A stretch of 64,000 nt of DNA from Pegea sp. RAD2-039 (Eukaryota; Chordata; Thaliacea; Salpida; Salpidae). How positions within the stretch are numbered: the first letter of the stretch is position 1; each line of letters starts with the position of its first letter. Both the position numbers and the translations under genes were made by a program. Location of the stretch: NCBI GenBank assembly GCA_034620365.1, contig JAQGEQ010000369.1:36510-100509 (forward strand). Direction: 5' to 3'. Positions 1 through 64,000 of this stretch are shown piece by piece. The notes beneath the pieces are model-generated. The model was not told the DNA's origin, searched no databases, and saw only the letters and a list, made by a program, of their open reading frames with translations.

Positions 1-420
1 TAAATTAATAATTACACGTTTAAAATGCCAGATAAATTGTTTCTGTGACTATTGATTAGAATAAATTTAAAGTAATCTTGTATTCTACAACTAGAATTAT
101 GTTGTTTAACCAAACATTTTTTCCACTATAATTAGAAATTCTGTTCATTTTAGAAACTATTTTGTATATAAGGTTTTATTTGGCATTTGGAAAATTTAAT
201 TAATTTGAAATTTGATTTTTAACGATTTAATTCTGTATTAAAAATATTTACAAAAAAAGCCTAATAATTATTTTTTAATAATGAGAAAAACAAAGAAATA
301 TTTATTTTGCTTTATTGTACAAAACATCCACCAATCTAGAAATTATACAATTCATTAAAGTGGTTCAATAAAATACTAATTATGTTTCTAAATATTGCTG
401 TTGTAACCTAAATACACTAA

Positions 421-434
421 CCGCTAGGTGGCGC
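421..434 (+). promoter_or_regulatory. CTCF-like motif 1
   Basis: CCGCTAGGTGGCGC fits the animal CTCF core consensus (CCASYAGRKGGCRS) at every position except A to G at position 3. It is a GC-rich island in AT-rich DNA and the most consensus-like copy in the window. Confidence 0.45.
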
Positions 435-1296
435 ACAGAGTAAAAAGAAAATAATGTTATTTTTTTATTAAGATATTAATAATAAAGATTTTTTGTTGAC
501 TATATGAGTTATTCATAATAAAAAAGATATTTATTTAGAAGCAACTTTGATTTTGTGAATATGAATTCAAAAATGTCACTAAAATGAGAAAACAGTTTTT
601 GTACACACAATAATATAAATAAATAAACTTATAATTTTCAAAAACTGTAAATATACTTTACAGTATACATAAAATTATTGCTAGAGATCAGCTGTAAAAA
701 TTTTCAAAAAATTTTGATAAACTTTTGTTGAAAACTGTAATTCTATTTGAAGTTTTCATTTCCACTATAGTGCGCTATCAAACATAAAAAATATTTCAAT
801 CTTTGTATGTCTTCGAAGCATTGTAATGTTTATCTTGAAAATAAATTAAACAACTGAAATTAGTTATTATTATAAAAAGTGATTTATTTTATAGTATTTG
901 ATAATATAAAGGTAAATCTTTGATGAGTATATAAACAAAGATTATTTAGTCTATAATTGTTATAAGCAGTTTAAGAACTAAAAACTAACATGGCTTCTGA
1001 ATTGATTTTCTTTTAATGTTTACTTGTCAGCACGACTACTAAGTTTCTATTGAAGCATCAATGTAGAAATAGATTTATATTTGACTTAAATAAAACTTCA
1101 GAAAGTTAAATTTCTTAACTAGTTACAATCTTAGACTAATTTCGTTCGTATAACAAATTGGTTACTTCTATATTTTTTAGTAAGTTAAGTTTCAGTTTTA
1201 ATGTCAAAATTATTATTTGAACATTCCTTGTCAACAAAAAGATTATTCTTATACGAAGAAAAAAATATTTTCTCAAAGCTGGGTAGTTTGTTTAAA

Positions 1297-1423
1297 CTTG
1301 ATCCCACAAACTCTAGGTTGTAATGAAGTTATATGAAATGAAAATTACCTTTACATGACCAGACCTCATATAATTTCAATAATAGGAATTTGATACAATT
1401 TTGGAGTTGAAATACTTTTCAAC
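1297..1423 (+). ncRNA. Class 1 Sm-RNA-like cassette A
   Basis: The PSE-like box GATCCCACAAACTCTAGGTT lies within 1297-1320, with a TATA-like ATAT stretch near 1330. The Sm-site-like AATTTTGGAG is at 1397-1406 and is joined to the perfect stem-loop GTTGAAATACTTTTCAAC at 1406-1423 (7-bp stem, loop TACT). The box start is 100 bp from the U-rich site. The reading as a small-RNA gene is inferred from order and spacing only; transcription is not shown, and it may be a relic carried by the duplication. Confidence 0.4.
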
Positions 1424-2280
1424 AAAAATTCATTTAATAAATAATCTATCTGCAAAAAATTATAGAAAAAAAAATTTAGGTTAAAAGTTTAATCCATTAT
1501 TAGAAATATGATACTGAAAATGTGACAGAAAATTTTCTAATATAAAACTTTATTTTCAGTAAAATAAGTATTTCTACTATAAAACATCTTTATAAACTTG
1601 TTTGATACAACTTCTTCCAAATTTTGAATCTAAGAAATTTGAAGCGCATTTTATAATTTTAAAAAATTTTATTATGAAAAATTAAATGTATATACAAATA
1701 TAGTAATAGCTTATGCAAACGAGTATTTAATTTTATTGTTTGTAAATTAATTTGATGTTTAGTTTTTATAATTAAAAAAAAATTAATTGGAATATTAAAA
1801 ATTTTTTAGAAAATCGTCTTATTTAGATAGTGAAAAGCCTGATTCAGCCACTTTTACTTTATATTTTGTTAAATTATCTAACTAAATATGCTTTTTCTCT
1901 GTATTTATTTGCAAATAAACTACAGATAAGACAATTGTAGAAACAGTTCTTAGTAATCCAGAACTAAATTTTATTTACTAATTTACTACATTCTTTCTAT
2001 ATTATATTACTATAGCTTAATTACTTATATTTCACTAATTTTAACGTAAAAAAACATTTGTCACTCTAAAATGAGATGATAGTATAGGTAAAAGTAATTA
2101 AGTTTAACACTACAATATAAAATTTAAATACAACTATTCAAAAGTATTTTTGGGTACTGGACACTACTTTTTAAAAAAGCAACATTTAAAATTATTATTC
2201 AATTTCAATTGACTTTGCTTTAAAAAGTTTCTGTCAATAAAAACTTTACAACTTTTAATTCAAATAAAGATTCAATATCA

Positions 2281-3549
2281 ATATATAATGCTAAATAATG
2301 AAGCTGCATTAGTTTTTATAGTAAATTCTAAATGAAATTTAAATTTTATCTCTTTACAAAAGTTGTTAGATCAAAGTTTTATCAAAATTAAGATCTGATT
2401 TTTTATTAATATTGTAACCAACTTAAATTTAAACAAACCATTAATTTTTTTTTCACAAATCTCCACCATAAAAAAAACTTTTAAAACTTGTTTTTTTTTT
2501 GCAATTTGTTCAAACATTATGTATACTTTACTGATATTGTTATTGAAAAAATTGTTGTTATGATGTTATTCTAAATCTGAAATAGCAATTTTTAATTTTT
2601 TTATTTTAAATGAAAATATAATATTTTCATTAGAAGCAAAACACAAAGCAACTAAGCTAATATAAATAAAGAAGTCTGTAAACAAAAATTGATTTATAAA
2701 ATGTTTAAGAAAGCTTTTATAGTATTTGATTGCTGACTAACATTAAGAAAGAATTTTTCAACAATTTCTTTTATACCCTAGAATAAAATTTCTTAAAACT
2801 TGTTTTACTGAAGTTTACAACTAAAAGAAAATTACAAATATTTATAAAGAAGTTAGTCTAAACTAACAAAGGTTTCAAGTGTAATATTTTACAAATTTGG
2901 ATTAATTGTCCTTTAATTGTAAATTAGTTTTCATTTAAACAAAAACAGAATTAAGCAAAAACGATAAAGTCTGTTGGTTGTTGTCTTAGAAATGTAAACG
3001 AGATAGAAAATTTTAAACTAATTAAAAGATAAATAATTAAATTAAAATGGAAGAGAAGTTTGTTTAAAAAGTTTTTAACTTGTAAGTTATTTAATGAGTA
3101 AACAAATTTTTGATACAAAATGTTTTATTTAAACTTTTACAAAAATACATTGTTTATCAACAACAAATTTATATTAAAATTGTAAAAATAAATTTGTTTA
3201 AACTTGACCCCACAAACTTTAGATTACGACAAAGTGATAAACAATGAAAAATCACAAAAACTTTTCTCGAGAAATCAATGGTTGTTAAAAACCTAATTTG
3301 GAGTGGAAACATTGTTCAACGAAAATTCGTTTAGTAAAGAGGTTAATTAATTTGAGTTTCTATTATGCAAAAAAAATTACATAAAAACAACTTCCTTACA
3401 TTTTTGTACAGATATAACTGATAATGTTACAAAATTTTCAATAAGTTAACCTTCAGTTAATCAAAGATAATTATTTATGGCATCACTAATATCTGTTTCA
3501 TATTCAGTTTTATCTGTAATAAAAATTTCAAAATTATATTAACACGTTT
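2281..3549. repeat. AT-rich mosaic, partly inverted relative to 54.1-54.5 kb
   Basis: There is no coding signal. The part from about 3190 to 3540 recurs inverted at 54110-54480, and 1815-2000 of R1 recurs inverted at 54500-54720. The 54-kb segment is therefore a rearranged mosaic of this area. It contains cassette B (3203-3320). Otherwise only A- and T-runs are seen. Confidence 0.55.
3203..3320 (+). ncRNA. Class 1 Sm-RNA-like cassette B
   Basis: The box is GACCCCACAAACTTTAGATT (within 3203-3226). AATTTGGA lies at 3294-3301, 91 bp from the box start. The stem-loop GTGGAAACATTGTTCAAC (3303-3320) has one mismatch. No clear TATA is seen. It is more eroded than cassette A. Confidence 0.3.
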
Positions 3550-5611
3550 AAGCTTCTAGTTTTAATGTACTTTTTATTATTTATAAACTTTTCTGAAATC
3601 TAGTGTTAGTGGGATCAGGCTCAAACGATTAAATAATGCTGAAATATAAAGATCGATTTTTAAGTTGATAAGAAAATTTGACTATAAATTTATCTTCGTA
3701 GTAAACAAAAGTCGGTTAAGATTATAAATAGATTAAAAGTAAGTTTGTTACGAAGTTTTATTTAATTTAAAGTTACTTTGAATGTTTCAACAGAAATTTA
3801 TTTGTCGCGATTGTAACAAGATGAGGTTTTTAAAAAACTAAGTCAACAGTCATGTGATCTTTTTTTTTGTTTTAAATTGTGAGTATTATAAGTTTTAGAA
3901 ATTCTGTTGGTTTGATCTTCAAAATATTTCTGGAAATAGTTTCAGAAAAGTTTTTTTGAAAAGTAAAAATAAAAACTATTTATTACGAATTGTAATTTCT
4001 TTTTCATAATTAACCGTCTAGCTTTTCAAGCAAATTTTTCCAAACAATCGTCAAAAGATTTCTTTTATTTACATAATGTGAATAAAATTAGGTTATATTT
4101 TTCTATCTTTTTTGGTTTTTATATATTTAATTATTATAAATAAATCTACATTTGACTTCAAGAAATATCAATAAAAAATTACATTTAACTATATATAAAA
4201 TATTCAAAGTGATTTTTACAAATATTAATTTTAAATGTTACTGCATTAAAGTAATAAATAATGAATAACTAACGAATAATTACTGGTTATTTAGTTTAAC
4301 TTTAATTAAACTATTTTTAATTTTAATTTAGGAATTTTTTAACGAAAATTTAATTATTAAACCAGTTGAATAAACTGTTTCTATTTTTGACGAGAAATGA
4401 CATAAAAACTTTAAGTAAAAATTTTTTTTCGTTTTTTTAAACATGATACTTGTAATATGACAGAATATTACTTTCATATAAGTACTTCCAATTAAATAAA
4501 TAAAATGATTTACGGCATCACGAAAAACTGCTTCAAATGTAGTTTTATCTGAAATTTTGTATCATATAATTAAAAATATTTAATTTTATATATTGTTATT
4601 TTAAATTTGTGGTTTTACCAAAGTTTTGAAATTTCTATTGCAACAACAAAAGTTTTTAAATTTTTTAATTTTTATTTCTCTATTTGCAACAATCTTTTTA
4701 ATTACACTTTTTTTATTTTAGCTTAATAAAATCTCCATTTACAAGCTTAATACAATAGTTTAGAGTTTGAATAATTTTAAATTAGTCTTTAGGAACTAAA
4801 AAAAGTAAATTAATTATTTTACTGATATCTGATTTTAAAGCAAACCAATAATACCCTTATCACAATAGTATTTTCAATAAAAATAGAAACGAATTTATAA
4901 GATGAGCAACAATTAACGATACCACAAACATCAGATTTTATGCCGATATTATATAAGTGTATAAATGAAGAGTGAAGCAACAAGCAAAATAAAAATCTCA
5001 TATTTATGGAAGATCCTCATAATTCTTAATGATGCATGTTTGCGTCTGTTTATCAAACAAGTTTTATTCATCGGAAGAATTGACACAATTTTCATCTTTC
5101 TTAAGATTATTCGATATTTAACAATTCCGTTTGCTAGGAGAAATTTTCTTCTAAAATTTATTCATTTTTTATTTTCGGCAATTCAATACAATTTTTTATA
5201 CAGATAAAAATTAAGTTAAATTATTTCTACAAATAACAAAAGTTTGTATTTCAGTTACTCAATCAAATTAATGATGTAATTAGCTTTAGTTGTTGTTTCA
5301 TTCATTCATCAAAATTCTAACAATTCTATTGAAACTGAAAATTTTATGCGTAATTACAGATACTACGTCAAGGGAAAATTTTTAACAGAAAACTCAATAA
5401 AATCATCTTAATTATTTGTTGGCTTGACACATAAGCAAAATGTAAAAAATATTTCAATCAGTAATTAGGGTCTTAGCTGCTTAAACATTTAGAGTTAAAC
5501 TAATTTTCAACAAAACTTCATTTATTAAATAAGTTGAATATCTTGAGTTTTTATTCTGTACAAAAGTTGACATACAACAAATTTATACTTAGAGGTTTAT
5601 TTCATTGATGT
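3550..5611 (+). repeat. Inverted repeat arm (partner 31372-32870, minus)
   Basis: The reverse complement of 31372-32870 matches this segment over most of its length. The present arm has about 575 bp extra (about 4112-4688), absent from the distal arm and so either an insertion here or a deletion there. The distal arm joins the equivalent of 5611 directly to the equivalent of 5968, a 356-bp deletion. The short open frames near 4819-5207 are shared by both arms as degraded sequence and are not genes. Confidence 0.75.
4914..5046 (+). ncRNA. Class 2 Sm-RNA-like cassette a
   Basis: The box contains GATACCACAAACATCAGATT (4919-4938). ATTATATAAG (4949-4958) is TATA-like, and the hairpin GATGCA-TGTT-TGCGTC (5031-5046) has one G:T pair. 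An eroded inverted copy lies at 31928-32040. No clear AATTTGG precedes the hairpin, so this is probably a relic. Confidence 0.28.
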
Positions 5612-6158
5612 ACATCTTTTAATATAATTGTATTTAATCATTAGGAAAAAAAAACCTTTTTTGAGCAAACTAAGTATTTTACTCAGAATTTTAGTTAAAA
5701 TAGAAAACTAAGCAGCAAAATTAATATTTATAATTAATAAATTAATAATTACACGTTTAAAATGCCAGATAAATTGTTTCTCTGATTATTGATTAGAATA
5801 AATTTAAAGCAATGTTGTAATCTATAATTAGAATTAAGTTATTTAACCAAAATTTTTTTGCGCTAACATTAGTAGTTCTGTTCATTTTGGAAACTATTTT
5901 CTTATAAGGTTTTTTTTGGCATTTGGAAAATTTAGTTAATTTGAAAATTTGATTTTTAACGATTTAACTCTGTTTAAAAAATATTTACAAAAAAAGCCTT
6001 ATCAATTAATTTTTAACAATAAAAAAAACAACAAAAAATTATTTTGCTTTGTTGTACAAAACATCCACCAATCTACAAATTGTTCAATATAATAAAGTGG
6101 TTCAATAAAATACCAATTATGTTTCTCAATATTTGTTGTTGTAACCAAAATACACTAA

Positions 6159-6172
6159 CCGCTAAGTGACGC
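6159..6172 (+). promoter_or_regulatory. CTCF-like motif 2 (decayed)
   Basis: CCGCTAAGTGACGC is orthologous by position to motif 1 and has two G to A changes in the core. Confidence 0.25.
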
Positions 6173-6912
6173 ACAAACTAAAAAGAAAAAATTATAATTT
6201 TTTGATTAAGAATTTAAAAATAAAGATTTTTTGTTGACTATCCAAGCTAATCATAATAAAAAAGTTATTTATTTTGAAGCAACTTTGATTTTGTGAATAT
6301 GAATTCAAACATGTCACTAAAATGTGAAAACAGCTTTTGTAAATGCAATAAAATAAAATAATATAATAAATAAATAAACTTTTAATTTTCTAAAACTGTA
6401 AATATACTTTACAGTATACATAAAATTATTGCTAGAGATCAACTGTAAAACTTTTCACAAAAATTTGATGAACTTTTGTTACAAACTGTAATTCTATTTG
6501 AAGTTTTCATTTCCACTATAGTGCACTATCAAACATAAAAAATATTTCAATCTTAATATGATTTCGAAACATTATATTATTTATCTTGAAAATAGATGAA
6601 ACAACTGAAATTAGTTATTATTATAAAAAGTGATTTAAATTTAGGAGTTGATAAACTAAAAATATATCTTTGATGAGTATGTAATCAAAGATTATCTAGT
6701 TTATAATTGTTATAAACTATTTAAGAACAAAAAAACTAACATGGCTTTAGACTGATTTCGTTCGTATAACAAATTGGTTCCCTTTATATTTTTTAATAAT
6801 TTAGGTTTCAGTTTTAATGTCAAAATTTTTATTTGAACATTCCTTGTCAACAAAAAGATTATTTTTATATGAAGAAAAAACGAATTTCTCAAAGCTGGGT
6901 AATTCGTTTAAA

Positions 6913-7039
6913 CTTGATCCCACAAACTCTAGGTTGTAATGAAGTTATAAGAAATGAAAATTACATATACATGACCAGATATCATGTAATATCGAGTAAA
7001 ATTATCTGATCCAATTATGGAGTTGAAATACTTTTCAAC
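6913..7039 (+). ncRNA. Class 1 Sm-RNA-like cassette C
   Basis: Duplicate of cassette A in R1 copy b. The box GATCCCACAAACTCTAGGTT and the stem-loop GTTGAAATACTTTTCAAC (7022-7039) are unchanged. The U-rich site has become CAATTATGGAG. The terminal stem is preserved while the flanks drift. Confidence 0.35.
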
Positions 7040-8361
7040 GAAAATTCATTTAATAAATAATTTTTCTGCAAAAAATTATAGAAAAAAAATTTAGGTTAAA
7101 AATTGATTCCATTATTATAAAGATGATACTGAAAATGTGACAGAATATTTTCTGATAGAAAACCTCATTTTCAGTAAAATAAGTATTTCTACTTTAAAAT
7201 ATCCTTATAAACTCGTTTGATACATTTTTTTTAAATTTTTAATCAAAGAAATTTGAAGCACATTTTAAAAATATAAAAAATATTAATATAAAAAAAATAA
7301 TATATATACAAAAATAGAAAAAGCTTAGGCAAAACAGTAATTACTTTAATTGTTTGCAAAGTATTTTGATGTTAGTTTTCGAAATTAAAAAAAAATTAAT
7401 TAGAGTAATACAAAAATTTTAGAAAAGCGTTTTATTTAGATACTGAAAATCCTGATTCAGCCACTTTTGATTTATATTTTGGTAGTTTATCCAGCTATAT
7501 ATGGTTTTTCTCTGTATTTATCTGCATTTAAACTGCAGATGAAACAATTTAAAAAACAGTTCTCAGTAATCCAGAACTTAAATTTATTTACTAATTTACT
7601 ACATTATTTCTATATTATATTACTATAGCTTAATTAGTTTTATTTCTCTATTTTTAACAAAAAAAAAACATTTGTCACTCTAAAATGAGAGGATAGTTTA
7701 AATAATAGTAATAAAATTAAACACTACAATATAAAATTTAAAAACAACTATTCAAGATTACTTATCAGTACTGGACACTACTTGTTATAAAATTAACATT
7801 TAAATGAATTATAATTCAATTTCAGTTGACTTTTCTTTAGAAGATTTCTATCAATAAAATTTTACATCTTTTAATTCAAAATAAAGATTCAATGTGAGAT
7901 AATGAATACGGAAATTACATTGTGTAAATATGAAGACTTAAAGAAAAAGGTTATAAAAGTGATAGAAAACTAAAAATAAACTTTGAAATAATTGTTATAT
8001 TATGTTATAATAATTTTATTTGCTTAATATAACTAGGGTTCTAACAAAAGAATCTGAAACTTTTTGCATTTAACAAATTTAATTGAAAAAAAACTTCATA
8101 ACTGACGTCATATTTGTTTGTACAAATTCATAACATCAAATATTTTAAAGGAAAGTTTGGTAGTACTTTAAAAAAGAACGTTGCTATAACTGTTAGTTCG
8201 TACTTGTTAGCATGTACAAAACTGTTTTCACTTTTTGGTGACATTTTTAAATTCATATCAACAAAATTAAAGTTGCTTCAAAATAAATAAGCTTAGATAA
8301 TTACCAAAAAATTTTTATCATCTATTTCCTAATCAAAAAATTAAACTTTTTTTTACTCCAT

Positions 8362-8375
8362 GCGTTACCTAGCGG
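8362..8375 (-). promoter_or_regulatory. CTCF-like motif 3
   Basis: On the minus strand CCGCTAGGTAACGC. The GG of the consensus GGC is replaced by AA, so binding would probably be weak. Confidence 0.3.
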
Positions 8376-8615
8376 TTATCGTATTTTGGTTACAACAACA
8401 AATATTCTGAAACTTAATTAGTGTTTTATCGAACCACTTTAATGTATTGTACAATTTGTATGTTGGTTCATGTTTTTTGCAACGAAGCAAATTAATATTT
8501 TTTAAAAAGAATTAATTAAACTTTTTTTGTAAAAATTTTTCTACATTCAAAAAAAAATTTTTGTAAATGTTTTGTTGAATTTCATTTTAAAAGAATAAAG
8601 TATACTTAATTTTCG

Positions 8616-8753
8616 CTGAAGCCACAAATATAAGGTTATGCAGCCTATATTTAATATTTAAAAAATTCCTTTTTCACTGAAATACCAAATTCATTTATAA
8701 GTGCAATATTTGGAAGGTGCACTTTTGCCTCTGTTTATCAACTAAATATTTTT
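8616..8753 (+). ncRNA. Class 2 Sm-RNA-like cassette b
   Basis: The box GAAGCCACAAATATAAGGTT (from 8618) is followed by TATATTTAAT (about 8647), AATATTTGG (about 8705) and the hairpin AGGTGCA-CTTT-TGCCTCT (8715-8732; one mismatch, one G:T). A T5 run at about 8749 could end a Pol III transcript. The same cassette recurs at 24.68, 35.85 and 56.08 kb. Confidence 0.38.
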
Positions 8754-9575
8754 CATAAGTTAGAAATACAGAGATTGTATTTTCTTTAAAATAAAATTTA
8801 GTTAAATCTCATCATCAAATAATCTACATTTAATTTCACCATTAAATATCATGAAGTTTGTTAAAATTGTAAATTAATTCTGAGGAATACAAAAGTTCCT
8901 GTTTCATTGTAAACGCTTTAATCGTAAATAAATAAATCGTAATGTAGCAACTATAAACACAAATCTAACAAATATAAATTGTATATATAATATTCGAGCT
9001 AATAATTACTAAGATCAATTTTAACAGTTAAAGAATATATTTTTCAATAGTTAAAACCAAATGTAATTTTGATAAAATGAATAGTGTACGCAGGTTAAAT
9101 TAATTCTTTCAATATAGTTAAAAACCCATTAATTTTAACTTTTTGCTTCTATCGTTTGCGTTCTCTCGAAAATAGAATATTTTGGCTAATAATAAATATC
9201 TAATACTTTGATATTCTCTGTATACATTACTTTAATGATTTGTATGATTTCTAAGTTTGTAATTCATTTTGAAGATCAAACGAATATAATCTCTGAGTCT
9301 TATAGTACTCTCAATTAAAAAAAAAGTCACATGACTTTTGATTTTATTTTTCATCATCAGCACGACTGATGGTTTTAAATTTTAATCATCGAAGTAGGAA
9401 TAACTTTAAATCTTAATTTAATACAACTAGATAAGAAAAAATTAAACTAATTTGGTTTGTATGATAGTAAACTTATAATAAAATTTCTTATCAACTTTAA
9501 ATCAAATTTTCTATTATAACAATTTTTGTGAACAAAATGCTTATCAATAAAATTATAAAATTAATTTTATTTGAA

Positions 9576-9694
9576 CTTGATCTCATACACTTCAGATTGC
9601 AACAACGTTTATAAGAAATGAAAAGTAAATTAAAACTCAATCTTTCGTAAAGGATTGCAAAGTGTTTTAATTTGGAGCTAAAGTACTTTACAAC
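9576..9694 (+). ncRNA. Class 1 Sm-RNA-like cassette D
   Basis: The box core is GATCTCATACACTTCAGATT, TATA-like TTTATAAG follows near 9608, and a first stem-loop CAATCTTTCGTAAAGGATTG spans 9638-9657. AATTTGGAG (9669-9677) is 93 bp from the box start. It is followed by a terminal inverted repeat around TAAAGTACTTTA. Two stem-loops flanking an Sm-like site is the layout of nematode SmY RNAs. Confidence 0.42.
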
Positions 9695-9828
9695 AAAACT
9701 TTAGATAATAAACAAGTTAATTATAGTTAATATTAGTTAAAAATACGATATTAATGTTATATATAACAGTATCTTTATAACATTAATATTAACAATAACT
9801 TTATCGATTGAATAAAGCCATCGAAAAA

Positions 9829-9955
9829 TTTACCGATACCACAAACATAAGATTGAATGAAGATAATATATAACCGTAAAGCTTACGAAGAAGTTATATC
9901 ATTATATTACTTATCGGGATAACAATACTAATTTGGAAGATGCAGTTTTGCATGT
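9829..9955 (+). ncRNA. Class 2 Sm-RNA-like cassette c
   Basis: The box GATACCACAAACATAAGATT (9835-9854) is followed by AATATATAACC (TATA-like, about 9866), then a CCGTAAAGCTTACG inverted repeat, AATTTGG (9930-9936) and AGATGCA-GTTT-TGCATGT (9938-9955). No T-run follows closely. Confidence 0.4.
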
Positions 9956-10125
9956 GATTATCTTAATTAAATAAAACTGGATAAGAAAAAATAGACTAAT
10001 TTGGTTTGTATAATAGTAAACTTGTAATCAATTTTCTTATCAACTTTAAAATCAAATTTTCTATTATAACAATTTTTGTCAACAAAATGCTTATCAATAA
10101 AATTATATAATTAGTTTCATTTGAA

Positions 10126-10252
10126 CTTGATCCCATACACTACAGATTGCAACAACGTTTATAAGAAATGAAAAGTAAAATAAAACTCAATCTTTCGTAA
10201 AGGATTGCAAAGTTTGTAAATTTGGAGTTAAATTCAAAGTTTTACTTTACAA
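10126..10252 (+). ncRNA. Class 1 Sm-RNA-like cassette E
   Basis: Tandem sister of cassette D. It has box GATCCCATACACTACAGATT, TTTATAAG, stem-loop CAATCTTTCGTAAAGGATTG (10188-10207) and AATTTGGAG (10219-10227), also 93 bp from the box start. The distal arm is AAAGTTTTACTTT. Confidence 0.4.
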
Positions 10253-10439
10253 GAAACTTTAAATAATGAATATGTTTGATAACTTGAGTTATTATTCATC
10301 ACAAAATATTTTTGTAAACATGTTATTAGTAATATGACAGATTTTTTACTAATTGAAAACTTTTCATTCAAAAAAACTAGTATTTTGCTTTTTATTATTA
10401 TTTAATCGAACTCATTAAATATCAGCTCGGCAATTTTTC

Positions 10440-11260
10440 TTTTTCTATCTTATGGATAGTAGAAATAAGTTAAAAAAAAAAACTTTACAAAAAAATATTT
10501 CAAAATTTTCCTTTTCCGCTACTAGGCGCAAGAGGAAATAATTTTCTTGACCCGATGTTTAATGATTTCAATTGAATGATATTAAAAAGTAATAAAGAAA
10601 TAGAAATATTGCTTCTAAATTTTATTCATCTGAAATATAAGTAGAAATACTAATTGTGTTAAATAAAAGTTTTTAGATTTGAAAACATTCTGTTGTATTA
10701 TAATTCTGTTATTTGTTAAATGCAATTTTAAAGGATAGAAATTTTAAGAGTAATTTTGAAAATAGTTGAACGACATAAGTTTATTTTTTGTGAACTAGAA
10801 TCCATTTCTTGTCTTTTTAAAAAAAGGAGATATTTGTATGAAAACGCTTTTTCTAACTAAAGTATATACAATTTAATGAAAACAAGACAAACAGATTACT
10901 ACAAGTAAAATAATTCAATTTTTCAAACAAAAGCATAACTTTAAATCTTCTGAAACTTGTAGAGAATTTCTGATTAACTTTATCAAAAAAAAGTTGATAA
11001 ATATTGTTGACGTCGAAAAAGCGTTCAACTATTGAGAAACATTAAGAACCATTTTTGCAAAGAGAAAGTTTTTGTTTTAAAAATATTAGTGTTTTTACTT
11101 ATATTTCACAATGAAAAAAAAAATAATTAAATTTTAAAACTAATTTTATATATTTTTTTTTGATGAGTTATTTTTGTATATACAATTTATTTGAAAATTG
11201 AAAAAATGAAAATTATTTGTCAACAAAAGTTTGTTCAATAAAATTATAAGAAAATATTCT
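10440..11260. other. AT-rich stretch without genes
   Basis: The only notable item is the CTCF-like motif at 10516. The remainder is A/T-run sequence with no open frame, tRNA box or cassette that I can recognise. Confidence 0.6.
10516..10529 (+). promoter_or_regulatory. CTCF-like motif 4
   Basis: CCGCTACTAGGCGC, with the CCGCTA and GGCGC ends conserved and the centre different. It belongs to the second flank type (preceded by a T-run, followed by an AGA-rich stretch), also seen at 23137 and 34302. Confidence 0.3.
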
Positions 11261-11740
11261 CCTAAACTTGATTCAAAAACTCTAGATTGCAACAAACTGA
11301 TAAGAAATGAAAAGTAAAAAAATATTTCAATCAGTATTTAAGGTTTTTAACTGATTTGAAATTTGTTGATAAATTACTTATCAATAAAACTTCATTTATT
11401 AAGTAAGTTCATTATCTTAAGTTTTCATTCTATACAAAAGTTACATAAAATTTAGCCTAGCAGTTTATTTCATGGTTGTAAACTTTTTAATACAATTGTG
11501 TTTATTAGTTACGAATAAAAACTTTTCACTGAGCAAAATAAGTATTTCTACTCAGAATTCTAGGTAAAATAGAGAGTTCAGCAGCAAAATTAATTTTTAT
11601 TATTAGTAAATTACAAATTACACGCTTATAATACCATGTAATTTGTTTCTGCAATTATTAATCGAAATAAAGTTAAAGCAATCTCTTAATCAAGAAATTG
11701 AATTATGTAATTTAACCAATGAAGGTTGCTGTAAATGGTA
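11260..11740 (+). repeat. Diverged copy of the R1 junction region (about 5420-5860)
   Basis: Clear but old similarity, for example CTCAGAATTCTAGGTAAAAT against the sequence near 5690. A box-like element GATTCAAAAACTCTAGATTG lies near 11270 without a usable downstream site. Confidence 0.55.
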
Positions 11741-12240
11741 ATTACATATTTGCTCAATGATACTAAATTTTCAAATAAAAAAAGTTTGATTTAGTTTTTA
11801 CTAGTTTTTTTCGTTTAGACTTATTGCTTGTTATCTACTGAAAAAAACTTAATGTAAAAATATAAAAATATGAAGATATTTTTTAATAAAATATAAAATC
11901 TTTTTTTCATAAAATTTGTTTCAACAGTTCTATAAATTGTTTATATCATAATGATGTCAGTTATAAGGCCTCTATACTCAAATTAATATTTTTAAAAATC
12001 AAAAACAGACTATATAACTTATGTTAGAAATATTTATTGTTGATCTTTATTACGAAGAAAGTAAGCTTGATATCTGTATTTTTATGTGGAGTAATTGTAA
12101 TTAGTTTCATATACAATTTCAATCATAATTATAACTAATAAAAAGTAAGGGCCCTAAAATAAACTTTTTAGATAAAAGAAAAGTTTAAATAATTAGCTTT
12201 ATAATTTGGTTATTTGTAAGCTCCTTGTATATTATTTTTA
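11741..12240. other. Unassigned AT-rich stretch
   Basis: No gene, tRNA, cassette or clear repeat partner recognised. GGGCCC at about 12149 is the only GC spot. Confidence 0.5.
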
Positions 12241-12690
12241 AATTAGGTTTCTAAATGAAATAAAAATTCAATTAACAACAATTGTTCAACTAATCATCAA
12301 TTTTGTTTGGAAATTTGTCAACTGCTATTGGCAGTTTCTAAATTATAAGTATTTTAAACCTTTCGATTGCAGAATTTTTTTAAGAGAATAAAATCGGAAT
12401 ATGTAAAAATGGTTTAAGTCTGTTGTTTGTGGTGCTAGAAATCTAAACGAGTTTAACATTTTTTAAGAAAGTACAATATAATCGGTGTACAAAATTACTG
12501 CATGTAATACTAAAACATGGTAAATTCTTTTGCTTTTAATAAAGCAAATTGTTTTAAGTTAGTTTGTAATCTCAGACAATGCCAATTGAAAAAATGTTAC
12601 TAAAGATATACATTTTACTAAACTTAAGAAAATTTGCAGCTAACATTAGAAAGTATGTTTATTATGGTAACTAAATTTTATATAAATTCT
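12240..12690 (+). repeat. Direct repeat with 29450-29900
   Basis: About 450 bp shared in the same orientation. Landmarks are GTGCTAGAAATCTAAACGAG, ATCTCAGACAATGCCAATTG and CAAAATTACTGCATGTAATA. No coding frame spans it in either copy. Confidence 0.75.
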
Positions 12691-12699
12691 GATATTATT

Positions 12700-13560
12700 C
12701 AAAATAATTAGTTAATTTGAAATTTCATTTTTAACCATTTAGTTCTTTTTATAAAATATTTACTAAAAAAAGTGAAATACATTATTGTTTAACAATAAAA
12801 CGAAAAAAAACCTAATAATTTGCTTTGTTGCAAAAAACATGCACCAATCTACAAATTGTACATTTCATTAAAGTGGTTCAATAAAATACTAATTAAGTTT
12901 CAAATATTTTGTATTGTAACCAAAGTACAATATCCGCTAAGTGGCACAATGAGTAAAAAGATAAAATCATAATTTTTTGATTAGAAAATTGTTAATACAG
13001 ATGTTTTGGGAAATATCTAAACTATTCACAATAATAAAGTTTCTAATTTAGAAGCAACTTTGATTTTGTGGACATGAATTCAAAAATCAAAGTGTTGTAA
13101 ATGCAATAAAATAAATAATTATAATAAAGAACGTATCATATCAAAGTAAGAAACAAATCATTCATTTTAGAAAACATATCAAAGTTGTTGTCTAGGAGAT
13201 GTAAAATGCATTAATATTCAAATATTTAAAAATTAGTAAAAGTTGTCATAGACATTTAGTCGATTCCAAAATATCTTCTTTCAAAAGTTGAAATTTTAAT
13301 TTATTACTTTTGTAAAATTGTTTAGTAAAATGTAATTTAAATCAATTATTTTTTAAAGTTATAATAATTTAGATTCGTAAAAAGTATAAAAATAAAATTT
13401 CTAATAAGAACATTCTTGTTTAAAGTATTAACAAACTTTCCTTTAAAATATTTGTTGTTATGAATCTGTACAAACATTTATGACGTCATTTATGAAGTTT
13501 TTTTTTTCAATTAAATTATTGAATAGCAAAAAGATTTAGAATCTTTTGTTAGAAACCTTA
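12700..13560. repeat. R1 segment (plus) fused to an inverted R2 start
   Basis: 12700-13100 resembles 190-600 of R1 and carries a CTCF-like motif. 13130-13560 is the reverse complement of parts of 23830-24240, including TGACGTCA at about 13481. It is an example of modules recombining as blocks. Confidence 0.65.
12934..12947 (+). promoter_or_regulatory. CTCF-like motif 5
   Basis: CCGCTAAGTGGCAC, two transitions from motif 1. The core TGGC is kept. Confidence 0.35.
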
Positions 13561-14330
13561 GTTATATTTTGCAAATAAAATTATTCTAACAAAATATAAC
13601 AATTATTTAAAAGTTAATTTTTAGTTTTTTATCACTTTTATAAATTTTTTCTTTAAGTCTTCTAACTTAAATAATGTAATCTCCATATTCATTATCTCAC
13701 ATAAAAACTCAAATTGTTTATTTATATAATCTGAAAATTAGGAAAAGAAGGATTTGATAATATATTAGTAATTTTATATTTTAAATAAAAAAATTTAGTT
13801 TTAAATATTGGAAAAGTATGACAGAGAAAACTTGAAGTGAACAATTTTTTATATTTTATATTGTAAATAAATTATGAGGCTAAAACCATTTTGAAACAAA
13901 TTTCTTACAAGGCTTTATTTATTTTTAGAATGTTTATATATATTCAATTTTGTTTCATTTAAAATCACTATTAAAAAATATTCATTCAACCAAATTCGCT
14001 GAGTTAATCAATATGTAAACTTTTACATTAAAGTTTACTAATGCTTAGCTGATTATTATATTTAATTAGTGTTTTAATTACAAAATGACATATTAAATTT
14101 TGAAGAATAAATTAATGCAGAACAGATTTGAATTATTTTATAATATCCTACAAAGTTAAATAAAGTTAAAATTTTTATAATAAACTTTTTAGAAAAATGT
14201 AGAACATCGCTTAACTGTAAATTATAAAGTCTAACTTTACAAATAAAAGATAAGTTTCTTATGACTTTTAAAATTTTACTTTAAATTTGTTTTTGTCAGC
14301 AATAAGTTATAATTAAAACTTGAATAATTT
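13561..14330. other. Unassigned AT-rich stretch
   Basis: Long A and T runs with stops in all frames; nothing recognised. Confidence 0.5.
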
Positions 14331-14340
14331 TTTGTTTTCA

Positions 14341-14461
14341 GCTGATGCCACAAACTCTAGATTACGATAAAGAAATAAATAAGGATATTTAAATATAAAA
14401 ACTATAACGTGTACTCAACTGTTGTTGTATATACCATTTTGGAGTTGAAATACTTTTCAAC
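14341..14461 (+). ncRNA. Class 1 Sm-RNA-like cassette J
   Basis: The box GATGCCACAAACTCTAGATT starts at 14343, CATTTTGGAG lies near 14436, and the perfect stem-loop GTTGAAATACTTTTCAAC is at 14444-14461. The flanks differ from R1, yet the terminal stem is identical to cassettes A and C. A further box without a usable Sm-like site is at about 14690 (AATCCTACAAACACTAGATT). Confidence 0.4.
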
Positions 14462-15099
14462 GAATAGAATCAATTAGTAAATAAGTTCAGTAACTTGAGC
14501 TTCCGGTTTATACAAAAGATAAGATAAAAATAATTTAGGTGAAAAATGTATTTCGATGTTATAAACATATTGTAAATATTGTTACAGAATGTTTAAAAAT
14601 TGAAACTTTTTTTGAAACTTGATAATAAGTGAATTATTTGTCAACAAAAGGTTTATACTTAAAATAACAAAAAAATAAATCTTTTAAATTTAATCCTACA
14701 AACACTAGATTGCATTAAACTTATGAGAAATGAAAAGTAGAAAAATCTCGTTTATATTTAAAGATTTTAAGTTTCCTAGAAGTTAAATTATTTGTATTTT
14801 TATTTAGAATTCAAAATAAGAAAACAAAAAACATTAACAAATATCCATATTTTTTATATCATTAAATCATTAAATATCATTTCGACAATTCTATTTTTAA
14901 TCCTCTGGAAAGCTAAACGCAGCTGACTAATATCAAGAAAGTTACAATTATTCTTTCATCAGATAAAAAATCAAAAATATTTGTTCGTTTCTTGATTGTA
15001 AAAATTCTAAATTTCTAAAGTTAAAAATATAATTTGCAAAGAGTTAAACTTAATGTAATATGAAGTATACTAATGAGTATACGAAGTAAAATGAATTAC

Positions 15100-15400
15100 A
15101 AATCTATTTTAAGTAATCAACACAAACTATTAAAATTACTTGCAACAACAAAAAAATTTATCTGATTATGACTCTCTTATCATTATTTAAATAGTAACTA
15201 GAAAAAGATTTTAAGGTGATCAAATTCCCTAACCACTGATATCGAATAATATTTGTAACCAAAATTTTTTGAATCAAATATAAGATATAAAAACTAAAAT
15301 TTATAGAAACATATTTATTTTAATATACATCTAAATCAACAATAAACAATTTTGATTAAATTTTTTCAAAGTTTATTCTAAACGGTTAATTGCTGAGAAG
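15100..15400 (+). repeat. Direct repeat with 52080-52340
   Basis: Shared landmarks are ACTCTCTTATCATTATTTAA-type sequence and ATCAAATTCCCTAACCACT. The two copies lie 37 kb apart, linking the two halves of the window. Confidence 0.7.
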
Positions 15401-15967
15401 ATACGTATAGATTTTTAGCAAAATTAATATTTTTATTTAACTTTTAGAATTGAAAAAAAAAGAAAACCATGCAGAATAGTTATTTCGATTTTTTAACATT
15501 AAACAGCAAAATTTGTATTTTTTTGTATCTGGTAATATCTAAATACAAGCTTAAATAATCTTTTATGAGACATTACTATTATACTATTATGCATTTGACA
15601 CAAATAACTAATTTTTTAAATATCCATTTTTATATAGAATTTATAAATTATAAAAAAAGTTAAAATGAAAAATTATGTAATTAAATTTACACCAGTCTTA
15701 AAAGTAAGTTTTTTATATTTGATTTATCCTAATTTTTCGCCTAGCGAAATATCTTTTACATCTACTGTAAACAACTTCTTTGTAAAATTTTCACTCAAAT
15801 ACTTCTTTTTAATTTCAGATTATGAAACCTTCTGGTGCTTAACTTACATTTTGAAGACTATTTACTAAAAAACAGGTCTAATTTTAATCCTCAAGATAGT
15901 TTAAAGCAATTGATTAAAGAGATTATTTAAGTTTTAGATATTTATTATTGTAGCAAACTTAATCTAT

Positions 15968-15981
15968 CCGCTAGATGGCGC
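15968..15981 (+). promoter_or_regulatory. CTCF-like motif 6
   Basis: CCGCTAGATGGCGC, a strong match (R = A at the variable position), in a flank that differs from R1. Confidence 0.45.
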
Positions 15982-16159
15982 AAGCAGTCTAAACAAAAAA
16001 TTATAATTTTTGCATTTTTGTAATTAATCAAACATTAAAAATTCAATATATTCTAAACTGTATAAAATATGAATTTTTAAGACTGTAAAAGCAAACCAAT
16101 TTTGTTTGATATTTTATCTCATGATAGAAAACAGAATTGCCGAGCTGATATTTAATGAT

Positions 16160-16880
16160 TTCGATCAAATGATAATAAAAAGCAAATTACTAATTTTGCT
16201 GAAAGAAAGGTTATCAATTAGTAAATAATCTGTCATATTACCAATAACATGTTTACAAACATATTTTGTGATGAATAATAACTCAAGTTATTAAACTTAT
16301 TTACTATTTAAAGATTCGTTGTAAAGTACTGTAGCTCAAAACTTGAATACTTTGTAATCCTTTACGAAAGTATGAGTATTATTTTAATTTTCATTTCTTA
16401 TAAACGTTGTTGCAATCTGAAGTGTATAGGATCAAGTTCAAATGAAACTAATGTTATAATTTTATCGATAAGCATTTTGTTGACAAAAATTGTTATAATA
16501 GAAAATTTGATTTTAAAGTTGATAATAAAAGTTCTTATAAGTTTATTATTATACAAACCAAATTAGTCTAATTTTTCTTATCAAGTTTTATTTAATTCAA
16601 ATTTAAATTTATTCTACTTCGATGACTAAAATTAAAAATGATCAATTGTACTGACGATAAAAAATGAAATCAAAAGCTATGTGACTTTTTGTTTTTAAAA
16701 ATGAGATTACTATAAAACTCAGAAATGATTTTTATTTGATCTTCAAAATAATTTGTAAATCATACAAACCATAAAAGTAATTTATCCAGAGACTATTAAT
16801 GTTCTAGATATTTGTTCTAAGCCAAGATATTCTTTTTGCTAGAGAACGCAAACGATAAAAGAAAAAGTAAAAATTATTGT
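16160..16880 (-). repeat. Inverted copy of the 9.2-10.4 kb / 56.6-57.0 kb module
   Basis: Its reverse complement contains the same order: ATCAAA-rich stretch, TGTGACTTTTTG, then the class 1 cassette (F) and the AGCTCGGCAATTCTG-type end near 16140. The open frame at 16372-16566 runs across the cassette and is not a gene. Confidence 0.65.
16321..16436 (-). ncRNA. Class 1 Sm-RNA-like cassette F (eroded)
   Basis: On the minus strand the box reads GATCCTATACACTTCAGATT with TTTATAAG after it. The first stem has decayed and the Sm-like site reads AAGTTTTGAG. It is a relic of the D/E type. Confidence 0.25.
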
Positions 16881-16983
16881 TTTTATGTATTAATGTCATA
16901 ATTTTATGAAAGAATAAAGAAATTAAATAATTGTCAAACGTTTTTGAAAATCTTATAACAAACTTAAGAAAGAATTCGTCTGA

Positions 16984-17105
16984 AGTTGATACCAACTGAA
17001 CTCTACATTGCGACAAACTAATAAATATTCAAAAACTCACTTTGTTTATTTTAATAATAATCAGTGGCTACTTAAAATTTAACTTGGAGTCCAAATACTT
17101 TTAAA
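16984..17105 (+). ncRNA. Class 1 Sm-RNA-like cassette Q (eroded)
   Basis: The box GATACCAACTGAACTCTACA (from about 16988) has lost the ACAAAC core. AACTTGGAG is at 17081-17089 and the terminal stem is broken. An inverted counterpart is at 55396-55516. Confidence 0.22.
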
Positions 17106-17219
17106 CGAAAATTCAATAAGTAAATAATTTGAATAACTTGAATTTCAATTTTTTACTGAAATTATACATATATATCTAGACATTTTATATATACAAGCAT
17201 AAATAAATTAATATATTTC

Positions 17220-18500
17220 ATTATTAATTGAATTGTTTAAAAAACTATTATCACTACATATTTTGCAAGATGCACTCTTACAGCTATTTATTAAACAATT
17301 AGATATAATAGTAAGAAATATAAAATTTCTACAGTTATTTTAATTATTAGCTTGAATTTTAAACTTCTGTTTTTTCAAACAATTTTTTTAGTTCATTTTA
17401 TTTTATTTACTTTTTACAAATAATAGAATAAAAGTCAAAATATTTATAAACATTTATAAACAGTTTATTTACATTAGTCTAAAAAAGTAACTTTTTTGTA
17501 ATAACGTTTTCATATATTTTAAAAATTTTAAATGGTTTTAAAATCTTCAATAAACGATTTGTTTGATACAACCACTAAAATGTTGAATCTTTTAGTAAAG
17601 CACAAATATTTTGAAGAAACTTGTTTATATAACAGAGCAGAAAAAGACTTTGCCACAAAGTATTTAAATTAATTGTTTGTAAATTAATATATACAAGCCA
17701 TATAAAAACATGATCTACTACATATTTCAACAATTACAGATTCACAATTCTAAAGATGTGTTTATACAACTATTAAACCAAATTGTTGTTTTTTACAAAA
17801 AAATAAAAAACTTGAAATTTTCAAAAAATTTTTTGAATATTTTTGAAATCTTTTTAAGCACACTTTAAAATGTTTTCAATTTTTAAAAAGTTATTTTATT
17901 TTATTAAAACAACATTTTTCTCTTGTTTGTTAATATTTATACGATTTCAATATTATGAAATAATTTGCAAATATTAAATAAGTTATTTTCTTGCTAAATG
18001 ATTACGCAAGAATAAGTTTTTAATTTTTAGTTATTTTCCCAAGATTGAAGTAAACGCTTACAACTTGTAATGTATTCTATTAAACTATTAATGAAATTTA
18101 GTTTTTGTTTTCTTCACTTTTATTAGATTTTTATAATTATTATTAAAAGTTTTAATTTGCAGTAAGTTTTAATGTATATTTATAATAAGTATACTTCTCC
18201 TATTAATAGAATTGTATAAAAACCTATTATCACTAAGTACTTTGCAAAATGCCCTCTTGTATCTATTTATTAAACAATTATTTATAATAGTGAGAAATAT
18301 AAAATTTTTACAGTTCTTTTAATTTTTAGCTCGAATTTTAAACTTCTGTTTTTTCAAACAACTTATTTTGATTCAATTTATTTTGTTTATTTTTTACAAA
18401 TAATATAAGAAAAGTCAATATATTTGAAAAACAATTATAAACAGTTTATTTACATTAGTCTGAAAAAGTAATTTTCTCACTCATTACACCAATATAATAA
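17220..18500 (+). repeat. Tandem-like pair 17220-17480 and 18190-18480
   Basis: Two direct copies of about 270 bp with landmarks AAACTTCTGTTTTTTCAAAC and TATAAAATTT-ACAGTT. A third copy is inverted at 55080-55330. Each carries a degenerate class 2 hairpin (17268-17285 reads AGATGCA-CTCT-TACAGCT). No PSE-like box precedes them. Confidence 0.65.
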
Positions 18501-18992
18501 TATTTAAAATTACTTTTATGTTTCTATCTATACAGAACTGAATCTCAGGTTGCTAATTGAATTTTCGTTGGAAATTATTTCACCTCTAAAGTTAACCCTT
18601 CAATTATTTTCTAACGATTTTTTATTGTCTAGAGCATAAAAGATCAAGTTCTAACGAAATAATTTTCGTAGTTTTTATATTGAGCTCTATGTCAACAAAA
18701 AATAAATAAAACATAATATTTATTACTTTTATTGCTTATTAGCATATTTACTTTTAACCATCAATGTTGATATTGTGTTGACTATAAACCTATTGCTTTA
18801 TAACCATGATTCAGTATAATCAACATTATTATTTTATTAAGTAAACAGACGAAATTTTTTAATTTATTTTCAGAACTAAGAAAACCAAAGTAATTATTTT
18901 ACTGTTACTTGATATACAGTTGAACCGATAATATTATTAAAACAATAATATTTTCAATAACATTATTAGTCGATTAAGGCGCATGAAAAATT

Positions 18993-19118
18993 TAACGATA
19001 CCACAAACGTAAGATTGAATATAGTTAATATATAACCGTATAGATTTCGAATAAATAAGATCCGTACGATTTGGTACGCACACAATCTAATAATTTTAGA
19101 AGATGCACCTTTGCATCT
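18993..19118 (+). ncRNA. Class 2 Sm-RNA-like cassette d
   Basis: The box GATACCACAAACGTAAGATT (from 18997) is followed by AATATATAACC and AATTTTAGA (about 19092), then the perfect hairpin AGATGCA-CCTT-TGCATCT (19101-19118). The flanks differ from cassettes c and h. Confidence 0.4.
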
Positions 19119-19199
19119 AATTAAAAAAGGTTTATATTATAGTAAAAATAACAAGTTTCTTCGTTTTGGCGAGATTGCTTGATATTTACAAATTTCTTC

Positions 19200-21560
19200 T
19201 ACAAATTCAAAATTAAATTCAAATTTTCTTTTAAATGTTGATTAACGTTTTCAGTAATTTAATAAAATTATTTTGGAGCATATAGCAGTTTTTCATAATT
19301 ATTAATGATTTTTAAGAAACAAAGAGACTCAATACTTTTTTTTTTAATTTGATTGGAAATTCAAAGTATTTTGACTTGTGCTTCTTATAAAGTTCATTTT
19401 AGTTAAGAATGCATAATTGTTTATGTTTTAAAATATTTTCAAAATGTATAAACTACTTATCTATTATTTTGTCTTTTTTTTATGAAAATTTAAAACATTA
19501 CTTAAATCCCAACGATTTACTTTTTAATTTCCACACATAAAAATTTAAACTAATTAATATTAAATCAAATAAGTCTACAAAGTACTTTATATCTAATGGT
19601 TGAATGAAATCAAGATAATAATCGTAGTTTAATAACTTAGTGGTTCTTTTCCATTTGTTCAAAAAAATAAATTTCCTGGAATAAATACAGAATTGCGAAG
19701 TACCAACTAAAAAATACTAAAAGAAGATAGGATAAAATATGACGTAAACATTCCAAATGATGACTACTGACATAAATTTTCAACAAAAGATTTGTTATTA
19801 AAAATACATAAATTGATTTATTTAAATTTGGTCCCAGAAACGCTAAACTGCAACAAAATTATAAACTATGAAACTTTGAACAACGAAATTCGATTTTGAA
19901 AACTGGTTTCATCTGTTGAATTACAAATTTGGAGGTGAATGAATTTTCAACAAGTTTAATTTTTTAAATAACATGAATTGCTTGAATTTCCATTATCTGC
20001 AAATGATGAGATACAAATAAATAGTCAAGTAAAAATAATAAAATAAAATTTACTAATAGTTCAAAAATTCATTTAATTATTGTAAATATGTTTCTGATAA
20101 TATGACGGTTTGTTTACAAATAAACACTTTTCTTTCAAAAACATTTTTACTTTTAACTCAGTTTAAAAGAAACTAAGCAACAAAATTCGTACTTTATAGA
20201 TTTTTTTGAAATTTTTATCGAAAACATTTAATATTAGTTGGATAAATTTATTTTACTCTTCTGACTAGTTTAGTGCAGTTAAAAGCCTTTTAGAGATTTA
20301 AAAAATAGTCTTTTATTAGAAAATAATTTGATTTAAATTGATTAAAATTAGGTAGTTTGGCGGATGATAAATATATGAATATTTTGCTGATGATGAAGAA
20401 ATTATATCAAGGCTTTAAACTTCAAATATTTTATTAAGAATTAATTGACGATTAATTTTTAAATTTAATTTTAAACTTGAAGTGAATAATAAAATTCTTT
20501 TTAAATTCATCAATAATTAGCAACTAATGTTTTAAAAAATAATAGAAAATTAAAAAATAACTTTTTTTATTTTGATGAAAACTTTCGGACCTTGATGAAA
20601 GTGTGCTTTTGATTGACAAGAAAATTTATCGTTGAATATATATTATTAAGTTACAAATTTTTCACACCAAAAATTTTTAATGATAAACTATTGTCTGTTT
20701 GAATCTGAATATGACATTCATAATTGCAAATAGTTATAACAAGTTATCACCAAAAAATTAAATTGTTTGCTTTTTATTACAAAAAAGACTTTCAAACATC
20801 TTATCAAAGAAATCCCTAGTATAATCTGGTAAATATAAAGTTTATAAATAAAATTATATTTAAGTTTTTACAGATGTAAGATAGATTAATTAAAGAAATA
20901 TTCAGTTGATATAAATGAAATAACAAAATCAAGCAAAAATATTATTTACAAATTGTAGATTTTATATTATTGAGAAGTTTTGATAATTTGAGAAAAACTT
21001 ATTCCATCGTAATAAACATTTAAATTAAACATAAAAATATAAATATAAATCGTTGTTTTTATAATTACAATGTAATAGTTTTTTATATTACTTCTTTTTT
21101 AATTCCATTGAAAAATTTTATTTTTTGTTGAAATGAAAAACCAGAATTTCCAATTAACTTATACTGTGAAGTAAATTAAACCAATAATAACATTAGAAAA
21201 ATAGTATTTTCAACAACAATAACAATAAAGTAAAGTATAGTTAATATTTGAAGAATTTGCTACTTTAGGTGATTTTATTGCTTTTTTATAACCATAGATA
21301 GTTATGATCTGGAAAATATTTCACCAATTTCTGGTTTATTATATGAAAGATGTACTTTTATATCTAATTAATTTCAAGTTTTTTTATATTACAAAAAGAC
21401 AAAAATTTTCAGATTTCCTAAAAATACTTGGATCTTTGAGATTTTAAAATATATATTATTAAAATTAATCTTTAAAAATTTATCAACTTCTTATTATTAT
21501 TATTAATCTTATTATTTTTTTATTTTCTTTGAAATAATTTTGTTTATTATTTTCTTTTCT
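19200..21560. other. AT-rich region with one cassette and no genes
   Basis: Nothing coding. Apart from cassette R (19827-19952), an isolated hairpin AGATGTA-CTTT-TATATCT at 21348-21365 keeps pairing through a C:G to T:A double change relative to the class 2 consensus. The rest is low-complexity A/T. Confidence 0.5.
19827..19952 (+). ncRNA. Class 1 Sm-RNA-like cassette R (eroded)
   Basis: The box GGTCCCAGAAACGCTAAACT (from about 19830) is followed by TTATAAAC (about 19859) and AATTTGGAG (19926-19934), 99 bp from the box start. The terminal stem is imperfect (GTGAA with TTTCAAC). Confidence 0.3.
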
Positions 21561-21678
21561 TGTTTATGTTTAAATTTTAGAAATTTTCTTATCAACTTAA
21601 AAATCGATTTTTTATATTTCAGCATTATCTGTCAACAAGAAGTTTATTATTGAAACTAGAAAAATTTAATCGTTTGAA

Positions 21679-21797
21679 CTTGATCCCACAAACACTAGAT
21701 TTCAGAAAAGTTTATAAATAATAAAAAGTACAGTGAAACTGGACACTATAAACGTGTTAATAAAATTTTGGTATTTGGAGTTGAATTACTTTTCAAC
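21679..21797 (+). ncRNA. Class 1 Sm-RNA-like cassette G
   Basis: The box GATCCCACAAACACTAGATT (from 21682) is followed by GTTTATAAATA (21710-21720, TATA-like). Two U-rich candidates follow (AATTTTGG about 21764; ATTTGGAG just before the stem), then GTTGAATTACTTTTCAAC (21780-21797, 6-bp stem). It is among the best-preserved class 1 copies. Confidence 0.43.
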
Positions 21798-22699
21798 GAA
21801 ATTTTAATTAAGTAAAATAACTTGAGTTTCTATTCTCTACAACAAAGAACAAAAAAAAATATTTCAAAGATCTTGTAAACGTGGTTACTGACAACGTGCT
21901 AGAATGTTTAGAAATACAAAAGTTTTTTTTTCAACAAAATTAGTATTTCTACTTATACTTTAGATTAAAAAATAAAATTATTCAGCAAAATAAATTTTTT
22001 TTTTTTATATTATTTAACCAAAATCAATCAGTATCAGTTTGACAAATCTCTTTTTAATCTTTTTAAAAAGTTCAAATCAATCGACAAATATCAAGAAGTT
22101 TGAACATTTTTGTTCATTAGATGAAATATCATATATTATTTTTTCCTTTACAAAATTGTAAACGTTTTAATTTGTAAATGTTAACAAACTAATTTAAAAA
22201 TAGTAAATTTTATACTAATATCAAATATCAATTTTTTTTTAATTATTAGTATTGACAGTTATCTTATAGTTCATAATTTAATAAAAAATATTTTTTTTTT
22301 CGAAACAAGAACTTTGAGGAAAAACTAAAACTTTAAATTAGATTTTCATTTTTAATTGCTGATCTTACAAGGAACCATTTAGCGTTCTATAGCCCTTATT
22401 CTAATGCTTTGAAGAATTTAGATAAAAGTATTTAAAGTTTTTGGTAAAACGTAACCAGAAAAAGTAAACATAACCCAATCTAAAAATCATAAAAATCTGT
22501 AAAATATTTTAACAGAAGACTATTGAAGGTTTAAATATTTGTTGTTGTGTGCACCTTACAAAAAAAGTTATGAACCATTTTTATTTCATATCTGAAAAAC
22601 TAAAAATATTAAAAAATTTAAATTACACTTCTACAAGGAAGATGTAAACATCAAGCAATCACAAAATTAATTAAAAGAAAATTAAAATATTTGATAATC

Positions 22700-22826
22700 A
22701 GATGCAAGCGTGCACCTTCCAAATAAACAGGTAGACGAAGAACTAGTGGCTAACCGTTTTCACTTCCCCGTAAGCTTTACGGCTATATATTATCTTCATT
22801 CATTCTTTTGTTTGTGATATTGGTAA
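22700..22826 (-). ncRNA. Class 2 Sm-RNA-like cassette e
   Basis: Read on the minus strand: AATATCACAAACAAAAGAAT box, AATATATAGCC, CCGTAAAGCTTACGG inverted repeat, ATTTGGAAGG and the hairpin AGGTGCA-CGCT-TGCATCT (one mismatch). Paralogous to cassette j at 33.9 kb. Confidence 0.35.
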
Positions 22827-23136
22827 AGTTTTCGATCACTTTATTCAGTCGATAATGTTATTGATATTATCATTTTTAGCTGAATTTCTATCTAAACGGT
22901 TTTTTGTTATTTCTTTATTCCTCTCAATGAATAATATTGTTAGTTGTAATTATCGTTAAATAATATTAAATTTTAATTTAAACTGAATGTGTTATTGTGT
23001 AAATAGTATTTAAAAAATTTAAAATAAGTAGTACATTGGTCAGTGTGGTTATTTAAAAACTGTATTGTTTTAGATAATGTAAACAAGTAAGAACTACGAG
23101 ATAAATCTACAAAAAACAAATCAACTGTTTCTTTTT

Positions 23137-23150
23137 CCGCTACTTGGCGC
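23137..23150 (+). promoter_or_regulatory. CTCF-like motif 7
   Basis: CCGCTACTTGGCGC, directly followed by TAGACGG. Second flank type, shared with 26237 (minus) and 34302. Confidence 0.38.
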
Positions 23151-23625
23151 TAGACGGTTTTTTTTTGTCAAAAAACACTTTAAAAAATTTTTTTAATCAT
23201 TTTTTTATAATTTTAAAATTTTTGTGGTATTACTTTCAGTTTAAAGAAAATATATTCTGACAATTTTAAATATTTACGTTTTTTAAGAATCAAGAAAAGG
23301 TTGGTAATTGGTAGTTTCCATTCATAAAAATTAATTTTACTTTTTGTAAATTGATATATCAAGAGCAAAAAATTACAACTTTTAAAACTTAAGAAACAAA
23401 ATAATATTGTTTGATATTTCATCTCAAGATAGAAAAAAAAAGAATTGCCGAGCTGATATTTAATGATTTCGATTAAATGATAAAAAAAAGCAAAATACTA
23501 GCTTTGTTGAATAAAAAGTTTTTAAATAATAAAACATCTGTCATAATACCAACAACATGTTTACAGACATATTTTGTATCAAATAAAAATAAAAGTTATT
23601 AAACTTATTTATTATTTAAAGTTTC

Positions 23626-23744
23626 GTTGTAATGTACTTTAACTACAAATTTAAAAACTTTGCAAACCTGTACGAAAGATTGAGTTTTATTTTACTTTTC
23701 ATTTCTTATAAACGTTGTTGCAATCTGAAGTTTATGGGATCAAG
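23626..23744 (-). ncRNA. Class 1 Sm-RNA-like cassette W1 (eroded)
   Basis: The minus-strand box GATCCCATAAACTTCAGATT and TTTATAAG are well kept, but the U-rich site reads AAATTTGTAG and the terminal stem is degenerate. Its duplicate is W2 at 34791-34911. Confidence 0.25.
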
Positions 23745-24417
23745 TTCAAATGAAATTAATTTTATAATTTTCTTGATAAGCTCTTTCCTGACCAATATTG
23801 TTCAAATTGAAAATTTGATTTTAAGATTCTCAATCTTTTTGCATTTAACCAATTTAATTAAAAAAAAAACTTCATAACTGACGTCATAATTGTTTGTAGA
23901 GATTTATAACATCAAATATTTTAAAGGAAAGTTTGGTAATACTTTAAAAAAGAATGTTGCTATAACTGTTATGTTCGTACTTTTTAAGAATTCAAATTTA
24001 TAGTATTTTAAAAAATAAATTGTTTTAAAATATATTTTATTAAACAAATTTTTACAAATTAATAAAATAAAATTTCAACTTTTGAAAGAAGGTAATTTCG
24101 AATCGACTAAATGTCGATGACACCTTTTACAATTTTTTAAATATCTAAATATTAATGCATTTCACATCTCCTAGACAACAACTTTGATATATTTTCTGAA
24201 ATGAATGATTTGTTCCGTAATTTGATATGGTATGTTATTTAATATAATTATTTATTTTGTTGCATGTACAATACTGTTTTCAGTTTTTAGTGACATTTTT
24301 GATATCATATCAACAAAATTAATATTGCTTCAAAATACATAAGCTTAGATAGTTACCAACAAAATTTTATGATCTATTTCCTAATCAAAAAATTAAATTT
24401 TGTTCTTTTTACTCCTT

Positions 24418-24431
24418 GCGTTACCTAGCGG
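24418..24431 (-). promoter_or_regulatory. CTCF-like motif 8
   Basis: Minus-strand CCGCTAGGTAACGC, the same variant as 8362 and 35584. Confidence 0.3.
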
Positions 24432-24681
24432 TTATCGTATTTTGGTTACAACAACAAATATTCTGAAACTTAATTAGTGTTTTATCGAACCACTTTAATG
24501 TATTTTACAATTTGTAGGTTGGTTCATATTTTTGCAACGAAGCAAATTAATATTTTTTCATTCTTGATTGTTAAAAAAGATTTGAATAAACTTTTTTTGT
24601 AATTTTTCTACATTTAAAAAGAATTTTTCTAACTATTTTGTTGAATTTCATTTTAAAAGAATAAAGTATACTTAATTTTCG

Positions 24682-24819
24682 CTGAAGCCACAGACATAAG
24701 GTTATACAGCTTATATTTAATTTTTAGAAAAATCCTTTTTCACTGAAATACCAAATTCATTTAAAAGTGCAATATTTGGAAGGTGCACTTTTGCCTCTTT
24801 TTATCAACTAAATATTTTT
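24682..24819 (+). ncRNA. Class 2 Sm-RNA-like cassette f
   Basis: The box GAAGCCACAGACATAAGGTT is followed by TATATTTAAT, AATATTTGG and AGGTGCA-CTTT-TGCCTCT (24781-24798). T5 runs lie at the hairpin foot and near 24815. Confidence 0.36.
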
Positions 24820-25642
24820 CATAAGTAAGAAATACAGAGATTGTATTTCCTACAAAATAAAATTTAGTTAAATCTCATCATCGAATAATCTACATTTAAT
24901 TTCACCATTAAATATCATGAAGTTTGTTAAAGTTGTAAATTAATTCTGAGTAATACAAAAGTTCTTATTTCAGTGTAAACGATTAATCGTAATTAAATAA
25001 ATCGTAATAAAGCAACTATAAACACAAATTCAACAAATATAAATTGTTTATAAAATATTCGAGATAATGTTCATTGATATATTGTTTAACTATTAAAGAA
25101 TATATCTTTCAACAGTTAAATCCAAATGTAAATTTGATAATATGCATAGCGTAGACAGGTTAAATTAAATCTTTAAAATTAGTTAAAAACCCATTAATTT
25201 TAACTTTTTGTTTCTATCGTTTACGTTTTCTAGAAAATAGAATATTTTGGCTGATAATAAATATCTAAGACTTTGATATTCTCTGGAAAAACTACTTTAA
25301 TGATTTGTTTGATTTCTAAGTTTTTAATTAATTTTGAAGATCAAACGAATATAATCTCTGAGTCTTATAGTACTCTCAATTAAAAAAAAAATCACATGAC
25401 TTTTGATTTAATTTTTCATCATCAGCACGACTGATGGTTTTTAATTTTAATCATCAAAATAGGAATGACTTTAAAATCTTTATTAAATACATCTAGAAAA
25501 GAAAAAATTAAACTAATTTAGTGTGTATGATAGTAAACTTATAATAAATTTTCTTATCAACTTTAAATCAAATTTTCTATTATAACAATTTTTGTCAACA
25601 AAATGCTTATCAATAAAATTATAAAATTAATTTCATTTGAGA

Positions 25643-25769
25643 CTTATTCCATACACTTCAGATTGCAACAACGTTTATTATAAGTGAAAAGTTAAATAAA
25701 ACTCAATCTTTCGTAAAGGATTGTAAAGTTTTGAAATTTGGAGTTAAAGTCAAAGTTTTACTTTACAAC
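25643..25769 (+). ncRNA. Class 1 Sm-RNA-like cassette X
   Basis: The box is TATTCCATACACTTCAGATT and the stem-loop CAATCTTTCGTAAAGGATTG spans 25703-25722. AATTTGGAG (about 25735) is 92 bp from the box start. Same subtype as D and E; TATA is weakened (TTTATTATAAG). Confidence 0.35.
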
Positions 25770-26236
25770 GAAACTTTAAATAATAAATAAGTTTAATAAC
25801 TTGAGTTATTATTCATCACAAAATATGTTTGTAAACATGTTATTGGTAATATGACAGATTTTTTACTAATTAAAAGCTTTTCATTCAGCAAAACTTTTAT
25901 TTTGCTTTTTATTATTATTTAATCGAAATCATTAAATATCAGATTGGCAATTCTGTTTTTTTCTATCATGAGATGAAATATCAAATAATGTAATTTTGTT
26001 TCCAAAGTTTTAAAAGTTGCAATTTTTTGCAGTTGATCTATCAATTTACAAAAATTAAAATTAATTTTTAAGAATGGAAACTGTATGACTTATTAACTTT
26101 TTCCAGATTCCTACAAAAACAAATATTTAAAAATATTTTAAATAATATTTTCTTTAAACTGAAAGTAATACCAAAAAATATTATAATTATAATAAATGAT
26201 GTTTTTTTAAAGTGTTTTTTGATAACAAACCGTCTA

Positions 26237-26250
26237 GCGCCAAGTAGCGG
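26237..26250 (-). promoter_or_regulatory. CTCF-like motif 9
   Basis: Minus-strand CCGCTACTTGGCGC, identical to motif 7 but in an inverted module. It lies about 3.1 kb from motif 7, so the two motifs point towards each other. Confidence 0.38.
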
Positions 26251-26529
26251 AAAAGGAAACAGTCGACTTGTTTTTTGTAGGTTTAACTTTTTTTCCTGAT
26301 TTGTTTACATTATCTAAAACAATAAAGATTTTAAATATTCATAGTAACCAATGTACTATTAATTTTTAATTTATAATCCACTTAATAATTGAGTTGAAAC
26401 AAGAAATAAAATAATTGTTCTTGATAGAAGCTAAATTTAATGATACTTAAATTTAATTTGAACTAATGTATCTTTATAAAAATAATATCAACAATAACTT
26501 TATCGATTAATTACAGCCATTGAAAAATT

Positions 26530-26676
26530 TACCGATACCACAAACCTAAGATTGAATGAAAATAATATGTAACTGTAAAGCTTACGGAGAAATGAAATCG
26601 TTTTATAACGTAGTATGACTTTAAGACACTAATTTGGAAGATGCAGTTTTGCATCTGGTTGTCAAGTAAGTTTTTT
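26530..26676 (+). ncRNA. Class 2 Sm-RNA-like cassette g
   Basis: The box GATACCACAAACCTAAGATT (from about 26534) is followed by AATATGTAAC, a CTGTAAAGCTTACGG inverted repeat and AATTTGG (26631-26637, 101 bp from the cassette start). The perfect hairpin AGATGCA-GTTT-TGCATCT (26639-26656) and a T6 run (26671-26676), 15 bp after the hairpin, complete it. The open frames here (26529-26780 minus, 26696-26890 plus) are incidental. Confidence 0.45.
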
Positions 26677-27569
26677 CCAAGGTAAAAATAAGATTTTGCG
26701 TTTTTTGAGATTGTTTGATGTTTACAAATTCCTTGTAAAAAAGTATAACTTAAATTTTCTTTTAATCTTTTGTTATGCATTTAAGTCAACATTTTTTAAC
26801 AAACAACCGTTTTTTTATGCCCAAAATCTGTCGATACAACAAACTAATATTGTTTTTCGTAAGAACATCAGGATTGAGCGTTTTCTCTAAATTACTCGAA
26901 GGTTTCTAAATTCTGTTTGCTGTTAGTAATTTTCTTTTTAATTTCTTTTAAATATTTTAGGATTCATCATATATTAAATTTCTTACTTTCTTCATTGAGT
27001 ATTTTATGCTATCTAAACAATTTTTATACAAACAATATGTTTTAAACTCTTCATGATCAGTAAGAAACAACTAAAATCTTAATTTGACGTTTTTAAAAAC
27101 TGTTTCATCATAAATCTTTTCTTTGAATCAAAAATGAAAAATTGAAAATGCGAGTTATAATTTCAACAACTCTTAAATCTCTCTATAATAATAAATAGAT
27201 CTAAAATCTGTGAACTGCATTAAAACTACTGCGTGTCGGTCAAAAATAATCAAAATATTCTTCCAATTAATTCAAAAATATAAAATTAGTTCCTTAATGA
27301 CTTTTAATTTCCTTAATCTTTTGATCAGAAGATGTTTTTAGATCAATATAAGTGTTATCTCACCATACCATCTTATAAGTCAAATCTTATTGTAAAGAAT
27401 GAATACTGAAGATATTAAACTTTTTGATAAATGGAGCTTAACGAGGAAATATAATGATTTTGATTAAACGATATAAAAAGGAAATAACTTTAAACTAATC
27501 AAGAATTATGCCATTTTGTTAGAAAGTACTAACTTAAAATTTTCTACCGATTCACTTTAATGAAGTTTC

Positions 27570-27688
27570 GTAGAAAAGTATTTCAACTCAAAATTATGTA
27601 AACGATTTGTTATCAGGAAAAAATGATTGAAAGATATAGTTTTCATTACTTATAAACGTTGTTGCCATCTAAAGTTTGTGGGATCAAG
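27570..27688 (-). ncRNA. Class 1 Sm-RNA-like cassette O
   Basis: Minus-strand box GATCCCACAAACTTTAGATG, then AATTTTGAG and GTTGAAATACTTTTCTAC (27570-27587; one mismatch). The flanks are otherwise unique, so the box and terminal stem are conserved beyond the rest. Confidence 0.35.
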
Positions 27689-28252
27689 CTAGAGTACGAT
27701 ATTTTTTCTAATTTTAATAATAAACTATTTGTTGACATATACTGCTTACACAGAAAATTTGACTTAAAGGTGAAAAACAATTTTTATTGTAACTTAATTA
27801 TTGGTAAAACCAAAATTAGTATAAAATTGTAACAGAATAAAATTTACCAAAATTTATTAGTTTAAAATTGATCCCAAAAACTCTAAATTTTAATCAATTA
27901 ATAATAAATAAAAAGGTTGTAAAATCCATTGTAGTGTAAGAAACCTGTTATTACTTGTTTGAATTTGAATGACTTTTAACGAAAATTGATTAATAAGTAC
28001 TAAGACTACCTTGAGTTTCAATTATCAAAATAAATGTAATTTATGTTTAACATTTACTTTTTGACGTAAAAACATGTAACTGATAAAATGAACGAATGTT
28101 TACAAATTTTTCAAAAAATGTTTTAGCTAAATTAGTAATTTCAAAACAGACATTTTAAACACATTTTTCAGTCTAGATAATTATAAAACTTTCTAATTCA
28201 TATATTTTAGCAGAAATGAATTAAAAAAATAGTTATTCAAAATTGTTATTTT

Positions 28253-28266
28253 ACGCTACTTGGCGC
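28253..28266 (+). promoter_or_regulatory. CTCF-like motif 10
   Basis: ACGCTACTTGGCGC, one change from motif 7, in a diverged flank. Confidence 0.33.
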
Positions 28267-28339
28267 AAAAGAGATTTATTTTTAAAAAATACTGAAATTA
28301 GCAAAAAGAATTTTTTTAAAATTTTGAATTGTTTTTAGC

Positions 28340-29000
28340 AACTTTTTAAAATTTTTATTCGAGGGTTTTGTTGAGGTTACCATTTGTAGACTGCTAATAA
28401 TTGCTGATGTCAATAAGCAGTTGATTACCAAATTGATGGTTAGACTCAACAATTAGGCTCAATTAGTTTTGTTAAACTCTTTTTGAGTTAAATTTCTAAC
28501 TAAGTTTGGTTTTTAAATTTTATTTTAGGATTAGATCAAACAGTTTGACGCTATTAAAACTTTTCTCTAGTTATTAGTAAACTGTTTGTATATTATTTTT
28601 AAATAAGATTTTACAAATGAAAATTTTGATTCGATTAGCGACAATTGTTCAACAAATCATTTATATATTTTAATAATTTATAATAGTAATTTACCATAAT
28701 AATTTATAATAGTATAATAATAATAATTAATTTGTTTTTAAAATATTCAACTGCTACTTGGCTGCTAAAAAGTTAAAAGAATAAAGTTTTTTAAAGAATC
28801 ACACTGACCAATGTACCATTAATTTCTATTTTATGAAATACTATTTACACTATAAAATTGTTTAACTTTCAGATTTAATTACAACTTAATATTATATAAC
28901 AATAAAGAAAAACAAAAAAATAATTTATTGAGAAGAATAAATAAATAAAATAATCGTTAAGATAGAAGTTCAGTTAAAAATTAAATTTTTAATAACATTA
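28340..29000. other. AT-rich stretch with a short AT microsatellite
   Basis: 28680-28735 is a run of TAATAA/TATAATAG-type short repeats. The motif ACTGCTACTTGGCTGC at 28750 looks like a decayed CTCF-like site. No gene. Confidence 0.45.
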
Positions 29001-29027
29001 TTGATTGATTAAAGCAATCGAAAAATT

Positions 29028-29171
29028 TACCGATACCACAAACATAAGATTGAATGAAGATAATATATAAACGTAAAGCTTACGGATAAGTTATATCATT
29101 TTATTACTCATCTAGATTAAAGATAATAATTTGGAAGATGCACTCTTGCATCTGATTATCAAATGTTTTTT
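29028..29171 (+). ncRNA. Class 2 Sm-RNA-like cassette h (best preserved)
   Basis: All elements are present in order. The box GATACCACAAACATAAGATT starts about 29032, AATATATAA lies at about 29062-29070 and the inverted repeat CGTAAAGCTTACG at 29072-29084. AATTTGG (29128-29134) is 100 bp from the cassette start. Then come the perfect hairpin AGATGCA-CTCT-TGCATCT (29136-29153) and a T6 run at 29166-29171. A start about 25-30 bp after the TATA-like box would give an RNA of about 75 nt. The upstream box, TATA and T-run together resemble a type 3 Pol III (U6-like) unit. The Sm-like site instead resembles Pol II snRNAs. Which polymerase would act is open. Confidence 0.5.
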
Positions 29172-29449
29172 AGTTACATTTTTCTTTTACTTTTTAATCA
29201 TTGATTTATTCATTTAAGTCAACATTTTTTCTGCATAAAATCTATCGATACCACAAACGAAGATTACTTTTCATAAGAATATCAAGATTGAACGTTTTCT
29301 ATAAATTGCTTAAAATCGTTAAAATCTGTTTGCTATTAGCAGATTTCTTTGTAATTTCTTTTAAATATTTTTGGGTTCATTATTCTTTATTTTCTTAATT
29401 GAGTATTTTTGGCTATTCAGCAACTAAAAATACGATTGCACATTTTTAA

Positions 29450-29900
29450 TGAGTATTTATTTTACAAAATATATTTGTTTTGAAATTGGTCAATCGTTTC
29501 TAAATTATATAAGTTGTGAAGGTGCTTGTTAACAGGATATTACTAAAAGATTAAAATCGGAAAATTTAACAATGTTTAAAGTCTATTGTTTATGGTGCTA
29601 GAAATCTAAACAAGTTTAACGTTTTTTAAGAAAGTAGAATGTAATCGGTCTACAAAATTACTGCATGTAATATCAAAACATGTTAACTTTTTTTGATTTT
29701 AATAAAGCAAGCTGTTTAAGTTCAGTTGAAATCTCAGACAATGCCAATTGAAAAAGTGTTACAATGATATACATGTTACTTAAATACATCAATTTGCAGA
29801 TAACATAAAAAATTCAGTTCCTTATAAAAACTATATTTTATTTAAACTTCAATGTTATTTGAAATAATTGGTTAATTTGAAATTTTATTTTTAACGATTT
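29450..29900 (+). repeat. Direct repeat with 12240-12690
   Basis: Partner copy of the 12.2-kb segment, similarly diverged along its length. Confidence 0.75.
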
Positions 29901-31120
29901 AACTCTCTGTGCTTTAATGTACTTATTAATTTTAATTCTGAATTAATTAAAATTCAGATTTGAATAGCTGAATTATTTTTGTACAATAATAAATTCTTTT
30001 CGTATTCTTTTAAAAAATCAAGTATAGTTTAAAGTAAATTAGTAAAAGTTAATAAAATTTAATAATTTTTAAAGTTTTTTCCTCCAAATATTAGATGTTA
30101 AAAAAATAGGAAAAAGTATTAACACATATATTAATATATATAAAGAGAGAGATTTTGATAAATTAAGTGAAATCTTTACCACTCAATAATTAACTTTTAT
30201 TATGAATAAAGTATACAAACACGTACGTCTGTAGTCTAATAACAACATCAATTGATTGATATAATTATTAAAAATATTGCTGTTTTTAACGTTATTCTTA
30301 GTCCAGTTCTAAATCTGTTTATCAGTAAAATAACTATTTTCATAATTTCACTTCAAAACCAAAATTGAATTTTTTGCTGAAATTTATAAAACAAACAATC
30401 CTTAGATTTTAAGTTGTAAATATAAAAAGCAATTTGCTAATTTACAAAAATATAAAACTTTCAAACATTTAAGTTTAACTGTATCTATAACATACGAACT
30501 GATATTTATGTGGTGTAATATAAACTTTAAATAATACAGCAAGTATTTTTTGATATTTAAACACAAATCAATTTTGATAATTCGAATACTTTATACAGTT
30601 TACAATAAATTAGCTTTTTATTACTAGTCCAAAAACCAATTAAATATATTTGTATGTTTTTTTATACGCCACCTAGCGGATATAATATTTTACTTACAAT
30701 AAAAAAAATCTAAAACTTTAAAAGTCTTCTAATAATTTACTTCAAAGATTTTTATTTTTGTGTAATGGTTTGTGTTATTGTTTTGGTTAATTGTTTATTG
30801 TTTTCATATAAAATTCTACCGATTTATCAAAACTTTTCTAAAATTAAAAATCCAAAATTTCTTTAGAATATAAATCATTTCAACTTGTTATTCAAATTAT
30901 TAGTTATTAACAACTGACTAATTTTGCTGTAATAAGAATGTTATTTGTAAACATTCTGGCATTTTATCGGTAGCATGATTACAACAATGTAATGAACTTC
31001 TAATGTAAATAATCTTTATTTCTTTATTTCTACAAAATAAAAACAAAATTCACTCAACTTATTTACTAATTAAACTTCTGTAGAAAAGTGTTTCAAAAAA
31101 TTTTCATTATTAAATTCTTA
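29900..31120. other. Unassigned AT-rich stretch with a CTCF-like site
   Basis: Short TATATA and GAGAGA runs near 30130. No coding signal. The site at 30666 is the only GC-rich spot. Confidence 0.5.
30666..30679 (-). promoter_or_regulatory. CTCF-like motif 11
   Basis: Minus-strand CCGCTAGGTGGCGT, one base from motif 1 although its flanks are largely unlike R1. Confidence 0.42.
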
Positions 31121-31154
31121 ATCAGAAAATAATAATTTTTTCTTTTTACTCCTA

Positions 31155-31168
31155 GCGCCACCTAGCGG
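31155..31168 (-). promoter_or_regulatory. CTCF-like motif 12
   Basis: Minus-strand CCGCTAGGTGGCGC, identical to motif 1 after inversion and long divergence of the flanks. Confidence 0.45.
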
Positions 31169-31927
31169 TTATAGTATTTTGGTTACAACAACAAATATTC
31201 TGAAACTTAATTAGTATTTTATTGATGCACTTTAATGAATTATATAATTTGTAGATTGGTGGATGTTTTGTACAACAAAGCAAAATAAATTTTTCTTTGT
31301 TTTTTTATCGTTAAAAATTAATTGATAAGGCTTTTTTAGTAAATATTTTTTATACAGAGTGTACATCAATGAAATAAACCTCTAAGTATAAATTTGTTGT
31401 ATGTCAACTTTTGTACAGAATAAAAACTCAAGATATTCAACTTACTTAATAAATGAAGTTTTGTTGAAAAGTAGTTTAACTCTAAATTTTTAAGCAGCTA
31501 AAACCTAAAATACTGATTGAACAATTTTTTACATTTTGCTTATGTGGCAAGCCAACAGATAATTAAGATGATTTTATTGAGTTTTTTGTTGAATATTTTC
31601 CCTTCACGTAGTATCTGTAATTATGCATAAAATTTTCAATTTCAATAGAATTGTTAGAATTTTGATGAATGAATGAAACTACAACTAAAGCTAATTACAT
31701 CATTAATTTGATTGAGTAACTGAAATACAAACTTTTGTTATTTGTAGAAATAATTTAACTTAATTTTTATTTGTATAACAAATTGTATTGAATTGCCAAA
31801 AATAGAAACTTGAATAAAGTTTAACAGAGAATTTCTCCTAGCAAACGGAATTGTAAAATATCGAGTAATCTTAAGAAAGATGAAAATCGTGTCAATTCAT
31901 CCGATGAATAAAACTTGTTTAATAAAC

Positions 31928-32040
31928 AGACGCAAATATGCAACTTTAAAAATTATGAGAATCCTATTTGCTTGTTGCTTCACTCTTTAGTTATATACTT
32001 ATATAATATCGGCATAAAATCTGATGTTTTGGTGTCGTTG
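31928..32040 (-). ncRNA. Class 2 cassette i (relic)
   Basis: Inverted partner of cassette a. The box has lost its CCACAAAC core (GACACCAAAACATCAGATTT) and the hairpin is broken. Confidence 0.2.
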
Positions 32041-32808
32041 AATGTTGCTCATTTTATAAATACATTTTGAATTTTATTTAAAATATTATTGTGATAAGGA
32101 TATTATTGGTTTGCTTTTGAAACAGATATCAGTAAAATAATTATCTTACTTTTCTTAGCTCATAAAAGCTAATTTGAAATTATTCAAACTCTAAACTATT
32201 TGTATTAAGATCGTAAATGGAGATTTTTTTAAGCTAAAATAAAGAAAGTTTTATTAAAAAAATTGTTGCTACAAAAGATAGAAAAATATAACATAATTTT
32301 ATTCTAATTCTATAACATTATGTAAATAAACGAAATATTTTGACTATTGTTTGGAAAAAATTGCTTAAAAAGCTAAACGGTTAATTATGATAAGGAACAA
32401 ACAACTTGTAATGATTAGTTTTCATTTTTACTTTTCAAAAAAATTTTCTAAAACTATTTCCAGAAATATTTTGAAGATTAAACCAACAGAATTTCTAAGA
32501 CTTATAATACTCACAATTTAAAAACAAAAAAAAGATCACATGACTGTTTACTTAGTTTTTTAAAAACCTCAACTTGTTACAATCGCGACAAATAAATTTC
32601 GGTTGAAACATCAAAGTAACTTTAAATTAAATAAAACTTCGTAACAAACTTACTTTTAATCTATTTATAAATTTAACCTACTTTTGTTTACTACGAAAAT
32701 AGATTTATAGTCAAATTTTCTTATCAACTTAAAATCGATCTTTATATTTCAGCATTATCTGTCAACAAGAAGTTTATTATTGAAACTAGAACAATTTAAT
32801 CGTTTGAA

Positions 32809-32927
32809 CTTGATCCCACAAACACTAGATTTCAGAAACGTTTATAAATAATAAAAAGTACACTGAAACTGGATGCTATAAACGTGTTTATAAAATTTTG
32901 GTATTTGGAGTTGAATTACTTTTCAAC
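32809..32927 (+). ncRNA. Class 1 Sm-RNA-like cassette H
   Basis: Duplicate of G, with box, TTTATAAATA and terminal stem (32910-32927) all identical in sequence. Differences fall between these elements. Confidence 0.42.
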
Positions 32928-33864
32928 GAAATATTAAGTAAATAGAATAAGTTGAGATTCTATTCTCTACAACAAACAACAACAAAATAATTTAGTTCAA
33001 AGCTCTTGTAAACATCGATACTGACAACGTGATAGAATGTTTAGATATACAAAACTTTTATTTCAACAAAATTAGTATTTCTACTTTACTTTAGATTACA
33101 AAATAAAATAAATCAGCACAATATATTTTTTTTGTTTTATATCATTTAACGGAAATCAATCAGTATCAGTTTGACAAATCTCTTTTTAATCTTCTAAAAT
33201 TTCTAATCAATCGACAAATATCTATAAATTTGAAAATTTTTTCAAATATCAAAACAAATATCAAGAAATTTGAACATTTTTGTTTGTAAGATGAAATATC
33301 ATATATTATTTTTTTGTTTACAGAATTGTAAACGTTTTAATTTTTAAAGGTTAACAATCTAATTTACAAATAATAAATTTTATACTAATATCAACTATCA
33401 ATTTATTTTAAATTATTAATATTGACAGTTATCTTATAGTTAGTAATTTAATGAAAAATATTTTTACTTTGTAAGAAGAAATTTGAGGAAAAACTAAAAA
33501 TTAAGATTATCATTTTCAATTGCTGATCTTACAAGGAGCCATTTAGCGTTCTATTGCCTTTATTCTAATACTTTGAAGATTTTAGATAAAAGTATTTAAA
33601 CTTTTTGGTAAAATGTAACCTGAAAACGTAAACATAAACCAATCTACAAATTAAACAAATTTGTAAAATAATTCAACAGAAGAATATTGAAGGTTTAAAT
33701 ATTTGTTGTTGTGCGCATCTTACAAAAAAAGTTATGAACCATTTTTATTTCAGATCTAAAAAACTAAAAATATTAAAAAATTTCAATTACACTTCTACAA
33801 GGAAGATGTAAACATCAAGCAATAAAAAAAATTAATTAAAAGAAAATTACAATATTTGATAATT

Positions 33865-33990
33865 AGATGCAAGCGTGCATCTTTCAAATAAATAGGTAGA
33901 AGGAGAATCAGTGGCTAATCGTTTCCACTTCCCCGTAAGCTTTACGGTTAGATATTATCTTCATTCAATCTTATGTTTGTGGTATCAGTA
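33865..33990 (-). ncRNA. Class 2 Sm-RNA-like cassette j
   Basis: Minus strand: GATACCACAAACATAAGATT box, CCGTAAAGCTTACGG inverted repeat, ATTTGAAAG and the perfect hairpin AGATGCA-CGCT-TGCATCT (33865-33882). The duplicate at 22.7 kb has a mismatch in this stem; here pairing is complete. Confidence 0.4.
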
Positions 33991-34301
33991 AATTTTTTGA
34001 TTGCTTTATTCAGTCGATAATGTTATTGATAATATCATTTTTAGCTGAACTTCTATCTAAACGGTTTTTTTATTTCTTTATTCTTCTCAATGAATAATAT
34101 TATTAGTTGTAATTATAATGTTACATAATATTAAATTTCAATTTAAACTGAATGTGTTATGGTGTAAATATTATTTTAAAAATTTAAAATAAATAGTACA
34201 TTGGTCAGTGTGGTTATTTAAAAACTGTATTGTTTTAGAAAATGTAAACAAGTAAGAACTACGAGATAAATCTACAAAAAACAAATCAACTGTTTCTTTT
34301 T

Positions 34302-34315
34302 CCGCTACTTGGCGC
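34302..34315 (+). promoter_or_regulatory. CTCF-like motif 13
   Basis: CCGCTACTTGGCGC, SD1 copy of motif 7. Confidence 0.38.
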
Positions 34316-34790
34316 TAGACGGTTTTTTTTTTGTCAAAAAACACTTTAAAAAATTTTTTTAATCATTTTTTTATAATTTTAAAATTTTTGTGGTATTACT
34401 TTCAGTTTAAAGAAAATATATTCTGACAATTTTAAATATTTACGTTTTTTTAAGAATCAAGAAAAGGTTGGTAATTGGTAGTTTCCATTCATAAAAATTA
34501 ATTTTACTTTTTGTAAATTGATATATCAAGAGCAAAAAATTACAACTTTTAAAACTTAAGAAACAAAATAATATTGTTTGATATTTCATCTCAAGATAGA
34601 AAAAAACAGAATAGCCGAGCTGATATTTAATGATTTCGATTAAATGATAAGAAAAAGCAAAATACTAGCTTTGTTGAATAAAAAGTTTTCAAATAATAAA
34701 ACAACTGTCATAATACCAACAACATGTTTACAGACATATTTTGTATCAAATAAAAATAAAAGTTATTAAACTTATTTATTATTTAAAGTT

Positions 34791-34911
34791 TCGTTGTAAT
34801 GTAGTTTAACTACAAATTTAAAAACTTTGCAAACCTGTACGAAAGATTGAGTTTTATTTTACTTTTCATTTCTTATAAACGTTGTTGCAATCTGAAGTTT
34901 ATGGGATCAAG
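34791..34911 (-). ncRNA. Class 1 cassette W2 (eroded)
   Basis: SD1 copy of W1, with the box and TTTATAAG intact and the terminal stem lost. The frame at 34847-35047 crosses it and is not a gene. Confidence 0.25.
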
Positions 34912-35583
34912 TTCACATGAAATTAATTTTATAATTTTCTTGATAAGCTCTTTCCTGACCAATATTGTTCAAATTGAAAATTTGATTTTAAGATTCTCAA
35001 TCTTTTTGCATTTAACCAATTTAATTAAAAAAAAACTTCATAACTGACGTCATAATTGTTTGTAGAGATTTATAACATCAAATATTTTAAAGGAAAGTTT
35101 GGTAATACTTTAAAAAAGAATGTTGCTATAACTGTTATGTTCGTACTTTTTAAGAATTTAAATTTATAGTATTTTAAAAAATAAATTGTTTTAAAATATA
35201 TTTTATTAAACAAATTTTTACAAAGTAATAAAATAAAATTTCAACTTTTGAAAGAAGGTAATTTCGAATCGACTGAATGTCGATGACACCTTTTACAATT
35301 TTTTAAATATCTAAATATTAATGCATTTCACATCTCCTAGACAACAACTTTGATATGTTTTCTGAAATGAATAATTTGTTTCTTAATTTGATATGGTATG
35401 TTATTTAATATAATTATTTATTTTGTTGCATGTACAAAACTGTTTTCAGTTTTTAGTGACATTTTTGAATTTATATCAACAAAATTAAAATTGCTTCAAA
35501 ATAAATAAGCTGAGATAGTTACCAAAAAATTCTTATCATCTATTTCCTAATCAAAAAATTAAATTTTGTTCTTTTTACTCCTT

Positions 35584-35597
35584 GCGTTACCTAGCGG
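35584..35597 (-). promoter_or_regulatory. CTCF-like motif 14
   Basis: Minus-strand CCGCTAGGTAACGC, SD1 copy of motif 8. Confidence 0.3.
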
Positions 35598-35847
35598 TTA
35601 TCGTATTTTGGTTACAACAACAAATATTCTGAAACTTAATTAGTGTTTTATCGAACCACTTTAATGTATTTTACAATTTGTAGGTTGGTTCATGTTTTTG
35701 CAACGAAGCAAATTAATATTTTTTCATTCTTGATTGTTAAAAAAGATTTGAATAAACTTTTTTTGTAATTTTTCTACATTTAAAAAGAATTTTTCTAACT
35801 ATTTTGTTGAATTTCATTTTAATAGAATAAAGTATACTAAATTTTCG

Positions 35848-35964
35848 CTGAAGCCACAGACATAAGGTTATACAGCTTATATTTAATTTTTAGAAAAATC
35901 CTTTTTCACTGAAATACCAAATTCATTTATAAGTGCAATATTTGGAAGGTGCACTTTTGCCTCT
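35848..35964 (+). ncRNA. Class 2 Sm-RNA-like cassette k
   Basis: SD1 copy of f. The hairpin AGGTGCA-CTTT-TGCCTCT is at 35947-35964, AATATTTGG about 89 bp from the box start, and a T5 run begins at the hairpin foot. Confidence 0.36.
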
Positions 35965-36503
35965 TTTTATCAATTAAATATTTTTCATAAGTTAGAAATA
36001 CAGAGATTGTATTTCCTACAAAATAAAATTTAGTTAAGTCACATCAGCAAATAATCTACATTTAATTTCACCATTAAATATCATGAAGTTTGTTAAAGTT
36101 GTAAATTAATTCTGAGGAATACAAAAGTTCAAATTCGTTTAATAGTTCAAAAGACAAATAGTTCAGTGTAAACGATTAATCGTAATTAAATAAATCGTTA
36201 TAAAGCAAAAATATAAACACAAATTTAACAAATATAAATTGTATATATAAAATTCGAGCAAATGTTTAATAAAATAAATTTTAACAGTTAAAGAATATAT
36301 TTTTCAATAGTTAAAACCAAATGTAATTTTGATAATAAGAATAGTGTACGCAGGTTAAATTAATTCTTTCAAAATAGTTAAAAACCCATTAATTTTAACT
36401 TTTTGCTTCGAACGTTTGCGTTCTCTAGAAAATATAATATTTTAGCTATTAATAAATATCTAATAATTTGATTTTCTCTCAACTTAAAAGTAATTCGTTT
36501 AAA

Positions 36504-36617
36504 CTTGACTTCCACAAACTCTAGATTAAAACGAAACTATAAATACTGGCAAAGTCGGATACTATCCAATTGCTTACGAATCAAGATGATATTTTTGGAG
36601 TTGAAATACTTTTCAAC
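36504..36617 (+). ncRNA. Class 1 Sm-RNA-like cassette I
   Basis: The box GACTTCCACAAACTCTAGAT is followed by ACTATAAATA (TATA-like), ATTTTTGGAG (36591-36600, 87 bp from the box start) and the perfect stem-loop GTTGAAATACTTTTCAAC (36600-36617). It has the longest U-run of the class and the closest match to an Sm site (AU4-6G). Confidence 0.45.
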
Positions 36618-36619
36618 AA

Positions 36620-38520
36620 AATTTCAATTAAAAGTTAAATAAATTTAGTTTGTATTTTGTACAAAAAATAAAGTAAAAATAATTAATTTCAAATTTATTA
36701 TACTTGTTTTGAAACATGTTACTAATAATGTAAATAAAAGTTTAGAAAAAGAAAACTTTTCTTTCAGCAAAAATTGTATTTGTACTTAAACTTCAACTTA
36801 AAAGGAAATTCTTTATTTCTATTTTGTTGTTAATATTACTAAAATAAGTAAATTGAATATCATTTCGACAGATCTACTTTTAATGCTGTAAATACTTTAA
36901 TGCAGTAGAAAATTATTTGAAAACATTTTAATTTTTAACATTTTAATTTCTTAGTCTTCCAAGTAATATTACAATATGATTTTATATGTTTAAAATAGTT
37001 TTAAAACAAATAAGTTTACAATTATAAATACAAGCAAACAAATAGATTTCTATTTATACAATTATAAGATATTCACCAAATTATTGAATTAGTTATTTTA
37101 TTACTTAAATTGCACAGTTTAAAATCATCAGAAAAAAAAGTAACCAACAGCAAAATTCATATTATTATTATAGAGAATCTATTTTACTGAAAATTTGGAG
37201 TTTTAATTTTTCTAATGAAATTTCAAGTAGTAAATAAATTAAAAAGCTTAAGTTTAGATTCTTTACAAATAATAATAGAATTAATTTAGGTCAAAAGTTT
37301 ATCTTATAGTTCTAAACATGTCACTGATAATGTGAGCAAATTTCACAAATACAAAAGTCTATATTCAGCCAAATTAGTGTTTTTGTATCAGGATAATAAA
37401 CAAATAACCAAAACATTGAACATAAACCAATTTACAATTTTTACAATTCTTGAAGTTAATTATTTAAGGACTAATAGATGGTTTGATATTTGTAATTGTG
37501 GTAAATATATAATTTTAATAATTAAAAGTTAAAAAGTAGATATTCTATATTTCCATTCTCATTAAGATTATAAAATATGTCAATATCTTTGCAAAAAAAA
37601 GAAACTTATGTTTTAAATTGTATATAGCAACTTCTAAATCTTTTTAGCGAGTTTAATTTATAATATAATTTGTACACTATTGATGATTGTTGATGTCAAT
37701 AAGCACTTGATTATCAAATTGATGGCTAAGCTCAACAATATCTTGTTCAAAGTATTAATTTGTTTAGTATTTGGGATAGGGTAATGGCATCAAGAAAGCA
37801 GAAAAGTTATGAATTACAATGGTAGAAACATGGTTATCTGTTCTGTTATATAAATTAATTTCATTAAAATATTCATGATTTACTTATAAATTCACAATTT
37901 TAAAGAAGTTGTATCATACGAGTTGTTTACAGTAGATGTAAAAGATATTTCGCAACACCAACAATTAAGATAAAGTAATTATAAAATAGTTACGTCTTAG
38001 GACAAGTATAAAATTATTTATATATTTTTACCACTATTTTAGAAATATATATTTTATTTGTTTAATATAAACAAAATATAATAAATTAAAAAAGCTGTTA
38101 TGTAATCAAAATTACATAATTTTGTTTTAACTTTTTCTTTGCAACTGTAAAAAAATTCTTATTTTTCTATGTTTCACTTAATTTAAGAATATTTCTAAAA
38201 TTAATCATTTGTGCTAAATGCATAATAGTATAATAATAATATCTCATAATAGATTATCTAAGCTGGTATTTAGTTATTACAGCTATAAGAAGATAAAAAA
38301 TTTGCTGCATAATGTTTACAAATCTGGATAAATTTTCTACTTGTTTATTTCAGTTCTAGAATTTAAGTAGAAATATTAATTTTGATAAAAATCTATCTGT
38401 ATCTTTACAGCAAATAACCGTTTACAAGAACCTTTGAAATAAATTTAATCGAAATTGTTTATTGTTGATATAGATGTATAATGAAATACATATTTTTCTA
38501 TAAATTTTAGATTTTATAAG
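36620..38520. other. AT-rich DNA without recognised genes
   Basis: The 66-codon frame at 37332 has no features supporting a gene. Part of 37840-37930 resembles the 17.6-kb and 54.9-kb repeats (CTGTTATATAAA-type sequence). Confidence 0.45.
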
Positions 38521-38644
38521 AAATTTCATTTTGACACCTTTGAGATTTGATTAGATGCTTCTGTGAACTGATATCTTGGGCTTAATGGATGGTATTCACA
38601 GTTGTATGCAGCGAAAATGTAATATAAAATTGTGGAAACAGTAG

Positions 38645-39446
38645 TTATTTGCCACTTCCGTTTTTTTGAATATTCTTGACAGATCTCAAATCCCATGGTG
38701 GACCTCGAACTCTGTATTTAATATCAGTCTGATTTCAGTTTGCAGCCTCTTTTAGAAGACGCTTATTTTCTGAGCGATCATCTTCAAATATATCATGTGC
38801 TACTCTATTGTAAAATATTGCACAACATTTGCTACAATAACAAATATCTAAAAACTGAAATAATCTTATTATAAATTACTTAAATGATTTGTATAGTTTC
38901 TAGATTAGTTTATATTTACTATTGAAGCTAGTCGAAGTTTCCAGATTTTGTGAAAAAGTCCATAAAAGTACAATAAACTAAATCTTCTGATAACAGTAAA
39001 AAACTATTTTTTACCTCTAGAGGTGATTCTATAATTTAATCAAAGCTATTGGATGATCTTCCGCATAAAATAAGGATGTTTTTGTCATACTTGCCAGTAT
39101 TCAAACAAATTGACCTACAATCAAAAGCTTATAATCAAATTTATTGAAGTTAAATATTTTTATTTATAATTGAATAATAACATCACATCTAAATACATTT
39201 TGATCAAACATTTTAAGGTTTTTAGCATTATTATACAATTAAATTTTTCACTTTAGAAATTTATTATTTCAAAAACATTTAAAGAACAAAAATTTTGACT
39301 TATATTTAAATATTATTAATATGAACAAATGTTGCTACTTAATCACAAAAATTGTCACACAAATCACAAGATTTGTTGATGGGGCGAAATTCCCTAAAAT
39401 AAGATAGTTCTCGAAAACTGGTTTGGTTCGGGTTCACGAAAGTCAT
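38645..39446 (-). pseudogene. Possible decayed spliced protein gene, three exons
   Basis: This small region is less AT-rich and has exon-like frames on the minus strand. Exon 1 would run from ATG at 39446 (begins MTFVNPNQTSFRELSYFREF, Cys-rich end). Exon 2 is 39114-39015, after TTGATTGTAG and before GTAAAA, and contains NTGKYDKNILILCGRSSNSF. Exon 3 is 38854-38645, after TTATTTCAG. It reads DICYCSKCCAIFYNRVAHDI and, further on, KYRVRGPPWDLRSVKNIQ. The exon 2/3 junction keeps phase 0. However, an in-frame TAA interrupts exon 2 and a TGA (38735-38737) interrupts exon 3, and the exon 1 donor is unclear. I do not recognise the family. The two stops argue for a pseudogene; wrong exon boundaries are the alternative. 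Confidence 0.35.
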
Positions 39447-40053
39447 CTTTTTAGTAAAGTTTTGAAAGTACTTCTATTTACAAAAGACATATGAATATGA
39501 ATTTACCAAAAAATAACAATTTATAACGAAAGTATAAAATCATATTTAAATTTATTGCTGTTAAATGAATTAAGATATTTTTAACGTTATAAAAAGGACA
39601 AACTTTTAGTTTTTGATGAACATAAAATTCATAAAATTTGACTTATTGAAAAAATATCAAAAAAATTATTCTTATCTTGAAAAACCTGATAGCTAAAGAA
39701 TAACATTTCTTTGGATATGAAACGATTGATATTTAAATGTTATTAAAAACGAAATTATAAGGATTATAAAGGGAAAAATAAAATCAGAAACTAAAACAAG
39801 TTCTTTGATAGGAAAAAGTGGAAATTAAAATTTTTTTTGTTGAAATTTTACATTAGAAAAGCTTAAAACGAAGTTAATTTGATTAAAATATTCCACAAAA
39901 GTAAATACAAACATATTAAATTTGTTGTAGTTTATATCATTACATCTACATACCTGACAATTGTTTATATGACAAAATTTCTTAATATCTGTCGTTTAAA
40001 ATATTAATTTGTTAGTTTAAATAATTATATTCTAACTTTCAGAAATTGACATC
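39447..40053. other. AT-rich gap before the tRNA cluster
   Basis: No gene or repeat partner recognised. Confidence 0.5.
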
Positions 40054-40135
40054 GGTAGCGTGGCCGAGCGGTCTAAGGCGCTGGTTTAAGGCACCAGTCA
40101 TTTCGATGGCGTGGGTTCGAATCCCACCGCTGCCA
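40054..40135 (+). tRNA. tRNA-Leu (AAG)
   Basis: 82 nt, class II tRNA. The acceptor stem GGTAGCG/CGCTGCC pairs fully (one T:G) with discriminator A. The anticodon stem CTGGT/ACCAG encloses loop TTAAGGC, so the anticodon is AAG (reads CUU and, as inosine, CUC). The variable arm CAT-TTCG-ATG pairs. The A box TGGCCGAGCGG and B box GGTTCGAATCC are intact, and a T7 run at 40139-40145 is the Pol III terminator. There is no intron, and the 3' CCA is not encoded, as expected in animals. It looks functional. Confidence 0.97.
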
Positions 40136-40138
40136 AAC

Positions 40139-40145
40139 TTTTTTT
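40139..40145 (+). terminator. Pol III T7 terminator of tRNA-Leu
   Basis: Seven T starting 4 bp after the discriminator base. Confidence 0.85.
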
Positions 40146-40626
40146 CCCAATAACTAGTTAGAAACATAAATGGAAAGTATAAGAAAAAATAAAAAAAACT
40201 TTAAGAAAACGAAATTAATTTAACCCAAAATTTGATTCAATATTTTTAATCTAAAGTTAAATTTTAACAACTAATGTTTTATTTTTAGCAACTATTATCG
40301 AAAGTTAAGTAAAATGATATTCATAAATTTGTTGTTAAAAATTTTAGTTTTCAAATACTTTCCATTATTCAAATAAAAATATGAAAGAAAGTTTATTATA
40401 CGAAAATTGTTCTTTGAAATTTTATTACAAAATATTTTGTAATTGAACAAAATTTTAAATTTTAAATATACTTTTAGCACCAGTAAGCGAGAATAAAAAC
40501 AATCAACTTTACTTTTTTTTTAGAATTTATTTGCATAAACCAATTTAGAATATAGAAAAAAGAATTACTTTTAAATGAAATAACTTCTTTAAGAAATTTA
40601 AAGAAAATTTATTACGAGATTAGAAG

Positions 40627-40735
40627 ATGCAAAACTCTGAGCTGAAGCCAGAGTTGGAGCCCCGTAGGCAGTTTATGACTGTACTCAGTGTCACCTTGGT
40701 CACCTCTGCGATGCTAGCTTGGCGCAATTAATGTT
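40627..40735. other. GC-rich island of unknown nature, possible structured RNA
   Basis: About 105 bp close to half G+C inside AT-rich DNA, between two tRNA genes. On the plus strand AACTCTGAGCTGAAGCCAGA starts an inverted repeat (AACTCTG with CAGAGTT, 7 bp, 9-nt loop), and CAGT-TTATG-ACTG forms a second hairpin. CACCTTGG-type and GCTAGC palindromic pieces follow. On the minus strand the first hairpin would be 3'-terminal and followed by T4. No A/B box, reading frame or known RNA matches convincingly. It could be a SINE body, a snoRNA/snRNA-like gene or a fragment of one. Confidence 0.4.
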
Positions 40736-40873
40736 TGCAATTTAGTTTGAAAACTTGTTCTAAGCATTTTGCTAATATTTTTAGAATCTCTTTTTTAGTA
40801 AAAAAGTTTAGTATTTTTCTTCTTAGAAAATATTATACTAGATTTTTATTTATTCAGGTATATACTATCGTTT

Positions 40874-40945
40874 ACTTTTGAAGCGCAGCGGAAGCGTGCT
40901 GGGCCCATAACCCAGAGGTCGATGGATCGAAACCATCCTCTGCTA
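40874..40945 (+). pseudogene. tRNA-iMet (CAT) with destroyed 5' acceptor strand
   Basis: From 40883 onward the sequence equals the conserved animal initiator tRNA as I know it. It keeps D arm GCGCAGCGGAAGC, anticodon arm CTGGG-CCCATAA-CCCAG (CAT), the initiator T arm with GATCGAAA, and 3' acceptor CTCTGCT plus A. The nine bases before it are ACTTTTGAA instead of AGCAGAGTG, so nearly all acceptor pairs are lost and the A box starts AAGC rather than TGGC. Only 5 bp (TATGC) separate it from tRNA-His, with no T-run between. The perfect body implies recent damage, by replacement or deletion at the 5' edge. Probably non-functional. Confidence 0.85.
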
Positions 40946-40950
40946 TATGC

Positions 40951-41022
40951 GCTGTAATCGTATAGTGGTTAGTACTTCACGTTGTGGCCGTGACAACCCA
41001 GGTTCGAATCCTGGTTACAGCA
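40951..41022 (+). tRNA. tRNA-His (GTG)
   Basis: 72 nt. The acceptor stem GCTGTAA/TTACAGC is complete with discriminator A. The anticodon stem TCACG/CGTGA has loop TTGTGGC (GTG), and the T arm CCAGG-TTCGAAT-CCTGG is intact. The D arm ATCGTATAGTGG is typical of eukaryotic tRNA-His, where G-1 is added after transcription. A T8 terminator follows at 41025-41032. If the upstream iMet body is transcribed at all, it would read through into this gene. Confidence 0.96.
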
Positions 41023-41024
41023 TA

Positions 41025-41032
41025 TTTTTTTT
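41025..41032 (+). terminator. Pol III T8 terminator of tRNA-His
   Basis: Eight T beginning 3 bp after the tRNA end. Confidence 0.85.
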
Positions 41033-41135
41033 ATTTTAAGTTTATCTTTTCTCCTTACTTTTCCATTGTATCTTCTACTACAGTCTGTTTCTATCCATCA
41101 AAAAATATATGTTTCATTAAAACTAAAACGATTTA

Positions 41136-41160
41136 TGCTGTAACCAGGGTTCAAACTCTT
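41136..41160 (-). pseudogene. Inverted 3' fragment of tRNA-His
   Basis: On the minus strand it ends TTTGAACCCTGGTTACAGCA, close to the tRNA-His 3' end (TTCGAATCCTGGTTACAGCA). It lies 114 bp from the intact gene in opposite orientation. Only the T-arm/acceptor part is present. Confidence 0.65.
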
Positions 41161-41199
41161 AGGTTATTTAACAACGTTTTTACTCCCTTCAAATATGAT

Positions 41200-41830
41200 T
41201 AATTTGAATTAAAATAATTAGTTGATTTTAACAGAATAAACACAAAAGAAATTACCTGAAAAAAGTACCTTGCGCTACGAGAAGTTCATTTGTATTTTGT
41301 AAAATTTTGTAAGAAATCACTTTCAATATAAACTTCAAACATTTTTCAATTACAAAACGCTTATGGTAAGTTTTAAAAAGTGTACTAGAAGTGAAAATAT
41401 GTTTCTATTTTATTAAAAAAAAAGTTTTTCAGGAAAACCATAAACTTTGGTAAAGTGTTCGAAGTAAAAATCATACTTTGTCATTTGGTTGATAAAATCT
41501 TATTCTATTTATATATTTCTTATTAAAATAAAGTTACAAAAAGTGAAATCTAAATAAATGATAATTGATATAAAGTGATACTTTTCAGAATAAATTTTTT
41601 ATTTGTTTATTTATTTTATTTTTGTTTTTATTTTATTGTATTTAACGCATGTCTGCAGATTGAAAATTATTAATCTCTTATTGCGAGAAAGAAGCAACAT
41701 GACTCAAGAAATATAATGAAAAGATAGAAAGTCTCACAGTTTACGAAACGTAACGCAGACAAATAAGTACACTGTAGAAGCATAAGTGTATATAACTTTT
41801 AAATAAAAAATATTAATTTGTTTCACTGCA
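41200..41830. other. AT-rich gap within the tRNA cluster
   Basis: No upstream exon could be convincingly linked to the exon at 41832. The interval 41640-41790 is somewhat less AT-rich but has no long frame. Confidence 0.4.
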
Positions 41831-41831
41831 G

Positions 41832-41917
41832 CCGATGTACATCGAATATCGGATGAAGAAGACCCCCTGGACATAAAGGAATGGATCCACACTTTTGTTG
41901 ACATGGCAACTGAATGA
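41832..41917 (+). CDS. Possible terminal coding exon, unknown protein
   Basis: After a good 3' splice signal (polypyrimidine stretch ending TTTCACTGCAG at 41831), one frame reads 27 residues (DVHRISDEEDPLDIKEWIHT, then FVDMATE) to TGA at 41915-41917. The composition (acidic, Trp, few Lys/Asn/Ile) is unlike random AT-rich frames here. A possible poly(A) signal AATAAA follows at 42059-42064. I do not recognise the protein and cannot find its upstream exons, so it may be an orphan exon or gene fragment. The minus strand is also open from 42051 to 41734 (106 codons with stop), with a charged stretch RKDADDSNKGKFQLL near its start. Only one of the two can readily be real in the overlap. Confidence 0.35.
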
Positions 41918-42058
41918 TGGATAATTATCAAATGAAATTGTTTTTCATCGAAAACATGCTCAGCTTTGCTCCTGGTCGATTTGTCTGTGAGGAGTTGGAA
42001 CTTCCCCTTGTTTGAGTCGTCAGCATCCTTTCTTATTAAGATCGTTGTTCCTTAGGAG

Positions 42059-42064
42059 AATAAA
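42059..42064 (+). promoter_or_regulatory. Possible poly(A) signal AATAAA
   Basis: AATAAA 142 bp after the TGA of the putative exon. The motif is common by chance in this AT-rich DNA, so support comes only from the context. Confidence 0.25.
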
Positions 42065-42138
42065 ATGCTGTTAAACAAAATTCTAATCTTTGTCTAAAAA
42101 TCATTCGTTAGATAGAGCTAATTATTAAATTTCACAAC

Positions 42139-42220
42139 GGTAGCGTGGCCGAGCGGTCTAAGGCACTGGTTTAAGGCACCAGTTATTTCGATGGCGTGGG
42201 TTCGAATCCCACCGCTGCGA
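42139..42220 (+). tRNA. tRNA-Leu (AAG), second copy with a broken first pair
   Basis: 82 nt and nearly identical to the gene at 40054. It differs by G26 to A, one base in the variable arm (C to T, now a T:G pair) and C72 to G, which turns the first acceptor pair into G:G. A G1:G72 clash could impair 5'/3' processing or charging. The A and B boxes are intact, and only a T4 run (42227-42230) is available as terminator. The downstream flank matches that of the first copy (TAACTAGTTA), so it arose by a local duplication of about 2.1 kb offset. Confidence 0.88.
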
Positions 42221-42499
42221 AAATCCTTTTACCATTAACTAGTTAAAACATAAAACTTTAAAAAGAAAATTATGATATTAATATACTTAACTCAATTTCA
42301 TTCATTTCCTAATTATTCTAGTTTAGTTTTATGAAATTTTTCTAATGTACTTTGTAAAAGTAAATTTCTTACAACTTATTTGGTAATTTGATGTTATCAA
42401 CTTATTGTTTCATTTTCATTACAGTCTTTAAATTAATCACAGATTGGATTATGATGATGACTATGAGATTATAATAATTATGAGATTTGATAAAACTGA

Positions 42500-43471
42500 T
42501 GACGTAGACTAATTTGATTAGTTTGCAAAGTAAACTCATACACTTATGACTAGTTATTAATGACGTCATCAGTGCTATCATCACTTCAAATGTTATAAGA
42601 AGATAAATTCATGACGTCATTATTATTATCATAATTTCGTAATCAATTTTATCATCACATAGATGATGATGACGTCAATCAATCCTACCCGTTTATCAGT
42701 GTATCAGTTGATGATTCAAAATTGGCTTTTACTTCTTTTCTATCAAAGCTGATGATGTCAAATTAATTCACAAAATAATTTTACGTTCTTTTTAAATCTT
42801 TCGCATTCTGTAGCTTGTCTAAACTTCTACTTGATGACGTCACTACAAGTAACCATATCAAGAGATCAAAGGAACTCATCACCATAAATGATTTTCTCAG
42901 AAAACAAAGATCAGGTGACTTCATAATAAAAACCAAATTTAGTGACTTCATCATTACTTTCAGAGTTGGTTGAGTACATGATGCTGATGACGTCATGATC
43001 AGTTTGTGAGTTTGTGGTTGAATATTGATGATGACGTTACCAGTGGTTTGGTGACGTCTCAAATCGCAAACACCTTTTTACTCAAAGATTTTGACAAATT
43101 ATTGAAATGAAGTCATCATCAGCAAATGACGTCATCATCACACGTCAATGTCTCTTATCAATGTTTGGATCCGTTTCATGATCTTCTTTTTTTTTTCATA
43201 GCAACATCCAACAAGTAAGTGTGTGACGTCATCACATCAAAATGCTTTCATCATTTATTTGTACAAGTTGAGGATTGATGAAGAGTAGATTATGTTTTCA
43301 ATCGAATGTTCCTTTTTCTTTCTACAATTAAAAAAGTGATTTTTAGCTGTAAGGTATCTTTTGTGATCAGCTTCATCATTGTCACTATTCCTACATCTTT
43401 GCTTTGTCTTCTTCTTTATTTTTTTTTCAACCTTATAACGTCGCATTAGGTTCCCCTTTTTGTTGATGTCA
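42500..43471. promoter_or_regulatory. Homotypic cluster of TGACGTCA (CRE/ATF-type) palindromes
   Basis: Perfect TGACGTCA occurs at 42561, 42612, 42670, 42835, 42988, 43127 and 43224. Variants occur at 42500 (TGACGTAG), 42753 and 43464 (TGATGTCA), 42916 and 42943 (TGACTTCA), 43032 (TGACGTTA), 43052 (TGACGTCT) and 43108 (TGAAGTCA). Many are extended by GATGATG or CATCATC arms. TGACGTCA is the canonical CREB/ATF bZIP site. The clustering could be an enhancer-like element or a decayed satellite of a GATGACGTCATC unit. The minus-strand frames at 42781-43062 and 43255-43446 (Lys-rich, MRRYKVEKKIKKK) lie within it and I do not trust them as genes. Confidence 0.6.
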
Positions 43472-43479
43472 TTATTGGA

Positions 43480-46400
43480 TAATTATTATAACTAGCTTTC
43501 GAAAAATATTTGATAGAAAAAAGTTTTAATAACAAAGAAATGACAAAAGAAAATAAGAGAATTCAAATAAAATTATCACTAATAACCAATATTAAAAATT
43601 AACAAATCAAAGATGATACTATCTTCGATGGCATTGATCAAAAAATAAAATAAAGTTAATTATTTAATCTTTTGATTTAATTTTATTAATCAATATATAT
43701 CAACAAGTTGTTTATTTCAAAATCTTGCGCGTTTTCAAGAACTAATATGTCAAATGTTCCGTAATAAATAAAAAAGTTTAAATAACATAATAATTCTTTG
43801 ACTATCTCTCTCTTTCAATCTAATAATTTTCAAAACAAAAGTCAATTTTAATAATTACATCTTCCTTTATAAGGTTAGTTTGTTAAGAACTGTTAGAAAA
43901 TGTTTTCCTTTAACAACAATTTGAAAATATCTTATTTTGGCCTTTAAGTACTTGTTTCTTTTTAGATTATAATTTTCAAAAAATTTTCAAAAGACAAGGT
44001 CGAGAGATGCTTTGAATATATTTTTGAATTCTGAATAATTTTAATCGAAACGTATTGAAGTATTGTAAAAACGAATCATTAAATTTAGTTTCTATTCGTT
44101 TTTAAAAATAGCTTTTAATTTAATGCAAAATAAACATTAATTTATTTTTTACAAAAAGTTTATAGAAGACTAGAAATAACAAATTTTATAAAACAACTAA
44201 TTGAAATAATAAATTTATTACAAAATTACAAATGATAAATTTTCATTGTAAAAGCTCGGCCGAAAACGGTCATATAGGATTTGCTATGAGTAATGATATT
44301 AAAGATAAAGTAAGAGAAAGTGAGACGTAAAGAAACTAATCGAGCAACACACAGTGAAATGCAAAATAAAAAGCTGTTGCAGTTTCTCTCTTTTTTTGAA
44401 GCTAGTTTCTCTCCTCTTGAGTTTATTCGGAAAAGAAACCACCGTTTAAAATAAGAAAATATGATATATTTTATTTATTAAATATGTTGTGTTATTGAAT
44501 ATATTTTCAAATGTTAATATTAATGACAAGAGTTGAAAATAAGATATTTGCAGAACGTCAATTTTTGATAAAATTAATCGACAGATTGTCGATTTCAAAA
44601 TTAATAAATATTATTAAATTAGTTGTTTAAGGATCTAGTGATTTCATAATTATTTCTTTCTTTTATGAATTTTTTTCGATCTAGTGTTTGTCCGGAGGAA
44701 AGTATTTTTTAACTTTTATTTTCTCTGTTAGTTTCATTTATCGAAAACTGTGAGACATTTTTTATTTCTTTTACATCAGTCTTAAAGAAGATCATATCTT
44801 ACTTCTAGGTGCAAAATACGTTTTAGTTTAAATTTTTCAAGTAATTCTTTAAAACTAAACATAATAAGAATACTTTTTATATGAAGCTAGTTGTATGAGT
44901 TTGAAAACTAGACTCTGATCTAGACTATTTATTTAACAGATATAAGGATACAACTTGTACAATTTTGGAAAATATGAAAATAAAACTATTATGGTTAGTT
45001 ATTATTAGTTATATCTTGTGGCTGGAAAATAAATATCAAAATGCAATAATATTCTAAAAAAGATTCATAAGTTAGAGTCTATTATAATAAATTCCAATGA
45101 AAGTTTTGTTGTGACTCTTAATGAATTGACATGGTAGAAATTGTTGAAACATTTGTCTTTTTATTCTGACTAATGTTATTCTAACCTTATTTAGGTATTG
45201 TAAGAAAACAATTGGTTAAAATTAGTTTTATAGTTATTACATATTATTATATATCTATATATTAAATAATATTTGCATAATTATATACTATTAGTGAATT
45301 ATACTTCGCATTATTTGGTTATTTCAGAATATAATGTTTGTTTCATTACTTCACACCTACCGTTTCAAAAACAGATTTTTTAGTAATCGTTTTATGAAAC
45401 TTGATCAAGCTTTAAATTTTAGTAATGGAGAATTGTCTTTAAGTATAAAAAAAGAAACCAAAATATTTCTATCTTAGAAGCTATAAGTTGAAACAAAAGA
45501 ATTCAGTTTAAAATCACTTAAATGTATTCATTATGAGAACATGCAATAATGAAATAATCAAGAAAATGTTTTTCAGTTCAATGACTTGAAAAGTTGTTTT
45601 ATTATTTTTTAACAACAAATTTAGTTTATGTTTAGATAAGGACTCATTTGATCTTATAGACTTGATTAGAAGGTTTTATAATTTTTTTCCAAACTATTCA
45701 CATAGTTAAGAAACTAATCTGAAAACAAATTATTCATTTTTAAAGGTTTTTTAATTCAGTGGAAAACATTATCCGCTAATTTTGATCAGTTTAAATTGTT
45801 TATCAGAACTAAAATAAAAAAGCATTTGAATATCAAAGATACTGATGATGTAATATCTAGTATAGAACTTTTACTTCTGCAAACATCCTAGATACAGATC
45901 TCATCTTAATACTTTCTTTTTGAGTTTAGTAAATTTACTGAGTTGGAAAAGTTTACAAAGACATAGCCTGAAGCAATGTAAGGTTTTAAAAATCATTTAT
46001 CATCAGCGACATCTAACGTCAACTTTTTCGACTAAAAAAGCAAGAAATCAAAAATTTATAAATACATTTTCCTAATTTTATATAAAAACGTTTTTAGTTA
46101 CACAATAAATTAATTTTATTTTATAGTAAAGTTTATTTTATTTTAGATCAACTTTAATATTTTCTCAAAACAACTTAACCTAAAAAAAACAATAAATGTT
46201 GTCGAAATGACGAATTTCTATTCATAAATGTTATGACAGTAATAGAATACATTTTGTTGTCAACTAAGATTAGTAATCTGTGGAAAGTTGTTTAAACTGA
46301 TATTTTAAGCAACTAAAAAATTCAGTTTCAAATTTGATTTTATAACCATTTGAATAAATGTTAATTAACAAAAATCAAATACTAATTATTACATTTATAC

Positions 46401-46740
46401 TTTTACAAATTTATCTAAAAAAAGTTATAATTTTTTTTGATCTCTTGAAGCTTAATTATTTTGAACATTTTTCTTTTGTACTTTAAAAGTAGAATTTTGT
46501 TTCTTTGTTCTAAATTAAAAAATAAATATTGAAAAATGAGAGGGATACTTATTCTACGAATTATTTATAAGAGAGATTAAAAAGGAATTTATAAACAACT
46601 TTTTAAATATTTCAGGAAGTAATCCTTTAAATAAATAACAACTTCAGTAATATTAAATCTTTCGTTTAAAATTCAATATTCGTTTGTATAAAATGTAATA
46701 AAATTTCATGAGTTTGAAATGATTGATAATGAGAAAGTTG
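43480..46740. other. Single-copy AT-rich DNA, no genes recognised
   Basis: No frame, tRNA or cassette. One compositionally different island is at 44255-44460: CTCGGCCGAAAACGGTC, a CTCACTTTCTCTTAC-type stretch on the minus strand and TTTCTCTCTTTTTTTG on the plus. Its GAGA/pyrimidine-rich character recalls animal core promoters, but no transcript can be tied to it. Confidence 0.45.
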
Positions 46741-46752
46741 TAGTTACCGATT

Positions 46753-46790
46753 TCGCTAACACACAATCTCATAAATAATATCTGTTGAAT
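46753..46790 (-). mobile_element. Fragment of the LINE 3' UTR
   Basis: TCGCTAACACACAATCTCAT here matches TCGCTAACACACATTCTCAC in the LINE 3' UTR at 62488, with resemblance continuing for about 15 bases. It would be a short relic of the same LINE family in the same orientation. Confidence 0.5.
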
Positions 46791-46939
46791 CTGAAGAAAG
46801 TTATGCAGTCAGTCAGCGGGAATGATTTATTTTCTAACTATTTACATTTTATGCTTGGATCCTTTACAAACTATATTAAATTTACAACTTAACCAAAAAA
46901 CAACATAAAAAATTAAATTTTAACATTCAGGTAAAGTGT

Positions 46940-47290
46940 ATAAAAAATGCATTTTCATAATAAATAGGCTCGGTCAAAGTGTTTCGAGTAGATCTATTTT
47001 TCTTAAACTAATGAAGCCTCATAAATATTTCTTAACTAAACAGTTTTATGTGTCAAGCCAAAATCAAAAGTAATTTGTTTTGATTTTTTTTTCATTAATA
47101 AATAAATGCCGGGCATTGTGGCATACGTTTGTAATTTGAACTTATTCTGTACGCCACAAACTTAAGATTGAAACAACTTTATAAATACTGATGAAACCAT
47201 TAGCATTTCGAGGTCCAATAAGTGATATATCTTTGTAGAATACATTTTGGAGTTGAATAAATTTCAACAAATAATACTTTATCATTAATG
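46940..47290 (+). repeat. Direct repeat with 50400-50760
   Basis: Shared landmarks are TAAATAGGCT(C/T)GGTCAAAGTG and ATGCCGGGCAT, and both copies end in a class 1 cassette. ATGCCGGGCAT is itself a short inverted repeat. Confidence 0.75.
47147..47268 (+). ncRNA. Class 1 Sm-RNA-like cassette L
   Basis: The box GTACGCCACAAACTTAAGAT is followed by ACTTTATAAATA (47176-47187, TATA-like), CATTTTGGAG (about 47243) and GTTGAATAAATTTCAAC (47252-47268; 6-bp stem, loop TAAAT). The stem's inner pairs and loop differ from cassette A while pairing is retained. Confidence 0.42.
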
Positions 47291-48731
47291 TAGACGTCGG
47301 CATTTTTGACTTTCATTTTTGTCGTCAATTTAAATCTCTTATTCCGAAGCTACTAGTATTTTACTAATGAAGTCTATAATTTTGTAGCTTAAAACTGGAA
47401 TACAGTTTACAAATTTATATTCAATTTTCAATGAAAAGTTATATATTCAACACAAATATTTTTGAAATCTTTCAATTTTTGAGCTTCTATATTTCGTAAT
47501 GTTATTACTTAATAAAATTATTTATTCATGTTTTGAAAAAGCAAAATAAGTTGTCAAAACTTTTTAGAGTATGATGATTTTATATTTATTATTTATTCTT
47601 ATTCATAGTTTTACATTAAAGATTTTTTGATTTTCTTTTTATTGTTATTTAAGAAAAAAATTTTTTTTAATTTTATTTCCGGTAGAACTCTTCACAATGT
47701 TTTAAGAAACTTGCAGAAGCATTTTAACAATCTTTTTCAAACAATTATTTTATAATTTGGTTTTAGTTTAATGTTGAAACTATTTAATTATTTAAGAAAC
47801 TACTGTGTCATTCTTTTGCTTTTTAAATTCTAAATAACGCTGTCGAGTTGATATCTCATTTGTTTTCACTTAATGCTACTATGACAACATTTATGATATA
47901 TAAAGCTTTTTATAAAAGTTTTGTTAAAAATAAACTAATTTATTTTTCTTTGAACATTTTAATTGTAAACAATTTAATTACATTAAAAATTGTAAAAAAT
48001 CTAGCATTTCTTCTGTTAAAATGTCATTCATTCTATTAAGCATTCACATTTGAAACTAACCTCAAGTTTAAATTTAATTTTCTTTAATGTTTTTCATTTT
48101 GCTTATTAGATATAATTTTTATTTTACTTCAAATTCGAAGGACTTTAATAAAAATTATTTGTTTAAAGTGATTGTATATACAGAAAATTATATATTTTGG
48201 GTGAAATAATATTTAAAAAGTGCTAATGTATTAAATAAACAAATATGTAGAATGATTCATTTACATATTTTCACATTTTTTCTATTTTCTTTGTGTTTAT
48301 GTCATCATGCTACTTTAAAGTAGTAAGTAATATTATTTGTTTTCACTTAACGATGCTATAATAACTTTTATAATATAAATAGATTTTTATAAAAGTGTTA
48401 TTAAAAATAAATTAAATTGTTTTTGTTTGAACGTCAACATTTCAATCGTAAATAATTTAGTCATTTTTAAAATTTTAAATAATGTAGTATTTTTTCTGTA
48501 ATAATTTCAATTTAAATTATACCTCAGTTATTTTTAGTTCTTCATTCGAGCATCTGAAAATGCTAATCTTTTAATTAGAATTAGTTTGAGTTTACTTAAT
48601 TTTTTTTTATTTATATTAATGTTTTTGTTTCCAAAAGATTTGTAAAAGTTTAAAAACGTTTTTTTGCAAATAAAATTATTTAATCTAGTGCTACTAATAA
48701 ATGCAATTCAAAAAAAAATTGAAAAGTATAC

Positions 48732-48754
48732 CAACTGCTCTAAGTTAGCAGTTG
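48732..48754 (-). other. Conserved hairpin downstream of class 3 cassette
   Basis: CAACTGCT and AGCAGTTG form an 8-bp stem with a 7-nt loop. The partner at 58922-58944 has a 9-bp stem with a 5-nt loop. Loop sequences differ while arms are unchanged. Confidence 0.55.
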
Positions 48755-48795
48755 ATTCTGAAAACAATTTTTTGCTAATGTAAACAGCTTGTTGA

Positions 48796-48909
48796 GAAGT
48801 GTTGAACACTCCAAATTGTAAATGCCTTTCGGCGGTATTTCTGGTGTGGAAGGTCGAACAGAATCATCATACTAATCATGAATGTTTACTCTAATGTTTG
48901 TGGGTTGTA
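48796..48909 (-). ncRNA. Class 3 Sm-RNA-like cassette, copy 1
   Basis: On the minus strand the box ACAACCCACAAACATTAGAG (start 48909) is followed by a stem AAAT-ACC-GCC-GAAA-GGC-ATTT (GNRA loop, 48840-48820). AATTTGGAG (48817-48809) is 92 bp from the box start. The terminal hairpin GGAGTG-TTCAA-CACTTC ends near 48796. About 130 bp here match copy 2 far better than the surrounding repeat does, including the GC-rich GACCTTCCACACCAGAAATA. Two stem-loops around an Sm-like site resemble SmY or SL-type RNAs. This is the strongest structured-RNA candidate together with its partner. Confidence 0.5.
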
Positions 48910-49159
48910 AACATTTCGCAAACATTTTGTTTTGATTTCGTTAAAATTTAAATTTAATTTCCTATTTGATCAAAAGCGTTATCGTACGAAAATTTTTAAC
49001 TAAAGCATAAATTTGTTGAAACATATTTTTTCGACAGTTAATCTCTGTGATTAAATTATTTTATTTTTGTTGATTTAAACTTACTTGAAAATATGAACTA
49101 GACGACATAAAGCGCAGCAGGAAAATAGACTTGTTAATAAAATTGTTCTAATTAAATTG

Positions 49160-50220
49160 TTATCTAGCTTATAATTAAGTGTAATTTTAAAGTAAAACTA
49201 ATTCTAGAGATAATTAACAAAATTTCAAAATTTTGTTTTGTAATCTATCAAACAATTTTTATAAACTTAACAATTTAAAGTAAAATATTCCTAATCAAAA
49301 CATAATGTTATTAACTTGCTTATAATATAGTTAAAAAAACAATTTAAAAATGAAACAAATCAGAGTAAAAACATTCAATTTGTTATGGTATCTAAATATT
49401 TAGTTGCATATTTTCTTTAAATCTGGAAGCATTTTATAGTTTTTACTTTCATCACTTTAAATATAATAAATTTATTAAGAATTAAAATCAGTTAAGTTTC
49501 AAGATTTTAAAAATGCTTTAAAAAATAAAATTAAGATGTTATATTATGAATATTTAACAAAAGTGAGGAAATCAATCAGTTAAAAATCATTGATTCAAAA
49601 CTATTGAACTTTTGAAACGATAAAAAACTTACATTCAGAAACATAAAACTATTTTTTGAAACAAAAACAAAATAAATCTGAAAAAAAACAAAAGAAACAG
49701 TAAAACATAAATCCATGAAAAATTATATTTACTTTCAAAGCATCAAGTTTGAGTGAGCATGGTTTTGAACCTTATTATAATTTAATATTTTCGTTAAAAG
49801 CATGAAAATTTATTTTATGAGCTCACAAACACAAGGCAAACACGTTGTTATATAGACCATTTAATTTACTACGATCTTATCTCTTTTTTTGTATGAAAGG
49901 TTTTACTGTTTAGAATTTTGAAAACTGATACGGTCAGTTGCATTTAACAAAAAGATTTATTGTATTCAATGATATAAAGAATGCGGTGAGCTTGTTCTTT
50001 TCTTTCATATGTTCTGTAATTCTTTTGTTAATTAATATCTAAATGACACTGTCTTCAGTAAACAAATATTTACAATGATTCATTTACATATTTCAACTTT
50101 TTAAATTTTTTGTTGTGTTGATGTCATCATACTACTTTAAAAGAGTACGTAATCTGATTTGTTTTCACTTAACAATACCATGACGACATTTATGACATAA
50201 AAAGCTTTATATAAAAGTAA
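49160..50220 (+). repeat. Repeat R3, 3' part (partners 51330-51910 direct, 61470-62420 inverted)
   Basis: Landmarks are ATTGATTCAAAACTATTGAA-type sequence, ACTGATACGGTCAGTTGCAT, TGAGCTTGTTCTTTTCTTTC and GACACTGTCTTCAGTAAA. No coding frame. The three copies establish that R3 is more than 2 kb long. Confidence 0.78.
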
Positions 50221-50596
50221 AGTTAACAATAGATTCAATTGTTTTTGTTTGAACGTTGACATTTTAGTCAGAAACATTTTATTTGCATTTATCACATTAA
50301 GAATATTCCTTTACTAAACTTTTTTTTAAACTTACATTTGAAACTAACCACAATTTATATTTTATTTTTTGTAAATTTGTTTATAAATTGTATAAAAAAG
50401 GTTATTTTTTATAATAAATAGGCTTGGTCAAAGTGCTTCGGGTAAATCTATTTTTCTTAAACTAAGGAAGCCCCTTAAATACTTCTTAACTAAGAATTTT
50501 TTGCGTCAAACCAAAAACAAAACTAAATTGTTTTTATTTTTTTTCATTAATAAAAAATGCCGGGCATATTGTCATATGTTTGTAATTTAAATTTAT

Positions 50597-50723
50597 TCGG
50601 TACGCCTTAAACTTTATACTGAAACAACTTTACAAATAATGATTAAATCATTTAAAATTTTCATTTCGATACAAATAGAATCAGTATGATTAGAATACTT
50701 TTTGGAGTTGAATAAATTTCAAC
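50597..50723 (+). ncRNA. Class 1 Sm-RNA-like cassette M
   Basis: Duplicate of L. The box has decayed to GTACGCCTTAAACTTTATAC, but CTTTTTGGAG and GTTGAATAAATTTCAAC (50707-50723) are fully retained. Confidence 0.33.
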
Positions 50724-50759
50724 AAATAATAAAATAATATTAATGTTGACGTGGGCAGT

Positions 50760-53700
50760 TTTGACATTCAATTTTGTCATCAATTTAAATGTCCTATTCC
50801 GAAGCTTACCTGATTTTTTTTATTGATATTAACATTTTTGTGGCTTAAAAGTTGAAAGCAGCTTAGAAATTTTATTTTAAATTATAATGTTTTCAAACAC
50901 ATCACAAATTTATCTATCTGTTGATGTCAAAGATTTAGAAAACTCAAGTTTTTAAACTGACACAACAGATTGATTTTAAATGCTTAATTTTCATAAATAT
51001 CAATTTCATTAATTTTTTTACTAAAGTATGTTCTTATAGTTTACTGCATTTTAACAGACTAAATTAACATTAGATTACGTTTTTAACTAGCTTTATAACA
51101 AAACAAATTATACTATTTTTCTTTTGGTGAAATTGTTGAAAGATTGTAGAAATGTTTATTGGTGTAATTCAATAACTAGTAATCTAGTAAAACTAATACC
51201 ACACAATTAGTAACTCAAACCAGTTGCCAACTCGGAGTTAATTCTGTTGCTTAAAAAGAAGTTGAACCGTTATAATGTTGCCAACATTGTCATTTCTAAA
51301 CTGTGACTTTTTCACATTTTCACACTTTTTCTCTTCTTTTTATATGAATAATTAATAAAAGTGAAAATATCAACCGGTTAAAAATCACTGATTCAAAACT
51401 ATTGAACTTTTAAAACGAAAAAAAAACCTTTTATTTAGAAACATAAAACTATTTTTGAAACAAAAAACAAAATAAATCTGACACAAACCCAAAGAAACAC
51501 TAAAACATAATTCCCTGAAACATTATATTTACTTTTAAAGGATCAAGTTGGAGTGAAAATGGGTTTAAACATATTTACAATTTAACATTTGCGTGAAAGT
51601 CATGAAAAATTATTTTAAATAAGCTCACAAACATAAGGCAAACACGTTGTTATATAAAGCACCTAATTTATTACGATATTATCAGTGTTTGACTATAAGC
51701 ATGTGAATTACTGAGAAATTTGAAAACTGATACTGTCAGTTGCATTTAACAAAAATATTTATTCTATTTAATGATATAAAACTATGCGATGAGCTTGTTC
51801 TTTTCTTTCATGTGTTGTGTCATTCTTTGATAATTAAACTCTAAATGACACTGTCTTCAGTAAAGAAATATGTAGAATGATTCATTTATATATTTTCACA
51901 TTTTTTATTTTTTTTTTTAACATTTTATCATTAAAACCAAAATATTTTTAAACAAATTATTTTCAATATGTAAACTAGACGTTAAAACTAGAAATACTTT
52001 TGATGTTTATATAGCGCCTTGAAGTAAATATACGAGATGCATAAAAGTAAAAAAAAACTTCTTAAGGAGATTTCAGTTGTGACCAAAAAAGTGATTTATC
52101 AGATTGTGATTCTCTTATCATTATTTAAATAGTAACTAAAAAAAAGATTTTAAATTGATCAAATTCCCTAACCACTAATATCGAATAATATTTTCAAATA
52201 AAAATTTCTTGAATCTACTTTAAGATATAAAAAATAAAATTTATAGAAAAAAATATATTTCAATATACATCTTTTATCAACAATAAACAATTTTGATTAA
52301 GTTTTTTTCAAAGTTCTTTTTAAACGATTAATTGCTGAAAAGCTACAGTTAGTAAAAAACTATCTTTGTTTTTTTTATTTTGTAAAGGTTATCTTTATCT
52401 AAAGTTTTTTTCCCCAATACAAGAAACATTGAAATCACTATTAATACATTTTTTAAGTTATGTTGTTGAAGTTAGTTGTGTCTAACTTAATTTTATTCAA
52501 ATAGTTTTAAGTTCAAAAATAATTTAAGATCTAAGAATTTCTAAAATATTACTATTTATGTGAGAAGAATATGAAATGAATTTCAACAAAAAAACTATTT
52601 TGCATGCAACAAATTTGTATAAAATATTTGAAATGATGATTAAAAATTAAAATCAAATTAAGCGGCAAGATTTATCTTTATAAGGAATTTGTAAACATCA
52701 AGCAATCTCAAAAAAACACAAAACCTTATTTCCTCTAATGAAAAATACTTGTTAGGTAAACATTCACAAATAAGTCAAACAGTTTGAAGTTTTGAAATAA
52801 ACATCGTTTCATTTTTATATTTGGTAGCGCAATCTAGCGGAAATAAAAGCTGCAAAGATAAAATGAGAATTTAAGAAAATTTTATTTAGTGTCTTCAGAG
52901 AATCTTACTATTGATGTTTAACAACAGTTTTTTAAATATTTTAAAGTCATTAGAGTGAAATTAATTATTCTCTGTTAAAAAACAATTCTATGACTTTTTT
53001 TGAAATGTTTGTTTTCTATTTGATTTCTAAGAGCAAAAAGAATAACGGTTTGGACAATTTAAAGTTGTAAGAATATATTCTTATAGCAATAAGACAAATT
53101 TAAGAACCGCGGAATAACTAGTTCAATATTTTTGAAATAATTATATGAAGATTTGGAAAAATGTTTGTCTCATGAGAAGTACATCTGAAGAAAAAATCAG
53201 ACTTTAATGATTTTAACTATTTTATAATTTTAAAAATGTTCTTTTACAACTTTACAATTTAAAATTTACAGTAATTCCATTAAACTTAAAATATTCATAA
53301 AAATCTATTAAAAGTGAAAACTAAATTAAATTCAAATTAAATAGAATACTTTACAAGTTGTAAATCTTTGTTTTATTTTTCTAATACTAAAATAAATTTG
53401 AAAAAGATGACATCGGTAAATGTTTTGATAATTTTTGGTTTGTAATGGTGAAGACATCAGATGATACTTTTCAGCAAGTAATCAGAAGACATTTATGATG
53501 TTTTCTGACTAAAATTAAGAAAAATAATAAATAACATCCAATAATAGATTTATTAAATTAGATTTAAAGCAAGTTGATTTTAAGTAAGCAAAAAATTAAA
53601 TTCCTTATACTAAGCAGTTTAATATTTAATTAATATTAGGAAGATTCTTCAAGTTAGAGTTTTAGGGATACAATATCTTTGAAACATTGAATTACGAACA

Positions 53701-54110
53701 ATTATGATTTTTATTTTCTAATTTAAACTAATATTTTTGGAGTAAAAAGTTTTCTTGAATAATTAAAAAAAGTAAATAAAAAAAATGAAAATTAATATTA
53801 AAAAGCAGAATTGTAAATTATCAAACAATCTCAAGAAAAGCAAAATCTTATTATTTCTTATTTTGAAAAATACCTTTTTGATAAACAGATGCAAAGTAAA
53901 GTAAAATTAGCAAAACAACTGATTTATTCAATCATAAAAATTCAAATTATTGAAGTTATTTCTTTTAGTGATACTTTTAGATTTTTATTATAATATATTA
54001 TTCATTAATATAAGTTTTTATTTAAAGTCATTACCAAATTAAAAGTAATTATAAGATTTAAGGTTAATTATTTTTATTAATAAGAAATGAAATTTCAAAT
54101 AAAACTCAGT
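50760..54110. other. AT-rich DNA with an R3 copy and one CTCF-like site
   Basis: 51330-51910 is a direct R3 copy and 52080-52340 matches 15100-15400. The remainder to 54110 shows no gene, cassette or clear partner. Confidence 0.5.
52827..52840 (-). promoter_or_regulatory. CTCF-like motif 15
   Basis: Minus-strand CCGCTAGATTGCGC, one base (G to T) from motif 6. The only copy in the right half of the window. Confidence 0.32.
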
Positions 54111-54283
54111 ATGAAGCAGATATTAGTGATGCCTTAAATAATATTTTTTGATTAACTGAAAGTTAACCTTTTGAACGTTTTGTCACATTATCAGATAAGT
54201 CTTTACAAAAGTAAATGAAATTATTTTTATGTCGTTTTTTCTACATAATAGATACTGAAGTATTCTTTAGTAATAGAATTTTC

Positions 54284-54399
54284 GTTGAACAATATTTCAA
54301 CTCCAAATTAGGTTTCAAAAAAGCATTTAATATTAGACTGATTTTTTTTTAATTTCCTCTTTTATGACTTTGTCGTAATCTAGAGTTTGTATGGTCAAG
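54284..54399 (-). ncRNA. Class 1 Sm-RNA-like cassette N
   Basis: Minus strand: GACCATACAAACTCTAGATT box, AATTTGGAG (54309-54301, 90 bp from the box start) and GTTGAAATATTGTTCAAC (6-bp stem). Inverted relative of cassette B; here the stem pairs completely whereas B has a mismatch. Confidence 0.37.
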
Positions 54400-55255
54400 C
54401 TTATATAAATTTGTTTTTACAATTTTAATTTTAATTTGTTGTTGATAAACAAAGTTTTTTTGTAAAGATTTAAATAAATGTTTTGATAACGTTCAGATTA
54501 GTGAAATAAAAGTAATTAATGTATACTATTATAATATAGAAATAATATAGTAACTTGATAAATAAAATTGAGTTCTGGATTACTGAAAACTGTTTCTTCT
54601 CATGTTTTATCTGCAGTTTATTTGCAGATAAATACAGATAAAATCGTAATTAGATAATTTAATAAAATACAAATTAAAAATGGCTAAATCAGGCTTTTCA
54701 CTATCCAAATTCGTCGATCTTCGAACAAAAAGTCGATTTTTGATTGTTCCATTTAATTTTCATCAAAACTAGAATCCATAAAAAAACAGAACATGAAGAG
54801 TCTTACAAATAAAATACTTTACAAACAATTAATTTGAATACTTTGTAGCAAAATCTTTTTCTGCTCTGTTATATAAACAAGTTTCTTCAAAATATTTTGG
54901 CTTTACTAAAAGATTCAACATTTTAGAGGTTGTATCAAACAAGTCGTTTATTGAAGATATTAAAACCATTTTAATATATTATAATATTACAAAAACTTAA
55001 TAGAAAAAAGTTGTGTTTTAAGAATAAAGTAAATAAACTGTTTATAAAAGATTATAAATAATTGTAATTAATTATAAACTGTTTATAATTGTTTACAAAT
55101 ATATTAAATTTTCTTACATTATTTGTAAAACATAAACAAAATAAAATGAACTAAAAAGTTGTTTGAAAAAACAGAAGTTTAAAATTCAAGCTAATAAATA
55201 AAAGAATTTTTAAATTTTTAAATTTCTTACTATTATAAGTAAATGTAAAAAAAAT

Positions 55256-55273
55256 AGATGTAAGAGTGCATCT
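55256..55273 (-). other. Isolated class 2 hairpin
   Basis: Read on the minus strand, AGATGCA-CTCT-TACATCT with one G:T pair. No PSE-like box precedes it; it belongs to the inverted 17.2-kb repeat. Confidence 0.35.
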
Positions 55274-55395
55274 TGCATAGTTCGTAGTGATAATAGCTTT
55301 TTATACAATTCAATTAATAGAAGAAGTAGATTGATATATATATGATTTTCGTAAAAAATAGAAGTTATTCAAATTATTTTTTAATTGAATTTTCG

Positions 55396-55516
55396 GTTAA
55401 AAGTTTTTTCACTCCAAGTTAAATTTTAAATTGCCACTGATTATTGTTAAAATAAACAGAGTGAGTTTTTGATTATTTATTACTTTGTCGCAGTCTAGAG
55501 TTCAGTTGGTATCAAC
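55396..55516 (-). ncRNA. Class 1 cassette P (relic)
   Basis: Inverted counterpart of Q: GATACCAACTGAACTCTAGA box, AACTTGGAG and a broken terminal stem. Confidence 0.2.
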
Positions 55517-55539
55517 TTCAGACGAATTCTTTCTTAAAT

Positions 55540-56035
55540 TTCTAAAAAGATTTTTGAAAACTTTTCACAATTAATTAATTTCTTTATTCTTTCTTAAAAT
55601 TAATACAAACAGATTCAAACGAACAATAATCTAAAAGTTGTAAAAATATTTATGCAAATCTAATAAAAGTATTAGATATGCAAAACTTAATCGATTTAGA
55701 AATTGAGTAAAAACTTTCTGAGACTTAAGTATTTATATTTATTTAAAACAAAGCTTAATTTTTTCTTGCGTAGTCACCAAGCAAGACATTCATCTATTTT
55801 ATAGAAATAGAAAAACATTTAACTATTTAAAAAAGTTCTTTCATTATATAAAAATTATATTCCTTTTACAAACCAAAAAATATATTCTTAAATTTTTATA
55901 AAAGTTTTAATAGTTGTTGCATCTTTCAACCATTTATAATTTCTATATATAATGTACTCTTCAAAAAAACTTAAAAAAGCTTTATATCATTAAATGAATA
56001 AATTAAACAAAATTACTTTAGTAAACATCGTAATC
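55540..56035. other. AT-rich stretch without genes
   Basis: Nothing recognised beyond A/T runs. Confidence 0.5.
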
Positions 56036-56039
56036 ATCT

Positions 56040-56985
56040 TTTGAATATCATTTTAAATGATTAAAGTATACCTAATTTTCGATAAAGCAACAAACAAAAG
56101 GTCTTATGCAGCTTATATATAACATTTAAAAAATCCTTTTTCACTGAAATATCAAATCCATTTTTGAGTGCAATATTTGGAAGATGCACTTTTGCATCTG
56201 TTTATCAACTAAGTACTTTTCATAAGTAAGAAATACAGAGAATGTATTTTCTTTAAAATAAAATTTAGTTAGATCTCATCATCAAATAATCTACATTTAA
56301 TTTCACCATTAAATATCTTGAAGTTTGTTAAAATTGTAAATTAACTCTGAGGAATACAAAAGTTCCTAGTTCAGTGTAAACAGTTAATCGTAATTAAATA
56401 AATCGTAATACAGCAACTATAAACATAAATTTAACAAATATAAATTGTATATATAACATTCGGGCTAATTTTTACTAAAATGAATTTTAACTGTTAAAGA
56501 ATATATTTTTCAATAGTTAAAACCAAATGTAGTTTTGATAATATGAATATTGTATGCAGGTTAAATTAATTCTATAAAATTAGTTAAAAACATATTAAAT
56601 TTTACTTTTGCTTTTATCGTTTGCGTTCTCTAGCAAATAGAATATCTTGGCTTAGAACAAATATCTAGAACATTAATAGTCTCTGGATAGATTACTTCAC
56701 AGATTTGTTTGATATGCAAATTATTTTGAAGATCAAACGAAAATCATTTTTGAGTTTTATAGTAATCTCATTTTTAAAAACAAAAAGTCACATAGCTTTT
56801 GATTTAATTTTTTATTGTCAGTACGATTGATCATTTTTAATTTAAATCATCGAAGTAGAATAAACCAAATTCTAAATTAAATAAAACTTGGTAAGAAAAA
56901 TTGAACTAATTTTGTTTGTATTATAATAAATTTATAAGAACTTTTCTTATCAACTTTAAATTCAAACTTTCTATTTGAAACTCAA
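56040..56985 (+). repeat. Repeat R2, partial copy d
   Basis: Direct copy of about 8600-9520 that keeps cassette l. It ends near the sequence where the 9.5-kb copy enters cassette D. Confidence 0.75.
56081..56220 (+). ncRNA. Class 2 Sm-RNA-like cassette l
   Basis: The box has changed to GATAAAGCAACAAACAAAAG. TATATATAAC, AATATTTGG (about 56172) and a perfect hairpin AGATGCA-CTTT-TGCATCT (56182-56199) follow, with T4 at 56217. The R2 paralogues at 8.7, 24.8 and 35.9 kb have a mismatch in this stem. Confidence 0.4.
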
Positions 56986-56989
56986 ATTC

Positions 56990-57812
56990 TATTGTGCTAG
57001 ATCTTTAATTTGAAGTCGACTAAATGTCGATATAACCATTACTAATGTATCAAAAAATGTTAGTCTGTAATTCATAAATTTGTATCTGATAGATTCTCTT
57101 TTGTTTTATAATAATCTTTAACTTTAGTTATTTGAAAGTGTAATTTTATCAAGCTAAAACTTCATTATTATCAACAACAATCTTATTTGATATAACCAAT
57201 TAAGTGTATCTGTGAATGACAGAAAGAAATCAAAATTAAGATTTATTAAAGAAAGAATAGAACTACTTTAAAAGTAAAAGTAAAATACAATCAATTCTAA
57301 ATCAAATCAAACTTTATAAAACAAACTTGAATAAGAAGATGAGCAAAGTGAATTTAGAAGTTTAATTTTCAAATTTATCAAAATTACTTTGCTAAGAATG
57401 AATAAAAAATTGAAATATTTATTTTATAAATAATAATCTTAAAATTTTCTTATTAATTTGTAATAATATAAAAAAAATTAAAATATTATTTTAATTTACA
57501 AAATAATTTTAACAAAAACGAATAAAAAATTTTTAATTTTTACTCTTTTTGTAATCTACAGTAGAAAAACAAATTTAAATAAGCTATTTTAGGTTAAAAT
57601 TATTATTTTTATGGTTTTGATAAAATCCTTTTCCAAAATTTATTATCCTGCGCAAAATTAAACTAATAAATAATAAAACTAATTAAATAAATGGAAAACA
57701 TCATTCAGTTTATATTTATATTTTGTATAAATTTACAAATTTATAAATTTATATTATTTATCCAAATTATAAAAATATTAATATTAAAAATATTGTTTTA
57801 TTTAAAGAAAGC
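56990..57812. other. AT-rich stretch before the coiled-coil frame
   Basis: No cassette, exon or clear repeat partner. A near-palindrome ATGGTATTTAATACCAT lies at 57813-57829, exactly at the left edge of the coiled-coil repeat. Confidence 0.45.
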
Positions 57813-57823
57813 ATGGTATTTAA

Positions 57824-58541
57824 TACCATCAAAGAGAAATGATGCTGCGTCAACAAGAAGAAGAAAATCTTCGATTACAAGAAGAAAAACGCCTTCAACA
57901 AGAAGAAAAGCGTCGTCAACAAGAAGAAAAACGTTGTCAAAAAGAAGAAAAACGCCATCAACAAGAAGAAAAACGTTGTCAACAAGAAGAAAAACGTTGT
58001 CAACATGAAGAAAATAGACTTCGTAAGCAGGAACAGCAAGAAAGACTTCAACGAGAAAGAGAAGAACAGGAGAGAATAAAGCGTCTAGCTGAATATCAGC
58101 GAATGCAACAAGCGTCAGCAAATTACCACCAAAGAGAAATTATGCTTCGTCAACAAGAACAAGAAAATCTTCGATTACAAGAAGAAAACGCCTTCAGCAA
58201 GAAGAAAAACGTGGCCAACAGGAAGAAAAACGCCTTCAGCAAGAAGAAAAACGTCGCCAACAAGAAGAAAATAGACTTCGTAAGCAGGAACAGCAAGAAA
58301 GACTTCAACGAGAAAGAGAAGAACAGGAGAGAATAAAGCGTCTAGCTGAATATCAGCGAATGCAACAAGTGTCAGCAAATTACCACCAAAGAGAAATTAT
58401 GCTTCGTCAACAAGAACAAGAAAATCTTCGATTACAAGAAGAAAAACGCCTTCAACAAGAAGAAAAACGTGGCCAACAGGAAGAAAAACGCCTTCAGCAA
58501 GAAGAAAAACGTCGTCAACAAGAAGAAAATAGACTTGATTA
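57824..58541 (+). pseudogene. Frameshifted Glu/Gln/Arg-rich coiled-coil gene fragment
   Basis: Three tandem units start at TAC CAC CAA AGA GAA (57824, 58124, 58381). Each begins YHQRE, then MLRQQEQENLRLQEEKR, then a run of 7-residue blocks of the type QQEEKRR (21-bp repeats). Units 1 and 2 continue with RLRKQEQQERLQREREEQER and KRLAEYQRMQQ. The sequence predicts a highly charged, continuous coiled coil, trichohyalin- or caldesmon-like in composition only. A missing A in the run at 58185-58188 (four A where the other units have five) shifts the frame, so the first frame ends at 58336; unit 3 is open again in the original register. An in-frame TAA at 57821 precedes unit 1. Unit 3 breaks off at 58533, where repeat R3 begins and supplies the TAA. 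I see no promoter or splice signal. It is probably a captured exon fragment of an unidentified gene. Confidence 0.7.
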
Positions 58542-58544
58542 ACA

Positions 58545-59640
58545 AATCTAATTTTCTGCTGCGTTTTTTGTCGTTTAGTTCATATTTCAACGTAAGTTTA
58601 AATCAACAAAAACAAAATAGTTTAATCACAGAAAATAACTGTTGAAAAATTCTGTTTCAACAAATTTATTTTTTAGTTAAAATTCTTCTTACGATAACAC
58701 TTTTGATTAAATACGAAAATAAGTTTAGATTTTAACGAAATCAAAACAAGTTGTTTGCGAAATGTTTACAACCCACAAACATTAGAGTAAATATTCATGA
58801 TTAGTATGATGATTCTGTTCGACCTTCCACACAAGAAATACCGCCGAAAGGCATTTACAATTTGGAGTGTTGAACATTTTTCGACATGCTGTTTACATTA
58901 GCAAAAAATTGTTATGAAAAGCAACTGCTACCGTATAGCAGTTGAAATACTTTTCAGTTATTGTTTCAATTGCATTTATTATTAGCACTAGATTTATTAA
59001 TTTTATTTGCAGTAATACGTTTTTAAAATTTTACATTTCTTTTTTATACACAAACAGTTAATATAGATCCAAAACGTTTTGTAAATTTAATCTAAATCTA
59101 TTAAAACTTTTAAGTAAACTAATTCTATTAAAAAAAGTAAAAGTTTCGAATGCTTGAATACTACATTATTTAAAATCTTAAATGTGACTAAAATATTTAT
59201 GATTAAAATGTCGACGTTCAAATAAAAACAATTAACTTTATTTTTGACAAGACTTTTGGAAAAATCTTTGTATATCATAAAAGTTATTATGGTAGCGTTA
59301 AGTGAAAACAAAAAGGATTACTTCTTTATACTACTAGTAGCATGATGGCATCAATACAACGAAAAAAGTAACAATTTGTAAATATTTAAAATCTCAGTCT
59401 ACATATTTGCTTACTTACGACAGAATTATTCAGAGTTTAACAAGCAAAAGAAAGACACAAAATATGAAAGAAATATACAAGTCCACAGCATTCTTCATAT
59501 CGTTATATATCGGAGATCTTTTCGTTAAATGCAACTGACAGCATCAGTTTTCAAATTTAAAGTAAAATTAAAAGCTATACAAGCAACAGTTTGTTAATCT
59601 GGTATAAAATTGAATGCCTTATATGACAACATACTTTCTT
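58545..59640 (-). repeat. Repeat R3, inverted copy
   Basis: Reverse complement of 47800-49160. It starts within a few bases of the coiled-coil frame's stop codon. Confidence 0.78.
58768..58882 (+). ncRNA. Class 3 Sm-RNA-like cassette, copy 2
   Basis: The box ACAACCCACAAACATTAGAG is at 58768-58787. The stem AAAT-ACC-GCC-GAAA-GGC-ATTT precedes AATTTGGAG (58859-58867, 91 bp from the box start). The terminal stem has partly decayed (TGTTGAACA). The upstream box, GNRA stem and Sm-like site are identical to copy 1. A further hairpin CAACTGCTA/TAGCAGTTG lies at 58922-58944. Confidence 0.47.
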
Positions 59641-61460
59641 TTTGTTTGTGAGCTCATTTCAAACACTTTTTAAAGCTTTTTACACAAGTGTTAAACTATA
59701 AACATGTGTAAGACATCTTAATAAAAGATTATTTCTTGTTTGAAATTAATTGTTTACTTTATATGTTTAAATTAGAACTTTGAAAATAGTAAAAACAAAC
59801 TTCTTGAAACAATTAACTTTATTTAAACTACATTTAATCCTGATCTTGCTTCAAAAACATATCTGCTATTGTCAGATTACCTATGAAGGCCAACTACAAA
59901 TACTCAAAGGAAATTACTTCATATCTTCTGAATATTATGCTGAGCTAAATTTGTTATTGATTACTATAAGTCTAATTCATAAAGATGATGTCATCAGCCT
60001 TTTATAGATAACCATGTCTTTTTGATTTATACATGAAATCGTTTATACCGTGTCAGCTTTACTGAGAACCAAATCAAGAATGTTGGATTAAATATTAAAT
60101 CAAGAGAGTTTAATAATATCTTTACTATCATCTATAAGTGAAGAATAATTTGTATCATTGATATATAGTAGCGTTAGCTTATCAATACAAGCTTCATACA
60201 TTCATCAAAAGTAAAATGACGATAATTACACAACAAACCATTAGATTTATAAAAAATAAGTATGTTAGTTATGATTTATTTAAACCAGCGTCGTTTAAAA
60301 GTGATAAGCAACTGAATAATGAGGCCAATAAACTGGGATAACATAAATTGTTGTTATTAAAGATTGCAAACAGTTTGTAGTTCATCAGTGTTAATACAAT
60401 TATTCATAATATACTACGATATTATATAAATTAGCTGTTTCTCTAAATAAAGATAATGACATCAACATAACAAAAGCACAAAAGTTTAGAATTTGCAAAT
60501 GATTCAATGAAGATTAAGATTATAGATACTTGTTTACTTTTGATATTGTCTTTTAGAATTAAACAAATTTAAATGAAAAATTCTAGAAAAAATTTTATGA
60601 CATTGGTACATTCTATTAAATAGAAGATAGTTTTAGGATTAAACGCAACTGAAAATATCAGTTTTCAAATTTTCATGTTATCTTTTTTGTTTAATGATTC
60701 AATAAAATTTTAAAATCAGGATTTGAATTATATCATTAGTACTATATTAATCACTTGTCTAATTTGTACTAAAACAGTTGAACATTTTTTTGTTTTCTAT
60801 AGACGAAAACAAATTAAAGTTAGTTTTTTTGATCTCATAGAAATGATTTTTACAAGTGAATTTTTATCTTAGTTTATTGCTGTTTTTAAATTACTTATCA
60901 AGTTGTTTGCTGCAGTAATTATTTTCTATATTTAAGAACAGTAGTTTTGATTTCTATTGAAAGTATTTAGTTATACTTCAATGGTCTATCAGTTTTTCCA
61001 AGCAGTGATGATACCTGCCTAGCAAGCAAGGGGGCGTTGTTGCGGTTGCAAATAAACACATATTACTTACTAAAAAAACTCAAAATATACAAACAGGTAA
61101 AGGGTTATTAATTCCTGCAAAATGACAAAATTCCTACGTTATATGTTTGTAGAGAGATTTGGTGAAAGGGTCTACTTTAGTTTGTTTGCTTAGGAGACTT
61201 TTTAAATGTCGTTAATTCTTCAAATATTTGGGCAAATGCTGTCTTTTGTTGAGTTTATAAAAAGATATGAAATGTTTGATTAGCTGTGTAAATGATAATA
61301 AACCTTGACTAAATAGTATCGATGTCTTCGAAGAGTTGAAAACAGAAAACCAGTCAAGACCTGATAGAAACTTGTTTATACAATTATAATTTTCACAGTA
61401 ACAATTCCCTTTGCTTAAAGCTTTAAAACTTTTTTTCATAAAAATCTTTGCTAAGTCAAA
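59640..61460. other. Mostly single-copy AT-rich DNA
   Basis: The 75-codon frame from 59780 begins at TTG and has no ATG-initiated support. 61000-61040 contains a GC spot (CAAGCAAGGGGGCGTTGTTG) of unknown meaning. The minus-strand frame at 61212-61439 is unsupported. Confidence 0.45.
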
Positions 61461-61469
61461 TAAGATTAA

Positions 61470-62420
61470 GTACTTCTTTAAAGTAGTATGATGGCATCAA
61501 CACAACGAAAACAGAAAAAATTATGAAAATTTTTAAATGAATCATTCTACATATTTGTTTACTGAAGACAGTGTCATTTAGAATTTACGTAACAAAAGAA
61601 TGACACAAAATATGAAAGAAAAGATCAAGCTCACTGCATTCTTTTATATCATTGAATACAATAAATCTTGTTGTTAAGTGCAACTGACAGTATCAGTTTT
61701 CAAAATTCTCAATATTATTTCTACTGTTAAATTCATAGACGGATAAGATTGTAATAAATTTAATGCTTTTTATAACAACGTGCTTGCCTCGTGTTTGTGA
61801 GCTCATTTTATATAATTTTTTATGGTTCCAACGCAAATCTTAAATTATAATAATGTTTAAGACCTTTTTCACTCAAACTTGATGCTTTGAAAGTAAATAT
61901 AATTTTTCAGGGAATTTTGTTTTATTGTTTTTTTGAGTTTATGTCAGATTTATTTTGTTTTTTGTTTCAAAAATAGTTTTATTTTTCTGAATGTAAGTTT
62001 TTTTATCGTTTCAAAAGTTCAATAGTTTTGAATCAGTGGTTTTTAACTGATTGATTTTCTCACATTTGTTAAACGTTTTTAATATAACATCTTAGCTTTA
62101 TTTTTAAAACCATTTCAAAAATCATGAAACTAAACTAATTTTATTTCTTAATAAAATAATTATATTTAAATTGATAAAATTAAAAACTATGAAATGCTTA
62201 CAGATTTAAAAAAAATCTGCAACTAAATATCTAGATACCATAACAAATTGAATGTTTTTACTCTGATTTTAATTTATTTTAATAATTTTTCTTTTTAACT
62301 TTATCATAAACAAGTTTAATATTTATTAAACTTATTTATAAGCTGGATAACAATTTTATTAAAACATTTTTGTTAAGAAGTCTATTTTCTGCTGCATTTT
62401 ATGTCGTTTATTAGTTCATA
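61470..62420 (-). repeat. Repeat R3, inverted copy interrupted by the LINE
   Basis: Reverse complement of 49085-50220. Homology stops at GTTCATAAC, where the LINE tail begins, so the LINE appears to have inserted into this R3 copy; the other side of the insertion lies outside the window. Confidence 0.75.
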
Positions 62421-62464
62421 ACTTATTTATTTATTTATTTATTTATTACAATAAATGTGAAGGA

Positions 62465-62485
62465 GGGTGCCTAAAGAGAGCACCT
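62465..62485 (-). other. LINE 3' UTR stem-loop
   Basis: GGTGC-TCTCTTTAG-GCACC on the element's sense strand. In stringent LINEs such a hairpin is recognised by the element's own reverse transcriptase; the role here is inferred. Confidence 0.5.
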
Positions 62486-62591
62486 CTCGCTAACACACAT
62501 TCTCACAAATTAGATCTATTTGACGTGTAAACGAAAAAGCATATGGCAATGACGAATTGCACAGAATCATAGTATTGTAAAAGAGAAAAAT

Positions 62592-63997
62592 TCACAGTTT
62601 AGAAATGGCAATGTTGGCGATATTATAACAATTCAGCTTTTTCTTGAACAGCATAAGTGATTTTGACATGACAATCTCTGTTGGCAGATTGTTCCATGTA
62701 CTGATTGTGCGGTATGAGAAAAAACTTAATCTGGTTAACGTAGCTGGTGGAGTGGGCTTATTAAGATGTAATTTATGTCTTCTAAGTTGATATAACTTGA
62801 GGGAGGGACTAATGGAGAATAAGTCATCAAACTGAAGATCAATTAGGTTGTGAATAATTTTAAAAATCAGAATAAGGTAGTATTTTATTCTTCGGATTTC
62901 CAAAGTATCTAGATTGAAGAAGCTGAGACTATGCTTATAACTCTCGTATTTGATATTAAGTTTCCTGCAAACCAATCTCGTAAATGTTGCATGAACAGAT
63001 TCGATTTTTCTGATATCACCAACTTGATATGGGATCAATGCACTGACATTGTATTCAAGAATAGGGCGTATGTACAGTTTGAAAAGGTTGACGAAAAACC
63101 ATGGATCTTTAGAATTAAAAGTTTTTATGATGAGGTGAACAAGCTTGATAGATTTTCCAAAGATTCTGGAAACATAACTGTGCCATTTGAAGTCAGATGT
63201 CAGAGTAATGCCGAGGTCTATGACTGAGGATACTCGTTCAAGAATAGATCCATTGATGTAGTATTGGTTGCTGAAGTTGGCAGCTGGCTTACCGGAGAAT
63301 GTTATAACTTCAGACTTTGTTGGCTGGATTTTAAGTTGCCAATTTGCAGACCAGTTTTCTACAAAATTTAGTGCAGTTTGGAGTTTTGAGTGAGAACCAG
63401 ATAATAGCTTGATGTCGTTTGCATACACAAACACACTGACATTGTCTACTGTTATTAGTCTTCTGATGAGGTCTTCAATGAAAATCAAAAAGAGAAGTGG
63501 ACCCAGGACGGAACCTCGAGGAACGCCACTGGTGACTTTACTAGGAGTACATAAAGATCTTTCTACACAGGTTCGTTGGGTTCTACTTGAGAAGAAATCT
63601 TTAATCCATTTTAAGATAGAGTTGCTGATTTTTATGTTTTTCAATACAGTAATGAGCCTGTTGTGTGGAACAGAATCAAAAGCTTTAGCAGAATCAAGGT
63701 ATATGATGTCACATGGAGTATTACTTTAGTAATGAGCTGTAAGCTCATTGAAAAAAGTGAGATGTTGAGTCTAAGAAGATCTTTGCTTAACAAAACCATG
63801 CTGGACATCAGATATTAGATGATGCTCCGTCAAATGGCTAGATATATGGTTGTGAATGATATGTTCTTGAGTTCTGCAGATGACCAAAGTCAACAAAACT
63901 GGTCTGTAGTTAAGTGCAGTGTTTCTGGGACCCTTCTTATAAATTGGAGTAATAATAGCATTCTTCCAAATTAGTGGAAGTCTTCCCCGCTTAAGAG
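62592..63997 (-). pseudogene. LINE reverse transcriptase, inactive
   Basis: One frame covers the RT core from the right edge to 62592. It shows WKNAIITPIYKKG and NYRPV (N-terminal RT motifs), HGFVKQRS and YLDSAKAFDSVPH (motif A, catalytic Asp kept, DF changed to DS). SGVPRGSVLGPLLFLIFIED (motif B) and VFVYANDIKLLSG (motif C) follow. It continues through WQLKIQPTKSEV, ILEYNVSALIPYQ and a C-terminal RRHKLHLNKP/RTISTWNNLP region typical of this LINE group. It is dead three times over: TAG at 63771-63773, TAA at 63726-63728, and the catalytic YADD has become YAND (codon 63417-63419, a GAC to AAC-type change). The endonuclease domain is outside the window. Confidence 0.9.
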
Positions 63998-64000
63998 TCA

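Follow-up and report, generated by a model that had tools for sequence, protein, structure and literature searches.

Several hundred predicted Sm-class small-RNA genes, many with a variable 5′ part, in the genome of Pegea sp. RAD2-039

Sm-class RNAs usually make up a short list of highly conserved RNAs. Among them, U7 snRNA is built from an unstructured 5′ part antisense to the histone downstream element, an Sm-type site and a 3′ hairpin, and the order of these parts is the same as that predicted for the cassettes described here. The SmY and SL RNAs of nematodes are likewise short, are driven by a proximal sequence element (PSE) and carry an Sm site before a 3′ stem-loop, and in SmY RNA a conserved 5′ stem-loop precedes the Sm site. 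A related promoter serves another purpose in nematodes, where the piRNA promoter is reported to have evolved from the SNAPc motif of snRNA genes (PMC6436959). In a literature survey limited to open-licence papers, no gene family comparable to the one reported below was found.

Cassettes in the window and across the genome

The window, the whole stretch of 64,000 nucleotides of contig JAQGEQ010000369.1 that was analyzed, contains 20 copies of the box CCACAAAC, compared to 0.81 expected and a maximum of 4 in shuffled sequence. A joint model, in which the box is followed at 78-108 bp by a TTT-type Sm site and then by an abutting stem, identified 24 loci in the window, as against 0-3 in each of 20 dinucleotide shuffles. 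About 19 of these 24 are convincing, and five with a weak box and a non-GGA site (11273, 25649, 27874, 39357 and 44576) may be chance matches or relics. Additional loci with imperfect stems or boxes are located at 3210, 8622, 9839, 10133, 24688, 27681 and 35854, and the number of about 30 copies given in the initial annotation of this DNA is fair only when relics are counted. The cassettes and degenerate copies of the window are as follows.

1304..1423, + strand: cassette, GTTGAAA/TTTCAAC stem; PSE at 1304, Sm site TTTTGGA, hairpin
3210..3330 (end approximate), + strand: cassette with imperfect stem; exact box, Sm site at +87
6920..7039, + strand: cassette, paralog of 1304; Sm site changed to TTATGGA, stem intact
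8622..8734 (end approximate), + strand: degenerate copy; box CCACAAAT, stem AGGTG/TGCCT
9583..9700 (end approximate), + strand: degenerate copy, relic; box TCATACAC
9839..9955 (end approximate), + strand: cassette, AGATGCA class; outer stem pairs broken
10133..10255 (end approximate), + strand: degenerate copy, tandem relative of 9583; box CCATACAC
12320..12432, - strand: cassette, AACTGC/GCAGTT stem; site TTTAGA
14348..14461, + strand: cassette, GTTGAAA stem
19001..19118, + strand: cassette, AGATGCA/TGCATCT stem
21686..21797, + strand: cassette, GTTGAA/TTCAAC stem
22700..22817, - strand: cassette, AGGTGCA/TGCATCT stem (G-U); weakened box TCACAAAC
24688..24800 (end approximate), + strand: degenerate copy; box CCACAGAC, imperfect stem
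26538..26656, + strand: cassette, AGATGCA/TGCATCT stem
27570..27681 (end approximate), - strand: cassette, GTTGAAA stem with one mismatch; exact box, site TTTTGA
29036..29153, + strand: cassette, AGATGCA/TGCATCT stem; PSE, TATATA near +28, variable part, Sm site AATTTGGA at +94, hairpin
32816..32927, + strand: cassette, GTTGAA stem; segmental duplicate of 21686
33865..33982, - strand: cassette, AGATGCA stem; site TTTGAA, segmental duplicate of 22817
35854..35966 (end approximate), + strand: degenerate copy; box CCACAGAC, imperfect stem
36512..36617, + strand: cassette, GTTGAAA stem; shortest spacing (+82)
47154..47268, + strand: cassette, GTTGAA/TTCAAC stem
48798..48903, - strand: class-3 cassette, GGAGTG/CACTTC stem; conserved 5′ part
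50605..50723, + strand: copy of 47154; decayed box CCTTAAAC, with Sm site and stem retained
54284..54392, - strand: cassette, GTTGAA stem kept; weak box ATACAAAC
56088..56199, + strand: cassette, AGATGCA stem; weak box CAACAAAC
58773..58886, + strand: class-3 cassette, conserved 5′ part; hairpin differs from that of 48903
59533..59651, - strand: weak cassette, AACTGAT/GTCAGTT stem; box TCACAAAC, site TTTGAA

Genome-wide, strict cassette matches numbered 227 with none in a reversed control, and CCACAAAC-AGATT boxes numbered 467 with 9 in the reversed control. The cassettes are real and exist as initially described, the motif combination being far above shuffled and reversed controls. The family, which had been described as dispersed through the window, is present there but spreads far beyond it, and from these matches the genome is estimated to hold several hundred copies, many in AT-rich, segmentally duplicated clusters. 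Other details of the initial annotation needed revision. The distance from box to Sm site, given as 87-101 bp, has a wider range of 82-106 bp (box start to first T of TTT, 91 cassettes); the three stem classes do occur, but further classes exist, such as AACTGA/TCAGTT, ACCGTT/AACGGT, GACTGAA/TTCAGTC and GCCCGT/ACGGGT; and the locus at 9576, listed among the best copies, is a degenerate relic. An origin as a SINE or by retroposition was considered and rejected, since the likeness of copies continues for hundreds of bases into their flanks and the promoter is not part of the RNA.

Promoter, Sm-like site and 3′ hairpin

The box CCACAAAC or a close variant, together with AAACT/AGATT, was found 54-57 bp before the U1, U2 and U5 genes of the same genome, including an AGATT-type box 55 bp upstream of the U1 copy at C29:1081018, and at the U6 genes this box or such a variant stands 62-63 bp upstream. 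The 3′ half of the box is usually AGATT in the cassettes and AAACT in U1/U2/U5. This comparison with U1, U2 and U6, and with U5 too, identifies the cassette box, initially likened to a PSE, as the PSE of the species itself. Of 91 cassettes, 86 have a TATA-like element, which in 83 cases begins at +24 to +30, compared to +26/28 in the U1/U2/U5 examples and +32/33 in U6, a position that fits U1/U2/U5 (Pol II) and not U6. Short Pol III transcripts made from a U6-type promoter, instead of Sm RNAs, would be in keeping with the PSE and TATA layout that U6 of the same genome also has, but the spacing of the two elements is of the U1/U2/U5 type, and TTTTT occurs within 36 of the 91 predicted RNAs, which argues against Pol III and makes this explanation highly improbable.

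Downstream of the box lies an Sm-like site, A-U3-5-(G/A)GA, in which the A before the U-run was present in 90 of 91 cassettes in a search that set no requirement for it. The U-run consists of three U's only in 48 of 91 cassettes, and such runs fall short of the textbook Sm site, AU4-6G. A stem of at least 6 Watson-Crick pairs directly follows TTTGGA at 58 of 79 box-selected sites, compared to 1 of 163 control TTTGGA sites (59 of 79 and 14 of 163 for at least 5 bp). Among 44 unique Sm-hairpin sequences, 36 form six of six pairs and all form at least 5, with a mean of 5.82 paired positions versus 4.39 with permuted arms. All six stem positions vary with compensation, at least three standard pair types occurring at each, and one regional family contains a stepwise compensatory series of AACTGA/TCAGTT, AATTGA/TCAGTT and AATTGA/TCAATT. 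Exact duplicate sequences were removed before the stem, hairpin-pair and turnover counts, and the pairs were counted by script; MAFFT alignment misplaced the 3′ arms because loop lengths differ.

The initial proposal of a family of Sm-class small-RNA genes is borne out as a prediction by PSE identity with U1/U2/U5/U6, the Sm-like site and the compensated 3′ hairpin. Each intact cassette is predicted to be a complete snRNA-type small-RNA gene, for which we infer transcription. Counted from +57 through the last base of the hairpin, the RNA would be 48-73 nt long, close to the 60-75 nt first suggested.

Turnover of the 5′ part and a model for the family

The 25-49 nt between the predicted start and the Sm site have no structure on average (mean z of -0.27 relative to shuffled sequence, 40 representatives) and group into 40 clusters. 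High variability of the 5′ part in most classes was absent from the initial annotation.

When cassettes with flank identity of 0.80-0.85 were compared (47 pairs), identity of the 5′ part was 0.553, with random sequence at 0.475, while the PSE was at 0.995 and the hairpin at 0.994; conservation of the PSE and of TTTGGA is in part a product of the selection, most loci having been retrieved by these very motifs, and the hairpin was also required in this comparison. The 9-nt Sm segment was at 0.80 in the same pairs, with change chiefly in the bases before TTT. With flanks of at least 0.85, the 5′ part and the flanks were at 0.925 versus 0.966, 0.917 versus 0.933 and 0.863 versus 0.875, and the 5′ part was below the flanks in 19 of 27 disjoint pairs, a slight gap. 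The pairs at 0.75-0.85 represent a small number of families (C102/C247 alone supplies 6 of the 10 disjoint pairs), and the initial flank comparisons were dominated by one regional family. Seventeen cluster-pair rows and a list of 10 pairs were chosen for differing variable parts and were not used as proof; one locus (L036) was dropped from the counts as lying at the same place as L035, and ten short loci were superseded by longer ones. In the families compared, the 5′ part seems to be replaced in blocks, beyond the divergence of the flanks. Since promoter and hairpin are kept while this segment is replaced, it would be the part that differs between members. Class 3 (48798..48903 and 58773..58886), which had been taken as alike to the other classes in order and spacing, behaves differently, with a conserved 5′ part present at 21 places and a hairpin that is less conserved between the two window copies (0.76).

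The large segmental duplications in the window, and the decay of box and stem in several copies, would also be expected if most cassettes were relics in decay, derived from a single old snRNA-like gene and spread by segmental duplication, few or none of them being active. The stems, however, remain paired through compensatory change. In addition, in paralogs located through their flanks, box and hairpin are better conserved than the flanks themselves (at flank identity of 0.8-0.9 and 0.7-0.8, hairpin 0.986 and 0.998 and PSE 0.992 and 0.949; at 0.5-0.7, hairpin 0.914 and PSE 0.887), a contrast that is partly selected, these sites lying mostly in motif-fetched DNA. We consider the relic explanation unlikely.

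PSE identity, U1/U2-type spacing, compensated hairpins, copy number and, in the families compared, 5′ turnover can all be read from the DNA. Taken as a whole, the cassettes are probably best read as Pol II genes for Sm-class RNAs, in a family expanded by birth and death in which many members have diversified and possibly guide-like 5′ ends. In such a model, the SNAP complex would bind the PSE, the TATA-like element at about +26 to +30 would set the start and RNA polymerase II would initiate at about +56/57. The resulting RNA, about 48-73 nt long, would consist of an unstructured 5′ segment (about 25-49 nt), the Sm site A-U3-5-(G/A)GA and a 3′ hairpin of 6-7 bp, and an Sm ring would bind it. 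Birth and death would account for the several hundred copies, most classes having retained promoter and hairpin while the 5′ segment was swapped out, and a base-pairing guide, as in U7, would be the simplest reading of that segment. More tentatively, and with less confidence than in the gene family itself, the cassettes could encode several hundred natural guide RNAs, each gene combining an unchanging promoter, Sm core and hairpin with a 5′ segment block-replaced faster than the surrounding DNA diverges. This repertoire would have arisen, independently of nematodes, from the same snRNA machinery that gave rise to piRNA loci in their lineage.

In a comparison of low power, which set the 40 variable parts against some 130 kb of unmasked DNA, no complementary target was found: the longest antisense matches, at 8.25 versus 8.10, did not clearly surpass those of shuffles. 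Sense matches were 9.5 versus 8.3, a slight excess that relatives of the cassettes left unmasked may explain. For U1, U2, U5 and U6, antisense matches averaged 5.75-5.93, compared to 5.57-5.70 in shuffles.

SL RNAs are short PSE-driven Sm RNAs and some animals have variable leaders, so that the 5′ part could be a leader exon given to mRNAs, followed by the Sm site and hairpin, in a set of spliced-leader RNA genes with diversified leaders. A GT between start and Sm site is, however, missing in 26 of 91 cassettes, 7 of the 40 variable-part clusters have no GT in any member, and a rotifer-type SL was absent at up to 3 mismatches, making spliced leaders very doubtful. The variable 5′ part could also be an Argonaute-loaded product, with the Sm site and hairpin acting only in precursor 3′ end formation or stability, in a piRNA-like system driven by snRNA promoters and parallel to the nematode 21U loci, whose products are a capped precursor of about 28 nt and a 21-nt RNA bound by Piwi. 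Conservation of the promoter while the 5′ part is replaced is consistent with this, but nematode piRNA loci are not known to have an Sm site and hairpin element of such a kind. Further points of agreement with the nematode loci (PMC6436959) are that each short unit has a PSE promoter of its own, that the clusters are AT-rich and poor in genes and that the product varies. The conserved A-U3-5-GGA site and compensated hairpin instead favor a stable Sm RNP, and a fixed motif at the predicted start is not clear, so a piRNA-like system is an improbable account of the cassettes.

If the reading as an Sm-class gene family is true, a family hundreds strong, with promoter and hairpin kept and the 5′ part turning over, would be a new animal route to encode many sequence-specific RNAs, and an independent case of the transition from snRNA to small-RNA locus described for nematode piRNAs. 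The cassettes seem to encode short RNAs in which the tail stays constant and the front half often changes, and these may form a large set of guide-like RNAs not described before.

Comparison with known systems

At gathering score, Rfam matched only tRNAs in the window, and in 15 cassette loci and one class-3 copy no SmY, SL or snRNA family was matched even with E values as high as 5 admitted. The initial parallel with SmY and SL RNAs stands for the PSE and for the Sm site before a 3′ stem-loop, but no consistent 5′ stem-loop, fixed GT donor or Rfam match accompanies them, and the copy number is far higher. U1, U2 and U6 of this genome look animal-like, as we judge them, and its U6 5′ end, which we take to be unlike that of nematode U6, also counts against this parallel. 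Nematode 21U loci resemble the cassettes in their many single-unit snRNA-related promoters and variable product (PMC6436959). The cassettes differ from them in having a full PSE and TATA, an Sm site and a compensated hairpin, and the nematode cuticle-collagen domain was not detected in this genome in a search run without a positive control. An arthropod-type cuticle domain was likewise not detected, again with no positive control, and neither result proves absence; COX1 was not found either, nor were exact telomere arrays at 20 contig ends that were sampled. The HSURs of Herpesvirus saimiri are likewise non-spliceosomal Sm-class RNAs, which bind mRNAs or miRNAs (PMC13158664, PMC6763288), but they are viral and few in number.

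The cassettes resemble the U1/U2/U5 genes of the same genome in PSE, TATA position and the distance from PSE to the (predicted) start, and differ in a much shorter predicted RNA with one hairpin, a variable 5′ part and no Rfam family. In size their predicted RNAs are close to U7 snRNA, of about 60 nt (PMC7026596). With 5′ parts in 40 clusters, at most a few could be U7, a single conserved RNA whose special Sm site serves Lsm10/11, whereas the cassettes comprise hundreds of genes with many 5′ parts and a more canonical A-U3-5-GGA site.

Promoter element of the cassettes

Rfam models matched 19 U2, 15 U6 and 19 U1 sites in the genome, and two U5 genes were found among 20 loci scanned. Promoters were compared for 12 U2, 10 U6 and 12 U1 loci and the two U5 genes, the 12 U1 loci holding nine distinct U1 genes (L055, L058 and L066 share genes, as do L057 and L065). 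The box in the U1, U2, U5 and U6 promoters is CCACAAAC or differs slightly from it (CCGCAAAC/T, CCACAAAT, TAACAAAC), mostly continuing into AAACTT-like sequence, with the RNA starting 54–57 bp downstream of the box in U1, U2 and U5 and 62–63 bp in U6. In one U1 copy, that at C29:1081018, the box is of the AGATT type and lies at C29:1080963. In 40 cassette representatives, box positions 2–7, the A at 12 and the T at 16 are invariant, the box being a selection criterion. Judged by its sequence, the cassette box is the PSE of this species. A CRE-like GACGTCA lies shortly upstream of the PSE of U1 in L055–L059 and L061–L063, U5 in L020 and U6 in L017 and L018; visual inspection showed none upstream of those cassettes whose sequence was displayed.

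A TATA-like sequence was present in 86 of the 91 unique cassettes, at +26 from the box start in 41, +28 in 26 and +30 in 10 (+24 to +30 in 83 in total), while in the snRNA examples it lies at +26 or +28 (U1, U2 and U5) or at +32 or +33 (U6). Because its position matches that of U1, U2 and U5, and because TTTTT occurs within the predicted RNA of 36 of 91 cassettes, transcription would be by Pol II in the favoured reading rather than by Pol III. From an assumed start at +57, the predicted RNA through the hairpin end measures 48–73 nt (median 56), with 25–49 nt upstream of the Sm TTT. At zero-based position +64 from the box start, 39 of the 40 variable-part representatives have A or T, one has C and none has G.

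Abundance and genomic setting

The window (G000:C136:36510-100509, in a genome of 105.7 Mb and 387 contigs) has a GC content of 21–29% and no outstanding ORF of at least 110 aa except a reverse-transcriptase fragment and repeat-rich ORFs; tRNA genes are also present.

40054–42220, + strand: GC-richer island holding tRNA-Leu(AAG) x2, tRNA-His(GTG) and an incomplete tRNA-like match
57824–58542, + strand: repeat-rich ORFs with Q/E/K/R-rich 21-bp repeats, directly upstream of cassette 58773 (class 3)
62592–63725, - strand: fragmentary reverse-transcriptase ORF (RVT_1) from a non-LTR-like element

L029 also contains an ORF resembling the Q/E/K/R-rich ones, close to a GTTGAA cassette. Large direct and inverted segmental duplications, with offsets near 11,166, 16,066 and 5616 bp, run throughout the window and carry cassettes along.

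CCACAAAC occurs 20 times in the window against 0.81 expected, and jointly requiring the box, an Sm-like site and an abutting stem gave 24 loci against 0–3 in 20 dinucleotide shuffles; about 19 are convincing, and the five weak loci may be chance or relics. Genome-wide, the strict pattern CCACAAAC-N2-4-AGATT-N70-90-TTTGGA matched 227 times and its reversed control 0 times, a box with two TTTGGA scoring twice (e.g., C64:14401), the box alone 467 times against 9, and an AAACT version with TTTTGGA 14 times against 0. Since the window yields 8 places by the strict pattern and 24 by the wider scan, the genome total may, by rough extrapolation, reach the high hundreds.

Sm-like site and hairpin

The U-run of the Sm-like site has three residues in 48 cassettes, four in 24 and five in 19 (n = 91), and in 90 of 91 an A stands directly before it, which the search did not require. 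The U1 copies inspected (L055–L066) have AATTTCTTAC as their Sm region, which differs from the usual AATTTGTGG-type site. Among 79 sites selected by box and TTTGGA only, 58 open directly after TTTGGA into a stem of 6 or more Watson-Crick pairs, compared with 1 of 163 other TTTGGA sites in the same DNA; for at least 5 bp the figures are 59/79 and 14/163. Six outer pairs are complete in 36 of 44 unique Sm-hairpin sequences and at least five pairs in all, averaging 5.82 compared with 4.39 when 5′ arms were permuted, with at least three standard pair types at every stem position. The AACTGA/TCAGTT, AATTGA/TCAGTT (G-U), AATTGA/TCAATT series of the C92/C134 regional family is a textbook compensatory path. 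These stem data are the strongest evidence for the hairpin acting as RNA. As far as sequence goes, the core of the initial annotation, that Sm-class RNA genes form an expanded family here together with relics, is supported.

Turnover of the 5′ part and proposed function

The 5′ parts, between predicted start and Sm site, of the 91 unique cassettes form 40 clusters at 75% identity and are no more prone to fold than shuffled controls (mean z -0.27). The 91 contain no conserved GT that would speak for a spliced-leader role. Pairs with alignable flanks (163) were binned by flank identity, random 5′-part identity being 0.475.

Identity of cassette parts by flank identity (Sm, 9-nt segment)
At least 0.95: 20 pairs; 5′ part 0.925
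0.90–0.95: 42 pairs; 5′ part 0.917
0.85–0.90: 25 pairs; 5′ part 0.863
0.80–0.85: 47 pairs; 5′ part 0.553; box and hairpin 0.99; Sm 0.80
0.75–0.80: 24 pairs; 5′ part 0.542; box and hairpin 0.99; Sm 0.78
0.68–0.75: 5 pairs; 5′ part 0.556; box 0.95; hairpin 0.89; Sm 0.87

The 5′ part is slightly below flank identity in bins of at least 0.85 and near random below 0.85; this abrupt drop indicates that change is not gradual, and the 5′ part looks to have been replaced in blocks. The pairs compared represent few families; C102/C247 give 6 of the 10 disjoint pairs with flank identities of 0.75–0.85. With all clusters included, the 5′ part was lower than the flank in 19 of 27 disjoint pairs. Conservation of the box, TTTGGA and hairpin is partly built in, as most loci were selected by box and TTTGGA letters and the hairpin was required. 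A flank-based search, again mostly within motif-selected loci, gave 206 paralog sites, 166 with the exact box and 193 with a TTT(G/A)GA site; hairpin, PSE and 5′-part identities were 0.986, 0.992 and 0.596 at flank identities of 0.8–0.9, and 0.998, 0.949 and 0.522 at 0.7–0.8. The finding added here is that most classes appear to join an unchanging frame to a 5′ part that can be replaced.

In class 3, cassettes 48903 (-) and 58773 (+) are 97% identical in the 5′ part, 79–87% in the flanks and 76% in the hairpin. This 5′ part recurs with at most three mismatches at 21 places on nine contigs (12 exact; control 0), its two places in the window being those where it is shown in cassettes. Its recurrence on C261, C267, C273, C274, C275 and C286 suggests further cassette clusters there. 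No Rfam family matches class 3, which looks like an ordinary conserved RNA carrying its own 5′ domain.

In the best-supported chain, SNAPc would bind the PSE, because the cassette box is identical with that of U1/U2 promoters; Pol II would start near +57; an Sm ring would assemble on A-U3-5-GGA, because Sm site and hairpin are conserved; and the hairpin would protect the 3′ end, leaving the 5′ part free and available for base pairing. A search of little power found no target for the 5′ parts among the DNA examined. From the layout shared with U7, together with the turnover, we infer a base-pairing role for the 5′ part. The closest evolutionary parallel is nematode piRNA loci, whose promoter motif derives from the SNAPc motif (PMC6436959).
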